Shown here piece after piece: positions 1 to 64,000 of a stretch of DNA of 64,000 nt. The position numbers were made by a program, and so were the translations under genes. Origin of the DNA: a virus; IMG/VR virus record IMGVR_UViG_3300027893_000003, positions 62,001-126,000 of that record; one strand, written 5' to 3'. Under the pieces are notes generated by a model that was given only the letters and a program-made list of their open reading frames with translations, searched no databases and was not told the DNA's origin. How positions within the stretch are numbered: position 1 is the first letter of the stretch; the number at the start of each line of letters is the position of its first letter.

Positions 1-288
1 ATCCTCTTTTAGAATATCACACATTTCATGGTAGTTACCTAACATGGCATCTTTTAGTTGATCAAAGAGAAACATCTCGTCAAAAACATCATATTTAACA
101 TCCGATGCTGGGAATTCCTCATGGACAAGAGCATAAAGAACCTCGTAGTCTGACGCTTCGTTCATAATATGATTTACGAGACTCTCTTTCTCTTTAATGC
201 TACTTGACTCCACTAGGTTAGCAAGTGTTTCTCTTGCAGTCCCAAGGAAGAGTATAGAGTTTTGAACGTTTACTTTTTCAGTGAACAT
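1..288 (-). CDS. Hypothetical phage protein, 3' end beyond the window
   Basis: An uninterrupted frame runs from an ATG at 288 through base 1, so 96 residues are visible and the stop lies outside the window. The start is preceded by a strong ribosome binding site (AGGAGG, 7 nt upstream). The peptide starts MFTEKVNVQNSILFLG, is acidic and looks helical. I recognise no domain. It lies just downstream of the tail tube gene in the same direction. In myoviruses that position is often held by a tail assembly chaperone or portal gene, but nothing in the sequence confirms either. Confidence 0.7.
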   Translation of the reverse strand, partial: MFTEKVNVQNSILFLGTARETLANLVESSSIKEKESLVNHIMNEASDYEVLYALVHEEFPASDVKYDVFDEMFLFDQLKDAMLGNYHEMCDILKED

Positions 289-308
289 AACTTCCTCCTA
301 AATTAAAC

Positions 309-1034
309 TTATGTTGATTGTCTCTCACCATATCCTTCAACAGTAATCCTGCTTTGAGTGATAGCTGGAATAAACGTGTCTACTATTTTTGATTTAACCC
401 ACGGTTCATGCCATTGGTAATCAACATTAAATTCAATCTCAACTTCAAGTTTTCCAACGGTTTCAACATCACTGGTATATAAATCTTGTGGATCCTTTGC
501 TGGGAAACATCCATCAAAGCATGCAAAATATTCAACTGTCTGGGCATCCGGGGCCGTGGTCCAATAGTAAATAAGAGAACCATAAGTGGCCTTAGTGTAA
601 CCAGAACCATCATCACCGTCTTCTAGTTCGGTAACACCCGTCCTATAATCGCGGATCAGTTTAGTCCAACCATGAAAAATATCAAGGATTGGAGTTTTGT
701 TGAACTCTAGGAACTTAATTGAAACAGTGTTGCCATAGTCGATGTTCCCAGGAACTGCCCATTTAACTCCGCCTAGTCCGGTAAACTCGACTTTAGCTAA
801 AGTTCCACCTGGAGGAGTAACCGATAGACATGAGGCAGCTAGTACATACCTAATATCATTTAGGTTCTCCAGTCCACTATTCATTTGTCTTGTATAGTTT
901 GGGAGTGTGGCCGGAAGTTTATCAAACCAGATAAAATGGTAACCGGTAACGTATGGGTCAGCAACACCAACTGTCGTCCCGCCAAACCGTCTGGTGAGTA
1001 TATTCTGGCCTAACTCTGCGAACGAGTATTTCAT
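309..1034 (-). CDS. Tail tube protein, T4 gp19-like
   Basis: A 241-residue protein, probably the subunit of the inner tube of a contractile tail. The gp19-like pattern is a central segment rich in beta strands (LAKVEFTGLGGVKWAVPG, about residues 78-95), then SIKFLEF followed by a helix (ILDIFHGWTKLIRDYR), and a C-terminal strand pair around KLEVEIEFNVDYQWHEPWV. In gp19 relatives such strands form the tube barrel, and this protein is somewhat longer than T4 gp19 (about 163 aa). RBS AGGAGG precedes the ATG. The sheath gene lies 13.5 kb away, separated by an opposite-strand island, although sheath and tube are usually neighbours. The assignment rests on pattern and context, not alignment. Confidence 0.65.
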   Translation of the reverse strand: MKYSFAELGQNILTRRFGGTTVGVADPYVTGYHFIWFDKLPATLPNYTRQMNSGLENLNDIRYVLAASCLSVTPPGGTLAKVEFTGLGGVKWAVPGNIDYGNTVSIKFLEFNKTPILDIFHGWTKLIRDYRTGVTELEDGDDGSGYTKATYGSLIYYWTTAPDAQTVEYFACFDGCFPAKDPQDLYTSDVETVGKLEVEIEFNVDYQWHEPWVKSKIVDTFIPAITQSRITVEGYGERQST

Positions 1035-1045
1035 AAAAATCCTCC

Positions 1046-1744
1046 TTAATTGGCCTGTATCATTGATTCTAATTGTTTTATTACCTGTAAAGTCGCAGCC
1101 CAGTTGCCTTCAAATCTGACTGCTCTATCGTCAATATAAAATTCGGCTGGTAATTTTTCAGATGTTATCATATCGAATGGAATATCATGTTTGATAAGCC
1201 ACTCATTCACCATTCTTTCTTGTTCTCTCCAGTCGGGCTTAGACTTTCCTGTCCTTGCCGAAAAAATTACAATTTGATATCCCCTTTCTTTCAATTCTGT
1301 CATTGCCTCTCGTGCTCCCGGTATTGGAGGATCATAAACTGTCCCGTCCGACCAACCTTCAGAATATCGGTGTAGTGTTCTATCAAGGTCAACCAATATC
1401 TTCTTACCATTCATATTAACCTGCTCATTGGGATAGGGAACACGAAGAACTTTTTTCTTTTTGTGAGGCCAGTCGATAGGAAAAATAGATTCGTACTCTT
1501 TAATTTTTGATACTATTTTGGTTAAAACCTTTTGCTCATATTTACTTCCAACATCCTCAATATTTGCTAGCGTTAAACCACACGATGTACACTTCATAGT
1601 TGAACAAAGTATATCATTCTGTCGTTTAACTGGTTTTCCAAATAACTCACATGTCTTGTTCTCACAAGCACATGCTTCAGTCCTACCTGCACCAGCTCTC
1701 GGTCCACCAGAAGTTAATTGCTCTACTATCTTGCTTAATTTCAT
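1046..1744 (-). CDS. HAD-superfamily phosphatase with N-terminal Cys cluster
   Basis: A 232-residue hydrolase of the haloacid dehalogenase fold. HAD motif I reads VDLDRTLHRY (nucleophile and acid Asp pair), motif II is FSART, and the terminal acidic motif is FYIDDRAVRF. The spacing resembles small phage and bacterial 5'-nucleotidase or polynucleotide-phosphatase-like HADs. The first 70 residues carry CACENKTC and later CSTMKCTSCG, which look like a metal-binding zinc-ribbon module. I chose ATG 1744 over the upstream ATG 1759 because only 1744 has an RBS (GGAG, 9 nt upstream). Substrate unknown; a nucleotide or nucleic-acid end is an inference. The gene directly precedes the tail tube gene. 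Confidence 0.75.
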   Translation of the reverse strand: MKLSKIVEQLTSGGPRAGAGRTEACACENKTCELFGKPVKRQNDILCSTMKCTSCGLTLANIEDVGSKYEQKVLTKIVSKIKEYESIFPIDWPHKKKKVLRVPYPNEQVNMNGKKILVDLDRTLHRYSEGWSDGTVYDPPIPGAREAMTELKERGYQIVIFSARTGKSKPDWREQERMVNEWLIKHDIPFDMITSEKLPAEFYIDDRAVRFEGNWAATLQVIKQLESMIQAN

Positions 1745-1776
1745 TCGCGCTATCTCCATGGATAGTTGGCATTTAT

Positions 1777-1790
1777 AATTTGTTCTTTAT
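1777..1790 (-). repeat. Copy of the GAACAAAT intergenic motif
   Basis: On the minus strand this reads ATAAAGAACAAATT, upstream of the HAD gene and immediately before TATAAATG. It shares the AGAACAAAT core with elements at 17328-17340, 18375-18384 and 38861-38870. It may be part of the leftward promoter or leader; function unknown. Confidence 0.4.
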
Positions 1791-1834
1791 ACCAGAATAA
1801 ATTGGATGGGAGGATTCATTAATAAGATGAATAA

Positions 1835-1849
1835 CTATATATATTAATT
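1835..1849 (+). promoter_or_regulatory. Candidate rightward promoter, 15-mer repeated at 12332
   Basis: CTATATATATTAATT occurs exactly here and at 12332-12346. Both sites are in divergent intergenic regions, 42-45 nt upstream of the first rightward feature (the structured RNA at 1891 here, the PilZ gene there). Exact conservation of a 15-mer at the head of both rightward blocks suggests a phage promoter or regulator site. I see no clear sigma70 -35 box at the usual spacing. Confidence 0.45.
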
Positions 1850-1890
1850 TTAAAGTAATGTGGTTGTGTCTTTTTAATTAGTTTTTCAAT

Positions 1891-2018
1891 TTCCCGGCTC
1901 CTGGACCTCCAAAACATGGCCCTAGACCCAAAAGCAAGAAGAGTAAAGAGGTCTAATGCTGTAGGCGACGGCATGGACTTCAGTATAACCTCCTTGTCTA
2001 GAAGCCGGGAATTTTTTT
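1891..2018 (+). ncRNA. Structured intergenic RNA ending in a U-run
   Basis: A 9-bp perfect stem pairs 1891-1899 (TTCCCGGCT) with 2003-2011 (AGCCGGGAA) and is followed directly by seven T residues (2012-2018), so the 3' end looks like an intrinsic terminator. Between the arms, CTAGAC (1922-1927) can pair with GTCTAG (1996-2001), and GCTG/CGGC can close a small hairpin at 1958-1972. GACCTC (1904-1909) could pair alternatively with GAGGTC (1949-1954). No reading frame with an RBS fits inside. The candidate promoter lies just upstream. It could be a small RNA or an elaborate attenuator before gene 2056; I recognise no known RNA family. Confidence 0.55.
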
Positions 2019-2055
2019 AGTAATTTTGGAACAAAAAACTGATAGGAGATTTAAA

Positions 2056-2232
2056 ATGAATGATGTTAATAATATTTTTCCTGAGGTTCCTCAGAAAGCA
2101 GTTGAGAAATTGTGTGAGATTCTAATTAGCAAAAATCTAGCAGATACGGAGGAATTACGAATTGTAGCAAAGAAACAAATTATTGAAAGTGTATTATTTC
2201 TTCAAGAACTTGGGGCCACAATAAATTGGTAG
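2056..2232 (+). CDS. Small hypothetical protein
   Basis: A 58-residue, charged, mostly helical protein (starts MNDVNNIFPEVPQKAVEKL). ATG 2056 is chosen because TAGGAG lies 8 nt upstream; an upstream in-frame TTG at 2026 has no RBS and lies within the TTGGAACAAA leader motif. No family recognised. It is the first gene of the rightward block. Confidence 0.6.
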   Translation: MNDVNNIFPEVPQKAVEKLCEILISKNLADTEELRIVAKKQIIESVLFLQELGATINW

Positions 2233-2266
2233 CGAGAAAGGAGGTATGCCGAGGGGAGGTACTAAA

Positions 2267-2461
2267 ATGCCAAATTTTGATATTATGTTACTTGTTAGAT
2301 TCTTCCTTCTCCTAATGATAGTGTCTGGATTTTGGTTTGGTCTTTATCTAATTATTAGAGCATATAAAAAAACACTTAAGCGGGTTGCATATTTCATTGG
2401 TTTCATTTTTGTTTCAATTTCAACGGCATTGTTACTCATATTAACCATACCTAGATTTTAG
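2267..2461 (+). CDS. Small two-helix membrane protein
   Basis: A 64-residue protein with two predicted transmembrane helices: about residues 6-27 (VRFFLLLMIVSGFWFGLYLI) and about 40-60 (FIGFIFVSISTALLLILTI), joined by a basic loop (RAYKKTLKR). ATG 2267 is used because GGGAGG precedes it at good spacing; the upstream ATG at 2246 is only 1 nt from its own GGAGG. It ends 8 nt before the radical SAM gene, so the two are probably co-transcribed. Function unknown. Confidence 0.6.
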   Translation: MPNFDIMLLVRFFLLLMIVSGFWFGLYLIIRAYKKTLKRVAYFIGFIFVSISTALLLILTIPRF

Positions 2462-2469
2462 GAGGGAAG

Positions 2470-3471
2470 ATGGTCGCACGAATGGTCGGAATGAAAAAGA
2501 TCGTTGAGACGGATCGCTATGTGATTATTTTTAATGTGGCAAATGGCAAAGAGATCATTTTTGGAAAACATGGTTTTCCTGATCCATTCATGCTTGACTA
2601 CCCAAATTTAATTGATATTGGGATTATGGGCCATTGTCCTAATGAGTGTAAGTTTTGTTATCAAGGTAGTCAAAAACAACCAAATATGAAGTTAGAAGAT
2701 TTTAAGAGGATAATAAATGAATCTAAAACCTTCACAAATCAAGTGGCCTTAGGAGGAAGGGGGGATCCAAATTTACACGAAAACTTTGGAGAGATTGTTG
2801 GTTATGCTCGGGAAAATATCGTAGTCCCCAATTACACAACATCAGGTCTAGGTCTGACAAGCAAACACATCGAGATATCAAAGATGTGTGGGGCCGTTGC
2901 AGTATCGGACTATGGTCAAGACTTCACATTTGGAGCTTTACAAAAACTCATGGATTCTGATATAAAGACAAATCTACATTTTCTATTGTCTAAAAAATCC
3001 TTGGAAAAAGCAGTAAATATTCTCAAAGGTGAAGATGTTTGGAGCGGAAAGATTGATCTAGATCAATTAAATGCTGTCATTTTCCTATTGTTCAAACCGC
3101 AGGGCAGAGGAAAAGATTTGAAGAATTGGAGTCTAACAAACGGTGAGTTGAAAGAGTTTGTTGATCTAAGGTTGGCAGGTAAAACAAAATTCAAAATAGG
3201 CATGGATTCATGTCTCGTTAATAGACTTGTGCAAATTACAAGTCTGACCAAGAGTGAGGAGATGTTCCTTGATACATGCGAGGCTGCTCGTATGTCATGC
3301 TATATAAGTCCGGATATGATGTTAGTTCCATGTTCATTTGCAGATCACAGCAGACGCGGTATTTCCCTGCGTAAAATGTCTATCAAAAGGGCATGGAATA
3401 ATAGTCGTGGTTTTGTATCAACTAGGTTGACACTACAACAAAATAGAGAAAAGTGTCCATTTGGATTCTAA
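2470..3471 (+). CDS. Radical SAM enzyme with SPASM-like C-terminal cysteines
   Basis: A 333-residue enzyme predicted to cleave S-adenosylmethionine reductively with a [4Fe-4S] cluster. The cluster motif CPNECKFC is at residues 56-63 (CxxxCxxC). A glycine-rich SAM-contact motif, ALGGRGDPN, follows near residues 92-100. The C-terminal quarter has further cysteines (SCLVN, TCEAARMSC, VPCSFAD, KCPFGF), matching the auxiliary-cluster SPASM/Twitch region of peptide-modifying enzymes. Substrate unknown. Context is a GNAT gene immediately downstream and then four small proteins with a shared DFVTNSSS N-terminus, which are candidate substrates by inference only. RBS GGAGG precedes ATG 2470. Confidence 0.85.
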   Translation: MVARMVGMKKIVETDRYVIIFNVANGKEIIFGKHGFPDPFMLDYPNLIDIGIMGHCPNECKFCYQGSQKQPNMKLEDFKRIINESKTFTNQVALGGRGDPNLHENFGEIVGYARENIVVPNYTTSGLGLTSKHIEISKMCGAVAVSDYGQDFTFGALQKLMDSDIKTNLHFLLSKKSLEKAVNILKGEDVWSGKIDLDQLNAVIFLLFKPQGRGKDLKNWSLTNGELKEFVDLRLAGKTKFKIGMDSCLVNRLVQITSLTKSEEMFLDTCEAARMSCYISPDMMLVPCSFADHSRRGISLRKMSIKRAWNNSRGFVSTRLTLQQNREKCPFGF

Positions 3472-3481
3472 GGAGTTGGCA

Positions 3482-3856
3482 ATGGAGCCAAGGATAATGC
3501 ATGAAACCATCACTGATGAAGTTATCTGCCTAATGACTAACAGAGGAGCAATTTGCGAGTTATCAGCATTTGGAATGCAAAAACACAAAGAATTTCTATC
3601 AGGTTATAATATAGAATGTTCACATCCTTTGTTCTTCTTTCATAGAATAAAGTCGATGGAAGAAGGGAAGGGTCATGGTACAGTCTTAATGAAGCGTTTG
3701 GTTGAACTTTGTGATGAGAAGGGTATCGCAATTATCAACCCAATAAATCCGTATGGAAGAATGAATTTAGAAGAGTTGAAAGTGTGGTTTGGAAAATACG
3801 GGTTTATCGAAGTAACTGAATCTGTAGTTATTAGATTTCCAAAGGAGAAAGAGTGA
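3482..3856 (+). CDS. GNAT-family N-acetyltransferase
   Basis: A 124-residue protein with the acetyl-CoA-binding motif A of the GNAT fold (EEGKGHGTVLMKRLVELC), followed by the usual beta strand (IAIINPINP) and a C-terminal WFGKYGFIEV segment typical of small GNATs. It transfers an acyl group from CoA to an amine; the acceptor is unknown. ATG 3482 follows AGGAG by 6 nt; a TTG at 3461 would overlap the radical SAM gene and lacks an RBS. The stop overlaps the GTG start of the next gene (GTGA), indicating translational coupling. Confidence 0.75.
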   Translation: MEPRIMHETITDEVICLMTNRGAICELSAFGMQKHKEFLSGYNIECSHPLFFFHRIKSMEEGKGHGTVLMKRLVELCDEKGIAIINPINPYGRMNLEELKVWFGKYGFIEVTESVVIRFPKEKE

Positions 3857-4275
3857 AGGTTAAATCTGACTTTGTAACTAACAGTTCTTCTACTTGTTAT
3901 GTCGTTATGATTCCATCAGAATTTAAATTACAAGATCATCTATCAATGTTAGAAAAGGGAGGAATCTTTAATCGTTTCGAGAGCTATATGGAATTCAGTG
4001 ATGATGGAATGCAAGTCAATATGATAGAGAATTTTTTCGACAAACTCCTTGAAGAGGGAAACATAATTGAAAACCTTTTGTTTGATAGCAGTCGATTATA
4101 TATGTGGATTGTAATAGATATCTGCAGAGATCTCAACTTTATAATAGCAGATTACGATTTACCTTATGAAGGTAATAACCTCATAGTGAATATTGGATTA
4201 GCTGATATCTTTAATAGAATAAAGGAGATTGGAGGATTAATTGAAGATAAAACAAGACTTCGTGACAAACAGTAG
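3853..4275 (+). CDS. DFVTNSSS-motif protein, copy 1
   Basis: A 140-residue acidic protein starting MKVKSDFVTNSSSTCYVVM. The first 13 residues match four other proteins in this window almost exactly, while the rest is divergent. GTG start at 3853 with AAAGGAG upstream. No known domain is apparent. The motif K-x-K-x-DFVTNSSS is one I recall from many hypothetical bacterial and phage proteins without assigned function. The last ten codons overlap the start of copy 2. A targeting, processing or modification signal is an inference. Confidence 0.75.
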   Translation: MKVKSDFVTNSSSTCYVVMIPSEFKLQDHLSMLEKGGIFNRFESYMEFSDDGMQVNMIENFFDKLLEEGNIIENLLFDSSRLYMWIVIDICRDLNFIIADYDLPYEGNNLIVNIGLADIFNRIKEIGGLIEDKTRLRDKQ

Positions 4276-4642
4276 CTCAACTGCTTTTGTAATCAACTGG
4301 AAAAAATACGAGAAAGATCCAGAAACCAAATTTACAAAAGAAGAGGCGATAGCTTATTTACAGTCGTATGGTAGGGAGTGGGATAGTGCAGATCATATTA
4401 GAGAAACAATACATAAATATATAGATGCTGCTGTCCATACTAAAGATCATGTACTCGCAAATGAATACCAGTCATTATTATATTCACACGTACTCCACTA
4501 CGCTAAAGAATCAAATAGTAGATGGATTGTGTGGGTATTAAGAGATGAATCTCTCTCAGACATGGACCATGATATATTTCCTGCAAGTTATGGAGAGAAT
4601 AGTTACTATGAGGAGTGTGGTCATGAGTTCCCTCACCTTTAA
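4241..4642 (+). CDS. DFVTNSSS-motif protein, copy 2
   Basis: A 133-residue protein starting MKIKQDFVTNSSSTAFVIN. TTG start at 4241 with GGAGG 5 nt upstream. It overlaps copy 1 by 35 nt, and the DNA of the shared motif encodes the basic C-terminus of copy 1 (TRLRDKQ) in another frame. The body is charged and helical with many acidic and aromatic residues, and ends in a Cys/His-containing tail (YEECGHEFPHL). No family recognised. Confidence 0.7.
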   Translation: MKIKQDFVTNSSSTAFVINWKKYEKDPETKFTKEEAIAYLQSYGREWDSADHIRETIHKYIDAAVHTKDHVLANEYQSLLYSHVLHYAKESNSRWIVWVLRDESLSDMDHDIFPASYGENSYYEECGHEFPHL

Positions 4643-4931
4643 GGCCGATCTTCCAATTGAATTATTACTTCCAGACGGTTTCCCTTGTGTTGAGTGTATA
4701 GTTTTTCCTAATTGCTCAAGCATATGTGGTAAACTTGAAGTAAACCATGATAAACTTACTTATCTAATAATGGAGAAACAAATATGTCCAGATTGTGGAG
4801 GGAAACCAAGGCCAGCAAGATTTATGAGGAATGTGACAACCTTTAAATGTAAACGTTGTAGTCGTTTATTTACGAGAATTATCTCTGATAATGGTCAAGA
4901 ATGGATGAGGTTTCATGAAGATAAAAAGTGA
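4623..4931 (+). CDS. Small zinc-ribbon protein
   Basis: About 102 residues. ATG 4623 is chosen because AGGAG lies 7 nt upstream; the longer frame from 4545 runs deep into the preceding gene. Two Cys pairs, CPDCGG and CKRC, are separated by about 20 residues and likely bind one zinc. A further pattern CVECIVFPNCSSIC lies nearer the N-terminus. It sits between two DFVTNSSS genes and overlaps the next by 17 nt. Role unknown; nucleic-acid or protein binding are both possible. Confidence 0.65.
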   Translation: MSSLTFKADLPIELLLPDGFPCVECIVFPNCSSICGKLEVNHDKLTYLIMEKQICPDCGGKPRPARFMRNVTTFKCKRCSRLFTRIISDNGQEWMRFHEDKK

Positions 4932-5283
4932 TTTCGTAACCAATAGCAGCTCTGCGAGTTTCTATTTATTTCTAGAGATGACAGAGGATTTTACTCTTGA
5001 TGATTTCTTTAATCTTTTCGGTGATTATATGAATAAGATGCAGAATGTATATAGTTATCGAGATGATTTTAAAAATCTCAGATTCTTTCAACCAACAATT
5101 ACAATGCTTAATTCCAAAAATTTTAGGTTGGAGGATGGAACTTCAATGTTCAACGATTATAGTAATGTTCCGTATTACATGGGTCATATAATTATGGAAC
5201 ATATTAATGTAAGACCGGATATGACACATTTCTTCTTACAGAAGGTTAAGAGTATCAAATTTGAAGTAATATCCAACCAATAA
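4915..5283 (+). CDS. DFVTNSSS-motif protein, copy 3
   Basis: A 122-residue protein starting MKIKSDFVTNSSSASFYLF. ATG 4915 with GAGG just upstream, overlapping the zinc-ribbon gene by 17 nt. After the shared N-terminus comes an acidic, aromatic-rich region (FTLDDFFNLFGDYM). It aligns with the other copies only at the N-terminus as far as I can see. Function unknown. Confidence 0.7.
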   Translation: MKIKSDFVTNSSSASFYLFLEMTEDFTLDDFFNLFGDYMNKMQNVYSYRDDFKNLRFFQPTITMLNSKNFRLEDGTSMFNDYSNVPYYMGHIIMEHINVRPDMTHFFLQKVKSIKFEVISNQ

Positions 5284-5294
5284 TGGGGGAAAAG

Positions 5295-5735
5295 TTGAAG
5301 ATCAAATCAGATTTTGTAACAAATAGTTCCTCTATCAATTACATAGTTGTTTTACCTAACTGTTTTGATGTTAGGAATTTTCTTAGTATACGTGAACACG
5401 CTAATATTCTCGATAATTCACGAGTTCACATAGATGATGTTATCACGAGTTTTGATATGCTTTTAATGGATGGGAGTGTAAGTTCGGAGGACTTTTACGA
5501 CTGCCCAGAGGTTTTTGATTATACTCTAAGGGTTCTTAACGAGTTAGGAGTAATTGTTGAAAGGATTGATACTCCTGCTGGTGCGCCATATATTATCTTA
5601 AATGTTGGTGCACACATTGATAAGATCAAAGAAAAATTAGCTAAATTTAGTGACAAACAGAAGGGAAGGATTTCAGATGCAGTACGACCATTGGAAGAAA
5701 GTTCTGAAAAAGCACTTCAGTCGGTGCAATCTTGA
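5295..5735 (+). CDS. DFVTNSSS-motif protein, copy 4
   Basis: A 146-residue protein starting MKIKSDFVTNSSSINYIVV. TTG 5295 is preferred over ATG 5283 because a GGGGG sequence lies just ahead of it, the ATG has no RBS, and all other copies begin directly with MK[IVA]K. Residue pattern (hydrophobic strand, then acidic helix, later GAPYIILNVG) resembles copy 1 (NNLIVNIGLADI near its C-terminus), suggesting these two are true paralogues beyond the motif. Overlaps the next gene by 59 nt. Confidence 0.7.
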   Translation: MKIKSDFVTNSSSINYIVVLPNCFDVRNFLSIREHANILDNSRVHIDDVITSFDMLLMDGSVSSEDFYDCPEVFDYTLRVLNELGVIVERIDTPAGAPYIILNVGAHIDKIKEKLAKFSDKQKGRISDAVRPLEESSEKALQSVQS

Positions 5736-6459
5736 GATTGATGTTCGTAATGATAGGCAAGAGGCTGAGAGCGTTTGGAATAGGAGGATAAGAAGTTTTA
5801 CTAGAGAGCCAGATCCAGATTTTGCATTTGATATTCTCCGTACTCGTAAGGGTGAGAAATTCATCCTTTTCATTGATAACCATGAGCGTATAAAGGTTCT
5901 TTCTTATCGACCTGAGACTCGTCATATTCTATTGGGAGTTGAAAATGAACCGGGTATTATTGATCGTCTCCTATGTGGTCATGACGAGAGAGAATATTTC
6001 ATTGCAAATCTTCCAAGTGATGCTCGTGTAACTACAGTCGAGCAAGCTATTGATAGTCTAAAAAGAGACCCTGTCATAGAAGCAGAAAGGAGGGGAGAAA
6101 AGGTTTTAAGGCAGGGAGAGTGGTATTTTATCCCTCAACCAGATTTTGAGGAAGAAGGAAATCACATTCATACTAATGAACCTCTAGTTAGAATGGTTCG
6201 TGGTCGTATGGCAGGTAGACCGCATATAGCTTCTGAAGTCATAAGGACTGGTTCACGGACAACACTTGTTGGTACTGGTCGTTATGATAAAGAAGGTAAT
6301 GAAATTATGCGAGAAATGTCCCGAGTTGAAAGTGTTTATGCAAGAGGGACAATCAGTCATCCAGATCACAAGACCCTTAAGTTACAAGGATGGCACCTGG
6401 TTGTAATGAACCGTGAGTTCGAGGGACGTTGGAGTGCAGGTGTAACCTTCCTTGATTAA
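5677..6459 (+). CDS. Conserved-looking hypothetical protein, 260 aa
   Basis: ATG 5677 has GGGAAGGA upstream; an in-frame GTG at 5650 lacks an RBS. The N-terminal half is basic then mixed. The C-terminal half contains GEWYFIPQPDF, RGRMAGRPHIASEVIRTG and HPDHKTLKLQGWHLVVMNRE, with several His and Trp residues that look like conserved positions. I recall similar strings in uncharacterised bacterial proteins, but cannot name a family or activity. It is the last gene of the DFVTNSSS cluster and is followed by a structured intergenic region. Confidence 0.6.
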   Translation: MQYDHWKKVLKKHFSRCNLEIDVRNDRQEAESVWNRRIRSFTREPDPDFAFDILRTRKGEKFILFIDNHERIKVLSYRPETRHILLGVENEPGIIDRLLCGHDEREYFIANLPSDARVTTVEQAIDSLKRDPVIEAERRGEKVLRQGEWYFIPQPDFEEEGNHIHTNEPLVRMVRGRMAGRPHIASEVIRTGSRTTLVGTGRYDKEGNEIMREMSRVESVYARGTISHPDHKTLKLQGWHLVVMNREFEGRWSAGVTFLD

Positions 6460-6465
6460 ATAGTT

Positions 6466-6654
6466 TATCCCCCCAGTCGCCACCTCACTAGCAGATATGG
6501 TGGTTGGCACGAAACTCCTCTGGCCACCTGCAATCCTGTGGTATAAGACTAGATTCTGACGTGCCGGAAAACCCTTTCGGAATGGTCTTTTATTTGGCTA
6601 AGGGATAGATATGGCCGGGGGTCCATGCCCTGACGAAAAAGGATTGTAACCCCC
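6466..6654 (+). ncRNA. Structured intergenic RNA candidate
   Basis: The 228-nt gap between genes holds several stems. TATCCC (6466-6471) pairs with GGGATA (6602-6607), GGCACG (6506-6511) with CGTGCC (6560-6565), AAGAC (6545-6549) with GTCTT (6585-6589), and GGGGGT (6617-6622) with ACCCCC (6649-6654). The C-run at 6469-6474 could compete with 6649-6654 for the same G-run, so two folds are possible. No U-run follows. It precedes the tandem wHTH gene and might be its leader. No known RNA class recognised. Confidence 0.4.
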
Positions 6655-6687
6655 TATTTCTTCCCAAATATCAGAGGAGAGTGGGAA

Positions 6688-7815
6688 ATGACAACTACTA
6701 CAGTTCCAAATCTCAGAGGCATTACTCTTGAAGGCATCCCATTAGATCCCACAAACCTTGGAATTGAGTGTCCGGAAACTAGAGAGTCAATTCTTGAAGA
6801 TCTAATTAAGATGTCTAAGTGTAAAAGAAAATTTGTAAAAATTAGAAATTCAGAAAGGAGGGGAAAACACGGACCAGTTAGACAATTTTCAAAAGATGAA
6901 ATTAAACAAATTGAATTTGAGAGGATGTTAAAAATGGTGAAAAAAAGGAGATCGGATAGGACCATGGTGGCCTTAGCTTTCCTTTTTGATCAAACTTATG
7001 GAACCGAAAAATGGATAGGTACGGAGGAGTTATCTATTCACTTAGAAGTTCCAAAAACTACGTCATCGTCAGTAATGACTGCCATCGACAGAAAGATGGG
7101 GGATCTTCTTGAGAGAAAGTTTGATGAAAAGAAGATCTTACGGCGTGTGAAAGACGATATTCCATTTGACAACGCAAAAGAATTTGTTGAAGAGTATTAT
7201 CGTCGAGATGAGAGGAAGAAAAAGAAAGTAAGGCCAGTCAAACCACGGATGAAACCAAAACCAACAAAAGTAACGAAACAACCCAGATCAAAAGATTTGA
7301 TGCGTGGTGCTTTAATGTATCTCTACGCAAAAAGTAAGTTAGAAGGAGATGAGGCGTGGGCCGTGACTGAAGATGTAGCAGGCACTCTTGGAATATCTAA
7401 GCGTTCAGCATCTTCCCTACTCTCAAGAATTGATAATCGAATGAGAGATCTATTAGTTATTGAAAATATCGGGGTGGGAGGAGCAAGGAGACTGAGACGT
7501 AAAGTTGAGTTTGGAAAAGAGCTTTTCAGTTCTCCATCTGATTTTGCTGAAGAATTCTACACTCGTGGCCCAAAATTCGATAAACCAAAAGTTGAAGTTC
7601 CAAAGGTAGAACCGAAACCTGAGGAAGTGGTTGACGATACGGAACGGAAACTAAAAGAATTAGAAGCAGAAGTTAAGAAGGGAGTCGAAGATGTAGCTGA
7701 AGGAATAACTAAAGCTATTGCTGACATTCTTAATTCTGTGGACAGAAGATTTGATCTGAATCTTAATGTATCAGGTGAAATCAAATTCAGGTTTTTATTC
7801 GGAGAAAGCAAATAG
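6688..7815 (+). CDS. Tandem winged-helix DNA-binding protein
   Basis: A 375-residue basic protein with two related helix-turn-helix-like segments: about residues 90-150 (ending SVMTAIDRKMGDLLERK) and about 203-265 (ending SLLSRIDNRMRDLLV). Each has the pattern helix, short loop, LxVPKTTSSS or LGISKRSASS recognition helix, then a wing. A Lys/Pro-rich linker joins them and an acidic helical tail (KLKELEAEVKKGVEDVAEGI) ends the protein. ATG 6688 has GAGGAG upstream. It is probably a DNA-binding regulator or nucleoid protein of the phage; target unknown. Confidence 0.6.
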   Translation: MTTTTVPNLRGITLEGIPLDPTNLGIECPETRESILEDLIKMSKCKRKFVKIRNSERRGKHGPVRQFSKDEIKQIEFERMLKMVKKRRSDRTMVALAFLFDQTYGTEKWIGTEELSIHLEVPKTTSSSVMTAIDRKMGDLLERKFDEKKILRRVKDDIPFDNAKEFVEEYYRRDERKKKKVRPVKPRMKPKPTKVTKQPRSKDLMRGALMYLYAKSKLEGDEAWAVTEDVAGTLGISKRSASSLLSRIDNRMRDLLVIENIGVGGARRLRRKVEFGKELFSSPSDFAEEFYTRGPKFDKPKVEVPKVEPKPEEVVDDTERKLKELEAEVKKGVEDVAEGITKAIADILNSVDRRFDLNLNVSGEIKFRFLFGESK

Positions 7816-7834
7816 TGAAAGGAGGAATTAAGAC

Positions 7835-8548
7835 ATGGCGAGGAAATTATTGTTAATCTCACTAGCACTCTTTCTGGTACTTCCAGTAGCATGTGCTAAA
7901 AAGGCAAAGGCCCCGGAACAACCACTTCAGGTCTATTCGACCGAAATGGAGAACCAAGGTTTTTCTGATGCCTTAATGGAGGTCGAGGCAAAACTAAAAG
8001 AATGTGAGAAGAACGGAATGAAGAATTGCCCCGATATCTACAACGAGGCACAGAGGTTGAAGGCCGCCGCTTATGATGCATGGGTAAGATGTGATAGTGC
8101 AGAAGCCTGGGATCTGATTAAGCAGGCACTTGCAAAAGCACAAGAGGCCTGTGATTGTCAGGCGGCTCCTGTTGTTGAAGAAGTCAAACCTGTTGTCCTC
8201 AAATGGGATAACGCACTATTCGACTTCGACAAATCAAACATCAGACCAGATGCGGCCGAGGTTCTTGATAGGGTAGCTGAGGACCTAAAAGCTAACCCGG
8301 ACGTCAAAGTTGTTATTATTGGTCATACTGACTCCTTTGGTTCGGAAGAGTACAACCAAGGACTATCTGAAAGGCGTGCTAGGTCTTCTGAGAACCATCT
8401 TATCAAGCAGGGTGTAAACCCCAGTCAGATTCACTCAATCAAGGCCAAGGGTGAACTCTTCCCACTATTTCCCAACCTAGTGGGCGGGAAAGACAGTCCA
8501 TTCAACAGGCAGAAAAACCGTCGTGTTGAGATCATTCAATACAAGTAG
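7835..8548 (+). CDS. OmpA/Pal-domain lipoprotein
   Basis: A 237-residue lipoprotein. The signal peptide ends in a lipobox (LPVAC, Cys20), so lipidation is likely. A helical region (residues 30-120) is followed by an OmpA C-terminal domain at about 125-235: DFDKSNIRPDAAEVLDRVAEDL, GHTDSFGSEEYNQGLSERRA and a final NRRVEI. This family binds diaminopimelate of peptidoglycan non-covalently through the Asp and Arg of these motifs. It would be anchored in the outer membrane of a diderm host and touch the wall. A phage-encoded copy could modify the envelope during infection or act in lysis or exclusion. Clear RBS AAAGGAGGA. Confidence 0.9.
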   Translation: MARKLLLISLALFLVLPVACAKKAKAPEQPLQVYSTEMENQGFSDALMEVEAKLKECEKNGMKNCPDIYNEAQRLKAAAYDAWVRCDSAEAWDLIKQALAKAQEACDCQAAPVVEEVKPVVLKWDNALFDFDKSNIRPDAAEVLDRVAEDLKANPDVKVVIIGHTDSFGSEEYNQGLSERRARSSENHLIKQGVNPSQIHSIKAKGELFPLFPNLVGGKDSPFNRQKNRRVEIIQYK

Positions 8549-8551
8549 AAG

Positions 8552-8568
8552 ACTACCTATCTGGTAGT
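8552..8568 (+). other. Hairpin just after the OmpA-like gene
   Basis: ACTACC (8552-8557) and GGTAGT (8563-8568) form a perfect 6-bp stem with a 5-nt loop, beginning 4 nt after the stop codon. No U-run follows. It may protect the mRNA 3' end or belong to the larger structured element beginning at 8575. Confidence 0.45.
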
Positions 8569-8574
8569 TATGGT

Positions 8575-8658
8575 GTGCCCGGTGTGGTGTGATTGGTCAG
8601 GCCCCAGGCCTCTACGGAGGTTCGTCCTAACTGATCGCCTGCCCGGGCACTTTTTTTT
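8575..8658 (+). ncRNA. 84-nt stem-rich RNA or extended terminator
   Basis: The outer arms GTGCCCGG (8575-8582) and CCGGGCAC (8643-8650) are perfect complements, and eight T residues follow (8651-8658). Inside, GATTGGTCAGG (8591-8601) pairs with CCTAACTGATC (8626-8636 region) with one mismatch and two wobbles, and CCTC-TACG-GAGG forms the tip. The near-continuous rod with a U-run is far longer than an ordinary terminator. It could be a small RNA ending in its own terminator. It separates the OmpA-like gene from the membrane-protein operon. Confidence 0.6.
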
Positions 8659-8675
8659 CTAAGGAGGTGATATTA

Positions 8676-9074
8676 GTGAACCTCAGACAATATTGGTTGA
8701 AGTCAATAGATCGTAGAGATATAGCGGCGGCCTTTGTGAAAGATACACCAATATATCTTATTAGTATTGCTGTACTTTTCCTTTATCCTGTAGTATTTAA
8801 GGGCCAATTTGGTTATCTACTACTTGTGATCTTTTATTCTACAATTGCGCTTACTGTATTTAGGCGACCATATGAATCAACACATATTAATCTTACAATT
8901 ACCACAATTATGTTGACTGCAACTCTATCTGTACTCGCTTCAATGTTTGGGGACTTTGTAGCTAATATGGCCGCTCTTTGGATTACACTTAGATTCAGAG
9001 AAGCATTAGTACTACTCATAAATCTAGGAGTGATGGAAGTAAATGAAAGCAAAAGCAGATTTCGTAACAAATAG
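8676..9074 (+). CDS. Multi-pass membrane protein
   Basis: About 132 residues with three or four predicted transmembrane helices (for example YLISIAVLFLYPVVF, YLLLVIFYSTIALTVF, LTITTIMLTATLSVLASMFG and a weaker LVLLINLGVM). GTG 8676 is chosen because AAGGAGGTGA lies 6-7 nt upstream; GTG 8667 overlaps that RBS. The C-terminal ten codons overlap the start of the next gene, where the same DNA encodes the DFVTNSSS motif. Function unknown. Confidence 0.6.
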   Translation: MNLRQYWLKSIDRRDIAAAFVKDTPIYLISIAVLFLYPVVFKGQFGYLLLVIFYSTIALTVFRRPYESTHINLTITTIMLTATLSVLASMFGDFVANMAALWITLRFREALVLLINLGVMEVNESKSRFRNK

Positions 9075-9375
9075 TTCATCAACGTCTTATATGATTGATG
9101 TCTACGTTGATATCTTGACAGCAGATGAATTTGTAAAACACTTATGGATGGGCGATTTGCCTGCCCAGATGATATATTATGATTTTAGACACTCACAACA
9201 GCAAATAATTGATTCTCTGAATAAAAGTTATGGATTCCCGCTAAGTAAGGGAAGACACAATCTTATCTTTGGAGATGAAAACTATGACCCTGCTGGAGAA
9301 GTTTTTGACTATTGTCTTAGAAGTGGATTTGATAGTCCTAAATTTCATATTCGTTTTCACGAATCATTGAGGTAG
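9043..9375 (+). CDS. DFVTNSSS-motif protein, copy 5
   Basis: A 110-residue protein starting MKAKADFVTNSSSTSYMID, 3.3 kb away from the other four copies. ATG 9043 with GGAG upstream. The body has His/Asp/Gln-rich stretches (YDFRHSQQQIIDS) and ends in a basic aromatic segment (KFHIRFHESLR). The N-terminal motif is the only part recognisably shared with the other copies. Function unknown. Confidence 0.7.
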   Translation: MKAKADFVTNSSSTSYMIDVYVDILTADEFVKHLWMGDLPAQMIYYDFRHSQQQIIDSLNKSYGFPLSKGRHNLIFGDENYDPAGEVFDYCLRSGFDSPKFHIRFHESLR

Positions 9376-9377
9376 AT

Positions 9378-9665
9378 ATGGAATATAAACACGGTATGTT
9401 ATGCCCAGTGTGTCTTAAAGGAAGATTATTGTTAACCATTGATCCTATAAACTTTACCTATAAAGGTCATGAACAGGTTTTTGAGGGGTACGAATCATTT
9501 AAATGTGATGTCTGTCCAGAATCTTTCTTGGATAAGAAGTATAGTTCCGAGATTGAGGTAATCCTCAAAGTGATTCGAGAAGTGATAGACGAAAAACCAG
9601 AGGATGCTCCAAAAATCATACTAACAATTACAAGGATGGAGGTTGATGGTGTCAAATCTAACTGA
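9378..9665 (+). CDS. YgiT/MqsA-type zinc-finger protein
   Basis: A 95-residue protein with CPVCLKG near the N-terminus and CDVCPESF about 30 residues later, separated by a strand containing YKGHEQVFEGYESF. This is the arrangement of the zinc domain found in MqsA (YgiT) antitoxins and related short proteins. The usual C-terminal HTH is absent; a charged helix follows instead (EVILKVIREVIDEKPED). No partner toxin is evident nearby, so I do not call it a toxin-antitoxin system. RBS GAGG precedes the ATG. Confidence 0.55.
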   Translation: MEYKHGMLCPVCLKGRLLLTIDPINFTYKGHEQVFEGYESFKCDVCPESFLDKKYSSEIEVILKVIREVIDEKPEDAPKIILTITRMEVDGVKSN

Positions 9666-9858
9666 GTGTTATAAGTGTAAAAAGGAGTACGATCCAGCGA
9701 AGCATAACACTGTTCTTCCAGATAATATGTATATTCAAGGAGTTGATCCGGGTGAAAAAATTCCCCAATGTCCATATTGTGGTATGGCAGACTTCATGGA
9801 TATCGCAGGAAGACAGATAGCCAATGACCCAAGATTTAAAGAGGAGAAAGGCAAATGA
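9649..9858 (+). CDS. Small zinc-ribbon protein
   Basis: About 69 residues with CYKCKKEYD at the N-terminus and CPYCGM about 35 residues later, which should bind one zinc ion. GTG 9649 gives the best spacing (6 nt) from GGAGG; ATG 9646 is 3 nt away. It overlaps the genes on both sides by a few bases, so it is part of a translationally coupled set. Function unknown. Confidence 0.6.
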   Translation: MSNLTECYKCKKEYDPAKHNTVLPDNMYIQGVDPGEKIPQCPYCGMADFMDIAGRQIANDPRFKEEKGK

Positions 9859-10256
9859 TTGATGCTGGGAGAGTTGAATTTATTTTCAAAGATTGCCTGT
9901 ACAAACAGAGTGAACTTACAATTCATGGAATGCCTAAAGATCTTGATGGAATGATTGAAGTAGAAGGTATTCTAAACCGCTTTGGATTTAATAAAGATCG
10001 AATCGAAGGTCATCGAAAAGAAATTACTGAGATGCTTAACCAATTGCCTGATGAATTTAAGAAATCAGGAGGAGGCGGGTGGACCTTCTTAAATGCTTGT
10101 ATGACCAAAGATGGAGAGCAGTGGACTGGTCTCCATATGACAATGGACCAATTATTCTGTCTTGGTATGGCAATAGATTTAGTCTCCTACACTTTACCAA
10201 GAGATATGTGGAATATACTGCCTGGCGGTATGCCATATATAATTGTAAAACTTTAA
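9855..10256 (+). CDS. Conserved-looking hypothetical protein
   Basis: A 133-residue protein. A helical N-terminal half is followed by GGGGWTFLNACMTKDGEQW, TGLHMTMDQLFCLGMAIDL and LPRDMWNILPGGMPYIIV. The glycine-rich and Trp/Pro-rich strings look highly constrained, and I recall similar uncharacterised bacterial proteins of about 130 residues. I cannot assign a function. ATG 9855 overlaps the preceding stop (ATGA). Confidence 0.6.
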   Translation: MIDAGRVEFIFKDCLYKQSELTIHGMPKDLDGMIEVEGILNRFGFNKDRIEGHRKEITEMLNQLPDEFKKSGGGGWTFLNACMTKDGEQWTGLHMTMDQLFCLGMAIDLVSYTLPRDMWNILPGGMPYIIVKL

Positions 10257-10267
10257 CGGAGGGGCAA

Positions 10268-10474
10268 ATGAGTGAAAGACTTAAATGCTTTTTATTAATA
10301 TCAGTATTAATCCCTTTAATGTTTTTCCTCCTGTGTCTAGGGATCTCTATCGCAGGAGGGAAAACATTAAAGATTTGGTTTCCATTAGTATTTGGCGGAT
10401 TTATCCTTATTAATTCTTTTATAACCTTTAAACTAGTACTAAAGGAGATTACTAAATTATGCACGAAACCGTAG
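10268..10474 (+). CDS. Small two-helix membrane protein
   Basis: A 68-residue protein from ATG 10268, with GGAGGGG 5 nt upstream. Two transmembrane helices: CFLLISVLIPLMFFLLCLGI and IWFPLVFGGFILINSFITF. A longer frame from 10079 lies inside the preceding gene and is rejected. Overlaps the next gene start by 16 nt. Function unknown. Confidence 0.6.
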   Translation: MSERLKCFLLISVLIPLMFFLLCLGISIAGGKTLKIWFPLVFGGFILINSFITFKLVLKEITKLCTKP

Positions 10475-11238
10475 CGAGGGTTCTTTCAGTTGACTGGGAT
10501 TACTTTTTTCCTGATGTATACTGGTTTGACTGGAGTCAAAAAGAAGAGAGTATGGTCTTCTTAGAGTATCTTTGGCCTCTTAGATATGGCAACGTTCATA
10601 TGAAAACTGGAGAAGAGGCAAAAGATATTGTCAAACCAGATCAGAAACTCTTGAAGAATTTTTGGCAAAGAGCGTGCCCCTTAGAACCATCAATGCACCT
10701 TTGCATTGCAGAATCTCATAAAGATATCTTGATGGTTCTTGAAAACTTTTTCGAATCTAGTGTGAAATTTTCAATATGGAATTTTGATCAGCACCACGAT
10801 GCTGGTTATGATATGGAAAAATTGAACTGTGATAATTGGGTTCGTCACTTACGTGAGAATAAAAGATTATTTGGTTATACAGTTATCTACCCTCCTTGGA
10901 GAAGAGAGAGTCCAGAGGATGGCGAACCGAATTTTGTCCATCAAGTATTCTATGAAATTCCAACAATGATTTACCCTAGAAAATTCGAGATCGTTTTCAC
11001 TTGTAGGTCATCGGGGTGGACTCCTAGTTGGTGTGATGATGAGTGGATAAAATTCATTGAGTATTGGAAGAGATATGACTATTTGTGGGAAACTAAGAGT
11101 TCTGCTCCCTATGCTCTCAAGAAAAGACCTTTTGACTATAAAAAGGCAGAAGAGAATTTAAAGAAAGAGAGGGAGATTATAAGACAAGTACGAGAAAACA
11201 ATTTGAAAATTATGAAAGAGAGAGGTGGCAAGAAGTGA
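10459..11238 (+). CDS. Arginase-like or UPF0489-like metal-binding protein
   Basis: A 259-residue protein with a repeated Asp/His pattern: LSVDWDYFFPDVYWF (residues 9-23), HLCIAESHKDIL (about 80-91) and WNFDQHHDAGYDM (about 107-119), followed by FTCRSSGWTPSWCDDEW. The DxHHD-type motif resembles the metal site of arginase/UPF0489-type hydrolases, where paired Asp and His hold divalent metals. That assignment is by motif only. The C-terminus is a basic coiled-coil-like tail (KKAEENLKKEREIIRQ). Tightly packed between two membrane-protein genes. Confidence 0.45.
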   Translation: MHETVARVLSVDWDYFFPDVYWFDWSQKEESMVFLEYLWPLRYGNVHMKTGEEAKDIVKPDQKLLKNFWQRACPLEPSMHLCIAESHKDILMVLENFFESSVKFSIWNFDQHHDAGYDMEKLNCDNWVRHLRENKRLFGYTVIYPPWRRESPEDGEPNFVHQVFYEIPTMIYPRKFEIVFTCRSSGWTPSWCDDEWIKFIEYWKRYDYLWETKSSAPYALKKRPFDYKKAEENLKKEREIIRQVRENNLKIMKERGGKK

Positions 11239-11678
11239 CAGCAAGGAAAATTACAACTATACTTTCTCTTCTAGTTTTATCCGCTCTTCTAGTAATGACA
11301 GCTGTAATGGTATTGGTATTAACCAGAGAAAGTGAAGTCATCGAGGACGAAGAGGTCTATTGGGTTTTGTGGGTGAGGTATGAAAGTATTGACTATATTG
11401 AAAAAGAATCTAGTCAAGTATACAGATTAATTGAGGTTTATCCATCTCTTAAATCATGTGATGAGGCTAAAGTTAAATTGTGGAGAAAGAAATACAAAAT
11501 GATATCTGAAGCCATTGAAGAAGATGAGGATAAACCTCAAATCTCACCTGAAAAATGCTGTGCTATAAACACTTCTGTGAAAGATCAATGGTTTACAAGC
11601 AGTAGATATCTTTGTTTGCCAGATACTACGAATCCACAGGAGTGGGGGAGGTGGAAAAATGAAGAGGATAATAATTAG
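11235..11678 (+). CDS. Single-pass membrane-anchored protein
   Basis: A 147-residue protein with one N-terminal transmembrane helix (ITTILSLLVLSALLVMTAVMVLVL), then a soluble acidic domain containing four cysteines (KSCDE, EKCCAI, YLCLP), so disulfides in the periplasm are plausible. GTG 11235 overlaps the previous stop by 4 nt. Function unknown; the paired lipoprotein gene immediately downstream suggests an envelope role. Confidence 0.6.
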   Translation: MTARKITTILSLLVLSALLVMTAVMVLVLTRESEVIEDEEVYWVLWVRYESIDYIEKESSQVYRLIEVYPSLKSCDEAKVKLWRKKYKMISEAIEEDEDKPQISPEKCCAINTSVKDQWFTSSRYLCLPDTTNPQEWGRWKNEEDNN

Positions 11679-11853
11679 TATTCTTTTACTTTCTATAGTT
11701 GCAGTATATTCTTGTAGTTCTTCAACAGAAGAAAATAAAATAGAAAGTAGAGAAACTCAAGAGATCAAGACGTTATTTGACATTCCTAATTTGCTAGGAA
11801 GATCTTTTTCATCTATTCAGAAATCACTTGGAAACCCCACAAAGTTCAGTTAG
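11659..11853 (+). CDS. Small lipoprotein, probably frameshifted near its 3' end
   Basis: A 64-residue product with a signal peptide and lipobox (AVYSC, Cys19). The mature part contains IPNLLGRSFSSIQKSLGNP, a pattern seen in small lipoproteins with an LLGKS..E...LG.P motif. The annotated frame stops at 11853, but the +1 frame entered within the CCCC run at 11835-11838 stays open for 38 more codons to a TAA at 11951-11953 (ending YKGVDSE). The intact product may therefore be about 100 residues. Either an indel (real or sequencing) or a +1 frameshift is possible. Confidence 0.55.
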   Translation: MKRIIISILLLSIVAVYSCSSSTEENKIESRETQEIKTLFDIPNLLGRSFSSIQKSLGNPTKFS

Positions 11854-11961
11854 ATCTCTACAAGAAGAACCAACTCAAGATAGGATTCTGACAGATGAAA
11901 TTGTAGACTGGATGAGCAATCCAACAAGGTATAAAGGTGTAGATAGTGAATAAAAAAATAA

Positions 11962-11992
11962 CCCCACTCAGGACTAATAATCCTGAGTGGGG
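11962..11992 (-). terminator. Intrinsic terminator for the histone-like gene
   Basis: CCCCACTCAGGA (11962-11973) and TCCTGAGTGGGG (11981-11992) form a perfect 12-bp stem with a 7-nt loop. On the minus strand it is followed by TTATTTTTTTA, so it terminates leftward transcription from 12249. It is only 8 nt past the end of the extended rightward lipoprotein frame and may also slow rightward transcription. Confidence 0.85.
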
Positions 11993-12027
11993 CCAAGGGT
12001 GGAAGGAGAGTGAACGGACAGCCTGTT

Positions 12028-12249
12028 TTAGGCTTGAGGATTTCTTTTCTTAACTGGTTTTGCCTTATCATTGGCAATTGAGATAGCACGGAAATCTTTC
12101 AATAACATCGCTATCTCTGTACTTAACTTCCTTGCTTTCAGGGCATGCGTTTTACTTCCATGCCCTTCTCTCCCCTTTTCAGCAGCTTCCAAAAATTCGT
12201 CAAACTTCGCCTTCACTTCTTGACATTTCGCGTCATAATTAATCAGCAT
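12028..12249 (-). CDS. Histone H1-like (Hc1-type) DNA-binding protein
   Basis: A 73-residue basic protein in monocistronic arrangement on the minus strand. The segment ALKARKLSTEIAMLLKDFRA followed by SIANDKAKPVKKRNPQA matches the pattern of short bacterial histone H1/Hc1 proteins (RARKxSLELEKLxKEFRKxSI, then a Lys-rich tail). Such proteins compact DNA. In a phage it might condense phage or host DNA, or package with the genome. RBS AAAGGAG lies 9-10 nt upstream of ATG 12249, with its own promoter region and strong terminator, so it is probably regulated separately from the operons around it. Confidence 0.6.
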   Translation of the reverse strand: MLINYDAKCQEVKAKFDEFLEAAEKGREGHGSKTHALKARKLSTEIAMLLKDFRAISIANDKAKPVKKRNPQA

Positions 12250-12293
12250 TTTTCTAACTCCTTTTTTTGGTTCTGTGTCTCTATTTTATATAT

Positions 12294-12310
12294 GTTCTAG
12301 ATATGAGAAC
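12294..12310. promoter_or_regulatory. Palindromic operator-like site
   Basis: GTTCT (12294-12298) and AGAAC (12306-12310) are inverted with a 7-nt centre, in the divergent region between the histone-like gene and the PilZ operon and next to a minus-strand TATATAAAATAG sequence. It resembles a dimeric repressor site; the binding protein is unknown. Confidence 0.3.
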
Positions 12311-12331
12311 AGATCAGTTAAAAATCATTCT

Positions 12332-12346
12332 CTATATATATTAATT
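12332..12346 (+). promoter_or_regulatory. Candidate rightward promoter, second copy of the 15-mer
   Basis: CTATATATATTAATT, identical to 1835-1849, is 45 nt upstream of the first PilZ gene. The flanking bases differ, so the 15-mer itself appears to be the conserved unit. Confidence 0.45.
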
Positions 12347-12390
12347 ACTGGATAATAGTTTTTGATTTTAAATGAAAGGAGGTTATTTAC

Positions 12391-12846
12391 ATGGCGATTG
12401 AAATTACCACAGAACAGGAGCTAAGGAAGTTTCTTGATACGAAGGAAATGGAGTTAGCAACAAGTTTAATGGAGTGTCAAGTAGTCGACGCAGGTCAGAC
12501 TGAAGTCCTCAAGCGACTCAAGGTGAGGGTTAGAGCTAGTCTTCCCCTGGTTTATACCCATAAGGCAACTCATGCCTGTGCACTCACTAGAGACCTCAGT
12601 GTGGGTGGAGCATATATTTTGGATTCTGACCCCCCACCAGTTGGTACAAAGATCGCTCTGACAGTTCGAGTAATTAGTCCGTTCAGAGCGGATATTGGAA
12701 TGATTGGTGCACGAGTTGTCCGCTCTAATGAAGTTGCCGGACGAGAGGAGGCTGGTTTTGCAGTCGAATTTGAAAACTTAAGTCAGGATCACATAAAGCT
12801 CCTTTTCAAATTCGTAAACGAAAGTCTAGGGTCAGGAAGGAGTTGA
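12391..12846 (+). CDS. PilZ-domain protein 1
   Basis: A 151-residue protein. The PilZ domain spans about residues 40-145, with the basic stretch KRLKVRVR (41-48) at the position of the RxxxR element and TRDLSVGGAYI (residues 66-76) matching the D/NxSxxG element that binds cyclic di-GMP. The first motif is not canonical, so ligand binding is uncertain. ATG 12391 has AAAGGAGG upstream. It could sense or sequester the host second messenger, or act as an adaptor controlling motility or biofilm. It is followed at once by a second PilZ gene. Confidence 0.75.
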   Translation: MAIEITTEQELRKFLDTKEMELATSLMECQVVDAGQTEVLKRLKVRVRASLPLVYTHKATHACALTRDLSVGGAYILDSDPPPVGTKIALTVRVISPFRADIGMIGARVVRSNEVAGREEAGFAVEFENLSQDHIKLLFKFVNESLGSGRS

Positions 12847-12848
12847 CC

Positions 12849-13208
12849 GTGGAAGAATTACTAACAAAAGAGAATCAAACAGCCAAGTTGTATGTTTCAA
12901 AGAGGAGATCAGTAAGGGTTGAGGTAGCACTACCCGTTAGGTTTACAGACCTAAATGGTCAATTCAGACACGGAAAAACCAGAAACATTAGTGTTGGTGG
13001 TGTATTCATCTCCGCAGGGAATGTGAGTATGCCAGTTGGCGTCTTCACTAATTTATGTATTGATCTGCCAAATGATTCACCAATACTGGTTTATGGAAAG
13101 GTTGTCTGGACTAACCGCTACGGGTTCGGGATCAAATTTGTGTCCTTAGATCCAAAGGACAAGTCTAGAGTCAGAACTCTGATCAGGAAAATAGCAGTAA
13201 CACCATAG
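12849..13208 (+). CDS. PilZ-domain protein 2
   Basis: A 119-residue protein with the canonical cyclic di-GMP motifs: RRSVR (residues 19-23) and TRNISVGGVFI (about 44-54), then the usual barrel strands (VYGKVVWTNRYGFGIKF). GTG 12849 is preferred because GGAG lies 6 nt upstream; the TTG at 12843 abuts the RBS. Two adjacent PilZ genes with different first motifs suggest one binds the nucleotide well and the other less so or as a partner. Confidence 0.8.
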   Translation: MEELLTKENQTAKLYVSKRRSVRVEVALPVRFTDLNGQFRHGKTRNISVGGVFISAGNVSMPVGVFTNLCIDLPNDSPILVYGKVVWTNRYGFGIKFVSLDPKDKSRVRTLIRKIAVTP

Positions 13209-13222
13209 GAGGATGTTACCTC

Positions 13223-13402
13223 ATGAATTATTACGAGAGAATTATCAGAGAAGGGGCAATGGCGGCAGACAAGTACAAGAAGAGAAAGGATGATCCTATC
13301 GAAGGTCTCAAGGCAACTGAAGAAGAACTTGAGAAATTGGATATGGATGCCATCATAATCATAGAAGATATGGGCGATCCTTTCGATCCCGTCATCAAGT
13401 AG
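13223..13402 (+). CDS. Small acidic hypothetical protein
   Basis: A 59-residue frame: starts MNYYERIIREGAMAADKYKK and ends IIEDMGDPFDPVIK. AGGAGG lies 8-9 nt upstream of ATG 13223. It has a charged helix and no recognised domain. It follows the PilZ pair by 14 nt and is closed by a terminator, so it is the last gene of that operon. Confidence 0.6.
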   Translation: MNYYERIIREGAMAADKYKKRKDDPIEGLKATEEELEKLDMDAIIIIEDMGDPFDPVIK

Positions 13403-13413
13403 AAACCTCATCC

Positions 13414-13453
13414 AAAAATAACCCCCGTTAAGATTCTCCGGAGGGTTATTTTT
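13414..13453. terminator. Bidirectional intrinsic terminator
   Basis: AAAAATAACCC (13414-13424) and GGGTTATTTTT (13443-13453) are perfect complements enclosing a short CCG/CGG extension. The same 11-nt arms recur at 14494-14532. Confidence 0.85.
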
Positions 13454-13476
13454 ATCTTCAAAGGAGTGAATATTGG

Positions 13477-14031
13477 ATGAAGAAAATTATGCTTGTTCTT
13501 CTGTTATTACTCTGTGGTTGTGGAGGAACGAAGTTCTATTTCTTCGGAATTGATATGGATATAGTCACAGAGGCAAAACCGAAAGATTGGGCATACGTCG
13601 GTGCTGGAATTGTAACAAGTATAGGAGTACACACTGCTGGTCACTGGTTAGCAGGAGAGATTTGGGGTGTTGATTGGCACTTCGAAAACGGTTATAGAGC
13701 TGAACACGTAGATGACCACGATAGCGATAGTGATTTGAGATGGTTTGCACGTGGAGGGTTTGTCCTTCAACACAGTGTTGGCCTTGCTCTAACCAGTTTT
13801 GAGGCAACAAGATATTCCTATTTCACCAAGGGATATGTTGGTACAGCAGCAATTGGTACTTGGTTTTATCCCGTCATGCATAACTCTAAATATAATGATT
13901 TTAAGACGATAGATGATGCAGGCGGTAATGGTGACTTAGAATATGCAATTTACAGCACAATTGCTCTACACAATGTACTACGAGTTCCGTGGTATAAATT
14001 GGAGGAGGATCAGAAAACGAGAGAGGAGTAG
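13477..14031 (+). CDS. Lipoprotein with membrane-like segments
   Basis: A 184-residue protein with a signal peptide and lipobox (LLLLCGC). The mature region has several hydrophobic stretches (VGAGIVTSIGVHTAGHWLAG, FVLQHSVGLALTSF, GTAAIGTWFYPVM) and a His/Asp-rich segment (EHVDDHDSDSD). It may be an envelope protein with short membrane-associated helices. No family recognised. It follows a terminator and is paired with another lipoprotein gene 3 nt downstream. Confidence 0.6.
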   Translation: MKKIMLVLLLLLCGCGGTKFYFFGIDMDIVTEAKPKDWAYVGAGIVTSIGVHTAGHWLAGEIWGVDWHFENGYRAEHVDDHDSDSDLRWFARGGFVLQHSVGLALTSFEATRYSYFTKGYVGTAAIGTWFYPVMHNSKYNDFKTIDDAGGNGDLEYAIYSTIALHNVLRVPWYKLEEDQKTREE

Positions 14032-14034
14032 AGA

Positions 14035-14481
14035 ATGAAGAAACTTTTAATCATAATAATAGGTTTGGTAATTCTATCCTGCAAAACCACAAATGCTGGA
14101 CAGAACTACCAAACGAATCTTCCCCCTGAGGAAAAGATACAGTGCAGGATTATAGTCAAGCGTTTCAAGGCCACAACCCAAGACTATGAACCTGTAGAGG
14201 ATGCAAAGGTTACAGTTATCGGAAGTCAGAAAGAACTTCCTCGCCCAGCTGATTATATCGTATTAGGTTCAATGGAAATAGTGGCCACGCAGGAGTGTAG
14301 ACTCGATGAGGTCCTCGATGCTATAAAAACAGGAGCAGGAGGATTTGGTGCAAACTATGTTTTACCTTGGAATGTCCAAACTAAAAGTAGTGATGCCTTT
14401 GAAACTACGATTGATAAATGGATAAGGGAGAAACCTGTAAATACTTATATCTTACTCAGGAAAGAGAATCTTCTCCTTTAA
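14035..14481 (+). CDS. Lipoprotein with a DUF4156/RcsF-like region
   Basis: A 148-residue lipoprotein (lipobox LVILSC, Cys16). The C-terminal two thirds contain ADYIVLGSMEI, then TQECRLDEVLDAIKTGAGGFGANYVL, the pattern of small outer-membrane lipoproteins in which a strand is followed by a helix and a GAN-Y/A-hydrophobic strand (DUF4156/RcsF type). This would place it in the envelope of a diderm host. Weak family assignment; the signal is clear. Last gene of the rightward block, ending at a terminator. Confidence 0.65.
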   Translation: MKKLLIIIIGLVILSCKTTNAGQNYQTNLPPEEKIQCRIIVKRFKATTQDYEPVEDAKVTVIGSQKELPRPADYIVLGSMEIVATQECRLDEVLDAIKTGAGGFGANYVLPWNVQTKSSDAFETTIDKWIREKPVNTYILLRKENLLL

Positions 14482-14493
14482 GATGAAAGTCGA

Positions 14494-14532
14494 AAAAATA
14501 ACCCCCCGAGATTTACCCGGAGGGTTATTTTT
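14494..14532. terminator. Bidirectional intrinsic terminator between converging genes
   Basis: AAAAATAACCC (14494-14504) and GGGTTATTTTT (14522-14532) are perfect complements with a GC-rich inner extension. It serves the rightward lipoprotein pair and the leftward sheath gene, which ends at 14552. Confidence 0.9.
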
Positions 14533-14551
14533 GTTACTATTTTTTTTGGTT

Positions 14552-16534
14552 TTAGACGATGAAGAAGTTGAGTTCGATCTTCTCAACAACCCTTGTTGGT
14601 TCAAGGATAACATTGACGTGGAAGGTCTTTCTCTTCCTCTCATAATCTGTTGCACCAACTTCAACACTGAAATTATACAGACCTCTTCGCCTCTTAATAT
14701 CCTCTAGGAACAGAACAATATCACCTGACACTTGACTCCAGGTCAGTTGATCATTCTGCTCAAAGATGAAGTATCTGCAATACTCCTCTAGAGCTCTCTT
14801 GATATAGAGAACAAGGCGTACAATATTCAGATCTTGCAGAGCACTTGCCTTTGCCTGACTCGTTAACTGACCCCACACAACATAACCCGGATTGAATTTC
14901 ACAATTGGGTTTAGTTGTTTGAGATACATTTGGTCTCTCTGACCCAACTTCGGATTGAAGCGGAGTTCCTTAATATCATCAATTGCCGCACGATTGAAAC
15001 CTGCAACAGCAAACCAGACTTCTGCTACAGAATCATTTCTTGGCAATAGATAGGAAATATGGAATACTGGGGAGAACCATACATCCCTACCAGTAAATAT
15101 GTCGTAGACCTTGTTATATGACTCATACAACGCGACAAAGTAAGTATTGAATGTATGTACATCCTGCCTCTGTGAAATGGCAGCATTGAATGTTGCATTG
15201 TCTCCGTTGTCTAATAGAGCAACACAGTCACGCCTCGTCTGGACAAGAGATGAGATTTGCTGTTTAACTTCAGTTGGATAACCACAGTCAAATACAGCGC
15301 TCATATAAAAATTCTCTGTATCCAAAACCTCATCGACAAGACTTGAACCGTCTATTGCACTTGTCAGATTTCCTGCATATGCTTGGGCTAATAGCAGAGT
15401 TGCCTCTGTTGTGACAAGATCCCCAGTTGCATCTAGCAAAGCGCCCTCTGAACCATATTTCAATGGAACAGGTTCAGCTGAAGTAAATGCAGTTGCGACA
15501 CTTGTATTTGACTGTTTGATCTCATAAGTGATGCCTACGCCATCGTCAAATACTGAGACGTCACCAACCCAAGACTGACTTGCACCCGTGAGGTTACGAG
15601 AATCAAATACATTGACTGTGTCGTTTTCAGAACCACCAGAAGCACCCAACCAACCATAAAGCACATTACCTCTAGCATCCTTTGCAACAACCATATAGGT
15701 TGAATTTCCAGTTTCTGCAGCATTTTGCCAATCGCTAAAGTCTTGCTTGTTATCAGTGATTGTTGCAGATCCTGGTGTCTCAACTACGGATACTGTACCA
15801 ATTTCTTTATCATAACGTCTTGAGAGAATATTGTAACCCTCAGACCATTCACCATTGGCCCTCATCATACTTGCTCTTAGGAGGGTTGAATAAGTTTCAA
15901 GAACGTCAACAATAAACATTGAAGTTCCTGCATCGTCCAATGCATCTGGTCTAAAAGATATCTCAAAAGACTCTATAATAACATCGTCACCATCTGATTG
16001 TTTCTCATAAATATCTAGCACATAAACATCATTGAATAGCGGATTTGAGTGTTCGACCAATCTGATGCCAATGTTATTATACCATTGACCTCTCCCTATT
16101 GGATAGATAAAGCAAAGGGGATAGGTATCACCAGATGGTTCTAGGTTAGAAGTGATTTCTGCTTTCGAGTTAAGTGAATCATTGTAGGTGATTTGGACTG
16201 AAGCTGTTGCATCTACATCTGCATAAACAGCATCAATTCTTAAGTTTGCGAATGTGGCATCATCCGGAAGTGCTCGGATGAAGTACATTGCTCCAGATTC
16301 GCCTAGGTAATTGTAAGCACAGTATAGACCTTGACCATAACTTTGTCCATACGTTTCGATATTTGGTTCGCCATACTCACCAACTAATTCACTACGAGAA
16401 CCAATAAATTTGAATTTATTGTCCTCACCCTTCTCTGTCAACGCACAGAAGAAACCAATTGTTCCAGGTACCGCCTGTACGTATGTTGACAGGTCAATGA
16501 TCTTAGTATATACACCTGGAGAGATATTTGCCAT
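14552..16534 (-). CDS. Tail sheath protein, gp18-like
   Basis: A 660-residue protein forming the contractile sheath. The N-terminus (ISPGVYTKIIDLSTYVQAVPGTIGFFCALTEKG) is characteristic: SPGVY followed by a strand that contacts the tube. The middle carries an Ig-like insertion region. The C-terminus has the conserved sheath block: FNRAAIDDIKELRFNPKLGQ, then LNPIVKFNPGYVVWGQ, then RLVLYIKRALEEYCRYF, then FHVNVILEP near the end, where neighbouring subunits interlock. Length is similar to T4 gp18 (659 aa). ATG 16534 has AGGAGG upstream. Confidence 0.93.
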   Translation of the reverse strand: MANISPGVYTKIIDLSTYVQAVPGTIGFFCALTEKGEDNKFKFIGSRSELVGEYGEPNIETYGQSYGQGLYCAYNYLGESGAMYFIRALPDDATFANLRIDAVYADVDATASVQITYNDSLNSKAEITSNLEPSGDTYPLCFIYPIGRGQWYNNIGIRLVEHSNPLFNDVYVLDIYEKQSDGDDVIIESFEISFRPDALDDAGTSMFIVDVLETYSTLLRASMMRANGEWSEGYNILSRRYDKEIGTVSVVETPGSATITDNKQDFSDWQNAAETGNSTYMVVAKDARGNVLYGWLGASGGSENDTVNVFDSRNLTGASQSWVGDVSVFDDGVGITYEIKQSNTSVATAFTSAEPVPLKYGSEGALLDATGDLVTTEATLLLAQAYAGNLTSAIDGSSLVDEVLDTENFYMSAVFDCGYPTEVKQQISSLVQTRRDCVALLDNGDNATFNAAISQRQDVHTFNTYFVALYESYNKVYDIFTGRDVWFSPVFHISYLLPRNDSVAEVWFAVAGFNRAAIDDIKELRFNPKLGQRDQMYLKQLNPIVKFNPGYVVWGQLTSQAKASALQDLNIVRLVLYIKRALEEYCRYFIFEQNDQLTWSQVSGDIVLFLEDIKRRRGLYNFSVEVGATDYERKRKTFHVNVILEPTRVVEKIELNFFIV

Positions 16535-16634
16535 ATGAAATTCCTCCTAGTTGTCTCTCTAATTAGCACGCTCTAATAGAAATCTTCCTTTCTCTAGGTG
16601 TATATTTTTTTAATCCCTTTTTTTGTCTTCTTCT

Positions 16635-17297
16635 CTAGAAATAGATATACCACACAATAACTAGCTGACGAGTAGAATCTTTTACAATTGTTGGAAATGT
16701 AACTCTCGCAAATAAGCTAAATGGACCCGATTCGCCTCCAGATTTGCTTGGGGCTACATAGAGACCTGCCTCACTCAATAATTCTCCATTGGCGTCTGCG
16801 GTTCCAATTGTCGTTGTAACTTGTCCTATTAACCACTGATCGTCATTTGCGTCATCCTGGTAAAAAACAACTGTATCAATTGGGTGCTTGTAATAAAAAC
16901 CACCACGAAAATCTCCATAGCTAGTATCAGTTGCACTTATTGGAACTTCACTAGCCATATCGGTATCATAATTAGTCGGCAAAATCGGATCTAACGGATC
17001 GCCTGGAGTAACTCCTCCATCGCCCAGACCTAACCATCCAATAAAATCCTCTTTAACTGGTACTATGCTTGGGTTATCAACATTGAAAACTCTCACAGCT
17101 ACATATTCACGCCCAAGATAAACTACAAGATTATCACTTGAATAGATTTTCTTTCTTTCTCCATCCTTTTCTTCAAAAATATCGACTCTACCTTTGGGTT
17201 TTCGGAGAATTGTATCTTTCTCTTGTACTCCATCACCGAAACAGTGTTCTCCGTATTCGTCTTTTACTTCGACGTGAATTGTCTCTATTTTGCTCAT
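16635..17297 (-). CDS. Virion structural protein, tail-associated
   Basis: A 220-residue beta-rich protein. The strings YLGREYVAVRVF and FIGWLGLGDGGVTPGDPLDPI resemble uncharacterised phage structural proteins with a SSDNLVV-type start and a GDGG loop, and a C-terminal strand pair with FSLFARVTFPTIVKD. ATG 17297 is preferred over TTG 17303 because GAGG lies 8 nt upstream. It lies between the sheath and a Cys-rich gene, so a tail or baseplate role is likely by context. Confidence 0.6.
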   Translation of the reverse strand: MSKIETIHVEVKDEYGEHCFGDGVQEKDTILRKPKGRVDIFEEKDGERKKIYSSDNLVVYLGREYVAVRVFNVDNPSIVPVKEDFIGWLGLGDGGVTPGDPLDPILPTNYDTDMASEVPISATDTSYGDFRGGFYYKHPIDTVVFYQDDANDDQWLIGQVTTTIGTADANGELLSEAGLYVAPSKSGGESGPFSLFARVTFPTIVKDSTRQLVIVWYIYF

Positions 17298-17327
17298 GTC
17301 CAAATCCTCTTTACTGAGATTGTTTTT

Positions 17328-17340
17328 AATTTGTTCTAAT
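17328..17340 (-). repeat. Copy of the GAACAAAT intergenic motif
   Basis: Minus-strand ATTAGAACAAATT lies upstream of gene 16635-17297, about 40 nt after the stop of the previous gene. Core shared with 18375-18384 and 38861-38870. Confidence 0.45.
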
Positions 17341-17354
17341 ATAAATGCAAATTA

Positions 17355-17370
17355 AGTAGTCGCTCATTAC
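17355..17370 (+). repeat. Inverted repeat arm, left
   Basis: AGTAGTCGCTCATTAC is the inverse complement, with one mismatch, of GTAACGAGCGACTACT at 18353-18368. The two arms flank the Cys-rich gene 17379-18290 just outside its ends. Confidence 0.6.
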
Positions 17371-17378
17371 CAGTTTAA

Positions 17379-18290
17379 TTAGAATAGAGCTGTTCCACAC
17401 TTAGAGCAGAAATCAGCACTAGACTTTGATTTGGTTCCACAAGTTGGACAACTAACCTTACTTTTGGTTGTCACAGGTTTCTTAACAGGAGTCATATTAG
17501 ATTTGACTCCTCTTAGTTTTATTGTGATAACGTGAGAATTGTTTTCTAGTTCTCTGAAATGTCCCTGACTAAACCTTTGACCTGAATGTGACCCAGGAAC
17601 AGTAATACCCTCATCTTCAGCAGGTTTAGAATTTTCATGTAAGATCGTTGAGTGGCTAGTCGATCTAGGTGTTCCTGATTGACCATCAGAGAAAGCACAA
17701 TTCATCACCTGAACATCATTAGACTGTGCAATTGTACCCGTTTCAACTTCTCCATTTGAATTAGTGAATGTATACTGTACAGACGAATCATCCGTCTTAT
17801 TACTAAATGAACCACATTCATAATAATAATACGGAGGGCAACAACAAGGGTAACAACCACACCTAGAACAGGTCCACGTCCAATAGGGAATATAGGGTGG
17901 ATAACACCGTCTATATCTTCTCCTATAGACTATCTCCTCTTCAATCTTCTTTTCAAACCTGTACTCAATTCTGATAACTCCGTCATCAATTCTATCACCA
18001 CGATGTTTGGTTATTTCTTCAGTCTTCTGAATAAACTTAAATTTATTCTTGACTTGATATCCCTTTAAAAAACCTTCGAGTTCTACTTCCGAATTTGGAT
18101 CAAGAATTAGAGATCCATCGACTACGTCCTGACCGTCAATCGAAACATTCACGACTGCTTTTCTTGACTCAAGGTTTTTCAATAGAAGGGAATACTCTGA
18201 ACCAAATGGTAGGGTAACAGTATCGTCTTTTTCTCTCAAGACTTTACCGTTACATTTGACAACGGCAACGAAGCGATCTTTGTACACCAT
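17379..18290 (-). CDS. Structural-type protein with Cys/Tyr-rich middle and C-terminal zinc ribbon
   Basis: A 303-residue protein in four parts. Residues 1-75 are beta-rich with VSIDGQDVVDGSLILDPNSE then VELEGFLKGY, a pattern seen in phage structural proteins. Residues about 110-160 are very rich in Tyr, Pro and Cys (RYRRCYPPYIPY, CSRCGCYPCCCPPYYYYEC). A polar region follows. The C-terminus is a zinc ribbon (CPTCGTKSKSS, then CSKCGTALF). Disulfide or metal cross-linking of the Cys block is an inference. It is bracketed by a 16-nt inverted repeat and lies between giant-fibre and baseplate-type genes. RBS AAAGGAGG. Confidence 0.65.
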   Translation of the reverse strand: MVYKDRFVAVVKCNGKVLREKDDTVTLPFGSEYSLLLKNLESRKAVVNVSIDGQDVVDGSLILDPNSEVELEGFLKGYQVKNKFKFIQKTEEITKHRGDRIDDGVIRIEYRFEKKIEEEIVYRRRYRRCYPPYIPYWTWTCSRCGCYPCCCPPYYYYECGSFSNKTDDSSVQYTFTNSNGEVETGTIAQSNDVQVMNCAFSDGQSGTPRSTSHSTILHENSKPAEDEGITVPGSHSGQRFSQGHFRELENNSHVITIKLRGVKSNMTPVKKPVTTKSKVSCPTCGTKSKSSADFCSKCGTALF

Positions 18291-18311
18291 GACTACCTCC
18301 TTTTACAGGGC

Positions 18312-18342
18312 ATCGTCTAAACCCTCAATGTTTAAAGACGAT
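18312..18342 (-). other. Stem-loop in the leader of the Cys-rich gene
   Basis: ATCGTCT (18312-18318) pairs with AGACGAT (18336-18342), and AAAC (18319-18322) with GTTT (18330-18333), giving 11 bp with a 2-nt bulge and a 7-nt loop. It lies between the stop of the 1404-aa gene and the RBS of the Cys-rich gene. No U-run follows, so an RNA-processing or stability element is more likely than a terminator. Confidence 0.5.
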
Positions 18343-18352
18343 TGGAGTTTAA

Positions 18353-18368
18353 GTAACGAGCGACTACT
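18353..18368 (-). repeat. Inverted repeat arm, right
   Basis: GTAACGAGCGACTACT pairs as inverse complement with 17355-17370 (15 of 16 positions). See the left arm. Confidence 0.6.
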
Positions 18369-18374
18369 CTATTT

Positions 18375-18384
18375 ATTTGTTCTA
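18375..18384 (-). repeat. Copy of the GAACAAAT intergenic motif
   Basis: Minus-strand TAGAACAAAT begins within a few bases of the TAG stop of the 1404-aa gene. The same stop-plus-motif arrangement is seen at 22625, 27357, 30466 and 38861. Confidence 0.5.
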
Positions 18385-21300
18385 CTATGGCGGTGTAGTT
18401 GTAGTTGTCGTGGTTATATAACTAACTAAACAGAAGTTATCAAGCGCAATCTCAAGTATCGGAGCAGAACCAGTTAAATTTCTAAGTTGGAACGTCAATG
18501 GATAAACCACATTGCCTACTGGGTGTGTTACTTGTGTCCACTGAGCAATTAGAACCCAAGATCCGCCACTCCAATAATAAGTCGACCATATACTACCTAC
18601 TCTTGCTAAACGTAACTTTCCTGACATATCAGCAGTAGCAACAGCACCTAAATATCCAAACGAACTGCCACTACAGTAGTAAAGGCGATATTCATGCACT
18701 CCACTCCAGACACCTCTCATTACTCCAACATAAGTACCATTACAGAATCCAATAGCAGCTTGATCCCAACCCGACATAATTATATACCAGTCTTCTGAAA
18801 TTGTACTTTGGAGTATCTCATAATCGACTTGAACATCAAAGTCTCCAACTCCAAGATTGAAGACAGAGTCAACTTCCGGGTTAGGAGTTCCAGACATGTA
18901 TAGATTGAGTTTATTATTTAGAATTCTAACTTCATTACCAGTTCCGCCAAACGTCACGTCAGTCCAAAGTGCTGGATTAGGCGGACTATAGTCTGGTCCA
19001 GCAAATGAGTCTCCAATAGGACCCCAGCAGGTAGTTGTAGTTGTTGATGTTGTGGAGGTTGTAGTAGTAGTCGTAGTAGTTGTAGTAGTAACTGTACTTG
19101 TAGTAGAGGTTGTTGACGTAACTGTTGTAGTCGTGGTAATTATCGCGGTCGAATCTTGTATATAAATTTGAACAATATCCTTACTACCCATACAATCAAA
19201 TAAACCTTCTTCATCAAAATCTTGCCAACCACCTGCCATATAACCATATAGATAGAAAGGTTCATCCGGAGGTGTTGGATCCGGGATAGGAGGTAATGTC
19301 AGAGTTGTATATTCTTGATCTACCCATTGGAGAGATTCATCGACCCACTGGGTCTGCCAATGCGGACTATTGTTAATCCATTGGGTTAACAGTACCTCAA
19401 TTGGGACGCATTGACTCTCATCATCTATCCACTGTCCTTCTTCTTCAACCCACTGTTCTTCTTGACCAGTCCACTGACAAATTTCCGGAGGCAGTGTAGT
19501 ACTCAAAGTTATTGTTGCTGTTGTATCGAAGTTGTAGTCAATTACTGCTGAACCATCTGGTAGGCAGGAGTAGAAATCGTGTACATCCTGACGCACTGTA
19601 AGACGTACGTCGTCTAAATCATCTACAATTCCACTATCATAATATGAACCACAGTCATAATATTCTCTTGCATAATATAGAGCAGCTGTTGAATCACAAG
19701 GAGACGTCTCTGGATATGGACAACATGGAATACTATCAGCAACTGGGGTATCAACAACCGTCTGATAAATAATCATCGAAGATGCGTCGTCAAGTCTAAT
19801 AGAATCTAACAGAGCATCATCGAAAATTGCTGCTGATTCAAAGAAAGCGAGTCTTGCTCTATAAGGTTTAAAGAAATCAATAACTTGCTTAATTAAGAAT
19901 GGAATGCCCGCAGCAATTGAACCAAGATTTGGATATGCACCAAAATGCTCAAGTATCCACTGGTGTAAATCTGTAAATAGATATTCAATTAGGGTTGCAT
20001 CATCTCCGGCATCAAACCAGCTATCAATATCATTCTTTAAATCTGGATTTATTGCAGCTAGAATTGTCTCAGCAGCATCTGGATCGACTTGGTAAGGTGG
20101 GCTATTGAATAGTCTAGACCAATTCTCTCTAAATATCTCAAGTTTAGCTTTTCTATCATCTCTCGATTCTGGAGGTGTATTAACCAATTCTTCAAATTCA
20201 GCATCTGCTTCTTCAATCGTCCCAATTATATCTTTATTATACTCTAAGTTCCTTGGAGGTGGAGTAGTTGTCGTTACAGTACTTGTTACGGTAGTTGTTG
20301 TTGCTGTCGTAGTGGTAGTAAAGGTGGTTGTAGTAGTAGTAAGTGTTGTAGTAGTAGTAGTTGTAGTGGTTAGCGGAGTTCCTTCAAAATCATCAAACTC
20401 AACAATAAATTGAATATATGGTGGTATAGTAGTTGTAGTTGTTGGAAGAGGCGGAATAGTCGTAGTAGCAGGAGTAGTAACTGTTATTGTGGTTGTAGTC
20501 GCAGGACTCCAAAATCTAAAGAAATCAAACTCAACTTCGAAATCAGGTGGAGGTGTTGTAGTAGTTGTAGTAGTTGTAGTTGTAGTTGTTGTAGTAGTAG
20601 TTGTGGTCGTAGTTGTACTTGTTGTAGTTAGTGCCTGCTCCTGACTAACAGGATCAAATATTTGAAATTCGTGGGATGTACTAAATATGTTCTCTCGTAC
20701 AATCATATACCCACACGGCGGAACAACATGACTATGTTTTAAAGTAAGTTGTTGAGGTGGATCTATAAAGCTAAAGTCTATATCACAACAATTAATCCCC
20801 TCTATAAAATCAGTAGAAAATTCGGTATCAATATAGTACCCTTTACCTCCAACCGTTGCTTCCCTAGCAAATAGAATACCATAAGAGACTCCAAATAACT
20901 CACTATTTATATATTGAGCTTCCCACTTATTACTTATAGGACCTATAGTAACTTTATTTACTAACCAAGTTGACCCGCTATATCTTTGATAGTGTAAATT
21001 CCCATCAACTTCATCTCTCCAGAAAAGGTGAGTTTGACCATAGTCATCTGCGACTACTTGCCAATTCTGAATTGATGTTGAATCTGAATCTGAAACCTCT
21101 GCTGGATGTATAACTGGTTGGAAGAAACTTCCAGCCCACTCAGCGTACATAAATCTATTGCCCTCTTTGATAATGAGGGTTGCTCCTCCACTTCCAGTCT
21201 GACACCATGCAATATCACTATTAGTAACAGTCTCAAGAGGATCATGCGCCCAGTTAAGACGTAATTGCCATGCTATAGAGATATTTTCATCGGCAAGTTG

Positions 21301-22599
21301 ATAAACAGTAACATTCCCCCCTCCAGCATTAGCAATGAGAAAACCTCCAATAAGAGGATCGCCACTAGGTCTTGTCAGTATTAAATGCTGAGTTCCTGCC
21401 GGAGCCGCAGGTATTGTCTGTGTAGTTTGCCAAAAGAGTTCAGGGTTTCCAGATAGGATTTTACATAGTGTAGTTCCTGCTATTACGTATAATTCCAAAC
21501 CATAGGGATCAACACAAAAACGACCAGAAGAAACTTTTGTCGCTTGACTAGTCCATGTCAAACCAAAGTCATCTGAATATTTAAGAACTCTAAAACCTGG
21601 TGAATAATAAAACCAGTAAAAGAATCTCTGTATTGGAGGAATATAAGTTATAAAATTTAGACTTGACCATGAACCATCTGACCCCGGCATTGATCTTTGA
21701 AGGCATCTATCACAACAGAGCCACTCAAATGGAGGAGCAGTTGTGGTAGTTGGAAATGGAGGCATAGTTGTGGTGGTTGTAAAATATGTAATTGAAGTTG
21801 TTGTGCTTCCAGTTGTACTCGTTGTAGTTGTAGTAGTTGTACTTGTAGTAGTCGTTAGTGAACTTAAATCCCAAACCTCATAAACATCATAGAAATTATC
21901 AGTAGCTCCAACTCCACCTACTCCTACCCAACCAGAGAAGGATGGACCAGATCCAGTCGATAATTCTATCATCCAGTCAGAAGGCTCCGGATCTCCATCT
22001 TCCCATACCTTTGCTTTTAATATAGTATTATCATATACTCTAAATCTGATCCAATACCATGTCTGAACGTAATGATAGAATCTCTTATCTGCTAAAGGAA
22101 TCCCCCATAAAGCAGAATTATTCCAATAGCCAACTTCTAAATTTAATCCATCATTAAGTTTAGCATAGAAACCATATTTACCACTATCTGCACCCGAACC
22201 TCTAACAATAACAGCTGGATCTCCAGTCGTACTTAAACACTTAACCCTAGCAAGCACTTCAACGTCAGTTAAAAATCCTGGCGTATCCCAAGAAATAGAT
22301 TTCTCAAATGGTGCTACTGAAATGCGTTCACGCATCGACTGACCACCAATACGACCAGCCGAACCATCAACTACTCTATATTCTACGCTAGCGGGATACC
22401 AGCGCTCCGTCCAATCAGATGGTTGAGCTCCAAGAGGATACTCGCTAAAACAGGTGCTCCAATCTGCTGTGGTTGGTGGGCAAGTCATAGTAGTGGTAGT
22501 TGTCTGCATTTGAGCGATAGGACCTTCATAGTCGTAGGACACTTCATCCAGTATTTTACCAGATTCAATATCTATGACTACCTTTTCGTAAATCTTCAT
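18385..22599 (-). CDS. Giant modular Thr-rich virion protein, 1404 aa
   Basis: N-terminus: VVIDIESGKILDEVSYDY then EGPIAQ, shared with the next giant gene and resembling the start of other phage structural proteins. Domains in order: a concanavalin-like region (about residues 45-240); a Thr tract (246-291); an Asp-box propeller-like region (about 300-640, YSDDFGLTWTSQ); Thr tracts with EFDFFRFWSPATTTT (655-770); a helical domain (about 790-990, containing LIKQVIDFFKPYRARLAFFE); a Trp repeat block (QWTGQEEQW, GQWIDDE, TQWVDESLQW, about 1035-1095); a Thr tract (1153-1190); and a final concanavalin-like domain. The protein ends in TTTTTTTPP. Likely a tail fibre or tail-surface protein binding glycans; anchoring by the N-terminus is an inference. 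Confidence 0.8.
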   Translation of the reverse strand: MKIYEKVVIDIESGKILDEVSYDYEGPIAQMQTTTTTMTCPPTTADWSTCFSEYPLGAQPSDWTERWYPASVEYRVVDGSAGRIGGQSMRERISVAPFEKSISWDTPGFLTDVEVLARVKCLSTTGDPAVIVRGSGADSGKYGFYAKLNDGLNLEVGYWNNSALWGIPLADKRFYHYVQTWYWIRFRVYDNTILKAKVWEDGDPEPSDWMIELSTGSGPSFSGWVGVGGVGATDNFYDVYEVWDLSSLTTTTSTTTTTTTSTTGSTTTSITYFTTTTTMPPFPTTTTAPPFEWLCCDRCLQRSMPGSDGSWSSLNFITYIPPIQRFFYWFYYSPGFRVLKYSDDFGLTWTSQATKVSSGRFCVDPYGLELYVIAGTTLCKILSGNPELFWQTTQTIPAAPAGTQHLILTRPSGDPLIGGFLIANAGGGNVTVYQLADENISIAWQLRLNWAHDPLETVTNSDIAWCQTGSGGATLIIKEGNRFMYAEWAGSFFQPVIHPAEVSDSDSTSIQNWQVVADDYGQTHLFWRDEVDGNLHYQRYSGSTWLVNKVTIGPISNKWEAQYINSELFGVSYGILFAREATVGGKGYYIDTEFSTDFIEGINCCDIDFSFIDPPQQLTLKHSHVVPPCGYMIVRENIFSTSHEFQIFDPVSQEQALTTTSTTTTTTTTTTTTTTTTTTTTTPPPDFEVEFDFFRFWSPATTTTITVTTPATTTIPPLPTTTTTIPPYIQFIVEFDDFEGTPLTTTTTTTTTLTTTTTTFTTTTTATTTTVTSTVTTTTPPPRNLEYNKDIIGTIEEADAEFEELVNTPPESRDDRKAKLEIFRENWSRLFNSPPYQVDPDAAETILAAINPDLKNDIDSWFDAGDDATLIEYLFTDLHQWILEHFGAYPNLGSIAAGIPFLIKQVIDFFKPYRARLAFFESAAIFDDALLDSIRLDDASSMIIYQTVVDTPVADSIPCCPYPETSPCDSTAALYYAREYYDCGSYYDSGIVDDLDDVRLTVRQDVHDFYSCLPDGSAVIDYNFDTTATITLSTTLPPEICQWTGQEEQWVEEEGQWIDDESQCVPIEVLLTQWINNSPHWQTQWVDESLQWVDQEYTTLTLPPIPDPTPPDEPFYLYGYMAGGWQDFDEEGLFDCMGSKDIVQIYIQDSTAIITTTTTVTSTTSTTSTVTTTTTTTTTTTSTTSTTTTTCWGPIGDSFAGPDYSPPNPALWTDVTFGGTGNEVRILNNKLNLYMSGTPNPEVDSVFNLGVGDFDVQVDYEILQSTISEDWYIIMSGWDQAAIGFCNGTYVGVMRGVWSGVHEYRLYYCSGSSFGYLGAVATADMSGKLRLARVGSIWSTYYWSGGSWVLIAQWTQVTHPVGNVVYPLTFQLRNLTGSAPILEIALDNFCLVSYITTTTTTTPP

Positions 22600-22624
22600 C
22601 TAGATCCTATCTCCCCTTTATCAG

Positions 22625-22636
22625 TTTGTTCCAACT
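22625..22636 (-). repeat. TTGGAACAAA intergenic motif
   Basis: Minus strand reads AGTTGGAACAAACTGATAAA between the TAG of gene 22639-27333 and the RBS of gene 18385-22599. Near-identical elements lie at 27357-27368 and 30466-30477, and a plus-strand version (TTGGAACAAAAAACTGATA) at 2026-2044 precedes gene 2056. Confidence 0.6.
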
Positions 22637-22638
22637 GT

Positions 22639-25600
22639 CTAAACATAATATAAGTCAGCTTGTGCAGCAGAAACTGATCCCAAATGATTTCCGGGTGCTG
22701 CATGACCATTAGTTAGTGTAACTCTAAAATCTGAAAGTTGTGCCGGAGTCAAACTTAAACTAGACCATGTGTTACTATACTCTGCATAATTACCGGTGCT
22801 ATCAGTCTCGATATCCCAATTAGAACCTATTTGTATAGCTCCATCCCATATTCTACATCTGACTTTAAAAGTCGTTGGAGCATTGTCAGTTCTAATTCTT
22901 AATTTTACTTTAATAGCAACAATAGTTGTACCCAAAGTTGGGTTTTCAAATTCCCAACCTTCACCTGCATCATAATAAGTTGGATAAACCCTACTATTAT
23001 CTTGTGTCGGAGAACCATAATCATTTACCATTGTATAATGACCAGGACCAGGATCTGCCGACCAATCATAATCTATATATTCTCCATTAGGATCAATCGT
23101 TTCGATTGATGGAGGAGCAGTTGTTGTAGTAAACCAAGTTATAGAAGTAGTAGTAGTTGAAGTAGTAGTAGTTGTTGTCGTGGTAATAGTAGTAGTTGTC
23201 GACGTTGTGGTAGTTGTCGTAGTAAACCAAGTTACCGAAGTCGTAGTAGTAGAAGTTGTAGTAGTTGTTGAAGTAGTACTAGTCCACCACTCTTCAACTA
23301 AACTATGGCATGGCATTCTTTCAGTATGCTCAATACCAACTGGAAAACTGTAATTTATACCACATGGAGGAATGTGTTCTCTCTCACGAGTTTCATACCA
23401 TTGAGTATGATTATAATCTAGATCTAAACAAATATCACCAGGACCATATGAATGCCATGTATCTCCAAAATCATTACTCCAGAAACCTGCGTGATAATCG
23501 CCAGGTCCGCCATGATATCTATAAACTAAGCAACCAGGATATTTCTCCGGATCCCATACTTGCCTATGTAAGAATTGAGCAAAAGAACCATCAATAGTTG
23601 CTAAACCAATATTTACTGTACCGATTAATTGAGGACTTGACCAACTAGAACTTGTAAATCTCGTGTGATAAATCTGAGATCCTGGTATTGGGTTAGTGCC
23701 TGAACCTTGATAAGCAAAGAACCCATGTACATAACCTCTAGTATCAACCACAAATCTCCACGAAGTTGGATAATCAGAAGGGTCATACCATGGCGTTTGA
23801 GGTATAATATCTGCATTAGCTGACCATGTGGTTATGTCATTTGTATAAGAATATTCTTTACGACCGGTAATTCCACTATTTAGAGATATAGCAACTAGTT
23901 GAGTATTGCTCCGAACAATTATATTATCTCCATTAGCACCATTAGCAAAATCTTTAACTAACGTCCAGTTGGTTATTCTACCATGAGGATATGTAAATGG
24001 ATCAGCGGTATCTAATGGCGCATGATAAATTCTATTAGTTGAAGTTTTGTAAACTAACCAATTATTAAGAGTGGGAGAAACCCAAATATCAGATTTATCC
24101 GCTGAACCTCCAGGTAATACAGTAACTGGTATAATCGTTCCAGCAAAATAACACTCACCAATCATAAAAATTTGAAAGAGATAGTAATTATTAAGCGTAT
24201 CTCTAACAAAGAACTCTCCCCTTGCTTTATTATAAGATAGGTGAAAACTATAAGTATCAGTAATAGTAATACCAAGATCTAGAGAGGACCACCTAATAAT
24301 CTTAGCATCAGTACCGTCCATCAGCCAAGTCTGGCCTAAGTCTGTGTAATCCCTCATTATTCCTGGATTTTCATTACCAGAAGAGTCATAACCAACCCAG
24401 TAAGTGTGTCCCCAATTACTATTGTACAGCCTATGTGTGACACCAAAATTACTATCATATGGCGGCATCTCAGTTTGACCACATGGACAATCTCCTATAA
24501 ATTCAAAATAAGTAGTCGTGGTTATAACCGTACCTGTTGTGGATGTAGATGTAGTAGTCGTTGTTGTCGTTGTTGTTGTTGCAGGCAGAGGATATGAAGC
24601 ATAGTGACCAACCCAACCTTTAGAACCATTATAGAATAATAGATCAATAGTACTAAAGAGAGTCCAATCGCCTTCCACTATAGGTTCAGTTAGTGAATAA
24701 AAATAAGAGAAATGGGGAGTCCCAAGAATATACTTACGGCGTATCCTCACCCAAAATTCAGATGCTACAATTGGGATCTCTTCATCGTTAATAGTACCTA
24801 CGTTTGAATATAGAGCAAACGCATATAAATTACCGCCGTAAATTCTACCTCCAACTTTCGCATAGACATCTTCCTGATCCCAAACTCTGAACATGAGACC
24901 AAACTCTTGAAATTGACCCGTAAATGAAGGAACTATAATTTTAGTCCAAACATCAAATTCTGTTCCTGCTGGTTCACATTGAGCAATATAAGTTGGAGTA
25001 CATGGATCTATTGCATTACAACCATCTGCACCTGAATGGACATGAAGTGTCCCGCCAGATTCAGAGAATGTTCCTCCTCTTTCATCTTGGAGTGCCCACC
25101 TGGGATCTATTACAGTATCATTAAATTCGTCTTGCTCTAAACCTAGACACGGTGCAGTTGTAGTAGTTGTCGTACTAGTGGTAGTTGTTATTGTGCTTGT
25201 AGTAGTAGTTGACGTAGTGGTAGTAATAGTAGTAGTTGTTATACCATAAGTAAGTTCTCCAAAATGTATAAATCTACTAGTTAAACCGTCTAAATATGCA
25301 TATGCTGGGCATCTAGTATCCCACCCATAGTGGTTGAGACTTGACACTTGATCTACTGCTGTTAAGGGGTAAGGAAGAGAAGGTGGTACTAATTCTCCAC
25401 CCCAGCATTGACCGCAGAACCAACCTTCATTCCAAGTAAACCCTCCAGTTGTACTTACTCTCCCTACATAGTTGGTATAATATGGTGGATTGAAGGGATC
25501 ATCGGGACATCCAGAAGGGGCGCTTACGATAGTGACAAAACCTACAACATTACCTGGAGGAGCTAAACGCTGGTTATAGAAAGAGAAGACATTTCCTGGA

Positions 25601-27333
25601 GTATCATCATAAACTCTAACCGCCGTGCTCCATCCTGATACAAATGACCACCGAGAATAGTATATACCTTCAGGAGGAGTAAACTTGCTGAAAAAGACGT
25701 GAACATTGCCAGTTGGATCTACAGAGGCGCTTACTCTATTTGGCCACCCACCAGGATCAGTAAAGTCCATTCCAGCAGTCTCTGTAATATGTTGAACTCC
25801 AGTAAGGCCGTCAATACCCCACACGGGTGGACCTCCTGGTGGATCGCTCACAATATGGGCTATTGCGCTATATACTCCATTAGTCGTTCTTGCAAACGAC
25901 ATTGCTCTATCGTAATCAAGTCTAATTAACTCAGTTTGACCAGAATATGGCGCTGCTATTGTCCCCCTACTAGCGTACCAGTAAGCGCCAAATATATCAT
26001 TATGCTCTCCCAGTGAGAAGGCCGGCCCAGGTATTAACCCCATCGTTATAAATTGAACTCCAGCAGGAGCAGCAATTTGAACAATAGATGAACTTCTTGT
26101 GCCTGCTGCTGTACCGGCCGCCATAAAAGTAGCTGCACCAGTTGCTTTGCTTATGGCCATCCAGCCAAAATTAATTCCATCTGTTGCATTTGAAATATAG
26201 AAATAAGCATTAGCTGGACTAAGATCAACCATGGCCCAACCAGTAGCAGTTTCAGGACCAGTTAAATGAAAATCAGTCCATGTTCTACCTTGATCATCAG
26301 AGTATGCATAGTGTGGAGGATTACCTACCCAATGTCTGTCAAAACCTGGTTCATAGAAGTGCCAAGGTTTAGGGGCCGAAGTATTTCCAAATCCTGGTGG
26401 AGTAGAAGCTAAGCAACCACAACCATCGTCATATGGATACGATTGATGATAAGTAGTTGTGGTCGTCGTTGAGCTAGTACTTGTAGTTGAGGTAGTTGTT
26501 GTTGTTGGCCAAACACCAGTCCGGATGTCAATTAAATACGTACCAGTATCATCGTTGTCATAGTCCCAGACCTTTACATAATAGCGCCCTATGCCCAAGT
26601 ATCTATCAATCTTGGACATAGTCCCCACGCCACCGTCATCATTTTCTTCTATAAAAAGGTCTGGGTCATCTGGCCCATTTAAACTTATTACTGTATCACT
26701 AATTCCGCCATCAAAATGCGTCTCAATTATATATCTGTTAGCTGACGTAGCATCAAAGTACCAACAATCAAGTTCTCCTAGAAACTCTATATTACCCTGA
26801 GCTGCAGTTCCATCAACTATCAACTCAGGGGGAAACAAACAAGGATCTACTGTTGTAGTTGTAGTTGTAGCTCCCTCGAAAAATTCTATATTTGTTATTT
26901 CAAAACCAGTAGATGACTGAATCTCGTCTAGGTGGTATATATCATTTCCTGCCCAACTAATAGTACCTTCATACGTTCCTGGTACAGTAATCGAAGGGGT
27001 TGTACCAATAGGAGTAAAACCAGTATCTGTAAGAGAGAACTGTACTGGAGTATCTGTAATATTAGTAACTGTTACTCTAAATTTCTCAGGTCTATAACCT
27101 ATTTGCCATACTGCACTAACATTGGTTCTAATACCCATGTTGACAGTATTTGGTACCCAAGAAGAACCAGTCCAACTACACTGAAAATAACACTGCCATC
27201 CACTTGCATCATTAAGAAAATGTGATACCCAGGAACCCTGCATTTGAGCGATAGGACCGTTGTAGTCGTAAGACACTTCTTCCAAGATCTTACTTGATTC
27301 AATGTCTATGACTACCTTTTTGTAAATCTTCAT
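22639..27333 (-). CDS. Giant modular Thr-rich virion protein, 1564 aa
   Basis: The first 32 residues are a near copy of the preceding paralogue (VVIDIESSKILEEVSYDY, GPIAQMQ). Modules in order: a beta domain with IGYRPEKFRVTVTN that ends EITNIEFFEGATTTTTT (residues about 35-160); a pre-peptidase C-terminal-like domain (about 165-275, GRYYVKVWDYDNDDTGTYLI); a propeller with SDDQGRTW; a concanavalin-like module (DEFNDTVIDPRW, then CNAIDPCTPTYIAQC); a second propeller (SNDFGDTWHSYG); Thr tracts near 24510-24590 and 23110-23290; and a C-terminal beta domain. Asp-box propellers and concanavalin folds typically bind sugars, so receptor binding is likely. Thr tracts use all four Thr codons mixed. Confidence 0.8.
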   Translation of the reverse strand: MKIYKKVVIDIESSKILEEVSYDYNGPIAQMQGSWVSHFLNDASGWQCYFQCSWTGSSWVPNTVNMGIRTNVSAVWQIGYRPEKFRVTVTNITDTPVQFSLTDTGFTPIGTTPSITVPGTYEGTISWAGNDIYHLDEIQSSTGFEITNIEFFEGATTTTTTVDPCLFPPELIVDGTAAQGNIEFLGELDCWYFDATSANRYIIETHFDGGISDTVISLNGPDDPDLFIEENDDGGVGTMSKIDRYLGIGRYYVKVWDYDNDDTGTYLIDIRTGVWPTTTTTSTTSTSSTTTTTTYHQSYPYDDGCGCLASTPPGFGNTSAPKPWHFYEPGFDRHWVGNPPHYAYSDDQGRTWTDFHLTGPETATGWAMVDLSPANAYFYISNATDGINFGWMAISKATGAATFMAAGTAAGTRSSSIVQIAAPAGVQFITMGLIPGPAFSLGEHNDIFGAYWYASRGTIAAPYSGQTELIRLDYDRAMSFARTTNGVYSAIAHIVSDPPGGPPVWGIDGLTGVQHITETAGMDFTDPGGWPNRVSASVDPTGNVHVFFSKFTPPEGIYYSRWSFVSGWSTAVRVYDDTPGNVFSFYNQRLAPPGNVVGFVTIVSAPSGCPDDPFNPPYYTNYVGRVSTTGGFTWNEGWFCGQCWGGELVPPSLPYPLTAVDQVSSLNHYGWDTRCPAYAYLDGLTSRFIHFGELTYGITTTTITTTTSTTTTSTITTTTSTTTTTTAPCLGLEQDEFNDTVIDPRWALQDERGGTFSESGGTLHVHSGADGCNAIDPCTPTYIAQCEPAGTEFDVWTKIIVPSFTGQFQEFGLMFRVWDQEDVYAKVGGRIYGGNLYAFALYSNVGTINDEEIPIVASEFWVRIRRKYILGTPHFSYFYSLTEPIVEGDWTLFSTIDLLFYNGSKGWVGHYASYPLPATTTTTTTTTTSTSTTGTVITTTTYFEFIGDCPCGQTEMPPYDSNFGVTHRLYNSNWGHTYWVGYDSSGNENPGIMRDYTDLGQTWLMDGTDAKIIRWSSLDLGITITDTYSFHLSYNKARGEFFVRDTLNNYYLFQIFMIGECYFAGTIIPVTVLPGGSADKSDIWVSPTLNNWLVYKTSTNRIYHAPLDTADPFTYPHGRITNWTLVKDFANGANGDNIIVRSNTQLVAISLNSGITGRKEYSYTNDITTWSANADIIPQTPWYDPSDYPTSWRFVVDTRGYVHGFFAYQGSGTNPIPGSQIYHTRFTSSSWSSPQLIGTVNIGLATIDGSFAQFLHRQVWDPEKYPGCLVYRYHGGPGDYHAGFWSNDFGDTWHSYGPGDICLDLDYNHTQWYETREREHIPPCGINYSFPVGIEHTERMPCHSLVEEWWTSTTSTTTTTSTTTTSVTWFTTTTTTTSTTTTITTTTTTTTSTTTTSITWFTTTTAPPSIETIDPNGEYIDYDWSADPGPGHYTMVNDYGSPTQDNSRVYPTYYDAGEGWEFENPTLGTTIVAIKVKLRIRTDNAPTTFKVRCRIWDGAIQIGSNWDIETDSTGNYAEYSNTWSSLSLTPAQLSDFRVTLTNGHAAPGNHLGSVSAAQADLYYV

Positions 27334-27356
27334 CTAGATCCTATCTCCTTTATTGA

Positions 27357-27368
27357 TTTGTTCCAACT
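27357..27368 (-). repeat. TTGGAACAAA intergenic motif
   Basis: Minus strand reads TAG-TTGGAACAAATCAATAAAGGAG: the stop codon of gene 27367-30441 is contiguous with the motif, which runs into the RBS of the next gene. Confidence 0.6.
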
Positions 27369-30300
27369 ACAGTATTGCTCCTTGGTATAGAATTAGATTA
27401 TTAACATTAGAATTAATTATTCCTGCATTGCCTTGCAAGAACTCAATCTCAACCCTTGAGACATTAATATAAGTCTCTAAAAAAGTTAACCCTGCTGGAT
27501 TTCCATCCCACTCCCAACCAGATCCAATTTCGTAGTATGCCTTCCACACAGCACCAACTCTTGTTATCCTAAATTTCCCCGAAGACGGTGCAACTTGAAT
27601 AGAATCTATATTACCATCTGGCCAACTATGTGCTCTAAATACTGGACTAGGATCTCCAGCTCCCCAGTACACTCCAATGACTACTCTTGGAGTTGTAGGT
27701 TCTGCCGGAACCTTATAAAGTAATAATCTAGCAGCAAAACTATCTCCACTTACAGCTGGCATAAATGTATCCCAATCATATTCAAGTGTTATATCAATAT
27801 CTCCACTAATAAGGAAAGTTCCTTCAACCCAAGAATGCTCTGCAAAAATTGAAGAAGAATCAAAATTTAATTTATTACTCTGAATTGACATAACTCCACC
27901 CGAGTCATGCTCTACCCAGTATGCCGGATTCGGTGGATCCCCATCACTACCATTAAACGACTCATACCAAACTGTACTAGTAGTAGTCATTATACTAGTA
28001 GATGTTGTCGTACCAGTTGTGGTAGTTGTGCTTGTCGTAGTTGGGGTAGGAGGTATAGTAGTCGATAGAGTAGTAGTTGTCACAGTAATTGTCGTCGTGG
28101 TCGGACCCACTTCAGTCCAACCTTTCGCTGCACAGCCAACTTGTAACCAGTTGGTTGGAGTAATTGGAGAAGTTGGAGCAGCTATTGGATTCCAATTAAT
28201 TCCATTCAAAGAATAACTTGCTGTGAAACCATCTTTATACCACCTTAATCCCAACCAGAATGTACTAAGAGAACCAGCCGCTACTACCGTTTCACTGCTA
28301 GAACCACTTCCTTGAACATCAACACGTTTGAAGTAAAAATTCCCACCCTGTTTTGTATAAATAACTCTACAAGTTGGTTCCCCTTCAGTAGGCAATTCTC
28401 TTGCAATAATACCCATTTCTGAACCATCAACAATAAGGCCAGGAATAACGTTGATTTTCACAGTAAGGTTGAAGAATCCTTTTACATCTTGCCATGCCCA
28501 AGTTCCATTAAATTCATTATAGGGACCATAAAATTCTTCTGGACTTGTCTGAACTTTTAATACCTGATCATCTTCCCAGATACATCCTTCGGCCCAATAA
28601 GAAGTTGGTCTGAAATAAGTACCATGTCTCTTAAACCAACGATCATCAAGAATATTATCATTAAAGTCATCAGACTCAATTAAATGAGGTAAATATGCTC
28701 CCGACTTTAACCAACTTGGGCCATCTGGCCATAAAGTCCAGAATTGGTATCTAGCTTCAAATTTCTGGCCACCAGTACGATGATAGGCCCCGAAATGAAC
28801 TGTGACTAAACCAGAATAAGTTTGAGGACTTGCGACTGTAATTTCATACCATTTAATCCTGTCATATGAAAAGTAGGTATTAAAATCTGAATCAGTTCTT
28901 GAAACCCTTAACCATACTTCAGTTGGTTTATAGACAGTTCCAAAACTTTCAGAGAATACACAACCATCGCTGTCAAGTCGTCTTGCCTTCTGCTGAGTAT
29001 CTGACGTTAAGACAATAGTGACGGTTCTTAGATTCTCAATATTAACTGCAAGTCCAATATAATCTCTATCTACTCCATCATTTCTCATGGGTCTAGATAA
29101 TTCAAATCTCATATCAACTGAGAAATCACCAGGATAATAACCTAAGAATCCATGAGGTTTAAAAGTACCACAGTGATCTAATTTAGTATTATGATTAGAC
29201 TGGAATACAAATTCTTGTGGCCAATCGACATGAAAATAATTCTCAGTCCATCTTGGATCATATCTCTCAGGCTCTGGACAAACTCCAGGTGGCCAAGTAA
29301 CTGTAGTTGTAGTTGTAGTGCTCGCCTCTGTCCACTCTTCAAAGAAATCAAACTGTGCATAAAATTGCTCAGGTAGAGTTGATGTAGTTGTCGTAGTTAT
29401 TGAAGTCGTGGTAGTAGTAGTAGATGGCAGTTCAGATAAGAAGTAATCAAATCTAATATCATATTGTGCAGCGCCAAAACTTGAAGCATATTGAGCATTA
29501 AGACCAACTTGTGACCAACCATTTATATAAGGTGGGTCAAAAACAGATATCTCTGACCAAGTAGGAGAACCTTCTAATCTCCAATAAAATTTTATTAAAC
29601 CACTAGGATCTCGAGTAAGTCTAAGATATATTGGATCACCGGGCGTGCCAGTCCAAGTAACTGACGGACTAGAAGTGCCAACCTGACTTATTATACTTGC
29701 TCTTACTCTGTATTCGCCTGGTTTAGCTATATAGTAAAATTCTACTGAAGCATGGTAATAACTTGTGGCGCCCGGGTAATAATTTGAAACAGTTATCCCA
29801 AATTCCTGATAATTAGCAAGAGGTGATTCAGGCCATAGAACCTTTGTGTTAATATCAAAAGCACAAGTACAATCTTGGTAAACCCAAGTAGGAGCTGGTG
29901 GAATTGGATCATCGTCTTTATTCCAATCTCCAGCAGTTATTTTTAAATAAGTATTTTCCTCAACGTAACTTCCTACAGCAGATACATCTTGCCAAGTCCA
30001 AAATGGCTCTAAAGAACTATTATTAAAATCGTCAGATTGTGGTTCATCTATACCGCAAGGAGGCATAGTCGTAGTAGTAGTGGTTATAACAGGATCAAAG
30101 AATTCAATCTTCGTTATCTGTGCTGGAGGATCTTTAAGTGCATACCACAATAATGCGAATAAATCATTTGTTGACCAAGAAATTGCTACTGAAGTTCCGC
30201 TAGTATACGAACCATTATACCAAATTGTATTTGGTGAGGCGTCCTCACCTCTGAATTGATTAACTGCACCTCCACTAAAAGTCATTCTAATAAGAGTCGG

Positions 30301-30441
30301 ACGGAACCCCTCTGCCCAATTGCCCTTGTCCTGCAATTCTACAGTATCCGTACCAGGTACATCCCACCAACCACCTGCATTCCAGGCGGCCCCACGAGCG
30401 GCTACCCAATACTCATCAGAGGTTCTGTCTACCCATGACAT
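27367..30441 (-). CDS. Giant modular Thr-rich virion protein, 1024 aa
   Basis: Starts MSWVDRTSDEYWVAARG and lacks the ESGK-type N-terminus. Modules: the beta domain also found in two other giants (GFRPTLIRMTF ... ITKIEFFDPVITTTTTT, residues about 25-125); a concanavalin-like module starting SDDFNNSSLEPFWTWQD; a Thr tract; the short peptide QFDFFEEWTEASTTTT; a concanavalin-like domain (about 385-580); another starting SDDFNDNILDDRWFKRHG; a Thr tract at 27970-28110; and a C-terminal one starting FNGSDGDPPNPAYW. No enzyme motif seen. Likely a fibre or surface decoration built from glycan-binding modules. Confidence 0.8.
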   Translation of the reverse strand: MSWVDRTSDEYWVAARGAAWNAGGWWDVPGTDTVELQDKGNWAEGFRPTLIRMTFSGGAVNQFRGEDASPNTIWYNGSYTSGTSVAISWSTNDLFALLWYALKDPPAQITKIEFFDPVITTTTTTMPPCGIDEPQSDDFNNSSLEPFWTWQDVSAVGSYVEENTYLKITAGDWNKDDDPIPPAPTWVYQDCTCAFDINTKVLWPESPLANYQEFGITVSNYYPGATSYYHASVEFYYIAKPGEYRVRASIISQVGTSSPSVTWTGTPGDPIYLRLTRDPSGLIKFYWRLEGSPTWSEISVFDPPYINGWSQVGLNAQYASSFGAAQYDIRFDYFLSELPSTTTTTTSITTTTTSTLPEQFYAQFDFFEEWTEASTTTTTTVTWPPGVCPEPERYDPRWTENYFHVDWPQEFVFQSNHNTKLDHCGTFKPHGFLGYYPGDFSVDMRFELSRPMRNDGVDRDYIGLAVNIENLRTVTIVLTSDTQQKARRLDSDGCVFSESFGTVYKPTEVWLRVSRTDSDFNTYFSYDRIKWYEITVASPQTYSGLVTVHFGAYHRTGGQKFEARYQFWTLWPDGPSWLKSGAYLPHLIESDDFNDNILDDRWFKRHGTYFRPTSYWAEGCIWEDDQVLKVQTSPEEFYGPYNEFNGTWAWQDVKGFFNLTVKINVIPGLIVDGSEMGIIARELPTEGEPTCRVIYTKQGGNFYFKRVDVQGSGSSSETVVAAGSLSTFWLGLRWYKDGFTASYSLNGINWNPIAAPTSPITPTNWLQVGCAAKGWTEVGPTTTTITVTTTTLSTTIPPTPTTTSTTTTTGTTTSTSIMTTTSTVWYESFNGSDGDPPNPAYWVEHDSGGVMSIQSNKLNFDSSSIFAEHSWVEGTFLISGDIDITLEYDWDTFMPAVSGDSFAARLLLYKVPAEPTTPRVVIGVYWGAGDPSPVFRAHSWPDGNIDSIQVAPSSGKFRITRVGAVWKAYYEIGSGWEWDGNPAGLTFLETYINVSRVEIEFLQGNAGIINSNVNNLILYQGAIL

Positions 30442-30465
30442 TTATGAATAATTCTCCTTTGTTAG

Positions 30466-30477
30466 TTTGTTCCAACT
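30466..30477 (-). repeat. TTGGAACAAA intergenic motif
   Basis: Minus strand reads TAG-TTGGAACAAACTAACAAAGGAG: again the stop codon of the upstream gene (30476) is contiguous with the motif and the RBS follows. Confidence 0.6.
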
Positions 30478-33400
30478 AGCTATGCGACACTATAATTGTT
30501 CCCCCATAATTACAAGCTCCGGGATCACTCCACCATCCGGTTAATGGAGGACAATTCTCACCTTCTTCACGTAATGTTACAAATTGAGTAGCGAGACCAC
30601 AAGTTCCAGATCCAGAGGTGCCAATACTAAATAACCATAGATAACAATTAATTCCACAATAACCAATAGTTATAGACGCAGTTATTGTGATTGGATTCCC
30701 CATAATTTCGGTTTCTATTGTTTGCCTCCACTCACAAAGACTCGGACGACGATCCAAAACATAGGTACCATTAAATACGCTACAATCATAAGATCCACAA
30801 GTTCCAGTTAAACCAGATACCGTTACATAATATCTGTAAGCACATCTATCTTCACACTGATTCCCGCTAGGTGGATCAGGTGTATAAACTAATATTCCAC
30901 GTGCAAAAATACATAAGGCATCTGAAGAAGAGTCTTGTATCCAACCACCACCTCCCTCGTCATAATACCACATTAGACCTGGTGGATAGTGCTCTGCAGA
31001 TGCGTATAGGGTTACTGTCTGTCCGTATGCAATATTTCCTCCAGCATCAGTAGCAGTAACAACAAGGTGATAATCATACCCTTGACTAATGACAATAGGT
31101 CGAGGAACAGTAAGATAAAAAGTATAGGGTTCTAAACCTCCTGAAATTGGCTGTACTCCTGTCTGACCCACATAGATTCCACTGGCTGGATTTCCTCCAG
31201 TATCTCGATAAATTATAACTTTAGCATAACCGCTCGTGCTAACCATATCACCAATTTCAATTGCGTCAAATTTCCAAGTGCCTGGATCAACATAGACACT
31301 TTGTGAGACTTGTAAACCAGTATGATAACCAGGAGTTCCAGTACAGTCAGGTTGCCATAAACCAAAATCCGTAATCGTTGTGGTAGTACTTGCATATGTA
31401 ACTGTGGTTGTACTTGGTGTGAGTGGTATTGTCGTACTAACTGTTGTAAGTGTACTAGTTGTTGTAGTTGTAGTTGTTGTAGTTGTCGTTGTAGTTGTGT
31501 GAAATGGGTTCGTAGCAAACAGACCAACTCTCTGCCTATCACTATCGGTAAATACCCCACTAACCAAACTAAGTATTGTCCAATCAGATATAGAATAAGG
31601 TTGACTCAAAGCATAGTAAAATCTAAAGAGCCCTCCCGAATCTCTAGATATTCTTAACCAAACTTGTGGGATACCAAGAGGAAGAGGAATTATCTGGTCA
31701 ATTAAAGTTCCAGTTTCAGAATACAAACCATAAACATATAAAGACCCACCTTCTCGTCTTACTCCAATTTTAGTATAGATATCAAGACTAGCAAGATTTC
31801 TAGACATCACACCATACTCTTGACCATCATAAGTAAGGGTTGGAGTGAGAACTTTAACCCAATAGTCATACGGTCTATTTGGGTCAATACACTGAGCAAT
31901 GTAAGTTGGAGTACATGGATCTATTGCATCACATCCATCTGGGCCAGAGAGTATATTCATATACCCACCGGATTCAACAAAATCTCCACCTTGTTTGTCC
32001 CTAAGAGTCCACCAAGAACCTATTGCTCCATCATTAAAATCATCCTCAGTTAGATCAGGTGGACAAATTGTAGTTGTAGTTATTGGCGGTATAGTAATAG
32101 TTGTAGTTGTAGTCGTGGTTATTGTACGAATATCAGCAGTTAAAACCTGGCCATCGTAACCCACAAGTACGTGACGACTTATACCATCAAATGCAATGGC
32201 AGTTAATCCGCTTTCTCCACTATCTTGGTCATATTCATATGTAAATGGTTGATAACCATCTAAGGTTGTTATAATCTTTTGACGATCTGAAGAACTGGTA
32301 TCATGTGCTGCAATTACAAATTGACATCCATTCCATACCACACCATAACAAGCATCTTCATAATCTAGACGTGGAGCACCCTCTGCTTGAGAAGTCCTAG
32401 TCCAATTTACACCATCATCTGATATCCAAGCACGACCTGGTGAACCGACAGCAAAGAATCTGCTACCGTTAAAAGCAAGTCCATAAACGGCATTATCAGC
32501 AAGCCACTCATCAGCAGCGCTCCAATTAAGTCCATCATATGAATATGTAAATCTTGGCACAGTAACTCCGGAGCCACCACAACCAACAAATATTCCATCA
32601 CCATAAACTAAATCAGTGAAGTTAAACATATCTGGACACCCATTAGGAAGGGCAGTCCACGTAAGTCCTCCGTCAGTAGAATAAGAAGAGCGTTCTTCAA
32701 TAGTATGAGACCATGCAGCAGCAACAATTAATCCGCCTTCATTACAAGCAAATCCTCGGACAATTCTACCTGAACCATTTGCAGGGTTTACTCTATATGA
32801 CCAATTAGTACCATTTTGAGAAGTATAAATTACATTTCGTCCGCCAATAAACCAAGTACAATTCAGATACCTTACAACAAATAGATCTTCAGATGTAAAA
32901 GTAGATAACTGAATCCAAGTTTCTCCGTCGTCAGTAGAGGTAATTACCTTCCCACCATCACCAACTGCAACATATCTGCCATTACCATAAGCAACAGAGT
33001 GTAAATCATGTATTGTACCTGGTTTATACCTATCAATTACATCGTATTCATAACTTGATAACCAAGTACACGGGACTAAATCAGGATCATAATAAACATC
33101 CACCTTAGCAAGTGGTGGTTCTGAAAAAGTTGAATAAGTTTTAAGGTTCTCGAAAACTGGCGGCACATCTAAATAATCGTGATGATACTCACGGAGGCAA
33201 AGATACGCATATCCACCGATTTGGCTCTCTAAATATGCTCTTCCAGCAGAATTTAAATAAACATAATTATATTTCTGATCTGGATCAAAAAGCATATGAC
33301 CAAATTCAGGTCCAGTAAACCCACCAAAATCGTCAAGATCAAATGTTGTTGGGCCTTGCTGAACTACCCAGCGTGCAGGGGTAGTTACAGGAATATCTGT

Positions 33401-36400
33401 GGGCCAATACAAACCAATTCTTGCATCTGTAATAGTCGTTCCGAGTGGAATATTACTTAAATCAAATCTAAAGTAGAACCTCCAAAGATTGTAATAATCA
33501 GTACCCTTACTTTGATAGTGAACAACATTAATTGCATTGCCAGTAGCAATTGCATTTAGTAATACTTGACCAATAGCAGCAGTTGAGTCACGTGCATCAG
33601 ACCAAGTCAGTTGATTAGCTCGATACATCGCTCCACCGAATGACGTATCAGCACAGATTCCATATGGAATGCCAGGCGGTGTAGTCGTAGTGATGGTTGA
33701 AGTAGTCGTAGTAGTCGTAGTAGTCGTTGTACTAGTTGTTGTGGTTGTAGTTGTACTAGTTGTCGTAGTCGTAGTCGTAGTAGTAGTTGGACAAGGTTGT
33801 CCAACAAGAGTAAACGAACCACCTACACAATCTCCACCCACTTGTGTCCAAGAAATGTAATCTTCTGGAGGACACGTATTTACAACTGCATCAGCCTCAA
33901 ATATCAGGCAAGCGGTTGCATCTACTGTTACTCTAAGTTCCCAGATTCCATAATCACAAGTTATCTTTATCTCATTATCATCGTCATATAGAACACCAAG
34001 ATAATGTGCCCACTTACATCCACCTGGGCCATGATATGGTTCTAAGATATAAGTATCATTAAGAGCTGAGCAATCAGCTAAATCACAAGATCCAGACCAA
34101 CCACTGAGAGTTAATTCATAGCAAGGAGCACAAGTAGAATCACAATAAGTATACTCTGGACAAGGAGCAGTGGTTGTAGTCGTAGATGTCGAGGTCGTAG
34201 TAGTTGTCGTGCTAGTTGTCGTCGTTGTAGTTGTACTTATAAATGAACCACTATTAAGAGTAAAGTCATACTCTGCACTAAATTGTGTAGTATATTGATC
34301 ATTAGCAAATAGACCTATCTTAACATTAGCTGTACTATCAAGACTACCAGCAACAGGATCATACGGAGTCCAAGTTATTCCATTTGTTGAGTAGAAAGTC
34401 TCAAATAGAGAACCGATCCTTCTAATCCTCAAGAAGAACGGTAGGTTTGTGTCAGCAGTATAGTTCTCATGGTAAGGACCACCTACCCTGTGAGTAACCC
34501 ACGCTTGTTGACCAAAGTAGTATTTCTTTCCTACTGCTGCCCAATTATTATTATCTACATAAGCAACTAAACCAGTTATCTGTTGATTTTGATTGAAGTT
34601 TGTAAGGCTAATCAACTTAGCAACTACGTCGAAATCTCCAGCAATCATACCCTGGTATAGCCAGTTAAAGTCTGCTGTACCACCAGCTAAAATATTCTCT
34701 TGACTACTATTTATAGTTAACGATGCTTCGACGAACGAACCAGTAGAACCAGGCTCTTGGTGCCACCAAGCATCAATGACAGCGTTATCAAAATAGTCAT
34801 CTACAAACGAGACAATTGGTAAAGTTGTAGTTGTCGTAGTTGTGGTAGTCGTGCTTGTCGTAGTGCTTGTCGTAGTAGAGGTCGTTGAAGTAGTGGTAGT
34901 CGATGTTGTGGTTGACGTTGTAGTAGTTGGAGGAACTGTAGTAGTCGTCGTGCTAGTAGAAGTTGTTGTCGTACTGGTTGTAGTTGTCGTACTAGTGGAA
35001 GTCGTTGAAGTACTCGTCGTCGTGCTAGTAGAAGTTGTTGTTGTAGTCGTACTAGTGGAAGTCGTTGAAGTACTCGTCGTAGTACTAGTTGTTGTAGAAG
35101 TTGTAGTCGTACTAGTGGAAGTTGAGGTTGTAGTTGTAGAAGTTGAAGTTGTTGTGGTTGTAGTCGTACTGGTTGTAGTTGACGTACTTGTAGTTGTGCT
35201 GGTTGTAGTTGTAGTAGTTGTGCTTGTCGAGGTCGACGTAGAGGTTGTCGTACTTGTAGTTGTGCTGGTTGTAGTTGTAGTTGTAGTAGTAGAAGTTGTA
35301 GTAGTTGTTGTAGTTGGGCCAAGATCATTACCATAGATCTTAATATCACACATATCGAAGGCATCAAAAGCCCAATTTACACCATCATCCCATGAGTAAC
35401 CTATAGAACCACCTGCGTATGCATTAAAATTAGTCCTATACGTATAAGCATTTGTTGCTGTTCCAGATGGCTCCATGACCACCCAGAATTTTGCTCCTAT
35501 CTGTACAGGAGAAGCAAAAGTGAATGTAAGAGTAGTGGGAGTAGTTGTAATAGCTACATCATCCGAAGTACCTAAAAGTACTCCACTATATGGATTAGTA
35601 GGATGGTAGGTATATATAGTTAGTCTAGCTGTACCAGAAGTACCTACAATTCGACACGATCCTATAACTATACTAGTAATCTCGAAAGTTCTATCTGGAG
35701 TAACACTTTGACACACACGAGTTGAACCGTACAAATCAGTACAACTTTCATTAATTTCAAAGAGTGGAGGACTAGTAGTAGTTGTGGTAGACGTGCTTGT
35801 AGAAGTTGTAGTCGTACTAGTTGTAGAAGTCGACGTACTCGTTGAAGTAGTTGTAGATGTCGAGGTAGAAGTTGATGTTGACGTACTGGTTGTAGTCGTC
35901 GTCGTAGAAGTTGAGGTTGTGGTTGGAGGAGGTGTAGTCGTTGTTGTACTAGTACTTGTTGTTGTCGTACTAGTTGTGGTAGTTGTAGTTGTAGATGTAG
36001 TGGTAGTTGTCGTGCTAGTTGTTGTCGTTGCTGTCGTTGTTGTCGTACTAGTTGTCGTTGTAGTAGTTGTTGTGGTAGTAGTCGGAGGAGGAGTTGTCGT
36101 AGTTGTGCTCGTACTTGTTGTGGTTGTTGTACTAGTCGTGCTTGTTGAAGTGGAAGTTGTCGTAGTCGTACTAGTGGTAGTCGTGGTCGTTGTTACACTT
36201 TCTCCACCTAGGGCCGAATATCCAGTTGGTGGGGTATAGTTTAGAGTCACAGAATCCCCGTTTATTGAGGATTGGTCACCTGAGTCGTAAATTCCTTGAA
36301 ATGGATACCAAGTTGCTGAAGCTATCCCGCTAAAAGCCGCATTTGTTCCGGCAGCAGGATCACCACTATTTTGCCAGACATTATTAACAGCAAACCAAAT

Positions 36401-38821
36401 TTTACCGCTATCCAAATCAAGAGCAACTCCAATTATATTTCCCTCACTATAGCTATTTCCATAAACAGAACCACCACCGCTGTGATACTTCTGACCGTTA
36501 TCAAAATAACCATAACTAGTAGTTTCTTGACCAGGGTAGCGGTTTTCAACAAGGTGGCCACTTTGAGCAATACCCGTCATATGGCTATTTCCGCTAGCCA
36601 TAACATCTATTGTGATCTCCCAATACCACTTACCAAACGCTCTTCCAAGTGTTCCACCCACAGATTTCCAACCACTCGCATTTGATTTAACAGTAAGGTT
36701 ACTATTGAATAACTGTAACTGTGCAGCCTTCCAGGTTGGGTCCCACGTTAGTTGACCAGGAGGATACGTAGTAGTAGTCGACGTAGAGGTTGTCGTTGTG
36801 GTAGTCGTACTGGTGGTCGTAGTTGCAGAGGTTGTCGTTGTAGTGGTTGTTGTGGTGGTTGTAGTAGTCGTTGTTGAAGTAGTTGGAGGAAGTGTAGTTG
36901 TTGTCGTACTAGTTGTAGTTGTACTAGTAGTCGTGCTCGTAGATGTAGTCGTTGGTGGTACAGTTGTACTAGTTGTAGTTGTAGTAGTGGTGGTAGTATA
37001 ATCTTCAGGAGCATTAAACCCAGAAGGTGGAGTATGGGTAAATGATGTCTCCCCGAAATTGACCGTTATCTGTCTATCGGTGCCGCCGCCCAAACTAAAT
37101 CCGGCATAGTAAGTCCCACCACTTGCGATAGTAAATGCAGGATTAGTACCAGTTGCTGGATTAGCACCAGCTCCATACCAACTACCATTACGACCAAACC
37201 AGAGCTTAAGATTATTAAGATCTAGTGCGATCATAACTATATCGTTAGTAACGTAATCAGCTCCCAAATCACCAGCTTGAGAATTACCATTCCATATACT
37301 ACCATTGTTGAGTATTCCATAACCAGCAGCGCTCGATCCTACATGATTGTTTGTCTCTCGGAGCTTCTCAACTCCAAGCATTTGGCCACCGCCAACATCA
37401 ATGTGAATTTCCCAATACCATTTGCCGCCACTTGCTACAGGGAAACCTGGAGCGGCATAAGTAGTATCCCAACCACCATCCCAACCAGTACTTGTGGCTG
37501 TTAAATTACAGTTAGATAGAGTTATATCGGCACTAGTATAAGAAGGATCAAGGGCATACTCTAAAGGAGGACAAGTTGTTGTAGTTGTACTAGTTGTTGT
37601 TGTCGTAGTTGTAGTGGTTGTGGTAGAAGTTGTCGTAGTAGTAGACGTAGTTGTTGTTGGAAAATAAGGAATGGTAGTACTCGCTGTAGAAGTCGTTGTT
37701 GATGTAGTAGTCGTTGTAGTGGTTGTAGTAGTGGTAGTTGTCCATGTTTGCCTTAAAAGAGTTCCAAATAAATTGTGATATGTTGCCTTTCTCCAAGCAT
37801 CAGGTCGGGAAGCATTAGAAATTCTGACTTCACCAATCTTGCCCTCCCAGAGCAGAGCTGGACTTGGAGGACTAGTTCCTGGACCAGCTTCACAACCTAT
37901 TTGAAGCATATTACTATTAGAATAAGTAATATCATAAGTTCCTCCAGCATCATTTATCTGAACCTCAGTATCATCAATCTGAAGGACACCGTATCTTCCA
38001 TCATAATCACAAGCAACATAGTGCCACCCATCTGAAATATTGGATGATGGTTCACACGCTCGACCATAAGTTCCGTTTCTATAAACGTCAAAGTATAAAT
38101 GGTCAGTACAATACGAACCTGACTCATTCAAACCTACTGCATATCCACCAGCTTCTGTTTTTGAAACTAAATGGTCTGATCTAGTATTCCAATTAGGCCC
38201 ATCCCACGCTGGATTTTCATTGATTGCAAATACCTCTAAGCAAAGGCGAGTGGGTGCTAAAGTGGAGTGGTGTGGCACTCCAATACGTTGATTTTTAGTT
38301 TCTTCAAAAACAACTGCTCGACCAGGAATCCCTCCACCAATCTCAACAAGATCTCCAGCTTCAAAATTAAATGGAGTTCCGTCATTAGAGTTACTAGTTG
38401 AGTCTTTAATATCATCCACTCCATTACCACTTGGATCTTGTGGATGAATAACCATAACAAAATTATTATCCCAGACATTTTGAGCAGGAGATTCACTAAT
38501 ATCACCAACGTAGGTTGTATTATCTGCTTCATCCTTATCATACCAGAAATAGAAGGAAGTATCTGCAGTGGAATCAATGGCAGGAAGTTTTGTGTGAATT
38601 ATTCCAACCTGAGCGGTGGAATCAAAATACTCAATCTCAACATAACATTGGTTGTTTCCGGAGGCATCAGTTGTGACTTTAATTTTCTTTCGGTCAGCTT
38701 CCGTTAACTCTACAAAAACCTCTGGAAAATTACTTAAGTCAATTGCAACTGGAAAATCTGTAAGATTCTCATCAACCTTAGAAGAATCTATAAACAGATT
38801 TATAACATTATCCCAAGCCAT
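30476..38821 (-). CDS. Giant modular Thr-rich virion protein, 2781 aa
   Basis: The longest gene here. Modules in order: DUF2341-like domain (residues 1-110, FYFWYDKDEADNTTYVGD); LamG/concanavalin domain (110-350); Thr tract (359-410); SPRY-like domain (about 415-605, GGKWYWEIHIDVGGGQMLGV); Thr tract; second SPRY-like domain (about 685-870); Thr tract (875-1015); beta domain (SITSIVIGSC type, 1017-1160); Thr tract (1165-1335); concanavalin module; Cys-rich module; DNRLRE-like domain with FRFDLSNIPLGTTITDARI; Asp-box propeller (about 1920-2230, STDDGETWIQ); concanavalin module; Thr tract; beta domain; and a final Cys-rich module. Each Thr tract is nearly pure Thr/Ser. Likely a tail-surface adhesin. 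Confidence 0.8.
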   Translation of the reverse strand: MAWDNVINLFIDSSKVDENLTDFPVAIDLSNFPEVFVELTEADRKKIKVTTDASGNNQCYVEIEYFDSTAQVGIIHTKLPAIDSTADTSFYFWYDKDEADNTTYVGDISESPAQNVWDNNFVMVIHPQDPSGNGVDDIKDSTSNSNDGTPFNFEAGDLVEIGGGIPGRAVVFEETKNQRIGVPHHSTLAPTRLCLEVFAINENPAWDGPNWNTRSDHLVSKTEAGGYAVGLNESGSYCTDHLYFDVYRNGTYGRACEPSSNISDGWHYVACDYDGRYGVLQIDDTEVQINDAGGTYDITYSNSNMLQIGCEAGPGTSPPSPALLWEGKIGEVRISNASRPDAWRKATYHNLFGTLLRQTWTTTTTTTTTTTTTSTTTSTASTTIPYFPTTTTSTTTTTSTTTTTTTTTTTSTTTTTCPPLEYALDPSYTSADITLSNCNLTATSTGWDGGWDTTYAAPGFPVASGGKWYWEIHIDVGGGQMLGVEKLRETNNHVGSSAAGYGILNNGSIWNGNSQAGDLGADYVTNDIVMIALDLNNLKLWFGRNGSWYGAGANPATGTNPAFTIASGGTYYAGFSLGGGTDRQITVNFGETSFTHTPPSGFNAPEDYTTTTTTTTTSTTVPPTTTSTSTTTSTTTTSTTTTTLPPTTSTTTTTTTTTTTTTTTSATTTTSTTTTTTTSTSTTTTYPPGQLTWDPTWKAAQLQLFNSNLTVKSNASGWKSVGGTLGRAFGKWYWEITIDVMASGNSHMTGIAQSGHLVENRYPGQETTSYGYFDNGQKYHSGGGSVYGNSYSEGNIIGVALDLDSGKIWFAVNNVWQNSGDPAAGTNAAFSGIASATWYPFQGIYDSGDQSSINGDSVTLNYTPPTGYSALGGESVTTTTTTTSTTTTTSTSTSTTSTTTTTSTSTTTTTPPPTTTTTTTTTTTSTTTTTATTTTSTTTTTTSTTTTTTTSTTTTSTSTTTTTPPPTTTSTSTTTTTTSTSTSTSTSTSTTTSTSTSTSTTSTTTTSTSTSTTTTTSPPLFEINESCTDLYGSTRVCQSVTPDRTFEITSIVIGSCRIVGTSGTARLTIYTYHPTNPYSGVLLGTSDDVAITTTPTTLTFTFASPVQIGAKFWVVMEPSGTATNAYTYRTNFNAYAGGSIGYSWDDGVNWAFDAFDMCDIKIYGNDLGPTTTTTTTSTTTTTTTTSTTTSTTTSTSTSTSTTTTTTTSTTTSTSTTTSTTTTTTTSTSTTTTSTSTSTTTTSTTTSTTTSTSTTSTSTTTTTTSTSTTTSTSTTSTSTTTTTSTTTTSTSTTTTTVPPTTTTSTTTSTTTTSTTSTTTSTTTSTTTTTTTTTTLPIVSFVDDYFDNAVIDAWWHQEPGSTGSFVEASLTINSSQENILAGGTADFNWLYQGMIAGDFDVVAKLISLTNFNQNQQITGLVAYVDNNNWAAVGKKYYFGQQAWVTHRVGGPYHENYTADTNLPFFLRIRRIGSLFETFYSTNGITWTPYDPVAGSLDSTANVKIGLFANDQYTTQFSAEYDFTLNSGSFISTTTTTTTSTTTTTTSTSTTTTTAPCPEYTYCDSTCAPCYELTLSGWSGSCDLADCSALNDTYILEPYHGPGGCKWAHYLGVLYDDDNEIKITCDYGIWELRVTVDATACLIFEADAVVNTCPPEDYISWTQVGGDCVGGSFTLVGQPCPTTTTTTTTTTSTTTTTTTSTTTTTTTTTTSTITTTTPPGIPYGICADTSFGGAMYRANQLTWSDARDSTAAIGQVLLNAIATGNAINVVHYQSKGTDYYNLWRFYFRFDLSNIPLGTTITDARIGLYWPTDIPVTTPARWVVQQGPTTFDLDDFGGFTGPEFGHMLFDPDQKYNYVYLNSAGRAYLESQIGGYAYLCLREYHHDYLDVPPVFENLKTYSTFSEPPLAKVDVYYDPDLVPCTWLSSYEYDVIDRYKPGTIHDLHSVAYGNGRYVAVGDGGKVITSTDDGETWIQLSTFTSEDLFVVRYLNCTWFIGGRNVIYTSQNGTNWSYRVNPANGSGRIVRGFACNEGGLIVAAAWSHTIEERSSYSTDGGLTWTALPNGCPDMFNFTDLVYGDGIFVGCGGSGVTVPRFTYSYDGLNWSAADEWLADNAVYGLAFNGSRFFAVGSPGRAWISDDGVNWTRTSQAEGAPRLDYEDACYGVVWNGCQFVIAAHDTSSSDRQKIITTLDGYQPFTYEYDQDSGESGLTAIAFDGISRHVLVGYDGQVLTADIRTITTTTTTTITIPPITTTTICPPDLTEDDFNDGAIGSWWTLRDKQGGDFVESGGYMNILSGPDGCDAIDPCTPTYIAQCIDPNRPYDYWVKVLTPTLTYDGQEYGVMSRNLASLDIYTKIGVRREGGSLYVYGLYSETGTLIDQIIPLPLGIPQVWLRISRDSGGLFRFYYALSQPYSISDWTILSLVSGVFTDSDRQRVGLFATNPFHTTTTTTTTTTTTTTSTLTTVSTTIPLTPSTTTVTYASTTTTITDFGLWQPDCTGTPGYHTGLQVSQSVYVDPGTWKFDAIEIGDMVSTSGYAKVIIYRDTGGNPASGIYVGQTGVQPISGGLEPYTFYLTVPRPIVISQGYDYHLVVTATDAGGNIAYGQTVTLYASAEHYPPGLMWYYDEGGGGWIQDSSSDALCIFARGILVYTPDPPSGNQCEDRCAYRYYVTVSGLTGTCGSYDCSVFNGTYVLDRRPSLCEWRQTIETEIMGNPITITASITIGYCGINCYLWLFSIGTSGSGTCGLATQFVTLREEGENCPPLTGWWSDPGACNYGGTIIVSHS

Positions 38822-38860
38822 CTATTCTCCCTTTAATAATTTTCCTCCGGATTATTTTAA

Positions 38861-38870
38861 ATTTGTTCTA
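38861..38870 (-). repeat. Copy of the GAACAAAT intergenic motif
   Basis: Minus-strand TAGAACAAAT lies 3 nt after the TAG stop of the GNAT gene and precedes the RBS of the 2781-aa gene. Confidence 0.5.
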
Positions 38871-38873
38871 AAT

Positions 38874-39845
38874 CTAAGCATCATCTGAACAGATAGCTCT
38901 CATGTTCCAGTTCTCGATCTTTCGGGTATCAACTCCTTCAACAAACCAATCTCTTTCACTGAAATCTTTTTTCACAGGTCGTATTAGTAAATGCCATGTC
39001 ATACTTGATTCTTCAAAATTCAGTCCTTTCAAAACTTTAGAGAGCTTATTACAAACTCCATAATTATAAACCATAGTGAAATTAAACGGTTTTGTCTTTA
39101 GTATAAAACGAAGAATATTGTCGAGGTCTTCAACATTTTCAACTACGTAATCAACTATATAACCATTATTACCATTTGGTTGAGTTGAGAAAATAACGTA
39201 GCTTCTGTCTTTATAACCAAAAAATAAATATTTATTTTTAGAATTTCTCATCTTCCATTGGAAGTATTCTTCAGTACGAACTGGAGTAATCTTATCAAAG
39301 TTATCCTCTTTCAAAATAAGATCACAAATTTTCTTTAGGTCTGGAATTTCAAAAAAGAGTACCCCACTAAAATCGCCTTTTATCTCTATATCTTCTTTAA
39401 AAGCACGCCTTGTATAATAACTTTTCTCCAAAAATTTTCTAAAACCCAATTTTAAATAACCTGGTGTTGAAGTACCTCCTGAGGTAAAATTTAGAAGGAA
39501 CTTATAGTTTGATTGATATTTATTTGCTGCTTGACCCATCGCCACTGATAAACCTTTCATACGATGTTTCTGATCTACAACTGTATCTCCAGCAATTAAA
39601 GTTTTAAACTCTTGTCCTTTAACTCTCCATTTCATAGGAGAATATCCTCTAAAACCAACCACTTCTCTATTATATAAAGCAACTATTCCGTGTGGAAAAT
39701 TTGAATAAGGATTTTCATAATGTTTCCATTTGAGATGGTCAATTCTAAAATCGCGTTTTCCGCCCCAAAGGTATTTTATCACTTTTGCAACCTGATCTAT
39801 CATATTAGGATGATAGTGAAAAATCTCATAATCTCCGTATATCAT
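38874..39845 (-). CDS. GNAT-superfamily acyltransferase
   Basis: A 323-residue protein with two GNAT-like halves. The N-terminal half has VALYNREVVGFRGYSPMKW, then LIAGDTVVDQKHRMKGLSVAM, where the loop KHRMKGLS corresponds to the acetyl-CoA pyrophosphate-binding motif A. It resembles GNATs of surface-polysaccharide clusters that acylate amino sugars. The C-terminal half (about 190-310) looks like a second, degenerate GNAT domain. The acceptor could be a sugar on a virion glycan or host surface, by inference from the glycosyltransferase operon. Weak RBS; starts 1 nt after the preceding gene ends. Confidence 0.7.
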   Translation of the reverse strand: MIYGDYEIFHYHPNMIDQVAKVIKYLWGGKRDFRIDHLKWKHYENPYSNFPHGIVALYNREVVGFRGYSPMKWRVKGQEFKTLIAGDTVVDQKHRMKGLSVAMGQAANKYQSNYKFLLNFTSGGTSTPGYLKLGFRKFLEKSYYTRRAFKEDIEIKGDFSGVLFFEIPDLKKICDLILKEDNFDKITPVRTEEYFQWKMRNSKNKYLFFGYKDRSYVIFSTQPNGNNGYIVDYVVENVEDLDNILRFILKTKPFNFTMVYNYGVCNKLSKVLKGLNFEESSMTWHLLIRPVKKDFSERDWFVEGVDTRKIENWNMRAICSDDA

Positions 39846-39846
39846 T

Positions 39847-40743
39847 TTACCAACCTATTTGATCAGAACCTTCTAGTTTCACTCCACCACAAATTCTTCC
39901 ATAATTCCCATCTTGTTGAAGAACTAGGAATCTTCTAAATTCTTCAGAAGTCATAAGTTCTCTTTCATTTGCCTCAGCTAAATTATGAACACGTTTTAAT
40001 AGGTCAGAATTTTTAGCAAGTTTAGTCCTGCCTTTGTCGTACCAAATATTATCTTCAAGGCCAACTCTTACTCCACCACCGTAGGCAATAGCAATTGAAT
40101 TTACCATAGATTGTGCATCACCTACACCAGCCGCACTCCAATAAGACCAATTGGGTAAATCATTTATCATAACTCCCATATGTAATAGAGTTGCCTGAGC
40201 ACACGCAATATTACCAAATAATAAATTAAAATAGTGAGGGGGATCTAATAAGTCTTTTCTCTCCAAGTATTTAGCATAATTGATCATACCCGAGTCAAAT
40301 GCTTCAAGTTCGGCCAGGATGCCACGAGTTTTCATCACTCTTGCAAGGTCCTGTATCATCTTTGGAGAGCTAACACTTGCTTGGTAATTAAAATTTACAG
40401 AACTCAAAGTTAAACTTCCCATATCTGGTTTTACATTACCATTAAGTTGTAAAACCTCTGATCGTTCTTCAAATTCTTTAAATGTACGACCGCTCAAGGA
40501 AACACAAATAACCAAATCTTTTGAAAATTTTCTAATTCCCTCAATAATATCTTGATAAACTTCTGCTTTATATGTAGGTTCACCCGTCTTCTTGTCTCTT
40601 GCGTGAAGGTGAACAACAGTAATACCAATTTCGTACGCTTCGTGTACATCTTCAATAATTTCATTGATTGTAATAGGTACATAAGGAGTCATTTCCTTGG
40701 TAGGAATCATGCCGGTAGGAGTGAAATTTATGATTAGGTTCAT
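39847..40743 (-). CDS. BKACE-type beta-keto acid cleavage enzyme (DUF849)
   Basis: A 298-residue TIM-barrel protein. The signature HLHARD is at residues 45-50, where two His bind the catalytic zinc in Kce-type enzymes. Further family strings are VCVSLSGRT, PDMGSLTLSSVNF, ELEAFDSGM (acidic residue) and YGGGVRVGLEDNIW near residue 225-240, typical of the family C-terminal strand. The family condenses a beta-keto acid with acetyl-CoA and splits it to acetoacetate and a CoA ester. Substrate unknown. Unusual in a phage and flanked by tail-fibre genes. Follows a terminator, so it may have separate expression. Confidence 0.88.
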   Translation of the reverse strand: MNLIINFTPTGMIPTKEMTPYVPITINEIIEDVHEAYEIGITVVHLHARDKKTGEPTYKAEVYQDIIEGIRKFSKDLVICVSLSGRTFKEFEERSEVLQLNGNVKPDMGSLTLSSVNFNYQASVSSPKMIQDLARVMKTRGILAELEAFDSGMINYAKYLERKDLLDPPHYFNLLFGNIACAQATLLHMGVMINDLPNWSYWSAAGVGDAQSMVNSIAIAYGGGVRVGLEDNIWYDKGRTKLAKNSDLLKRVHNLAEANERELMTSEEFRRFLVLQQDGNYGRICGGVKLEGSDQIGW

Positions 40744-40773
40744 CTTAACTCCTCTGGCAGTTTAAAAAAAGAA

Positions 40774-40802
40774 AGGCGGCAACCCTCTAATAAGTTACCG
40801 CC
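40774..40802 (-). terminator. Intrinsic terminator after the YkgJ-like gene
   Basis: On the minus strand GGCGGTAAC and GTTGCCGCC form a 9-bp stem (one G-U) with a 10-nt loop, followed by TTTCTTTTTTT. It lies immediately past the stop codon at 40803. Confidence 0.85.
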
Positions 40803-41030
40803 CTATGTCAACTTCCTTAGATATGGACATGGTCCAATCTTATCTGTAAATACTTTATTAAGTTCACAACATTCACCACATCTGCTACATTCTCCTTTTC
40901 TCTCTAATTCATCAAACCAATATGTACAAGATAGATAATGTTTCTTAAGTTTTGTCTGTAGAGTCGGAAAATCCCTACAGATTTTTGGTCTATCTTCATA
41001 TATCAAGCATCTAGATTTTGGTTCCAACAT
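40803..41030 (-). CDS. YkgJ-like Cys-cluster protein with motifs in permuted order
   Basis: About 75 residues from ATG 41030. It contains CLIYEDRPKICRDFP first, then CTYWFDELERKGECSRCGECC and finally CPYLRKL at the C-terminus. In YkgJ-type proteins (putative Zn/Fe-S binders) the CxxCxxCC block comes first, then CPYL, then CxIYExRPxxCRxFP. Here the order is reversed, as if circularly permuted. No RBS is evident and the start overlaps the preceding giant gene by 20 nt, so the true start could be further upstream in frame. Eight cysteines could hold a metal cluster. Confidence 0.6.
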   Translation of the reverse strand: MLEPKSRCLIYEDRPKICRDFPTLQTKLKKHYLSCTYWFDELERKGECSRCGECCELNKVFTDKIGPCPYLRKLT

Positions 41031-44000
41031 TGATCTTAAATGAGACCATAGTACCAGATATTTGATCAGTAGGAGGATTATTATCTCTCCACTGTAATGT
41101 AGGAGTGGGGTCAACATCCCATGTACTAGTGCTTGCTAGACCACCAGGAACTCCATTCCACTCCCATCCTATAGCTGGGTTCCATACATAAACAGTTACA
41201 GTAGTTCCACTTCTAGTAAATCTGATATAGTGAGTACTGGTTGCATCTATTGTCCCATATGAACCCCAAGAATTGAAATTATCAGTTCCGTCTAGATAAT
41301 ACTCAAATCCACCAGCTCCGTCACCTCTTATCCAGACATAAGCTTCTGCACCACCTTTAACACCCTCAGTCAAGGCAAATTGCATATAAGTACTGATAGT
41401 GGGAGCTGAACCAAGGTCATATATATCTACTTCCAGACAGATATCGAAATCACCACCTATATCAAATTGACCAATTAATCTAGCAAAATCTATTGCGTGA
41501 ACAATATGCTCATAACCGTTAGCTCCTGGTGATGCAATGTTACTTGCATCTGTTTCAGACCAATCAGCCGTAATACTTGAGAAATTATCAGTAAAAACAG
41601 AACCATCACAAGCCACAAGGGGACTAACAGGAGTAGTCGTTGTGGTTGGAGCAGATGTCGTGGTAGTTGTAGTCGTTGTAGCCGGAGGAGCTGTTGTTGT
41701 GGTTGTAGTAGCCCCAACTACGAAGAATTCAATATTCTCAATCTCTCCAGTACCTGGTGCATCTAAATCATAAATCCTATACATATCTTTAGCGCCCCAA
41801 GTTATATCAGCCACACCAACTTGACTAGCTCCATTCGGAACCACCGTAGTTGCAAGTGGAGTTCCACCACTATCTCTTAACTGTAAGTTCCAACCCTTTG
41901 AAGCATTATTGGTTGCAGTAATTCTAATCTTTGTTGGTCGATAACCATTTGCCCAAGTTCCTGCTGCTTGAATTACTAAACCTGGACCTGCAACATTATA
42001 CGAATCTCCATCCCAAGTACAGTTAGCTGCGCATGTCCAGAAACTTGGTGATCCAAATTTCTCTTCCCACTCACCTGGGGGAGAAGTTGTCGTTGTAGTA
42101 GGAATAGCAGTAGTTGTTGTAGTGGTCGTACTTGTACTCGTTGTAGTCGTATATGGCAGACATGGTGGCCAGTACCTCAAATCAAACCCGAACCAATCAA
42201 CCTCAGTGTAATTATCAAAGAATACTGGATCACAATCACCCAACATCACATAGAGATATGCAGGAGGTAAATCTGCCCACGGTGCACCAGCTAATGGCGG
42301 AATTGTGAACAACAGTATACCAGCACAATTATAAATATTAACCCAAATTGTGTTCACATCAGACTGAAGTTCATAACGATAATACATATTCATAGTTGGA
42401 ACAAAAGATGTAAGAGGAGTTGGAGGTGGTATCCAACCCATACTCTTCTCATCCCAATAGAGCCAAGCAGGTCCTGCTCCCATACTGTAGTATGAGACGT
42501 AGCACAAACCTTGATCTACCTCAATTCTTAAAACAGGACCAGCCCCACCAGGATCAGTAAGACCCATAACTGTAGTTCTAGATGATCCAGGTGTTCTTAC
42601 TCTTGCTTGACATCTCGCCCACATACCAGTTTCATAAGCAAACATAGTAACTAGACACTCATTAGTCTTAATATCATCTATTACAACAGTCGTTCCTGCT
42701 TCAACCGGAGCACCTGTTACTGACCAGGGAGGAGTATCCACTATGCCATTATCAAAGTGATCGCCCCACGCCCAAGGAGCTGTGGTAGTAGTAATAAATG
42801 TCGTAGTTGTAGTTGTAGTAGTTGTGGTGGTTGTCGTTGCTCCAACTTCCCAGAATTCAATATTCTCAATTTGACCAATACCAGGAGCAGTATCATCTAC
42901 AATATTATTTAAATTCTTAGTAAACCAACCAATATCAGCCTCAGCAACCTGAGAAGCACCGTTAGGTATAAGAAGTGTTGCTATAGTTGAATTTCCAGAA
43001 TCTCTTAACCTAAGGGTCCAACCTTTCGAAGCATTGTTCGTCGCAGTAATTCTAATCTTTGTTGGTCTGTAACCGACATACCAAGTACCGGCGGCATTAA
43101 TCTGTAGACCAGGACCTGCAACATTATATGAATCTCCATCCCAAGTACAGTTAACAGCACAAACCCAGAAATTCGGAGAACCAAATTTCGATACCCACTC
43201 GCCGGGAGGAGTCGTAGTCGTAGTCGGAGCAGCTGTAGTAGTCGTAGTGGTTGTTGTAGTCGTGTACGGTATACAAGGCGGCCAAGAACCTGGTATACAA
43301 CCAAAGCCAAACCAATCAACTTCTGTATAGAAAGTATTAGTAGGTCCGAATCCAGCATATGCTCCAAGATAGACTCCAGTAAGTGGACCGCCACCACCCA
43401 TGAGAGTAGCACATGGCACAGGAGAAGCACCAGTAGATATAAAAATACCCATAGTGCAGTCATAAATATTAACTATCAAATTCCCTTTGACAAATTGAAA
43501 TTCAAATCTAAAGTAAATATTATCTGGAATAGGTGGTCCAGCAGGCGTCAGTCCAACAATTGTCCAAGCAAGACCATCCCACCAGTAAGTGGTTCCAAAT
43601 GAATCTTGATATTCAATATATGTACCAGTTGTATTTGACCATATTCGTACAACAGTTTGATATGGAGGACCACTGCTCATATCAAGTAGACTCATAATAT
43701 GACTTGAGACACTTTCATTATTTCTTACTCTAGCTTGTGTCTGGTAGTAACTTGAACAATCAAACGGAACAGGTCCTGAATCCATATAACCTGTACCAAC
43801 ACCTTGGAATATCACAGTTGTACCTGCTTCAACTGGAGCGCCCATTGGTGTCCAAGGTGGTGTTACTATTCCATCATCCATATGATCTTCCCAGATACAC
43901 GAAGGAGCAGTCGTAGTCGTAATAAGTGCGGTTGTAGTAGTAGTCGTCGTAGTTACAGTCGTTGTAGTTGTAGTTGTCGTAGGAACTGTAACTGTAGTTG

Positions 44001-44874
44001 ATGTAGTGGTTGTCGTAGTTGTAGAGGTTGTTGGAGCAGGAGTAATTGTAGTTGACGTTGTAGTTGTACTTGTCGTAGTAGTAGGAGTAGGTGGAAGTGT
44101 AGTTGAAACAGTCGTTGTAGTCGTAGTTGTCTCGGTTGGAATAGCTTCTTCCTGTGCAGTTAAGGTTACACGGCCACTTAAATAACTAGTGCTACCTGGA
44201 GCAGCATAAATCTTAATACTACTAAGACCACCAGCGTAATAACCTACTAACTCTCTTTTCATAAAATCATTACTATCTTGATATGTAGAAAAGGATGAGT
44301 GCACAATAACTGCTGTTGAATCAATTGGTTTTGCTCCAAATTGAACCCGACCCGTACCTACATCACACTTATGACTAAATTGAATATAATCTATTGCTCC
44401 ACTCTGATTAGTTGAGTGAGATGGCGCACCACCAGCAACTCCACCATCGTGATAAGCATACTGATAGTTGTTACCAGTGTCACCATTAAATTGAAGACGA
44501 AGTTCAGTTACTTCAGAGGTAGTAAGTAATAATGAAAGGTCATAAATTTGACCAGAGGCTAGACCAGTTATTTCAATAAACTCAACTGCTGAAACCTCTT
44601 GGTCATAGACAATTGCTAAACCAGGGATCCTTGGCATACTACCAGGAGGAAATGGTGATACAACGCCATAGTGAACTGCAGTTAAATTTGAGGTTAGTTC
44701 ACTTTCTAAGAGGGTTACAGTTGTGTAACCAGCGCTAAAACTAGCGGACTGTACCGTACCATATTTATATCCATCAATCCCGCAATTAGCTCGGACCCTT
44801 CTATCTGTTTGAAATTCAGCACTTCGATCACCAGAGACCCGAAACTGATTGCTGGATATATAAGTTGCAAGCAT
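41011..44874 (-). CDS. Giant modular Thr-rich virion protein, 1287 aa
   Basis: N-terminal domain (residues 1-240) is fibre-like: NQFRVSGDRSAEFQTDRRVRA, GIDGYKYGTV, DLTSNLTAV-type strings found in phage tail-fibre proteins. Then: Thr tract (about 240-325); module A1 (EDHMDDGIVTPPW ... VDWFGFGC); Thr tract; module B1 (TWDGDSYNVAGPGLQI ... IENIEFWEVGATTTTT); module A2 (GDHFDNGIVDTPPW); Thr tract; module B2; Thr tract; and a C-terminal concanavalin-like domain. A and B therefore occur twice in tandem. B also occurs in the 1024-aa and 1564-aa genes. Probable tail fibre or surface protein. It is the giant gene closest to the glycosyltransferase operon. Confidence 0.8.
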   Translation of the reverse strand: MLATYISSNQFRVSGDRSAEFQTDRRVRANCGIDGYKYGTVQSASFSAGYTTVTLLESELTSNLTAVHYGVVSPFPPGSMPRIPGLAIVYDQEVSAVEFIEITGLASGQIYDLSLLLTTSEVTELRLQFNGDTGNNYQYAYHDGGVAGGAPSHSTNQSGAIDYIQFSHKCDVGTGRVQFGAKPIDSTAVIVHSSFSTYQDSNDFMKRELVGYYAGGLSSIKIYAAPGSTSYLSGRVTLTAQEEAIPTETTTTTTTVSTTLPPTPTTTTSTTTTSTTITPAPTTSTTTTTTTSTTVTVPTTTTTTTTVTTTTTTTTALITTTTAPSCIWEDHMDDGIVTPPWTPMGAPVEAGTTVIFQGVGTGYMDSGPVPFDCSSYYQTQARVRNNESVSSHIMSLLDMSSGPPYQTVVRIWSNTTGTYIEYQDSFGTTYWWDGLAWTIVGLTPAGPPIPDNIYFRFEFQFVKGNLIVNIYDCTMGIFISTGASPVPCATLMGGGGPLTGVYLGAYAGFGPTNTFYTEVDWFGFGCIPGSWPPCIPYTTTTTTTTTTAAPTTTTTPPGEWVSKFGSPNFWVCAVNCTWDGDSYNVAGPGLQINAAGTWYVGYRPTKIRITATNNASKGWTLRLRDSGNSTIATLLIPNGASQVAEADIGWFTKNLNNIVDDTAPGIGQIENIEFWEVGATTTTTTTTTTTTTFITTTTAPWAWGDHFDNGIVDTPPWSVTGAPVEAGTTVVIDDIKTNECLVTMFAYETGMWARCQARVRTPGSSRTTVMGLTDPGGAGPVLRIEVDQGLCYVSYYSMGAGPAWLYWDEKSMGWIPPPTPLTSFVPTMNMYYRYELQSDVNTIWVNIYNCAGILLFTIPPLAGAPWADLPPAYLYVMLGDCDPVFFDNYTEVDWFGFDLRYWPPCLPYTTTTSTSTTTTTTTAIPTTTTTSPPGEWEEKFGSPSFWTCAANCTWDGDSYNVAGPGLVIQAAGTWANGYRPTKIRITATNNASKGWNLQLRDSGGTPLATTVVPNGASQVGVADITWGAKDMYRIYDLDAPGTGEIENIEFFVVGATTTTTTAPPATTTTTTTTSAPTTTTTPVSPLVACDGSVFTDNFSSITADWSETDASNIASPGANGYEHIVHAIDFARLIGQFDIGGDFDICLEVDIYDLGSAPTISTYMQFALTEGVKGGAEAYVWIRGDGAGGFEYYLDGTDNFNSWGSYGTIDATSTHYIRFTRSGTTVTVYVWNPAIGWEWNGVPGGLASTSTWDVDPTPTLQWRDNNPPTDQISGTMVSFKINVGTKI

Positions 44875-44927
44875 AACTGTTCCCCCTATTAACTGGTCTT
44901 GTATCTATTTGTACAAACTCTTGTAGG

Positions 44928-44935
44928 TATTTATA
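44928..44935 (-). promoter_or_regulatory. TATAAATA, T4-late-promoter-like sequence
   Basis: Minus-strand TATAAATA, identical to the T4 late promoter core, lies 54 nt upstream of the 1287-aa fibre gene start. TACAAG and TACAAATAGATACAAG repeats follow. A similar TATAAATG lies upstream of the HAD gene. Suggestive only, since an 8-mer occurs by chance in AT-rich DNA. Confidence 0.35.
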
Positions 44936-44942
44936 CAATAAA

Positions 44943-45884
44943 CTAAAAATCTTTCCAGCGTTCAACCCATTCGTAAATATCCACACACGTTCTCTTTTTA
45001 ATATGTTCTCGTTGGGGGTTGCACTTGATTACTACATCCTCCAGCATGTCTTGTTTTACTTGCTGGTGGCCCCTCGCATTATCAACTAGCCTTTGTGCTA
45101 TCTCTCTACCACAAGCAAGATATAAGGCTATGATTCGATTTCTCAACCAATCATTATAATTCCAATGATACCCTCTCTGCTCTGCATAGTGATAAATTGC
45201 AGGTCTTGGAAAAATATTTACGTTATAACCCATTACTGCTAAACAATAGTTTACAAAGTTTTCTCCACCTCCGTAGATTCCAAGTTCACTCGGCCACATT
45301 TGAAGTTCATCAACCATTATCTTCCTACTCATTAACATCCCGCAGGTTGACATACAGGGAACTTTATAAGGTTTTCCATCAGACGGTCGTCTATACCTAC
45401 TAAATGAATAGTGTAGCGCTCCTTTCTCAAGATCAAGTTTAGGTTTATAAATCAACTCCATACCGGGGCGTTCCATCATGTACGAGATCGGAAGGTGAAG
45501 CGACCCGTGTAACTCTTCTTCATTCTTCTTGTAATATATGAACATATTGAAAAGACAGTCCCTACCAATAATACAATGAGCATCACAAAAGAATAGATAG
45601 GGAGACTTTGAATGAATGATACCAAAATTTTTAGCATTCCAATGAGACAGCTTTTTATCATAGTGTAAAACCCTCAACCTTGGACCATGACCTCTTGCGA
45701 CGTTATTTAGAAATTTGAAACCTTTGTCTTGCTCTTTACCACAAGAGGAATTAGGAATCCAATTGTTGACTGCAATTATTTCATAGTCAAGTCGTCCCTC
45801 CAATTCACACATCACATTTTGAATAGTAAATACATTTTGGGGATACTCATTTACAAAGGGAATGACAATTGATAATTCCGGCAT
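44943..45884 (-). CDS. GT-A glycosyltransferase with DXH motif (polypeptide GalNAc-transferase-like)
   Basis: A 313-residue protein. The GT-A start is ELSIVIPFVNE (residues 3-13). The metal-binding triad is DAH (D101-H103, in LFFCDAHCIIG), which is the DXH form used by the GT27 polypeptide N-acetylgalactosaminyltransferases (typical FLDAHCE), not the DXD of most GT2. The second conserved block CGMLMSRK ... IYGGGENFVNYCLAVMGYNV (181-222) parallels the GT27 WGGEN acceptor loop, followed by IYHYAEQRGY (a His that may help bind metal). GT2 relatives can show GGGEN too, so the family is not certain. Next to Thr-rich virion proteins it is a candidate O-glycan initiator. Confidence 0.75.
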   Translation of the reverse strand: MPELSIVIPFVNEYPQNVFTIQNVMCELEGRLDYEIIAVNNWIPNSSCGKEQDKGFKFLNNVARGHGPRLRVLHYDKKLSHWNAKNFGIIHSKSPYLFFCDAHCIIGRDCLFNMFIYYKKNEEELHGSLHLPISYMMERPGMELIYKPKLDLEKGALHYSFSRYRRPSDGKPYKVPCMSTCGMLMSRKIMVDELQMWPSELGIYGGGENFVNYCLAVMGYNVNIFPRPAIYHYAEQRGYHWNYNDWLRNRIIALYLACGREIAQRLVDNARGHQQVKQDMLEDVVIKCNPQREHIKKRTCVDIYEWVERWKDF

Positions 45885-45893
45885 TCTCTACCT

Positions 45894-46823
45894 CTAATCA
45901 AGTGAGAGTCTATAGCAATCTGCAGGGGGTTTTCGCCTCAAATCAGGATAATTAAATTTAACATTCTCAGAACCTGCCCAGTGTGTAATATCTCTCTTAC
46001 CAAACATTCTCATTTCGTAAACTTGACCAAAACCTCTAGTTACAAAAACTCTAATTAAATTCCAGTTCTTATCATATATTTGAATCTCACCATCAACTTC
46101 ATTTCTTTTCTTACAACCATGAAAATGATGAGGAGAAATTCCAATACAATTATATTTATCAGTAATGGAAACCCCTCTAGGGAAACCACCAGTCCGAACT
46201 ACTTCTTTCCCTGTAGTTGTAATTATCTTCCCATCTCCAGAAGAGCAGGTAAAAAACTCACCATTTTCACACCATATATTATGGATCATTCTGCCAACAT
46301 CTAGAGTTTCTATATACTTCAAACTGGGATACTCAAAAATTGAAATAAAACTTGGCCTCTGTTTATTATGAGCACAAACAAAAACATGACCATCATAAAA
46401 CCAAACGCCATTCATATGATAAATATCTCCACCCCTCTTCTCTGGCCCCCTATAGGTTTTTTCGTTAAACATCCTCCAAATTTCCCAACTCTTATTATCA
46501 AAATCATAAATATTTGCATAATCATATTGAGTATTAGCAATCCAGAGTTTATCATCAAACCAAAGAATCTGATGAGGAGCAATAATTGAACGATGTTCTG
46601 GAGGTTTAATAGTTTCTATCCTTTTAAAATTACGATCATAAAAAAGGAAAGTTGTTGAAATACCCAACCAAACACAAGTAACGAGAAATCTATCACTCCA
46701 AGTTATTCCCCAATGATAAAGTTGGTGGTGCCTCTTAAAGATATCATAATCTCCAGTTTCTGGATCCAGAATCAAATACGCTCCATAAGTTCCAACAATT
46801 AATTTCCCAGCTAGATCAACCAC
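45894..46823 (-). CDS. Beta-propeller-like protein
   Basis: A 309-residue protein with repeated strand pairs rich in W, Y and G: LIVGTYGAYLILDPETGDY, YHWGITWSDRFLVTCVW, HQILWFDDKLWIANTQYDY, HMNGVWFYDGHVFVCAHN, HNIWCENGEFFTCSSGDG. This resembles propellers related to SMP-30 or DUF4915-type proteins. No catalytic pattern is evident. GTG start at 46823 overlaps the methyltransferase gene by 8 nt. Presumably part of the glycan-making or sensing set. Confidence 0.5.
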   Translation of the reverse strand: MVDLAGKLIVGTYGAYLILDPETGDYDIFKRHHQLYHWGITWSDRFLVTCVWLGISTTFLFYDRNFKRIETIKPPEHRSIIAPHQILWFDDKLWIANTQYDYANIYDFDNKSWEIWRMFNEKTYRGPEKRGGDIYHMNGVWFYDGHVFVCAHNKQRPSFISIFEYPSLKYIETLDVGRMIHNIWCENGEFFTCSSGDGKIITTTGKEVVRTGGFPRGVSITDKYNCIGISPHHFHGCKKRNEVDGEIQIYDKNWNLIRVFVTRGFGQVYEMRMFGKRDITHWAGSENVKFNYPDLRRKPPADCYRLSLD

Positions 46824-47349
46824 TTTTAATCCCTTCTACTCTAAAATCTCTACGGCCCATTCCATGTGTCCAACCTTTTCCAACATGCCTAATATAGAAT
46901 CCAATCTCAGCCATATGTTGAGCAACCATACACCCAGTCCAACCAGATTTATGTGTCCACTCTTCTCCACGAGTATACCTGTGAACGTTTGCAAAGATAC
47001 AATCAATTAAGCTCTTAACATCTGGTTCTTTCCGGCCACCCCATCTATTACCACAGTCACAACCAACATAATACCAATAAGCACCTAAGATATCTGGACC
47101 TTCAATTATTAAAATTCCTCCGGGTTTAAGAACATAGTATATATCTTTAAGCATTTGTATACTTTGCTCAGGTTGAAAATGTTCGATTACATGAGAACTC
47201 AATACTTCATCAAAACTATTTTCTTTGAACGGTAAATACTCAATCATTCCAACCACTCTAGGTACATCCATTTCAGGTTTACGTATCTTCATATCATAAT
47301 TAACAAATTCTTTCTTCAACATTATACCACTACCAAGATTCAACTTCAA
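46816..47349 (-). CDS. Class I SAM-dependent methyltransferase
   Basis: A 177-residue Rossmann methyltransferase: LNLGSG (motif I, SAM-binding glycines) at the very start, DEVLSSHVIEHFQPE at about residues 46-60, and LKPGGILIIEGPD near residue 75-87. This is the Methyltransf_11 order. The C-terminal part is Trp/Gly/His-rich. It lacks the helix normally found before motif I, so it is compact. TTG start 47349 with GGAGGG upstream. Substrate unknown; sugar or lipid O-methylation suggested by neighbours. Confidence 0.8.
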   Translation of the reverse strand: MKLNLGSGIMLKKEFVNYDMKIRKPEMDVPRVVGMIEYLPFKENSFDEVLSSHVIEHFQPEQSIQMLKDIYYVLKPGGILIIEGPDILGAYWYYVGCDCGNRWGGRKEPDVKSLIDCIFANVHRYTRGEEWTHKSGWTGCMVAQHMAEIGFYIRHVGKGWTHGMGRRDFRVEGIKSG

Positions 47350-47350
47350 A

Positions 47351-47785
47351 TTACCCTCCAGTTGGTGGTGTCGGTTTCGTCAACTCATCAATCTTCTTTT
47401 GCGCTTCAATTCTTTTCTGCTTCCAATATTCATATTGAGCTTTCAAATCCTGATTATTTGGATCTCTTTTCAATTTATATCTGAAATCTGTTTCCCTATC
47501 CAAATATTCTTGATACCTCTGGTTCCAGAACTGTAAATCTTGCTGTTTCTGAAACTGCTGTAAACTAGATATAACCTCTGTCTCAAGGTTCTCAAGTTTA
47601 CCAATAATATCCTTTTTGTGGATATCTAAATCCTTTTCTGTTGCAACCACAGCATCAAGACCATAAAAACCAGCTATCAAACCTATTATAACACCAATTC
47701 CAACAATTAATTTCCAAAGTTCAACACATTTCTTTTTGACGTTATCAATAAGACAAACTTTTTTATTATTATTCTCTTCTGGCAT
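47351..47785 (-). CDS. Membrane-anchored coiled-coil protein
   Basis: About 144 residues. One transmembrane helix (WKLIVGIGVIIGLIAGFYGL, about residues 24-43) is followed by a long charged coiled coil (KLENLETEVISSLQQFQKQQ, then EYWKQKRIEAQKKIDEL) and a Pro/Thr tail. ATG 47785 is used, because GGAGGG lies 7 nt upstream. It may organise the glycosylation enzymes at the membrane or be a tail-lysis type protein; the sequence does not decide. Confidence 0.6.
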   Translation of the reverse strand: MPEENNNKKVCLIDNVKKKCVELWKLIVGIGVIIGLIAGFYGLDAVVATEKDLDIHKKDIIGKLENLETEVISSLQQFQKQQDLQFWNQRYQEYLDRETDFRYKLKRDPNNQDLKAQYEYWKQKRIEAQKKIDELTKPTPPTGG

Positions 47786-48356
47786 TTTCATCCCTCCATA
47801 AAGCAAAAGGCGGAGATTTCAAAACTTCATCTTCAGGTAAAGAATTCACAAATTTTGTTACACCTGGAAAACTATCCTCCTTATTCTCCTTTATTAAATG
47901 CCATGCATAGTCGTGAAAAATCACATTCCCACATTTCCTAACAAGTTCATAATCATGAGATACTGCTTTATATGTATGTTCACCATCAATAAAAGCACAA
48001 TCAAAATCGAGATTCTCAACAAATTTCTTTATTCGATCTAGCTCTGGAGAAACGAAAAATCTAATTCTTTCAGAAACCCCTAGATAATCCCATATCTCTT
48101 TCGAAATGGGTTGAAAATGCAAATCTACAGTTATTACTTCCGCAAATAAACTTAAGTAGGCTGCAGATAATCCTTGATAAGTTCCAATCTCCAGAATCTT
48201 CTTTGGTTTTACTATCTCAATGAAGTCTTTTAGTATCCGACTAATCTCAATTTTGTCAATTGCGGTAGCCTCATTATTAATTTTGCTACCAAACCTTTCC
48301 TTAATAGTTTCAAAAATATTCTCTTCTGATATAAAATCGGTTAAATTTTGCCGCAT
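47769..48356 (-). CDS. SAM methyltransferase, Methyltransf_24/CmcI-like
   Basis: A 195-residue protein. KKILEIGTYQGLSAAYLS is a SAM-binding motif I; EVITVDLH then follows as the acidic ribose contact, DFDCAFIDGEHTYKAVSHDY is the family signature (metal and substrate site), and NVIFHDYAWH follows. This is the pattern of CmcI/sugar O-methyltransferases. Overlaps the coiled-coil gene by 17 nt. Sugar methylation in the same operon is an inference. Confidence 0.8.
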   Translation of the reverse strand: MRQNLTDFISEENIFETIKERFGSKINNEATAIDKIEISRILKDFIEIVKPKKILEIGTYQGLSAAYLSLFAEVITVDLHFQPISKEIWDYLGVSERIRFFVSPELDRIKKFVENLDFDCAFIDGEHTYKAVSHDYELVRKCGNVIFHDYAWHLIKENKEDSFPGVTKFVNSLPEDEVLKSPPFALWRDENARRE

Positions 48357-48387
48357 TTTGCTTCCCTGCTGTGAGTTCTTAAATCAC

Positions 48388-49188
48388 CTATACAAGTGAA
48401 TGATGGATATTTAAAACCACCCCAGTATCGCTCTGAATAGACTTTAAGTGGTAATAGGCTAGCATAACAGCTTTCTTTACAGTAGTGATTTTAATTTCCT
48501 GCATACACTCTTTCTCAACGGGATTAATACACGGACCAGGATTATAGCAATAGGAGCAGTATTTCCTATTTGTTATATTAATTTGTTCTTTATAACCATT
48601 CCACTCCGGGTCAGCAAAACCTCCATAAACTACAACACACGGAATATCTAATGCCCTACATAAATGAGATATTCCGCCTTCTGCACATATAATAGCCCTA
48701 CACGAAGTAAGAAATTCAACAATTTCCCGTACTCCTCCAACTTTTGGAATAGGTTGAAACCCAGATTCCTCAGATAACTCAGAAAATTTCCCCCAATTCT
48801 TCTTTCCATGCCAGTGATTCTTATGTATAACCTGAACTCCAATATTACCCTTTCTATCTCCATGCTTAAATTTAAAATAGATCTCAGGTTTCAAAATAGG
48901 TATTTCAGTCTGAATTCCATATTGCTGACAAACTATTTCCCAATCTCTTAGTATGTGATGTTTTCTGGGCCACTTTCTATGAATAGGATCATCATAACCC
49001 AGAAAAACTCCCTCTTTACCTCTTGTATTAACTTCATCAATAAAAGGATTATTCTCTAATAAGAGAGGATAATTAGTATTTACAATTATCTTCCTATCTG
49101 GATATGCCTCCTTAATTTTTCTCAGAGTAGGAGTCATAAATAGACAATCACCTATACCATTAAATGATTTTATTACTATATCTACCAA
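48388..49188 (-). CDS. GT9 (heptosyltransferase-like) glycosyltransferase
   Basis: A 266-residue GT-B enzyme of the ADP-heptose transferase type: starts with FNGIGDCLFMTPTLRKIKE (Rossmann start with GIGD and TPTL), later IGVQVIHKNHWHGKKNW, then EFLTSCRAIICAEGGISHLCRALDIP, the GT9 donor-binding loop, followed by VVVYGGFADPEWNGY and a Cys cluster (YCSYCYNPGPC). Normal GT9 enzymes are about 330 aa, so this one is short. TTG start overlaps the preceding gene by 7 nt. Confidence 0.85.
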   Translation of the reverse strand: MVDIVIKSFNGIGDCLFMTPTLRKIKEAYPDRKIIVNTNYPLLLENNPFIDEVNTRGKEGVFLGYDDPIHRKWPRKHHILRDWEIVCQQYGIQTEIPILKPEIYFKFKHGDRKGNIGVQVIHKNHWHGKKNWGKFSELSEESGFQPIPKVGGVREIVEFLTSCRAIICAEGGISHLCRALDIPCVVVYGGFADPEWNGYKEQINITNRKYCSYCYNPGPCINPVEKECMQEIKITTVKKAVMLAYYHLKSIQSDTGVVLNIHHSLV

Positions 49189-50612
49189 TTTCTGCTCTCC
49201 CCAATAATGGGCAACATCTCCTCCTTATAAATTCTATCCATATTATACATCCGTCTCATAAATGTCTTTGCCATAAGTGAGTATTCTTGTCTCATTCTAC
49301 CTCTAATAATAGTTGCTATATCTTCGTAATATTTATCACCCGGTATTGAAAAATTATGGGTAAAACTTCCAAAATCAAAGTACAGGGCATTTAAACCTGC
49401 AACCTCTGACTGCATTTGTAGAGATCTATTCAATACTAATAGCACTCCACCACTTAAAGCAGCCTCAGGAAGAACAAGTCCAAATGCTTCTTCTCTCGTT
49501 GGAAAAATAAAGAGGTTCGAAAGAGAAAATAAATCTTTCACAATATTAGCATCAACACCTGTTTCAAAGCGGGGAGTTTCAAAACGTGAACTAAATATTA
49601 ATTCTTTATCTGGTTCTAAACCAAGACCCCTAGCAGTCTGGCAATATTGCTCAACGGTTTGACGATGTTTGTCAACATTACACCACTGGTTTAGAATAAT
49701 AAGTCTAACACTTTCTCCCTGCTTCTTTAGGTTAGAGAAGATTCTTATAACATAATCAACACCTTTAGCATGAAGACGATCAACTGAAGCCGGATATACT
49801 TGAATAATAGAAGCATTCATTAAGTCATATTGATCTATCATCCTACAAGCAATTGGATCAAAATCCATAAAGGTTCTCATATCCTTTATATGGTGAACAA
49901 TTCGAACATCATCCAACTCCCCTCTAAATTGTTCAGCAACTCGTAGTCTATCAGTTTCATTAGGAAATATGATCTTATGCTTCTTGCTTGGAATTTTCCA
50001 ATATTCGCGCATACCACTTGGAATACTATGAACCCAATGAAGCCATCTAACATGGGGAAGTTGAAAAGATGCTTTTTCGAGACCTAATTTGTAAGGTAGG
50101 AACCAACCTTGGAAATTTATATCATGGCAGAAAGCTAATTCATAAACATCTCCATCTCCATCTGTATTAGTAAACACTTTTTTAAGTACCTGTTCTGTCT
50201 TATCAATCGTAACTTTGTGTTCTTCTTTTAGGTCATTTATATTGTGGTAATCTTTTAAATGGGCAAAAGGAAGGACTTTGAGCATCTCAACACCCTTAAA
50301 ATCCTGATCCCTATATTTTTCGTTGACAATAAGGCCAACTTTGTGCCCATTTTTCGTGAGTGCTTGAATGTGGTCTTTAACAATTCCAGTTAATGAGTAG
50401 CGAGGATTAAACTCCATGAAGTTTGTGACAATACAAATCTTCTCTTTCTTACCCTTCCCTACACTCTTTTGCTTAAACTGTTTAGGGGGTTCAGGTTGAG
50501 GGTGCGGAGCAAGTTTCCTTTTATCCTGAATTGTAAAACCGGATTCAGGTTGCTTTTCCTTCATCTCAACGATTCCATCTTCCTTCTGTTCCATATCAAT
50601 AACTTCACCCAT
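49182..50612 (-). CDS. GT4-family glycosyltransferase
   Basis: A 476-residue GT-B enzyme. After a charged, Pro/Gln-rich N-terminal extension (about 55 residues), the first Rossmann half begins KICIVTNFMEFN. The C-terminal half shows SIIQVYPASVDRLHAKGVDYVI, then the donor-binding EX7E block FPTREEAFGLVLPEAALSGG. It retains the retaining mechanism of GT4, using an NDP-sugar. Acceptor unknown. Strong RBS (AAAGGAG). Confidence 0.85.
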   Translation of the reverse strand: MGEVIDMEQKEDGIVEMKEKQPESGFTIQDKRKLAPHPQPEPPKQFKQKSVGKGKKEKICIVTNFMEFNPRYSLTGIVKDHIQALTKNGHKVGLIVNEKYRDQDFKGVEMLKVLPFAHLKDYHNINDLKEEHKVTIDKTEQVLKKVFTNTDGDGDVYELAFCHDINFQGWFLPYKLGLEKASFQLPHVRWLHWVHSIPSGMREYWKIPSKKHKIIFPNETDRLRVAEQFRGELDDVRIVHHIKDMRTFMDFDPIACRMIDQYDLMNASIIQVYPASVDRLHAKGVDYVIRIFSNLKKQGESVRLIILNQWCNVDKHRQTVEQYCQTARGLGLEPDKELIFSSRFETPRFETGVDANIVKDLFSLSNLFIFPTREEAFGLVLPEAALSGGVLLVLNRSLQMQSEVAGLNALYFDFGSFTHNFSIPGDKYYEDIATIIRGRMRQEYSLMAKTFMRRMYNMDRIYKEEMLPIIGESRNW

Positions 50613-50614
50613 AT

Positions 50615-51643
50615 TTAATTCTCCTTTTCAATAATCTTTCCTATCACCTTATCAAATCTTTCTGCAAAAACATTATTGTCTAGAACTTCTTTTAGCGCGT
50701 TATACGCATTAATTGTTATATATTTGTACTTAGAATAATTTTTTATGACTTGAAAGACAGTTTCTCTAAAATCTGATAGATCTAATTTGACGGGTATATA
50801 AGTTTCCATAGGTTTGTAAATATCTGGCCATGTTTCTATATGTGTTATCTCTGGTTTAATCAATATTGCTCCATGAACTATTGCTTCAAAATCTCTCCAA
50901 CATAATTCCCCATCTCCAAGCGGACTAATACAGACTTTTGAGTGTCTCATTAAAAAGTGATATTTTTTATCTTCTCTACTTTTCTGAACAGGGAATCTTC
51001 TAAGTTCCCCACATTTTCCGGAAGTGGTAAATTTATACTCCTCACATAACTTTTTAACCTCACTAACAAAATGATTTCTGTGAAGTTGATAGTGCTCATC
51101 GCCCTCATAGAATGGTTCTAGACCAATACTAAAGTGAATATCAATTGGTCTCTCAACACTAAAATCTGGTGCATGCCTCGTAAAGAAATCGTATAGACCT
51201 AAATTCCAACCAAGATATATTTTTGAAAGGAGGTCAGGATTCCACTTATTCCTAGGAGTGTATACCTGAGGTATCTCGTATATAGGACTTATTAAATGAT
51301 AGTGGTAATATGGTAGTTTAAACCTATATAGGTGTAGGTCCTTAAAGAGACACATCTTTGTACAACCAATGACTCGCTCTTGTTCAAGATGCCAGAAATT
51401 CAATTTACCTGTAGAAACTTGCTCATTAAATATTATTATCGGACTAGACTCGTCGTTGATCCTTTTTGAATAAGTATGATAGTGAACATCTTTTGGAATA
51501 AAAGCAAAATTTATTATCAATATATCGTAATCGTTATTAGAGAATTGATAACCATAATCCTTTAACTCATTTATAGCCCTAGCAATTGGAGTATGTGTAG
51601 CTAAAGCTATTCCATTATACCAAACACAAAGTTTAAATTTCAT
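50615..51643 (-). CDS. Exostosin-like glycosyltransferase
   Basis: A 342-residue protein whose C-terminal half has the exostosin/GT47-like signature: FLMRHSKVCISPLGDGELCW, RDFEAIVHGAILIKP, where SxxCISPxGxGE and a later EAIxxGAI are conserved in such enzymes. The N-terminus is non-catalytic GT-B-like. ATG 51643 follows GAGG closely and overlaps the radical SAM gene by 11 nt. It fits with the neighbouring transferases as a glycan-building enzyme. Confidence 0.7.
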   Translation of the reverse strand: MKFKLCVWYNGIALATHTPIARAINELKDYGYQFSNNDYDILIINFAFIPKDVHYHTYSKRINDESSPIIIFNEQVSTGKLNFWHLEQERVIGCTKMCLFKDLHLYRFKLPYYHYHLISPIYEIPQVYTPRNKWNPDLLSKIYLGWNLGLYDFFTRHAPDFSVERPIDIHFSIGLEPFYEGDEHYQLHRNHFVSEVKKLCEEYKFTTSGKCGELRRFPVQKSREDKKYHFLMRHSKVCISPLGDGELCWRDFEAIVHGAILIKPEITHIETWPDIYKPMETYIPVKLDLSDFRETVFQVIKNYSKYKYITINAYNALKEVLDNNVFAERFDKVIGKIIEKEN

Positions 51644-52556
51644 GGACCTCACTCATCTTTATCCAATTCTGAGATTCTTTCATCTCCAGGTAAACCTCAC
51701 AGGAACTACAAGCAATGTCTTGACGGCTATCTTCTTCTCCCAAGAGCATCTGACGAGCATATTCAATCTTCTCATTATTCAAACTCTCTCTGAGACCTTC
51801 TTTAAAAGCATTACCAAAATCTCCCCAATACTGAACACAGCAACCAAGGACTTTTCCATCATAATTAATTTGAGGTTTTGTCCATAGTTGAGTACAGAGG
51901 TTTCGAATATAATGCTTACCAAATCTGTTCTTAAATTCTTCTCGTGTAGGAGCTCTCTCAGGTTTAGCTATAGAATCTTTAACATAAAAATTTTCCCAAG
52001 AAAGTTTAGGGAAAAAACTCATACCTAACTTTTTAGCCATTTCCCCTGCACTTTCAAGTTCGTGTATATTATGATCAAACATTATAAATTGCCAAGTTAA
52101 CTGTGGATATCTAGAATTGTACTGCTTCTTAAAATAATTGATAGTTTGAATATTCTCTATCACAGCATTAAAATCTCCTCTGCGTCGATAGATACTATAA
52201 GTCCCTGGTGTAGCTCCATCAATAGAACATTTCATACTTCGAAATTTATATACAATCATTGCTTCAAGAATATCTCGACTAACAGTATTTAGATTTACAC
52301 CATTATCAGCACTCAAACCTACATCTCTCTTATAAGCGTGGTAAAAAATAGGTATCAAGTCCGGGTTGAGAAAAATCTCCCCCCAATTAGAAAGTTCAAT
52401 ATTCGAAATCCAAGAGTTACTATCAACGAGATTTTTAAAATCCTCAATTCGAAGATGTCCAGATCCAAGATACCTACTCACATCTCCTGAAGATGTCGGA
52501 CAAGAGGGACACTTTAGTTGACAAATTGTTGTAGCTTCTAATCGAATAGATTTCAT
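51633..52556 (-). CDS. Radical SAM/SPASM enzyme
   Basis: A 307-residue enzyme with the [4Fe-4S] motif CQLKCPSC at residues 12-19. The middle has SIDGATPGTYSIYRRRGDF, a string common in SPASM-family radical SAM enzymes. The C-terminal cysteines (LCTQLW, GKVLGCC, CSSCEVYLEM) are the usual SPASM auxiliary-cluster pattern. It lies within the glycosyltransferase operon, with overlapping ends, so an oxidation or dehydration of a sugar or of a peptide is plausible. Substrate unknown. Confidence 0.85.
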   Translation of the reverse strand: MKSIRLEATTICQLKCPSCPTSSGDVSRYLGSGHLRIEDFKNLVDSNSWISNIELSNWGEIFLNPDLIPIFYHAYKRDVGLSADNGVNLNTVSRDILEAMIVYKFRSMKCSIDGATPGTYSIYRRRGDFNAVIENIQTINYFKKQYNSRYPQLTWQFIMFDHNIHELESAGEMAKKLGMSFFPKLSWENFYVKDSIAKPERAPTREEFKNRFGKHYIRNLCTQLWTKPQINYDGKVLGCCVQYWGDFGNAFKEGLRESLNNEKIEYARQMLLGEEDSRQDIACSSCEVYLEMKESQNWIKMSEVHEI

Positions 52557-53473
52557 TACTCTTCTTTTCTAAAACTAAAATATTTCTCACACCATTGGTG
52601 CAATTTTGGTTTGTTAGTTGCCCAAGTCCAGCAATCATTACTATCTAGTTTAATGTCTTTTCTGGGGTCAAAATTCTCCGAGACAAGAATCTCAAATCTC
52701 TCATCATGAAGCTTATTAATTTTATCTCCATGCCATAGATGAAAAATTAGACCAGGAACAAAATAAACATTGCTTTTAACTATATTATAAATTTCCTCAA
52801 ACCACACATCTTGATCTAATTGCATTGGTTCAGAAGACAAACTCCTAATATAATTAAATTTATGACCGTAGAAAGTATGGGCCATCATCAAGTCACCAGA
52901 ACCAAGAATTAACCTATCATAAAAACCGTGCTTATTAAAAATCTCTCTTCTGGCAGCCCAGGCAAACCCAGAATGACCATGTATAAAAAAATCAAAGAGC
53001 TTTTCCCTATCAGAATCTCGCATACCGTAACCCATACTATGAATTTTTTGACCCTCTTCTAATCCAAAAGGCAAATCCTCAGAACTTATTATTCCATCCT
53101 TTGGTAATCTAATAACGAATGAAAAAGGTTGAATAACAAAATACTTATCCAAAGATTTATATACTTCCTCAACCCAATTATCATTCTGAAAAATAATGTC
53201 ACAGTCAATCCAGATAATCTTAGTACAATCATCCGGAAGATTTCTTAGACCAATATTTAGTAAACGCTCTTTTTGCCATAATATCGTATTAGATCTTAGT
53301 TGGATCAAAATATCAGCATCATCTTTAGTTAACTCAGGTTCCCTACCTCCGAATGATAACTCAACACATAAAAGTTTCAACCCTTGCTTTTGACTAGATA
53401 ACCTAAACTTCCTATAATTCTTAACCTTGTTCTTATATCCAATAGGATTAAAGAATGAAGTCAAACCCCACAA
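52556..53473 (-). CDS. GT-A glycosyltransferase with DXD motif
   Basis: A 305-residue protein starting with TTG at 53473 after AAGGAG. GT-A features: EKERLLN-type helix, then KIIWIDCDIIF (DCD at residues 90-92, metal-binding DXD), HGHSGFAWAARREIF and LILGSGDLMMAH, a pattern in which an acceptor-binding GD or ED follows the second beta sheet. Acts as a nucleotide-sugar transferase; substrate unknown. First gene of the operon after the tailspike. Confidence 0.75.
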   Translation of the reverse strand: MWGLTSFFNPIGYKNKVKNYRKFRLSSQKQGLKLLCVELSFGGREPELTKDDADILIQLRSNTILWQKERLLNIGLRNLPDDCTKIIWIDCDIIFQNDNWVEEVYKSLDKYFVIQPFSFVIRLPKDGIISSEDLPFGLEEGQKIHSMGYGMRDSDREKLFDFFIHGHSGFAWAARREIFNKHGFYDRLILGSGDLMMAHTFYGHKFNYIRSLSSEPMQLDQDVWFEEIYNIVKSNVYFVPGLIFHLWHGDKINKLHDERFEILVSENFDPRKDIKLDSNDCWTWATNKPKLHQWCEKYFSFRKEE

Positions 53474-53475
53474 AT

Positions 53476-54888
53476 TTATCTCCTTAATCTTCTAGCTAAT
53501 TGAGACCTATAAATATTCTGTGGATAAATACTTTCGGATTTTATGGCTACTAGATTTACTGAATTGGGACCAAAATCTATAGGATATTTCTGAGGATTTT
53601 TAGATCGTATATTCCAGAAGGTACCTCGTGCTCCACAGTGTCTCCCGAGTTTTTCTCCTCCACCAGATATCCACATACGACTTCCTAATCCAGCATCAAT
53701 ATTAGTAAACAGGTTCTCATAAGGAGCTTTTTTATGATGATCAAAACACAAGTTTATACCTCTACCATCACAACAGACATTACCTGAGCAATTACTTACT
53801 GAGATATCATGTATAAATTGAACTTTAAATTCAAAATTAGTAAAAAGATTATCATCTCCCTGTAGATATATACCATGATGACCAACACAATTATCTCTAC
53901 CTTTCCGGTTTGATTCAAAAATAATATTTTGGATAGTACAGAATTTACTTCTATCAATAAATATTCCACTATCAGCATTCACAATCTTTATATTTCTTAC
54001 CCAACAGTCTGAGACATTACTTAAAGCTAAAGCATTATAACCAAGTTCAGAAAAATGACCATCGTACAACGTATTTGGAAATTCAAAACATAGATTCTCT
54101 ATACTAATTTTGGTCACACTTGAATTAAATTGATAAACTTCAGGTAACCATTCCAATTTTACATCGAAACGTAGGGGGCGATCAAATATAATTAGGTTAC
54201 CTTTAACCTCAGTAATTCTACAAACTAACGAGACTTTTATATCTTTCCAATTATCAGTATCACCAGAATCGCCTGAGTATAGATATTGTACTAAAGAATT
54301 ACTTTTTCTTCTAAATTTTATTTCAATCCTTTGGCCAACCCTTAACTCATCTGCTGAAGAAACTATTAAAGAGTCCTCTCCACGCTTAGCTTCTGCAATA
54401 ATAGATGTAAGAAATCTCTTTTCAAAATTTCCCTTAATCCAGATAAAACCTCCAGACCATGAGTAATTAGAAATTCTCATTTCAGGAGTAATTTTCCAAT
54501 CTGGTTTAATATCAGTCAGGTGGTTGGGGAAATATAAAACCGTCTTGTCTGGGTCCTCTCCTATGAGTGATACTTTACTTTCAATAATCTTAGTAATCTT
54601 ATAACGACCAGAAGGAATATAGATAGGTCTATTTACTTCTATAGCATCGAGAAATGCTTGTGAACTATCACGACCATCACCTTTCGCTCCAAAATCATCC
54701 ACTATACTTACACACTGATTTATTTTTGGTAGAGGTTCTTCTCCATGGTGGTAACCAGCATAAGAAAAATCAGGTAGGTAACTTTGAGGACTCCACTGTT
54801 CTCCATCTTCTCCCCATAGATTAGAATACTGATTATGGCCATGTTGGTGGATAGATAGCACTTCGACCGTATCTCCTATTAAAGGCAT
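53476..54888 (-). CDS. Pectate-lyase-like beta-helix tailspike
   Basis: A 470-residue protein. A short N-terminal region with His-rich segments (HQHGHNQYSNLWGEDGEQW) is followed by SIVDDFGAKGDGRDSSQAF, the start of the Pectate_lyase_3/tailspike fold, then IYIPSGRYKIT and SLIGEDPDKTVLYFP. A parallel beta helix continues (GNLIIFDRPLRF, ISIENLCFEFPN, RNIKIVNADSGIFIDRSKF, CTIQNIIFE, DNLFTNFEF). Likely degrades or binds host surface polysaccharide. ATG 54888 has no visible RBS, and an in-frame GTG at 54861 has TAGGAG 11 nt upstream, so the start is uncertain. It overlaps the baseplate gene by up to 56 nt. Confidence 0.85.
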   Translation of the reverse strand: MPLIGDTVEVLSIHQHGHNQYSNLWGEDGEQWSPQSYLPDFSYAGYHHGEEPLPKINQCVSIVDDFGAKGDGRDSSQAFLDAIEVNRPIYIPSGRYKITKIIESKVSLIGEDPDKTVLYFPNHLTDIKPDWKITPEMRISNYSWSGGFIWIKGNFEKRFLTSIIAEAKRGEDSLIVSSADELRVGQRIEIKFRRKSNSLVQYLYSGDSGDTDNWKDIKVSLVCRITEVKGNLIIFDRPLRFDVKLEWLPEVYQFNSSVTKISIENLCFEFPNTLYDGHFSELGYNALALSNVSDCWVRNIKIVNADSGIFIDRSKFCTIQNIIFESNRKGRDNCVGHHGIYLQGDDNLFTNFEFKVQFIHDISVSNCSGNVCCDGRGINLCFDHHKKAPYENLFTNIDAGLGSRMWISGGGEKLGRHCGARGTFWNIRSKNPQKYPIDFGPNSVNLVAIKSESIYPQNIYRSQLARRLRR

Positions 54889-55795
54889 ATATACAAGATA
54901 GATACAATTCTAATAAAGACACATTATAATTCAGAAGGGTCATCTCATATTTTTCGACTGCAGCATCATAGATATGAGAGAACATTGGGTCAGTTACTTC
55001 AACGCTACCCGTAGCAACCCATAGGTCATACTGATTTTCAACCATTCTTACAAGGACAGCTATCATAAAGAAAAGTTCAGACATATAGAATCTTGGTCTT
55101 ATGCCAAAATAAGGACTTCTTGAAGGAAGGTTTATATCTTGAGTTCGGTGGGCATATTCAACGTCTTCTTTAGTCAATAACCAATGTGGATCTGGATAAA
55201 TCATTTCATCAAAAGGAACATCTGGCCATGGTATGGGCATTTCACCTGGCCCCAATTGCCTTGTAGATTTACCTCTAAAAACTAGTTCACCCGGTCCTAG
55301 AGCATCCCCTGGTTCAGTATATTGCACATCATACTCAACAATATCAAGGTTACTCAAACCATAATATGCTAAAACTTGATAGAGAGCATTGGGGGTTCCC
55401 TTAACCTTATACAGATTAACAAGGTCAAGAAAGAAATTTACTTTAGTTGTAAAAGTCAATATATCTACTGGTACATCATATCCGAACGACTGAATCAACT
55501 CCTGAACGTGAGTATCCGGCATAGAGAATACTTGAGATACAGTTGCTCCAGTTGTGCCAACAGTCCTAAGTGTAGCATACCAGTCTATAAGAAAAGTTCT
55601 TAACATCTTATAATCATTTGAATTAAAGACAGATTGATCAAGAGTGCTCTCAAAAACTTGCTCAGAAACACCCCTTTCAGATTCAGCTATATTTTTCGTA
55701 TTATTGTCGAGGTCAATCGTATCGTAGGTAGGGTCTAATCTCCTTTGGTACAGATAACCCCATATTGTCCAATAGTCTTCAATTTTAAATCCCAT
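54833..55795 (-). CDS. Baseplate protein, P2 gpI-like
   Basis: A 320-residue protein. The string LVNLYKVKGTPNALYQVLAYYGLSN then LDIVEYDV is the conserved KGTxxAL...LGY...E pattern of tail protein I (P2 gpI/baseplate wedge type). The rest is helical with aromatic motifs (YFGIRPRFYMSELFFMIAVL). Adjacent to a tailspike and other baseplate genes, it fits the baseplate hub-to-wedge position where receptor-binding proteins attach. Confidence 0.75.
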   Translation of the reverse strand: MGFKIEDYWTIWGYLYQRRLDPTYDTIDLDNNTKNIAESERGVSEQVFESTLDQSVFNSNDYKMLRTFLIDWYATLRTVGTTGATVSQVFSMPDTHVQELIQSFGYDVPVDILTFTTKVNFFLDLVNLYKVKGTPNALYQVLAYYGLSNLDIVEYDVQYTEPGDALGPGELVFRGKSTRQLGPGEMPIPWPDVPFDEMIYPDPHWLLTKEDVEYAHRTQDINLPSRSPYFGIRPRFYMSELFFMIAVLVRMVENQYDLWVATGSVEVTDPMFSHIYDAAVEKYEMTLLNYNVSLLELYLSCIYAFNRRYGRSAIYPPTWP

Positions 55796-55797
55796 AC

Positions 55798-56427
55798 TTA
55801 CGTACCTCTGGCAGCTATAAATTCAAAGAATTGCTCAATAACAAAGGCCTCATAACAACTCTCCAAAACCTCATATGGTCGAGAGAAAAGATTTACATTA
55901 TCATAACCTGAAGCATCCCCATCAATCTTCAATTTTAAATATACATATATCAATTTAGATAAACTAGTATCTAAGAAATCCAATGAAGCATATAGAGTTA
56001 TTCCGGCAGTTGAATCAACTAAGGTTACTGATGTTGAATCAATCATCGTAACACTTGTTGAATCAATTCGATATGCTAACAGAGCATTCAATAGAGTCAG
56101 ATCATGAGGTTTAAGTTGAAACAGATTAAATGCAGCGGTACTATCACAAACCTCATAAACTCTAGAAGATGGATAAATAGTAATCCTATCTCTAACTAAA
56201 GATGGCCATGATGACTTACTGGCCACATCTTGAAAAAAATATTCGTATTCAGTATATGGATACGATTCATTAAACAGGAGTTCAATAAATGATTTCGGTT
56301 TTAAATAGATCACTGGTATATCAACGGGATAAGGTATCTTATCCTTGTTAAGATCCCGGAGAAGAACCGCTCTACTAAACCAATGTTGTAACTCCTGTAC
56401 TAGATTCGTAGAGAATGGTAGTGTCAT
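55798..56427 (-). CDS. Baseplate-associated structural protein
   Basis: A 209-residue protein. It contains a short imperfect repeat, IDSTSVTMIDSTSVTLVDSTAGIT-like (three DST units, about residues 120-143, written here only in parts), flanked by hydrophobic helices. N-terminal segment is aromatic with Pro-rich PYPVDIPVIYLKPKSF. It lies directly upstream of the gpI-like gene, which suggests a tail role, but no family is recognised. Confidence 0.5.
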   Translation of the reverse strand: MTLPFSTNLVQELQHWFSRAVLLRDLNKDKIPYPVDIPVIYLKPKSFIELLFNESYPYTEYEYFFQDVASKSSWPSLVRDRITIYPSSRVYEVCDSTAAFNLFQLKPHDLTLLNALLAYRIDSTSVTMIDSTSVTLVDSTAGITLYASLDFLDTSLSKLIYVYLKLKIDGDASGYDNVNLFSRPYEVLESCYEAFVIEQFFEFIAARGT

Positions 56428-56855
56428 TAATCTTCTACTCCACCTTCTTCTTCCATCTTTGCTAAGCGAGTATAATAGTCCCCTAATTCAGCCAAATGAT
56501 CTAATGCAATTCTTTTAGATATCTGAGGACATCGAGTATGCTCCATCTCAACTTTTATTCCCATCCTCAATTGCTCAGGATCAGCATTATCTTCAGTAAA
56601 ACCTTTTTCATTGGCCCTTCCATAAGCAAAGATATCTCCAAGGATTGCATAAATGTGCTCTTCAAAATCATGCTCATTTATACCAAGTTCATCTGCAAGG
56701 CCATGAACTTCATTATCTGTAGGTCTTGGATTCTCTTTAAAGAAATCAAGTATCCTCATCCTAATATCTTTATGGGTCTCATCTTGTTCCTTAAGATAAC
56801 CTATATTTCTAGATACTACCTGCTTAAGTTCACTGAGATGTCTTTTATCTTTCAT
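56427..56855 (-). CDS. DUF5661-like protein
   Basis: A 142-residue protein. RILDFFKENPRPTDNEVHGL, ADELGINEHDFEEHIYAIL, then DPEQLRMGIKVEMEHT and ISKRIALDHLAELGDYYTRL, match the pattern I recall for DUF5661, a family frequent in large phages and with unknown function. The last motif, including the EHT...DHL...DYYTRL set, looks like a conserved ligand or metal site. Overlaps the next gene (ATGA-type). Confidence 0.65.
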   Translation of the reverse strand: MKDKRHLSELKQVVSRNIGYLKEQDETHKDIRMRILDFFKENPRPTDNEVHGLADELGINEHDFEEHIYAILGDIFAYGRANEKGFTEDNADPEQLRMGIKVEMEHTRCPQISKRIALDHLAELGDYYTRLAKMEEEGGVED

Positions 56856-56862
56856 ATTATCC

Positions 56863-57267
56863 TCACTCTTCTTCGGCGTCTGCCTCAGCTTTAGTTGCCT
56901 GAATTACCCCAGGTGGGTGATTAGGCGGAGAGTAAATACTATAGAGTTTCAAGTCATCTTTAGCCGAAGTATTTACAATATTATGCTTTGTTCCTTCGGG
57001 AACAATAAAAGCAAAACCATCTTCAATTGGGATTTCTCTCCCATTCAAAATTACTTTACCTTCACCAGCATCAATCCTAAAGAATTGATCAACAGCAGGA
57101 TGGATCTCCTCACCAACTTCTCCGCCAGGAGGAATACTCATCAATACTAATTGAAGATTCCTTGGAGTATATAGAACCTTTCGAAAATTATCATTTTCAA
57201 CTGTATCTTTTTCAATATTAGTCACAAATCCGTCATTAGCATTATAAATAGCTTGTTCATACTGCAT
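56863..57267 (-). CDS. Small cupin protein
   Basis: A 134-residue single-domain cupin. Motif 1 resembles the cupin pattern: PPGGEVGEEIHPAVDQFFRI (His and Glu metal ligands), followed by GEGKVILNGREIPIEDGF, then the second motif FIVPEGTKHNIVN. Such proteins bind a metal and small ligand; function in a phage is unclear. It ends in an acidic tail (EADAEEE). It belongs to the small-protein block between the baseplate genes and the protease. Confidence 0.8.
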   Translation of the reverse strand: MQYEQAIYNANDGFVTNIEKDTVENDNFRKVLYTPRNLQLVLMSIPPGGEVGEEIHPAVDQFFRIDAGEGKVILNGREIPIEDGFAFIVPEGTKHNIVNTSAKDDLKLYSIYSPPNHPPGVIQATKAEADAEEE

Positions 57268-57294
57268 CTCACGGATACACTTTTTCCGGACAGG

Positions 57295-57360
57295 TCACCA
57301 TCTCATCCCGGGAGGGCACTTTCCCTTTTCAGATAAGAATTTAAGATAACTCTCCATCAT
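57295..57360 (-). CDS. 21-residue micro-protein with YLxxL N-terminus
   Basis: The peptide is MMESYLKFLSEKGKC followed by PPGMRW. Initiator ATG 57360 (or 57357) has a perfect GGAGG with 6 nt spacing, and the frame ends at 57295 before the cupin gene. The start resembles the three small proteins at 58737-59988 (EYLQVLQ, NYLQLLQE, EYLLYLEE). It could be a truncated relative or a real micro-protein. Confidence 0.45.
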   Translation of the reverse strand: MMESYLKFLSEKGKCPPGMRW

Positions 57361-57369
57361 ATTATCCTC

Positions 57370-58482
57370 CTAAGGTAGTGGATACCATGGATGCATCGGA
57401 GTATATACTTTAAACCCAGATTCGTCCTCCTCTTTCTCATCTACTATAACTTCAACCTCATGTTGCTTCGAGTCTAACTCAGTCACAAATTCAATTCCAA
57501 GTCCATCCAGAACATATCGAATAGGGTTCATTAGTGTAACACTATCTGAACCCGCAAATAGAAGACCTACAGCATTATTAAACATATCTAATACTAATGA
57601 TCCAGAGTCTCCACCTTGACTCATAGCGCCTGCCATTATCTGATCTTCAAATATAGCAATAGGTCCACCGTAATTAACCTGTGCAGTCACGTGGATCTGA
57701 ATCACAGTATCCTGTGTATATGCTGTCGTCCTCCCGCTCTTCTGAACTGCTGTCCCTAGAGTCGCTTCTGCTACACCCTTAACATGACCAATCTCAAGAA
57801 TCACCAGCTCCATATCCTCCGGATTAATAGGAGTAGCTATAGCACAATCTACCTTATTAGGATCTCCAGGTTCAGCTGCCTTTGATAAGGAAAATTTATG
57901 ACTGGATTTTAGCAATCTCCCTATACTATTGATAATCTTCTCGACCTTCTTGGCTATAGGACATATAGGTGCAGTATCTCCAGAGAAAGAAATAGGTACA
58001 TAATCTAAGAGATTAGCTATTGTATCTTCCTCTCGACCACCATCAACTCTGCCTGGTTGAAATATGGCATCGCCTACACTAGCTTCATTGGAGTTTGCAA
58101 AAACATGGTTATTACTTAACAGGAGTATAGTATCTCCACGCTTAACAAACGCACCAAGGGTTCCTGCGGTTATATCTTTATGACCAGCAGAGACACCAGC
58201 AGGATATGGCCTCCACCAGTCACTTCGTTCTTTTAACGCAACAATTTCTCCTGTCTCGATAACGTCTGTTTTTATAGCACCAAAAGATTGTGGAATCACA
58301 TCAGCAGCAGAGAGTTTCTCAATTGGAAGTTTCTCTTTAACTGACACAATCACACATATTTCATCTGTAGTTACTCCAGCTACAGTTTTGAGTCCAACCC
58401 CCACTGCTACTACATTAGCCTTTTTAAGGAGATTACTCTTATTCTCGTCTAGAGCATTTTTTGCCGTCATTATGTTACTCAT
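57370..58482 (-). CDS. Chymotrypsin-fold serine protease
   Basis: A 370-residue protein with a full catalytic triad by motif: LSNNHVF (H126), VDCAIA (D212) and MSQGGDSGSLVLD (S293, with the oxyanion GGDSG). The N-terminal 80 residues may be a pro-region or a domain for binding. The C-terminal tail is acidic (EVIVDEKEEDES). It could process virion or host proteins. No obvious substrate is visible; the small YLxxL proteins upstream are candidates. RBS AGGAG. Confidence 0.85.
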   Translation of the reverse strand: MSNIMTAKNALDENKSNLLKKANVVAVGVGLKTVAGVTTDEICVIVSVKEKLPIEKLSAADVIPQSFGAIKTDVIETGEIVALKERSDWWRPYPAGVSAGHKDITAGTLGAFVKRGDTILLLSNNHVFANSNEASVGDAIFQPGRVDGGREEDTIANLLDYVPISFSGDTAPICPIAKKVEKIINSIGRLLKSSHKFSLSKAAEPGDPNKVDCAIATPINPEDMELVILEIGHVKGVAEATLGTAVQKSGRTTAYTQDTVIQIHVTAQVNYGGPIAIFEDQIMAGAMSQGGDSGSLVLDMFNNAVGLLFAGSDSVTLMNPIRYVLDGLGIEFVTELDSKQHEVEVIVDEKEEDESGFKVYTPMHPWYPLP

Positions 58483-58496
58483 TATTTACTCCTTCG

Positions 58497-58727
58497 TTAG
58501 AGTAAACCTTCTTCTTCTTCCTCTCCCTCTTCTTCCATATCTTCACCAGTCATAGGGTTCTTTTCAGGAGCACCAGCTGCTTCTCCGGGTGGAAGAGGTT
58601 CTTCAACACTTTCATCTTCCTCATCCTCAAAAGGAGGGCCAAACATTTCAACTGTTATCTGCTCCTGCAACAGTTGTCTCTTTTCTCCGGTGTACAATTC
58701 CTCTAATTTATCAGTTGGTCTTTTCAT
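58497..58727 (-). CDS. Small acidic protein
   Basis: A 76-residue protein with a Glu-rich C-terminal half (MEEEGEEEEEG) and a Pro-rich middle (EPLPPGEAAGAPEKNPM). No fold is expected for the tail. RBS AGGAGGA. It may bind basic partners or be a DNA mimic, but nothing proves either. Confidence 0.55.
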   Translation of the reverse strand: MKRPTDKLEELYTGEKRQLLQEQITVEMFGPPFEDEEDESVEEPLPPGEAAGAPEKNPMTGEDMEEEGEEEEEGLL

Positions 58728-58736
58728 ATCATCCTC

Positions 58737-59087
58737 CTAAAATTGAATCATCTTCAATTTAGCATTTAATTTAGAAACCTGCCCCGCTAGTTTCTCACGG
58801 CACTTCTCAGGGTTCTTATCCTTAGCACACATTCCCTTAGCTTTATTCAGAGTAGCTATTTTAGCTTTAACTGCTTGAGCTCTAAATCTCTTTAGACACT
58901 TAGTCTTTTCAAGGCCAGTATAATCCCTACAGGTCTTCTCCGCCTTATCAATAAAGGCCTTATATGCTTTAGCAGCTAAACTAATTGCTGTCGGAACAAT
59001 AAAAAGAGCAGTAGTTGGAGAAATTGCTGCTTCAGATATATTATCATCCTGTAAAACTTGAAGGTATTCATCAACCATCTTGCTCAT
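58737..59087 (-). CDS. YLxxL-tagged basic helical protein
   Basis: A 116-residue protein starting MSKMVDEYLQVLQDD. A hydrophobic segment follows (ALFIVPTAISLAAKAYKAF), then a very basic helix with paired cysteines (TCRDYTGLEKTKCLKRF, then MCAKDKNPEKCREKL). The Cys pairs are similarly spaced to those in the 59770-59988 protein (CREYCNK, DCFKRC). Possibly an internal or injected virion protein, by analogy with phage proteins carrying N-terminal tags. RBS AGGAGG. Confidence 0.55.
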   Translation of the reverse strand: MSKMVDEYLQVLQDDNISEAAISPTTALFIVPTAISLAAKAYKAFIDKAEKTCRDYTGLEKTKCLKRFRAQAVKAKIATLNKAKGMCAKDKNPEKCREKLAGQVSKLNAKLKMIQF

Positions 59088-59096
59088 AACTTCCTC

Positions 59097-59702
59097 CTAA
59101 ATTGATCCTTTTACCATTATTGCACCAAATACTAATATAACTATACCAGCAGCTATCATAGGAGTTCCTGCTGCAGACAACCATGCAAGAAGAAGTGTAA
59201 CAAGCGCTGAACTAAAAAATCCCCATGCAAAACCTCCAGAGAAGACTGTTCTAGGGTCATCTGGATCTTGCTCCCTCAGTTGACCCCTAAGAGCTTTCTT
59301 CAAATTCTTATCAAACTTCAATAAGAGGTCTTTTGTCTTCTCCTCAGGTTTATCTTCACGACCAGTCATTACTCCAACTGCAATAGCTAAATATGAAGCA
59401 ATTGTATCTGGAACATTAGGATATTTACGTTTGATATATGAGAAGGTCAGTCTATAAGGTAAGTTAAAATTTGGAGAGAATTTCTTAGCAACATATTTCA
59501 ATTTATCATCTGAAATAACAGGAACAGTTGATAATATTCGTTTAATACCTTCCTTATCTTTTCTCTTAAAAGCTTTAGATAAAAAATACCTAAAGTTATT
59601 AAGTTTTCTATCTGAAAGACGGCCTAGGAAAGACCTTATATCCTCAGTTATTATTTCATCTTCTTGTAGGAGCTGTAGATAATTTTCTACTAACTCATTC
59701 AT
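59097..59702 (-). CDS. YLxxL-tagged membrane protein
   Basis: A 201-residue protein starting MNELVENYLQLLQEDE, with a basic helical middle and two C-terminal transmembrane helices (GFFSSALVTLLLAWLSAAG and PMIAAGIVILVFGAIMV). N-terminal motif shared with 58737-59087 and 59770-59988. A membrane-inserting, co-packaged protein is conceivable. RBS GGGAGG. Confidence 0.55.
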   Translation of the reverse strand: MNELVENYLQLLQEDEIITEDIRSFLGRLSDRKLNNFRYFLSKAFKRKDKEGIKRILSTVPVISDDKLKYVAKKFSPNFNLPYRLTFSYIKRKYPNVPDTIASYLAIAVGVMTGREDKPEEKTKDLLLKFDKNLKKALRGQLREQDPDDPRTVFSGGFAWGFFSSALVTLLLAWLSAAGTPMIAAGIVILVFGAIMVKGSI

Positions 59703-59733
59703 ATTATCCTCCCAACGCGTAGGTCATATTTTG

Positions 59734-59748
59734 AATTTGTTCCCATTA
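59734..59748 (-). repeat. Copy of the GAACAAAT intergenic motif
   Basis: Minus-strand TAATGGGAACAAATT lies in the 67-nt gap between 59770 and 59702, about 20 nt after the upstream stop. Weaker copy of the element seen beside the giant genes. Confidence 0.35.
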
Positions 59749-59769
59749 CAAGTAGTCATTATCAGCAAA

Positions 59770-59988
59770 TTATGCTCCCACTTCAGCATGGTAATCTCGA
59801 CCAAATACAACTATATTAGTTTTTAATTTTTCCATCTGATCTACAACTTTAGATTCACATCTTTTGAAGCAATCTAGTTGTTTATCTCCAGGCAATTTAT
59901 TACAATACTCACGACAGGCACGATACTGTTCTAATAGACGATCTCTTTCTTCAAGATATAGCAGATATTCCTCAACCTTACTACTCAC
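59770..59988 (-). CDS. YLxxL-tagged small Cys protein
   Basis: A 72-residue protein starting (GTG) MSSKVEEYLLYLEERDR. Four cysteines in CREYCNK and CFKRCES resemble a zinc or disulfide hairpin pair, as in the 58737-59087 protein. A charged helix follows. Strong RBS AGGAGG. Function unknown. Confidence 0.6.
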   Translation of the reverse strand: MSSKVEEYLLYLEERDRLLEQYRACREYCNKLPGDKQLDCFKRCESKVVDQMEKLKTNIVVFGRDYHAEVGA

Positions 59989-59997
59989 AATATCCTC

Positions 59998-60366
59998 CTA
60001 TACAATCCAACATAATCTTAGTTGTAAAGTAATAGTAGTTAGCGGCACATTACCATGCACATCTACAGGGTCCATGGCAGGTGCAAGTTCTGATTTTCTC
60101 AACTTATTATCAATATCCATAAACTCCATATACACAGCAAGATCGCCAACCTTAGGATCCTCACCAAGTCTATATTTGTCTCCCTCTCTGTGATTTCTAG
60201 GTACTGAGTATATAATCTCATGGTACTCTTCTCTTGTGGGTAAGATCATATATTCAGCCAAAGTCATCTCCGGGTAATCACGGTGTTTTCTCATCCACTT
60301 TTTTAATTCATCTTTTGATAAACCCTCTGGCGGTTTTTCTATACTATCAAATAACTCACCATTCAT
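59998..60366 (-). CDS. Hypothetical protein
   Basis: A 122-residue protein from ATG 60366, preceded by AAGGTG. It is rich in charged residues with a Pro-containing motif (MTLAEYMILPTREEYHEIIY) and a C-terminal beta segment (VPLTTITLQLRLCWIV). The track-like GTG 60375 overlaps the next gene. No family recognised. Confidence 0.5.
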   Translation of the reverse strand: MNGELFDSIEKPPEGLSKDELKKWMRKHRDYPEMTLAEYMILPTREEYHEIIYSVPRNHREGDKYRLGEDPKVGDLAVYMEFMDIDNKLRKSELAPAMDPVDVHGNVPLTTITLQLRLCWIV

Positions 60367-60367
60367 A

Positions 60368-60946
60368 TTACACACCTTCTACTTTCTCAGATAGGGCAGT
60401 CCAACCAGATTTCTGTGTTTCATCATCAACATCATCTGGTTCTACTGAAAACCAATCTCTTCCGTTAAATCTAAGACCTACTTGGTCCTGCCATGCCTTG
60501 GCTACAAGAGAGGAACATACGATACCACTTGATCTATTCAAGGTACCTGTAAACCAATTAGTTCTAAACAGGTTATCACAGAGTTGCCAGAATATAGTAG
60601 CTAGACTGAACTTCCTACCTAATTCCCAATGGAGTCTCTCAGCAATACCGGCAGCATCCCCATCACTCAAATCATTCTTCCTCACAATCCTGTATGCTCT
60701 CTTTGACATATACTTCTTAACCTGAAGCATATCTCGTTTAACAACTTTCATCTGTGCCTCTATTAGCATGTTAGGGGCTACCATACAAGATACATGAGTA
60801 AATCTAGCAGGGTCCCCGCCCCCACCATATTGAATAAGTTTGAGGAACAGGTCAGTAAACCAATTCTTCTTAGCACGAGTGAGAATTATATCACCCGCTT
60901 TTAATTTGGGTACCTCAATACCAGTATATGACTGTGATAGTCCCAT
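60368..60946 (-). CDS. YiiX-like permuted papain-fold peptidase/amidase
   Basis: A 192-residue protein. KAGDIILTRAKKNWF, then ARFTHVSCMVAPNMLIEAQ (His51 as catalytic base) and SSGIVCSSLVAKAWQDQVG (Cys144 nucleophile) give the permuted NlpC/P60 arrangement of YiiX/DUF830 proteins, in which His precedes Cys. Activity on peptidoglycan amides or lipids is inferred from the family. Located among small virion genes, it may help entry or lysis. RBS TAGGAG. Confidence 0.75.
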   Translation of the reverse strand: MGLSQSYTGIEVPKLKAGDIILTRAKKNWFTDLFLKLIQYGGGGDPARFTHVSCMVAPNMLIEAQMKVVKRDMLQVKKYMSKRAYRIVRKNDLSDGDAAGIAERLHWELGRKFSLATIFWQLCDNLFRTNWFTGTLNRSSGIVCSSLVAKAWQDQVGLRFNGRDWFSVEPDDVDDETQKSGWTALSEKVEGV

Positions 60947-60947
60947 A

Positions 60948-61394
60948 TTAAGCTCCTATAAAATATACTCTCTCAGGTATATCTGGTTCGTACATACAAA
61001 AGGGAATCAACCAAGTCAAATTATTTATCATTGAATAATCAAATAACCTATTGGTAGGTACAACCTGTACTTTTTCATCAGTTACTGTCTTAGCAGAATT
61101 GAATACCTTATTATCTAATATAATTGAAAAGAAATAAACTCTCCAACCATCACCCTCTAGAACAACTTTACACCTCCACCAATCAGATAGAGTAATAACT
61201 CCCGTTTCCTCAGAAAATTCCCTAGCCATTGCTTCATACTCACTCTCATCATCCTCAATGACTCCACCAGGTCCATTGAGTGCACCTTTTTGCCATTCCG
61301 GTCTTAATTTACGGATAAGAATCACCTTCTTCTTACATTCATCGAAAGCAAAACCAACCACATATTTAGTTATTCCATTAGATGTATTGCGCAT
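60948..61394 (-). CDS. Nudix hydrolase
   Basis: A 148-residue Nudix domain. The box Gx5Ex7REUxEExGU is complete at residues 44-66 (GVIEDDE, then REFSEETGV). It hydrolyses a nucleoside diphosphate linked to another moiety; substrate not decidable from the sequence. Phage Nudix enzymes act on NTPs or NAD-type caps. Overlaps the next gene by 17 nt. Confidence 0.88.
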   Translation of the reverse strand: MRNTSNGITKYVVGFAFDECKKKVILIRKLRPEWQKGALNGPGGVIEDDESEYEAMAREFSEETGVITLSDWWRCKVVLEGDGWRVYFFSIILDNKVFNSAKTVTDEKVQVVPTNRLFDYSMINNLTWLIPFCMYEPDIPERVYFIGA

Positions 61395-61575
61395 GAAAAT
61401 AGAATCCCTTCATCTCAAAGTTAGGCGGATAGTCAAACCACCTAGGTTTTATCCATACCTGGTGTTTTCTACAGTTTTGATCCCAACAATACCGACTAGG
61501 TACCAACTCAAGTTCCCCTTTACTATTCTGTACAGGAACAAATCCATTACCCCAATAATGTCTATGCCACCACAT
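61378..61575 (-). CDS. Small aromatic-rich hypothetical protein
   Basis: A 65-residue protein from ATG 61575 (AGGAGGG 6-7 nt upstream): starts MWWHRHYWGNGFVPVQNSKG and contains SRYCWDQNCRKHQVW. The Trp, His and Cys density suggests metal binding, but no known motif matches. A longer frame to 61596 lacks RBS support. Confidence 0.55.
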   Translation of the reverse strand: MWWHRHYWGNGFVPVQNSKGELELVPSRYCWDQNCRKHQVWIKPRWFDYPPNFEMKGFYFHAQYI

Positions 61576-61588
61576 ATTCACCCTCCTT

Positions 61589-61975
61589 CTAATCAAGTGT
61601 CAAATCCCCCCTTACGTGTCTCCTTACCCATTTACCAATTGCTATGTGATCACCCATTGACTTAGGTCCTACAGTTGCCTTCCTAGTATCTGGGTCCACA
61701 CCACATGCCTCCATTACATCTGCAGGACAGCAATTATATCCAGCCTCCCTCAATATCCAATGCATCAATTGAAATTTATCTGCATCTACCATTTCATATT
61801 GTTCCATTAACATTCCTGTATATCCACCAAACTGATAAGACTCCCCTAACGCATGGAATATCATCCTAGCTGTAATCCTAGCTGCCAACCTATTTATGAA
61901 ATTACTCTTCAATGGCCACTGAGGATCAATAGGAAACTTAAACCTTGGATATAACCACTTACTTATCTTTGACAC
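61589..61975 (-). CDS. Hypothetical protein
   Basis: A 128-residue protein from GTG 61975. Mostly helical; contains GESYQFGGYTGMLMEQYEM and a CCPADVMEACGVD segment, ending in a basic tail (GKWVRRHVRGDLTLD). No family recognised. It overlaps the radical SAM gene by 13 nt, indicating coupled translation. Confidence 0.5.
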   Translation of the reverse strand: MSKISKWLYPRFKFPIDPQWPLKSNFINRLAARITARMIFHALGESYQFGGYTGMLMEQYEMVDADKFQLMHWILREAGYNCCPADVMEACGVDPDTRKATVGPKSMGDHIAIGKWVRRHVRGDLTLD

Positions 61976-62940
61976 ATTAACCCCCCCACAAGAGAGTTAT
62001 AAAAACAACCAGTCTTACAAGATGCTACAACATGACATGATCTACACTTATCCGATAACTCAAGGATAGACTCAGTTTTCATAGATGATGCACATTGAAT
62101 CATATTGAATATTTCGTCCATCGTCTTAAAAGTATTATCATCTTTGAGAATAGATCCTAACTTAATCCTTGTCTGATTACAATAGTATAGATCAAAGTTA
62201 TAGTCAATCAACCCTAAATTCAAATCCCCACAACAACATATCTTCTCTCTATATAGACTATCCATATCAAAGGTATGTAGAATATCTATCATCTCTTGAG
62301 TATAGAAGCATATAGGAAATACATGGTCATAACCAAAGGGTATATTCATCCTTCTAAGTTCAGGCACAATGTCTGTAATAACATTAATCCATACTTCTCT
62401 ATATTCCTTTAGTATAGACTCGTCAAATATATTAACCTGAGTATCGGGAGAGAGCAATATCATAACCTGTGGGTGCAAATATGTAAATTCAAGTACCTTA
62501 TTAACAAATAGATCAGAATCTCCTAGAGGAACAACACAGTGTAGACCTATCTGGTGTACATATTCCTTATACTCCTCGAACTTATTAGGATCAAATACGT
62601 AACCATTTATCTTATAGTCTACTCTACCCCTAAAGTGATTCTTCATCAGCATTCTATTAGAAGCATATTTATGCATCGTAGAACCATTAGTGAATATAGA
62701 GATAGTCCTATAGTGATTAAGTGATTCCTCAACGACCTCAAGAAATCTAGGATGCAGAGTAGGCTCCCCACCCATTACCTTTAGTTCATGACCTCGTATA
62801 TAGTCGGTGTTATCCTGTATAAACTTGATCCACATATCTGCATCCATAACACCCTTAGTCCGGAAGTCTGCATTGAAGCAATGGGGGCACGATTGATTAC
62901 ATAGTTCAGTCAATATAATCCTATGTACCAACCTTATCAT
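61963..62940 (-). CDS. Radical SAM enzyme with C-terminal Cys clusters
   Basis: A 325-residue protein. CNQSCPHC (residues 14-21) is the [4Fe-4S] motif, and VMGGEPTLHP (about 56-65) is the SAM-binding GGE motif. The C-terminal region has ICCCGDLNLG and CRSCHVVASCKTGC, a SPASM-like layout for extra clusters. It overlaps the SNase-like gene by 20 nt. Substrate unknown; it is the third radical SAM gene of the window. Confidence 0.88.
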   Translation of the reverse strand: MIRLVHRIILTELCNQSCPHCFNADFRTKGVMDADMWIKFIQDNTDYIRGHELKVMGGEPTLHPRFLEVVEESLNHYRTISIFTNGSTMHKYASNRMLMKNHFRGRVDYKINGYVFDPNKFEEYKEYVHQIGLHCVVPLGDSDLFVNKVLEFTYLHPQVMILLSPDTQVNIFDESILKEYREVWINVITDIVPELRRMNIPFGYDHVFPICFYTQEMIDILHTFDMDSLYREKICCCGDLNLGLIDYNFDLYYCNQTRIKLGSILKDDNTFKTMDEIFNMIQCASSMKTESILELSDKCRSCHVVASCKTGCFYNSLVGGLMCQR

Positions 62941-63238
62941 ATCCAGTCTCCCAACCCCTAATTAATAGTTTTAGATCACGACCATCAAGGAGTATTATAT
63001 CTGCAACATATTGCTCATCTACTTCAGCATGTCTTGGTCTCAGTATGACAATCTTACCCTCAACCTTATCCCTAACATAATCGACTGCATCATTTGATAT
63101 CTCAGACCAACCTAACAACGAAATCCTCATCTTATGTTTTATCCTAAATCCCAAGTCCACTTCAACGTCATATTTAGTTGTAGTGACAACCTTCTTGATT
63201 AATGCCTGAAACTCCCACCTGAAGTCTTTTACTGACAT
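62921..63238 (-). CDS. Staphylococcal nuclease-like (SNase-fold) protein
   Basis: A 105-residue protein. VEVDLGFRIKHKMRISLLGW and SEISNDAVDYVRDKVEGKIV, then ILLDGRDLKLLIRGWETGY, follow the SNase barrel order. R in MRISLLGWSE and E eight residues later match the spacing of SNase R35 and E43, but the later catalytic Arg (in the YGR region) is not visible. It may be an inactive or binding-only homologue. ATG 63238 is used (GGAG 9 nt upstream); ATG 63244 is possible. Confidence 0.6.
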   Translation of the reverse strand: MSVKDFRWEFQALIKKVVTTTKYDVEVDLGFRIKHKMRISLLGWSEISNDAVDYVRDKVEGKIVILRPRHAEVDEQYVADIILLDGRDLKLLIRGWETGYDKVGT

Positions 63239-63250
63239 ATTCATTGACTC

Positions 63251-63430
63251 CTATTTAGGTTTAACCTTATCCCACAACCAGTCTACGAACATAATGAAAC
63301 CTATAATGCCACCTATGAGAGTTATCCATGCCATAACTTCAGCAGATACAGGAGGCGGTCCTATTTTAAGTTTATCAGTTGGGAATAATATACTCTCCCA
63401 AAACCTTGATAGGTAGTCTATGGGGTTCAT
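63251..63430 (-). CDS. Small single-pass membrane protein
   Basis: A 59-residue protein with one transmembrane helix (VMAWITLIGGIIGFIMFVDWLW, about residues 33-54) and a basic tail. ATG 63430 has AGGAG 6 nt upstream; it overlaps the preceding stop by 4 nt (ATGA). It could be a small holin-like or phage-tail membrane protein, but this is not supported beyond size and topology. Confidence 0.55.
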   Translation of the reverse strand: MNPIDYLSRFWESILFPTDKLKIGPPPVSAEVMAWITLIGGIIGFIMFVDWLWDKVKPK

Positions 63431-63657
63431 ATATAACTCCTGCACAGTTGCTTCATATCCTCAATAATACTTCGTATATCATTGGGACTACTAACACAAT
63501 CACATGAGGGTCCTTGGTAACAGTCGCAGAAATGTATCAACTGACAATGGGGACACTTAAACCATGTCTTCAGTCTTTTCCCACACCTATTACAGTTGAC
63601 CTCATAGTCCCTATTCAACTCATTGTCAATCATCCTGGATATATCGCTGTCTGACAA
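63427..63657 (-). CDS. Zinc-ribbon-like small protein
   Basis: A 76-residue protein from TTG 63657 with GGGGGA upstream. CNRCGKRL, CPHCQLIHFC and CDC form a Cys-rich cluster (about residues 22-54) that could bind one or two zinc ions. Helices flank the cluster. Function unknown. Confidence 0.6.
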   Translation of the reverse strand: MSDSDISRMIDNELNRDYEVNCNRCGKRLKTWFKCPHCQLIHFCDCYQGPSCDCVSSPNDIRSIIEDMKQLCRSYI

Positions 63658-63669
63658 TATGCTATCCCC

Positions 63670-64000
63670 CTATATAGAGACGTCATCAAGGTCATATTCA
63701 GTCATTTTAGGTAAGTGTATACTAGAGTCTTCTTCAGTATCATTATCATTGTTTAGTTCTTCATCTGGGATATTCTGACCCTTATTATCAATTCTCTCAA
63801 TATGCTCAATGTCCTTTGTATGCTTAACCATACTGGGGGGTAAATAACCCTCATCCTTCATCCACTCTTTTATAGAGTCTGGACTAAGGTCTTTGGGATA
63901 TACGCAGTACTTGGTTGCCTCAGGTGACATATTTGTGATGTTCAACTTGTCTTGATCGGTTAAGATGAGCAGGATGGGTTGTTGTGCGGAGTCATATATG
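63670..64000 (-). CDS. Hypothetical protein, N-terminus beyond the right edge
   Basis: A frame ending at 63670 stays open to the window end (about 110 residues). A TTG at 63945 is possible as a start but has no RBS, and the residues before it (QQPILLILTDQDKLNIT) continue smoothly, so the gene probably begins outside the window. NMSPEATKYCVYPKDLSPDS is a plausible conserved segment; the tail is acidic (NDNDTEEDSS). No family recognised. Confidence 0.55.
   Translation of the reverse strand, partial: IYDSAQQPILLILTDQDKLNITNMSPEATKYCVYPKDLSPDSIKEWMKDEGYLPPSMVKHTKDIEHIERIDNKGQNIPDEELNNDNDTEEDSSIHLPKMTEYDLDDVSI

Follow-up and report, generated by a model that had tools for sequence, protein, structure and literature searches.

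Predicted O-glycosylation of Thr/Ser-rich virion proteins by a GalNAc-transferase-like enzyme of a jumbo phage and its relatives

A jumbo phage, of which a stretch of 64,000 nucleotides was analyzed here (the window; positions 62,001 to 126,000 of the virus record IMGVR_UViG_3300027893_000003), probably encodes its own O-glycosylation pathway for the virion, for which we infer the acceptors used, the order of steps and the physical effect. The Thr/Ser tracts, the gene neighbourhood and the co-occurrence of tracts and enzyme on which this reading is based were observed, and the fold of the proposed initiating enzyme was predicted. The initial annotation had suggested that the phage O-glycosylates its own virion linkers, and this view was supported, the computable checks (fold and profile comparisons, co-occurrence) being mostly favourable.

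Five giant ORFs of 1404, 1564, 1024, 2781 and 1287 aa were found on the minus strand, in the places where giant Thr-rich genes with Thr/Ser tracts had been annotated; for context, a contractile tail sheath gene of the myovirus tail gene block lies at 14552..16534 (minus strand, phrog_19666/phrog_23). The 1404-aa protein (18385..22599) has four tracts and a C-terminal Thr tail (ITTTTTTTPP), the 1564-aa protein (22639..27333) has five tracts and no Pfam domain, and the 1024-aa protein (27367..30441) has two tracts together with a GH43_C2-like stretch just above the cut-off and a DUF1349-like one below it. The 2781-aa protein (30476..38821), which also contains SPRY domains, carries 13 tracts comprising 506 residues, with a longest pure Ser/Thr run of 126, and includes three near-contiguous S/T/P/A/V/L/I stretches of 77, 146 and 170 residues (91-95% S+T), the longest of which (34808..35317) is 95% S+T. 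The 1287-aa protein (41011..44874), with eight tracts and no Pfam domain, is encoded directly downstream of the enzyme at 44943..45884, and a counterpart with a similar start and a C-terminal Thr tail occupies the same place in the related phage L003. Altogether, the five ORFs contain 32 tracts of at least 10 residues (878 residues in all), 25 of at least 15, 17 of at least 20 and four of at least 40, the longest being 127. These numbers are far above those of 200 composition-preserving shuffles of the same proteins, in which tracts of at least 15 residues had a mean of 0.005 and a maximum of 1.

The candidate initiator is a 313-aa glycosyltransferase (44943..45884, minus strand), which is predicted to have the fold of polypeptide GalNAc-transferases (GalNAc-Ts). 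When its AlphaFold model (pLDDT 96.7) was compared with solved structures, the best 29 entries were all GalNAc-Ts (Z 24.4-28.3; 274-289 of the 313 residues aligned, 15-18% identity), the next entry had Z 20.0, and enzymes for other sugars were listed from rank 30 down. In profile searches, which the initial annotation had proposed against GT27 and GT2, the enzyme had a Pfam GT2 match over the cut-off (E 1.2e-8), and the best four matches of the enzyme family in a PDB profile search were GalNAc-T10, T9 (two chains) and T4 (E 3e-11 to 1e-10), with a bacterial GT2 enzyme in fifth place (E 3e-10). The protein carries DAHC, MSTCGM and GIYGGGEN motifs as well as H232, and the earlier observation of a DXH motif resembling that of GalNAc-Ts in this fibre-proximal transferase was borne out, since D101 and H103 of DAHC are, like G206 G207 E208 and H232, among the positions invariant in 53 family members. 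The DxH and late His positions, which we take to be metal ligands, align with the D-S-H-C and late His of ppGalNAc-T9, and the GGE region is likewise aligned. GalNAc-Ts possess a Gal/GalNAc motif of the WGGE/WGGEN type; GGE is invariant in the phage family, and the Trp is replaced (Y204-G-G-G-E). A C-terminal ricin-type lectin domain is absent: the 313-aa protein terminates with the catalytic domain, and the alignment goes no further than residue 437 of GalNAc-T2.

The neighbouring genes, all on the same strand, encode several further enzymes. Five glycosyltransferases had been annotated, of which the initiator candidate, a GT9-type (heptosyltransferase-like) enzyme at 48388..49188 (PF01075, E 8.4e-6) and a GT4-type (GT-B) enzyme at 49182..50612 (PF00534, E 8.3e-7) exceed Pfam cut-offs. 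The other two assignments are less firm: 50615..51652 has no Pfam match over the cut-off and is a possible GT-B enzyme by a weak match to the profile of a cassette GT-B family (E 1e-4, 13-sequence set), and 52556..53473, for which no match was obtained with Pfam, PHROG or NCBIfam, is a possible GT-A enzyme by motif only, its acidic and His positions being conserved in three sequences. A structure model of the latter built from these three sequences was unusable (pLDDT 45.5), and its distant relatives occur at the poly-Thr loci L095/L126 and the enzyme-family locus L343. Relatives of the GT9-type enzyme with 45-85% identity were found in L003, L323, L324, L337, L344 and the contig of L356. The two annotated methyltransferases were recovered by Pfam as SAM methyltransferases with putative sugar substrates, one of the Methyltransf_11 type (46816..47349; 61% identical to its L003 relative) and one of the Methyltransf_24 type (47769..48356), which is related to a cassette methyltransferase family and for which no counterpart was found in L003. 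Between the former and the initiator lies a weakly DUF4915-like protein (45894..46823; below cut-off, L003 relative 54% identical). The annotated GNAT acetyltransferase, whose substrate is likewise putative, was found among the tract genes at 38874..39845, just above the Pfam cut-off (PF13527, E 1.6e-5). Two genes had been absent from the initial annotation, a BKACE (beta-keto acid cleavage) enzyme whose gene, like that of the GNAT, lies between tract genes (39847..40743; PF05853, E 6.3e-77) and a radical SAM/SPASM protein, not a glycosyltransferase, at 51633..52556. Similar ORFs to the GNAT and BKACE genes occupy the same places in L003.

The initiator family is almost purely viral, with 66 viral loci and a single locus in 84,980 prokaryote genomes. 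After near-copies (at least 85%) were merged and the fragments L004 and L005 were left out, 65 proteins formed 53 clusters. A recurring cassette of GT4, GT2, GT-B and methyltransferase genes surrounds the family; relatives of the GT4-type enzyme at 49182 are the most frequent partner (39/53 clusters); the window is excluded from these counts, since L002 represents the same phage. Among 50,697 named phages no match to the window enzyme was detected, and two other family members matched Tunturi_4 and, weakly, GT2-type proteins.

Thr/Ser tracts or C-terminal Thr tails accompany the enzyme in 41 of the 53 clusters; 11 of the remaining 12, which had no tract in the available contig, are represented by contigs of at most 34 kb. 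Tracts of at least 15 residues were located within 10 kb of the enzyme in 26 clusters compared with 1 of 99 random loci, and in 25 of these 26 they lay only on the enzyme's strand; Thr/Ser runs on the opposite strand were seen in L355 and L353. At the DNA level, 14 consecutive Thr/Ser (WCN) codons were present in 27/53 family contigs (24/50 plus 3/3), versus 0/43 random contigs (Fisher P 3e-9; the longer ones of the 99 loci, with at least one apparently duplicate pair, both of 103,026 bases) and 2/33 contigs of tail sheath relatives (P 1e-5; of 60 loci, 35 were at least 10 kb, L026 and L073 were left out of these, and the close relative L065 was left out as well). The numbers were weaker at the narrower range of -5/+6 kb, where tracts were found in 5 of 17 first-found loci, with P values of 0.001 to 0.005 against random loci of at least 10 kb and of 0.26, 0.03 and 0.08 against sheath relatives at thresholds of 15, 30 and 50. 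The presence of tracts is spread over the enzyme tree and is not clustered on it (14 changes, shuffle mean 15.7, 105/500 shuffles as low).

The co-occurrence that the initial annotation had proposed to examine in related phages holds in most clusters from the enzyme to the tracts. In the opposite direction it often does not, as Thr/Ser tracts are commoner than this enzyme and were frequently seen, mostly in fragment contigs, where the enzyme was not found, including partial contigs of two sheath relatives. A strict enzyme-motif scan of 119 poly-Thr pieces, most of them short, returned none, and among 49 longer pieces picked by hand from these, six matched the enzyme-family (A2) profile at E <= 0.001, one of them strongly (G131, 2e-39). 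Irrespective of this enzyme, GT2 genes over the cut-off were present in 16/49 poly-Thr contigs versus 1/43 random contigs (P 1e-4). Ecology may explain some of the association, since viral contigs were drawn from similar habitats.

When relatives were read whole, many tracts proved to be C-terminal tails on capsid and tail proteins, beyond fibre linkers; the window has one such C-terminal tail and otherwise linkers. In 20 family contigs, 52 of 3432 ORFs had such a tail, compared with none of 3742 control ORFs (0/2215, 0/632 and 0/895), ORFs being six-frame stop-to-stop frames of at least 100 residues and not curated genes. The two control counts, of random loci and of control ORFs, overlap, as the four random contigs read whole contain four of the 99 random loci. 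Of the 20 clusters read whole (of 53), eight were chosen for having no DNA-pattern match and 12, all with matches, for length; at least one tailed ORF occurred in 18/20, including 6/8 of those in which the DNA pattern had found nothing. Among the proteins with tails are matches to the major head (phrog_29), major tail (phrog_807), adaptor (phrog_477) and minor tail (phrog_290) families. In the tailed major tail family, fetched with a tail-less core, all 50 complete members end Ser/Thr-rich, eight of them being source sequences; L525 meets a stop after 78 residues and its tail was not counted. Conversely, the enzyme was present in 11 of 50 contigs with a Thr-tailed major tail protein (of 51 loci, L481 was left out), eight of the 11 being query source contigs. 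With these removed, this reverse test is small and its support weak: 3/42 contigs have the enzyme, and 3/6 of those of at least 45 kb (G069, G075 and G090 have it; G158, G180 and G200 do not). G158 has Thr tails and another GT2 without this enzyme.

Glycosylation of phage virions is already known from mycobacteriophages. According to PMC12619734, their capsid and tail-tube proteins bear glycans at the C-termini, and PMC12363180 attributes the glycosylation of capsid and tail-tube proteins to the phage's own transferases. The phages Che8, Corndog and Myrna (Freeman et al. 2023, via PMC12619734 and PMC12363180) resemble the window phage in encoding their transferases, and their glycans occur on the same protein classes that bear Thr tails in the enzyme-family relatives. 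However, Che8 gp108, gp109 and gp110 do not match the enzyme-family profile (E 0.17 to 1.3), the Che8 capsid and major tail C-termini have no Thr tail, and the accessible portions of these papers do not mention giant Thr-linker fibres such as those of the window phage. Eukaryotic GalNAc-Ts (CAZy GT27) share with the 44943 enzyme the predicted fold of the whole domain, DxH, GGE and the late His, and the mucin-type system shares Thr/Ser-rich unfolded acceptors, candidates for which are encoded near the phage enzyme. The latter differs in its low identity, the missing lectin domain, YGGGE in place of WGGE and its viral family, and it would act in the bacterial cytosol, whereas GT27 enzymes act in the Golgi. 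In the cultured Tunturiibacter phage Tunturi_4, gp2 (PP885687) is a distant family relative (25% identity, E 1e-17; profile E 9e-31) with DNHC instead of DAHC and AGEE instead of GGGE; its gene lies between the terminase and portal genes, and no Thr tail was present in the 24 proteins, mostly structural, whose C-termini were read. Named phages, mostly Casjensviridae (chi-like), encode major tail proteins that are distantly homologous to the Thr-tailed one (phrog_807), and five examined of 145 records (four Casjensviridae, one unclassified) lack a Thr tail, the four Casjensviridae proteins having an annotated Ig-like domain. Searches of the open-licence PubMed Central literature yielded no account of a phage enzyme resembling GalNAc-Ts or of Thr tails.

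In the proposed pathway, the cytosolic GalNAc-T-fold enzyme would add the first sugar to Thr/Ser residues of unfolded poly-Thr/Ser stretches in newly made virion proteins; the GT4 (49182) and GT9 (48388) enzymes and variable accessory enzymes might then extend the glycan, which the methyltransferases and the GNAT may cap. The acceptors in the window phage would be the linkers and the one C-terminal tail of the five giant fibre-like proteins, and if the linkers are glycosylated, these floppy segments would become stiff, protease-resistant mucin-like rods. In relatives, C-terminal Thr tails on virion proteins, including the major head and major tail proteins, would be among the acceptors, and the particles would thereby gain a sugar coat. 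A broader proposal is that this represents true mucin-type O-glycosylation in bacterial viruses, in which a cytosolic, lectin-less GalNAc-T relative attaches the first sugar to poly-Thr tails and linkers in proteins of the capsid, tail and fibres, the cassette is distributed across phage lineages, and dense sugar brushes cover the particles; we regard this as possible, at somewhat below an even chance.

A neutral origin of the tracts, through slippage at ACN repeats in rapidly evolving fibre genes, was also considered. TRF detected many imperfect ACN-type arrays within the tracts, and many stretches repeat imperfectly at the DNA level, but the tracts draw on all four Thr codons (ACT.40, ACA.34, ACG.16, ACC.10) much as the sequence outside them does (.54/.27/.09/.10, same order), so they are not one expanded trinucleotide. 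As Ser/Thr tails are also kept at the same C-terminus throughout the complete members of one major tail family and are missing from the control ORFs, slippage is highly improbable and was rejected on codon use and cross-phage conservation.

It is also conceivable that the transferases of the cassette act on the host surface (LPS, capsule or teichoic acid) to block superinfection, or on phage DNA, and that the tracts are plain flexible linkers with a coincidental neighbourhood. GT9 and GT4 families are mostly makers of envelope glycans, and tracts occur in many contigs where the enzyme was not found; according to PMC12619734, some phage glycosyltransferases serve DNA modification or host serotype conversion. 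Such a main role is less likely, and we consider it improbable, because the initiator is predicted to have a peptide O-glycosyltransferase fold, with a lead of some 4 to 8 Z units over the GT-A enzymes ranked next, co-occurrence is mostly strand-matched, Thr tails are found specifically on virion proteins, and the cassette representatives named by Pfam include no membrane-bound polyprenol-type transferase. A different question is whether the virion tracts are glycosylated by another chemistry, analogous to mucin-type initiation, with a first sugar other than GalNAc (e.g., Glc, GlcNAc, Gal or a deoxy sugar). The chances of this appear evenly balanced: the low identity to GalNAc-Ts, YGGGE for WGGE, the absent lectin domain and the other-sugar enzymes that come next in the fold list are in its favour, whereas on the other side, though not decisively, all 29 closest solved-structure entries are GalNAc-Ts.

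For the reading of a phage-encoded O-glycosylation pathway, the pairing of an acceptor signature (Thr tails, Thr/Ser linkers) with a GalNAc-T-fold initiator in 41 of 53 viral clusters implies that virion glycosylation could be predicted from genomes. If confirmed, it would offer soluble poly-Thr glycosyltransferases for glyco-engineering and would be relevant to the ancient history of the polypeptide GalNAc-transferase fold. The combination of a GalNAc-T-like enzyme with virion proteins carrying Thr/Ser stretches suggests that the particles of the window phage and of dozens of others are partly sugar-coated; confirmation would suggest that many environmental phage particles are, with effects on their adsorption, decay and recognition.

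The source record is an IMG/VR virus of 223,954 bases and, judged by this size and its tail sheath, a jumbo myovirus. Five minus-strand ORFs of 1024-2781 aa, flanked by the sheath on one side and a pectate-lyase-like gene on the other, had been described in the initial annotation as giant genes carrying many Thr/Ser tracts. This description was borne out: the five ORFs contain 32 tracts with 878 residues in sum, and 25 tracts reach at least 15 residues, compared with a mean of 0.005 after shuffling the same five proteins, that is, practically none. Pfam domains could be named in only two of them, 30476-38821 (minus strand; SPRY) and 27367-30441 (minus strand; GH43_C2-like, with a DUF1349-like match below the cut-off). 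Within the tracts the mix of Thr codons resembles that elsewhere, and it therefore seems to be the protein sequence that is conserved. Several other genes were observed in the window, including a Cys-rich protein with a weak C-terminal zinc ribbon match (17379-18290, in the interval that separates the tract genes from the sheath region), an ORF resembling, by eye, a trypsin-like serine protease (57370-58482, GDSGS, same strand block), and three genes with radical SAM-type matches (2470-3471, 51633-52556, and 61963-62940).

The gene at 44943-45884 adjoins the tract protein 41011-44874 and encodes a 313-aa product assigned to GT2 in Pfam, the proposed initiator of Thr/Ser glycosylation (hereafter, the enzyme). 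A profile of three relatives matched polypeptide GalNAc-transferases in PDB at E about 1e-6 to 1e-5, with a bacterial GT2 enzyme first; with 18 members, the top four chains were GalNAc-T10, T9 (two), and T4 (E 3e-11 to 1e-10), and the same bacterial enzyme ranked fifth (E 3e-10). For the AlphaFold model (pLDDT 96.7, 53-sequence alignment), the best 29 structure entries were all GalNAc-Ts (Z 24.4-28.3, identity 15-18%), other GT-A enzymes reaching Z 20 and below. Across the 53 members there is no variation at D101, H103, the GGE at residues 206-208, or H232. A lectin domain is absent, and the enzyme is therefore termed a GalNAc-transferase-fold glycosyltransferase rather than a member of GT27.

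Relatives of the enzyme were found at 66 loci in the viral collection (a few being the window's own phage) and at one locus in 84,980 prokaryote genomes; at >=85%, this locus falls into one cluster together with two from viruses. The 53 family clusters have a recurrent cassette in common: a GT4 relative of 49182 is present in 39 of the 53, followed by GT2-type (29), GT-B-type (27), and methyltransferase (26 and 11) families, names that are Pfam matches of single representatives, several below cut-off. In L003, the nearest relative locus differing in sequence (enzyme 86% identical), the window's order is shared: GT4, GT9, a short coiled-coil-like protein, a methyltransferase, a DUF4915-like protein, the enzyme, and then the tract genes (tract protein, BKACE, GNAT, tract protein). 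The BKACE enzyme of the window (39847-40743) is situated between two tract genes, and the similar ORF of L003 occupies the same place. No match to 47769, 50615, 51633, or 52556 was found within the 20.9 kb of L003, nor was a pectate-lyase-like ORF among the ORFs listed for it. The cassette appears to combine a stable core with a decorating part that varies.

Tracts occur within 10 kb of the enzyme in 26 of the 53 clusters, 25 of them on its strand only (in locus L355 the tract is on the opposite strand), compared with 1/99 random loci and 5/35 loci of sheath relatives of at least 10 kb. When whole contigs were searched at the DNA level for 14 consecutive Thr/Ser (WCN) codons, a run was detected in 27/53 family contigs, 0/43 random contigs, and 2/33 sheath relatives. 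It lay on the enzyme's strand in 26 of the 27; in L353 it is opposite, elsewhere in the contig, and a DNA-level pattern only. A looser 8-codon run, applied to contigs without such hits, appeared in 1/28 random contigs, as an ACC repeat. Local and contig-wide tracts together cover 34/53 clusters. Piecewise reading added C-terminal tails in five contigs previously regarded as empty (L321, L339, L344, L348, and L356) and Thr runs were seen in two more (L203, in a 54-residue frame, and L336), giving 41/53, a total resting on more methods than the random contigs received; the like-for-like comparisons are the WCN count and the ORF tail count. Among the 12 remaining clusters, 11 are contigs of at most 34 kb, and the remaining one is L359 (62 kb), for which tails are present in a closely related contig, G216.

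C-terminal Thr/Ser tails were present in 52/3432 closed ORFs of 20 family contigs (12 already known to have the DNA pattern and 8 picked for its absence), compared with 0/2215 in 99 random loci, 0/632 in four random contigs, and 0/895 in 60 sheath-relative loci; six of the eight contigs picked as lacking the pattern had tails (14 ORFs). PHROG families matched by proteins with such tails are major head (phrog_29), major tail (phrog_807), head-tail adaptor (phrog_477), head scaffolding (phrog_673), and minor tail (phrog_290). The core of the major tail protein, stripped of its tail and used as a query, yielded 51 loci, and all 50 complete proteins were Ser/Thr-rich at the end, 49 with at least five consecutive Thr/Ser (the exception, L495, is Ser/Ala-rich), as counted by eye and including the query's eight source proteins. 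Five distant homologues from named phages (of 145 records found) had no such tail.

In the reverse direction, the enzyme was found in 11/50 contigs with a tailed major tail protein, eight of the 11 being source contigs. After removal of source contigs it was found in 3/42, or 3/6 among those of at least 45 kb (present in G069, G075, and G090; absent from G158, G180, and G200), counts that are small but exceed the 0/43 of random contigs. Contig G158 (IMGVR_UViG_3300017613_002264; loci L538-L541) has a tailed major tail protein and other tailed proteins with no family member in 83 kb, and a different GT2 gene of this contig is possibly an alternative initiator. Among 49 viral contigs chosen solely by an 18-ACN-codon run, 16 (3.1 Mb in the set) had GT2 genes over the cut-off, compared with 1/43 random contigs (2.4 Mb), and only one had a clear member of the enzyme family. 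For the check suggested by the initial annotation, co-occurrence in related phages, the approach from the enzyme gave support like for like (27/53 versus 0/43); approached from poly-Thr, many contigs, mostly fragments, had no match to this particular enzyme. A distant relative of 52556 is encoded in L095 and L126, both found only by their poly-Thr run.

Mycobacteriophage virions, which carry glycans at capsid and tail-tube C-termini, are closest in function to the proposed system, according to the excerpted text of PMC12619734 and PMC12363180. Both the enzymes and the C-termini of mycobacteriophage Che8 are unlike those of family phages. Searches of open-licence literature found neither a GalNAc-T-like phage enzyme nor Thr tails described. 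Phage Tunturi_4, of the acidobacterial host Tunturiibacter, has, flanked by its terminase and portal genes, a gene for a distant relative of the family (L529, 1567-2565), and no Thr tails were seen among the 24 of its proteins whose C-termini were read.

For the proposed system, the analysis shows acceptor-like tracts, an initiator-like predicted fold, a cassette, and their linkage. A sugar would be attached to the tracts while these are unfolded in the cytosol, ahead of assembly or in its course, and then be extended by GT4/GT9, and methyl or acetyl groups may cap the glycan. Glycosylated linkers would become stiff rods, and glycosylated tails would form a coat. With GT2 genes in 16 and the enzyme family in one of the 49 ACN-run contigs, the association of poly-Thr virion proteins thus seems to be with glycosyltransferases as a class, the enzyme family being one solution.
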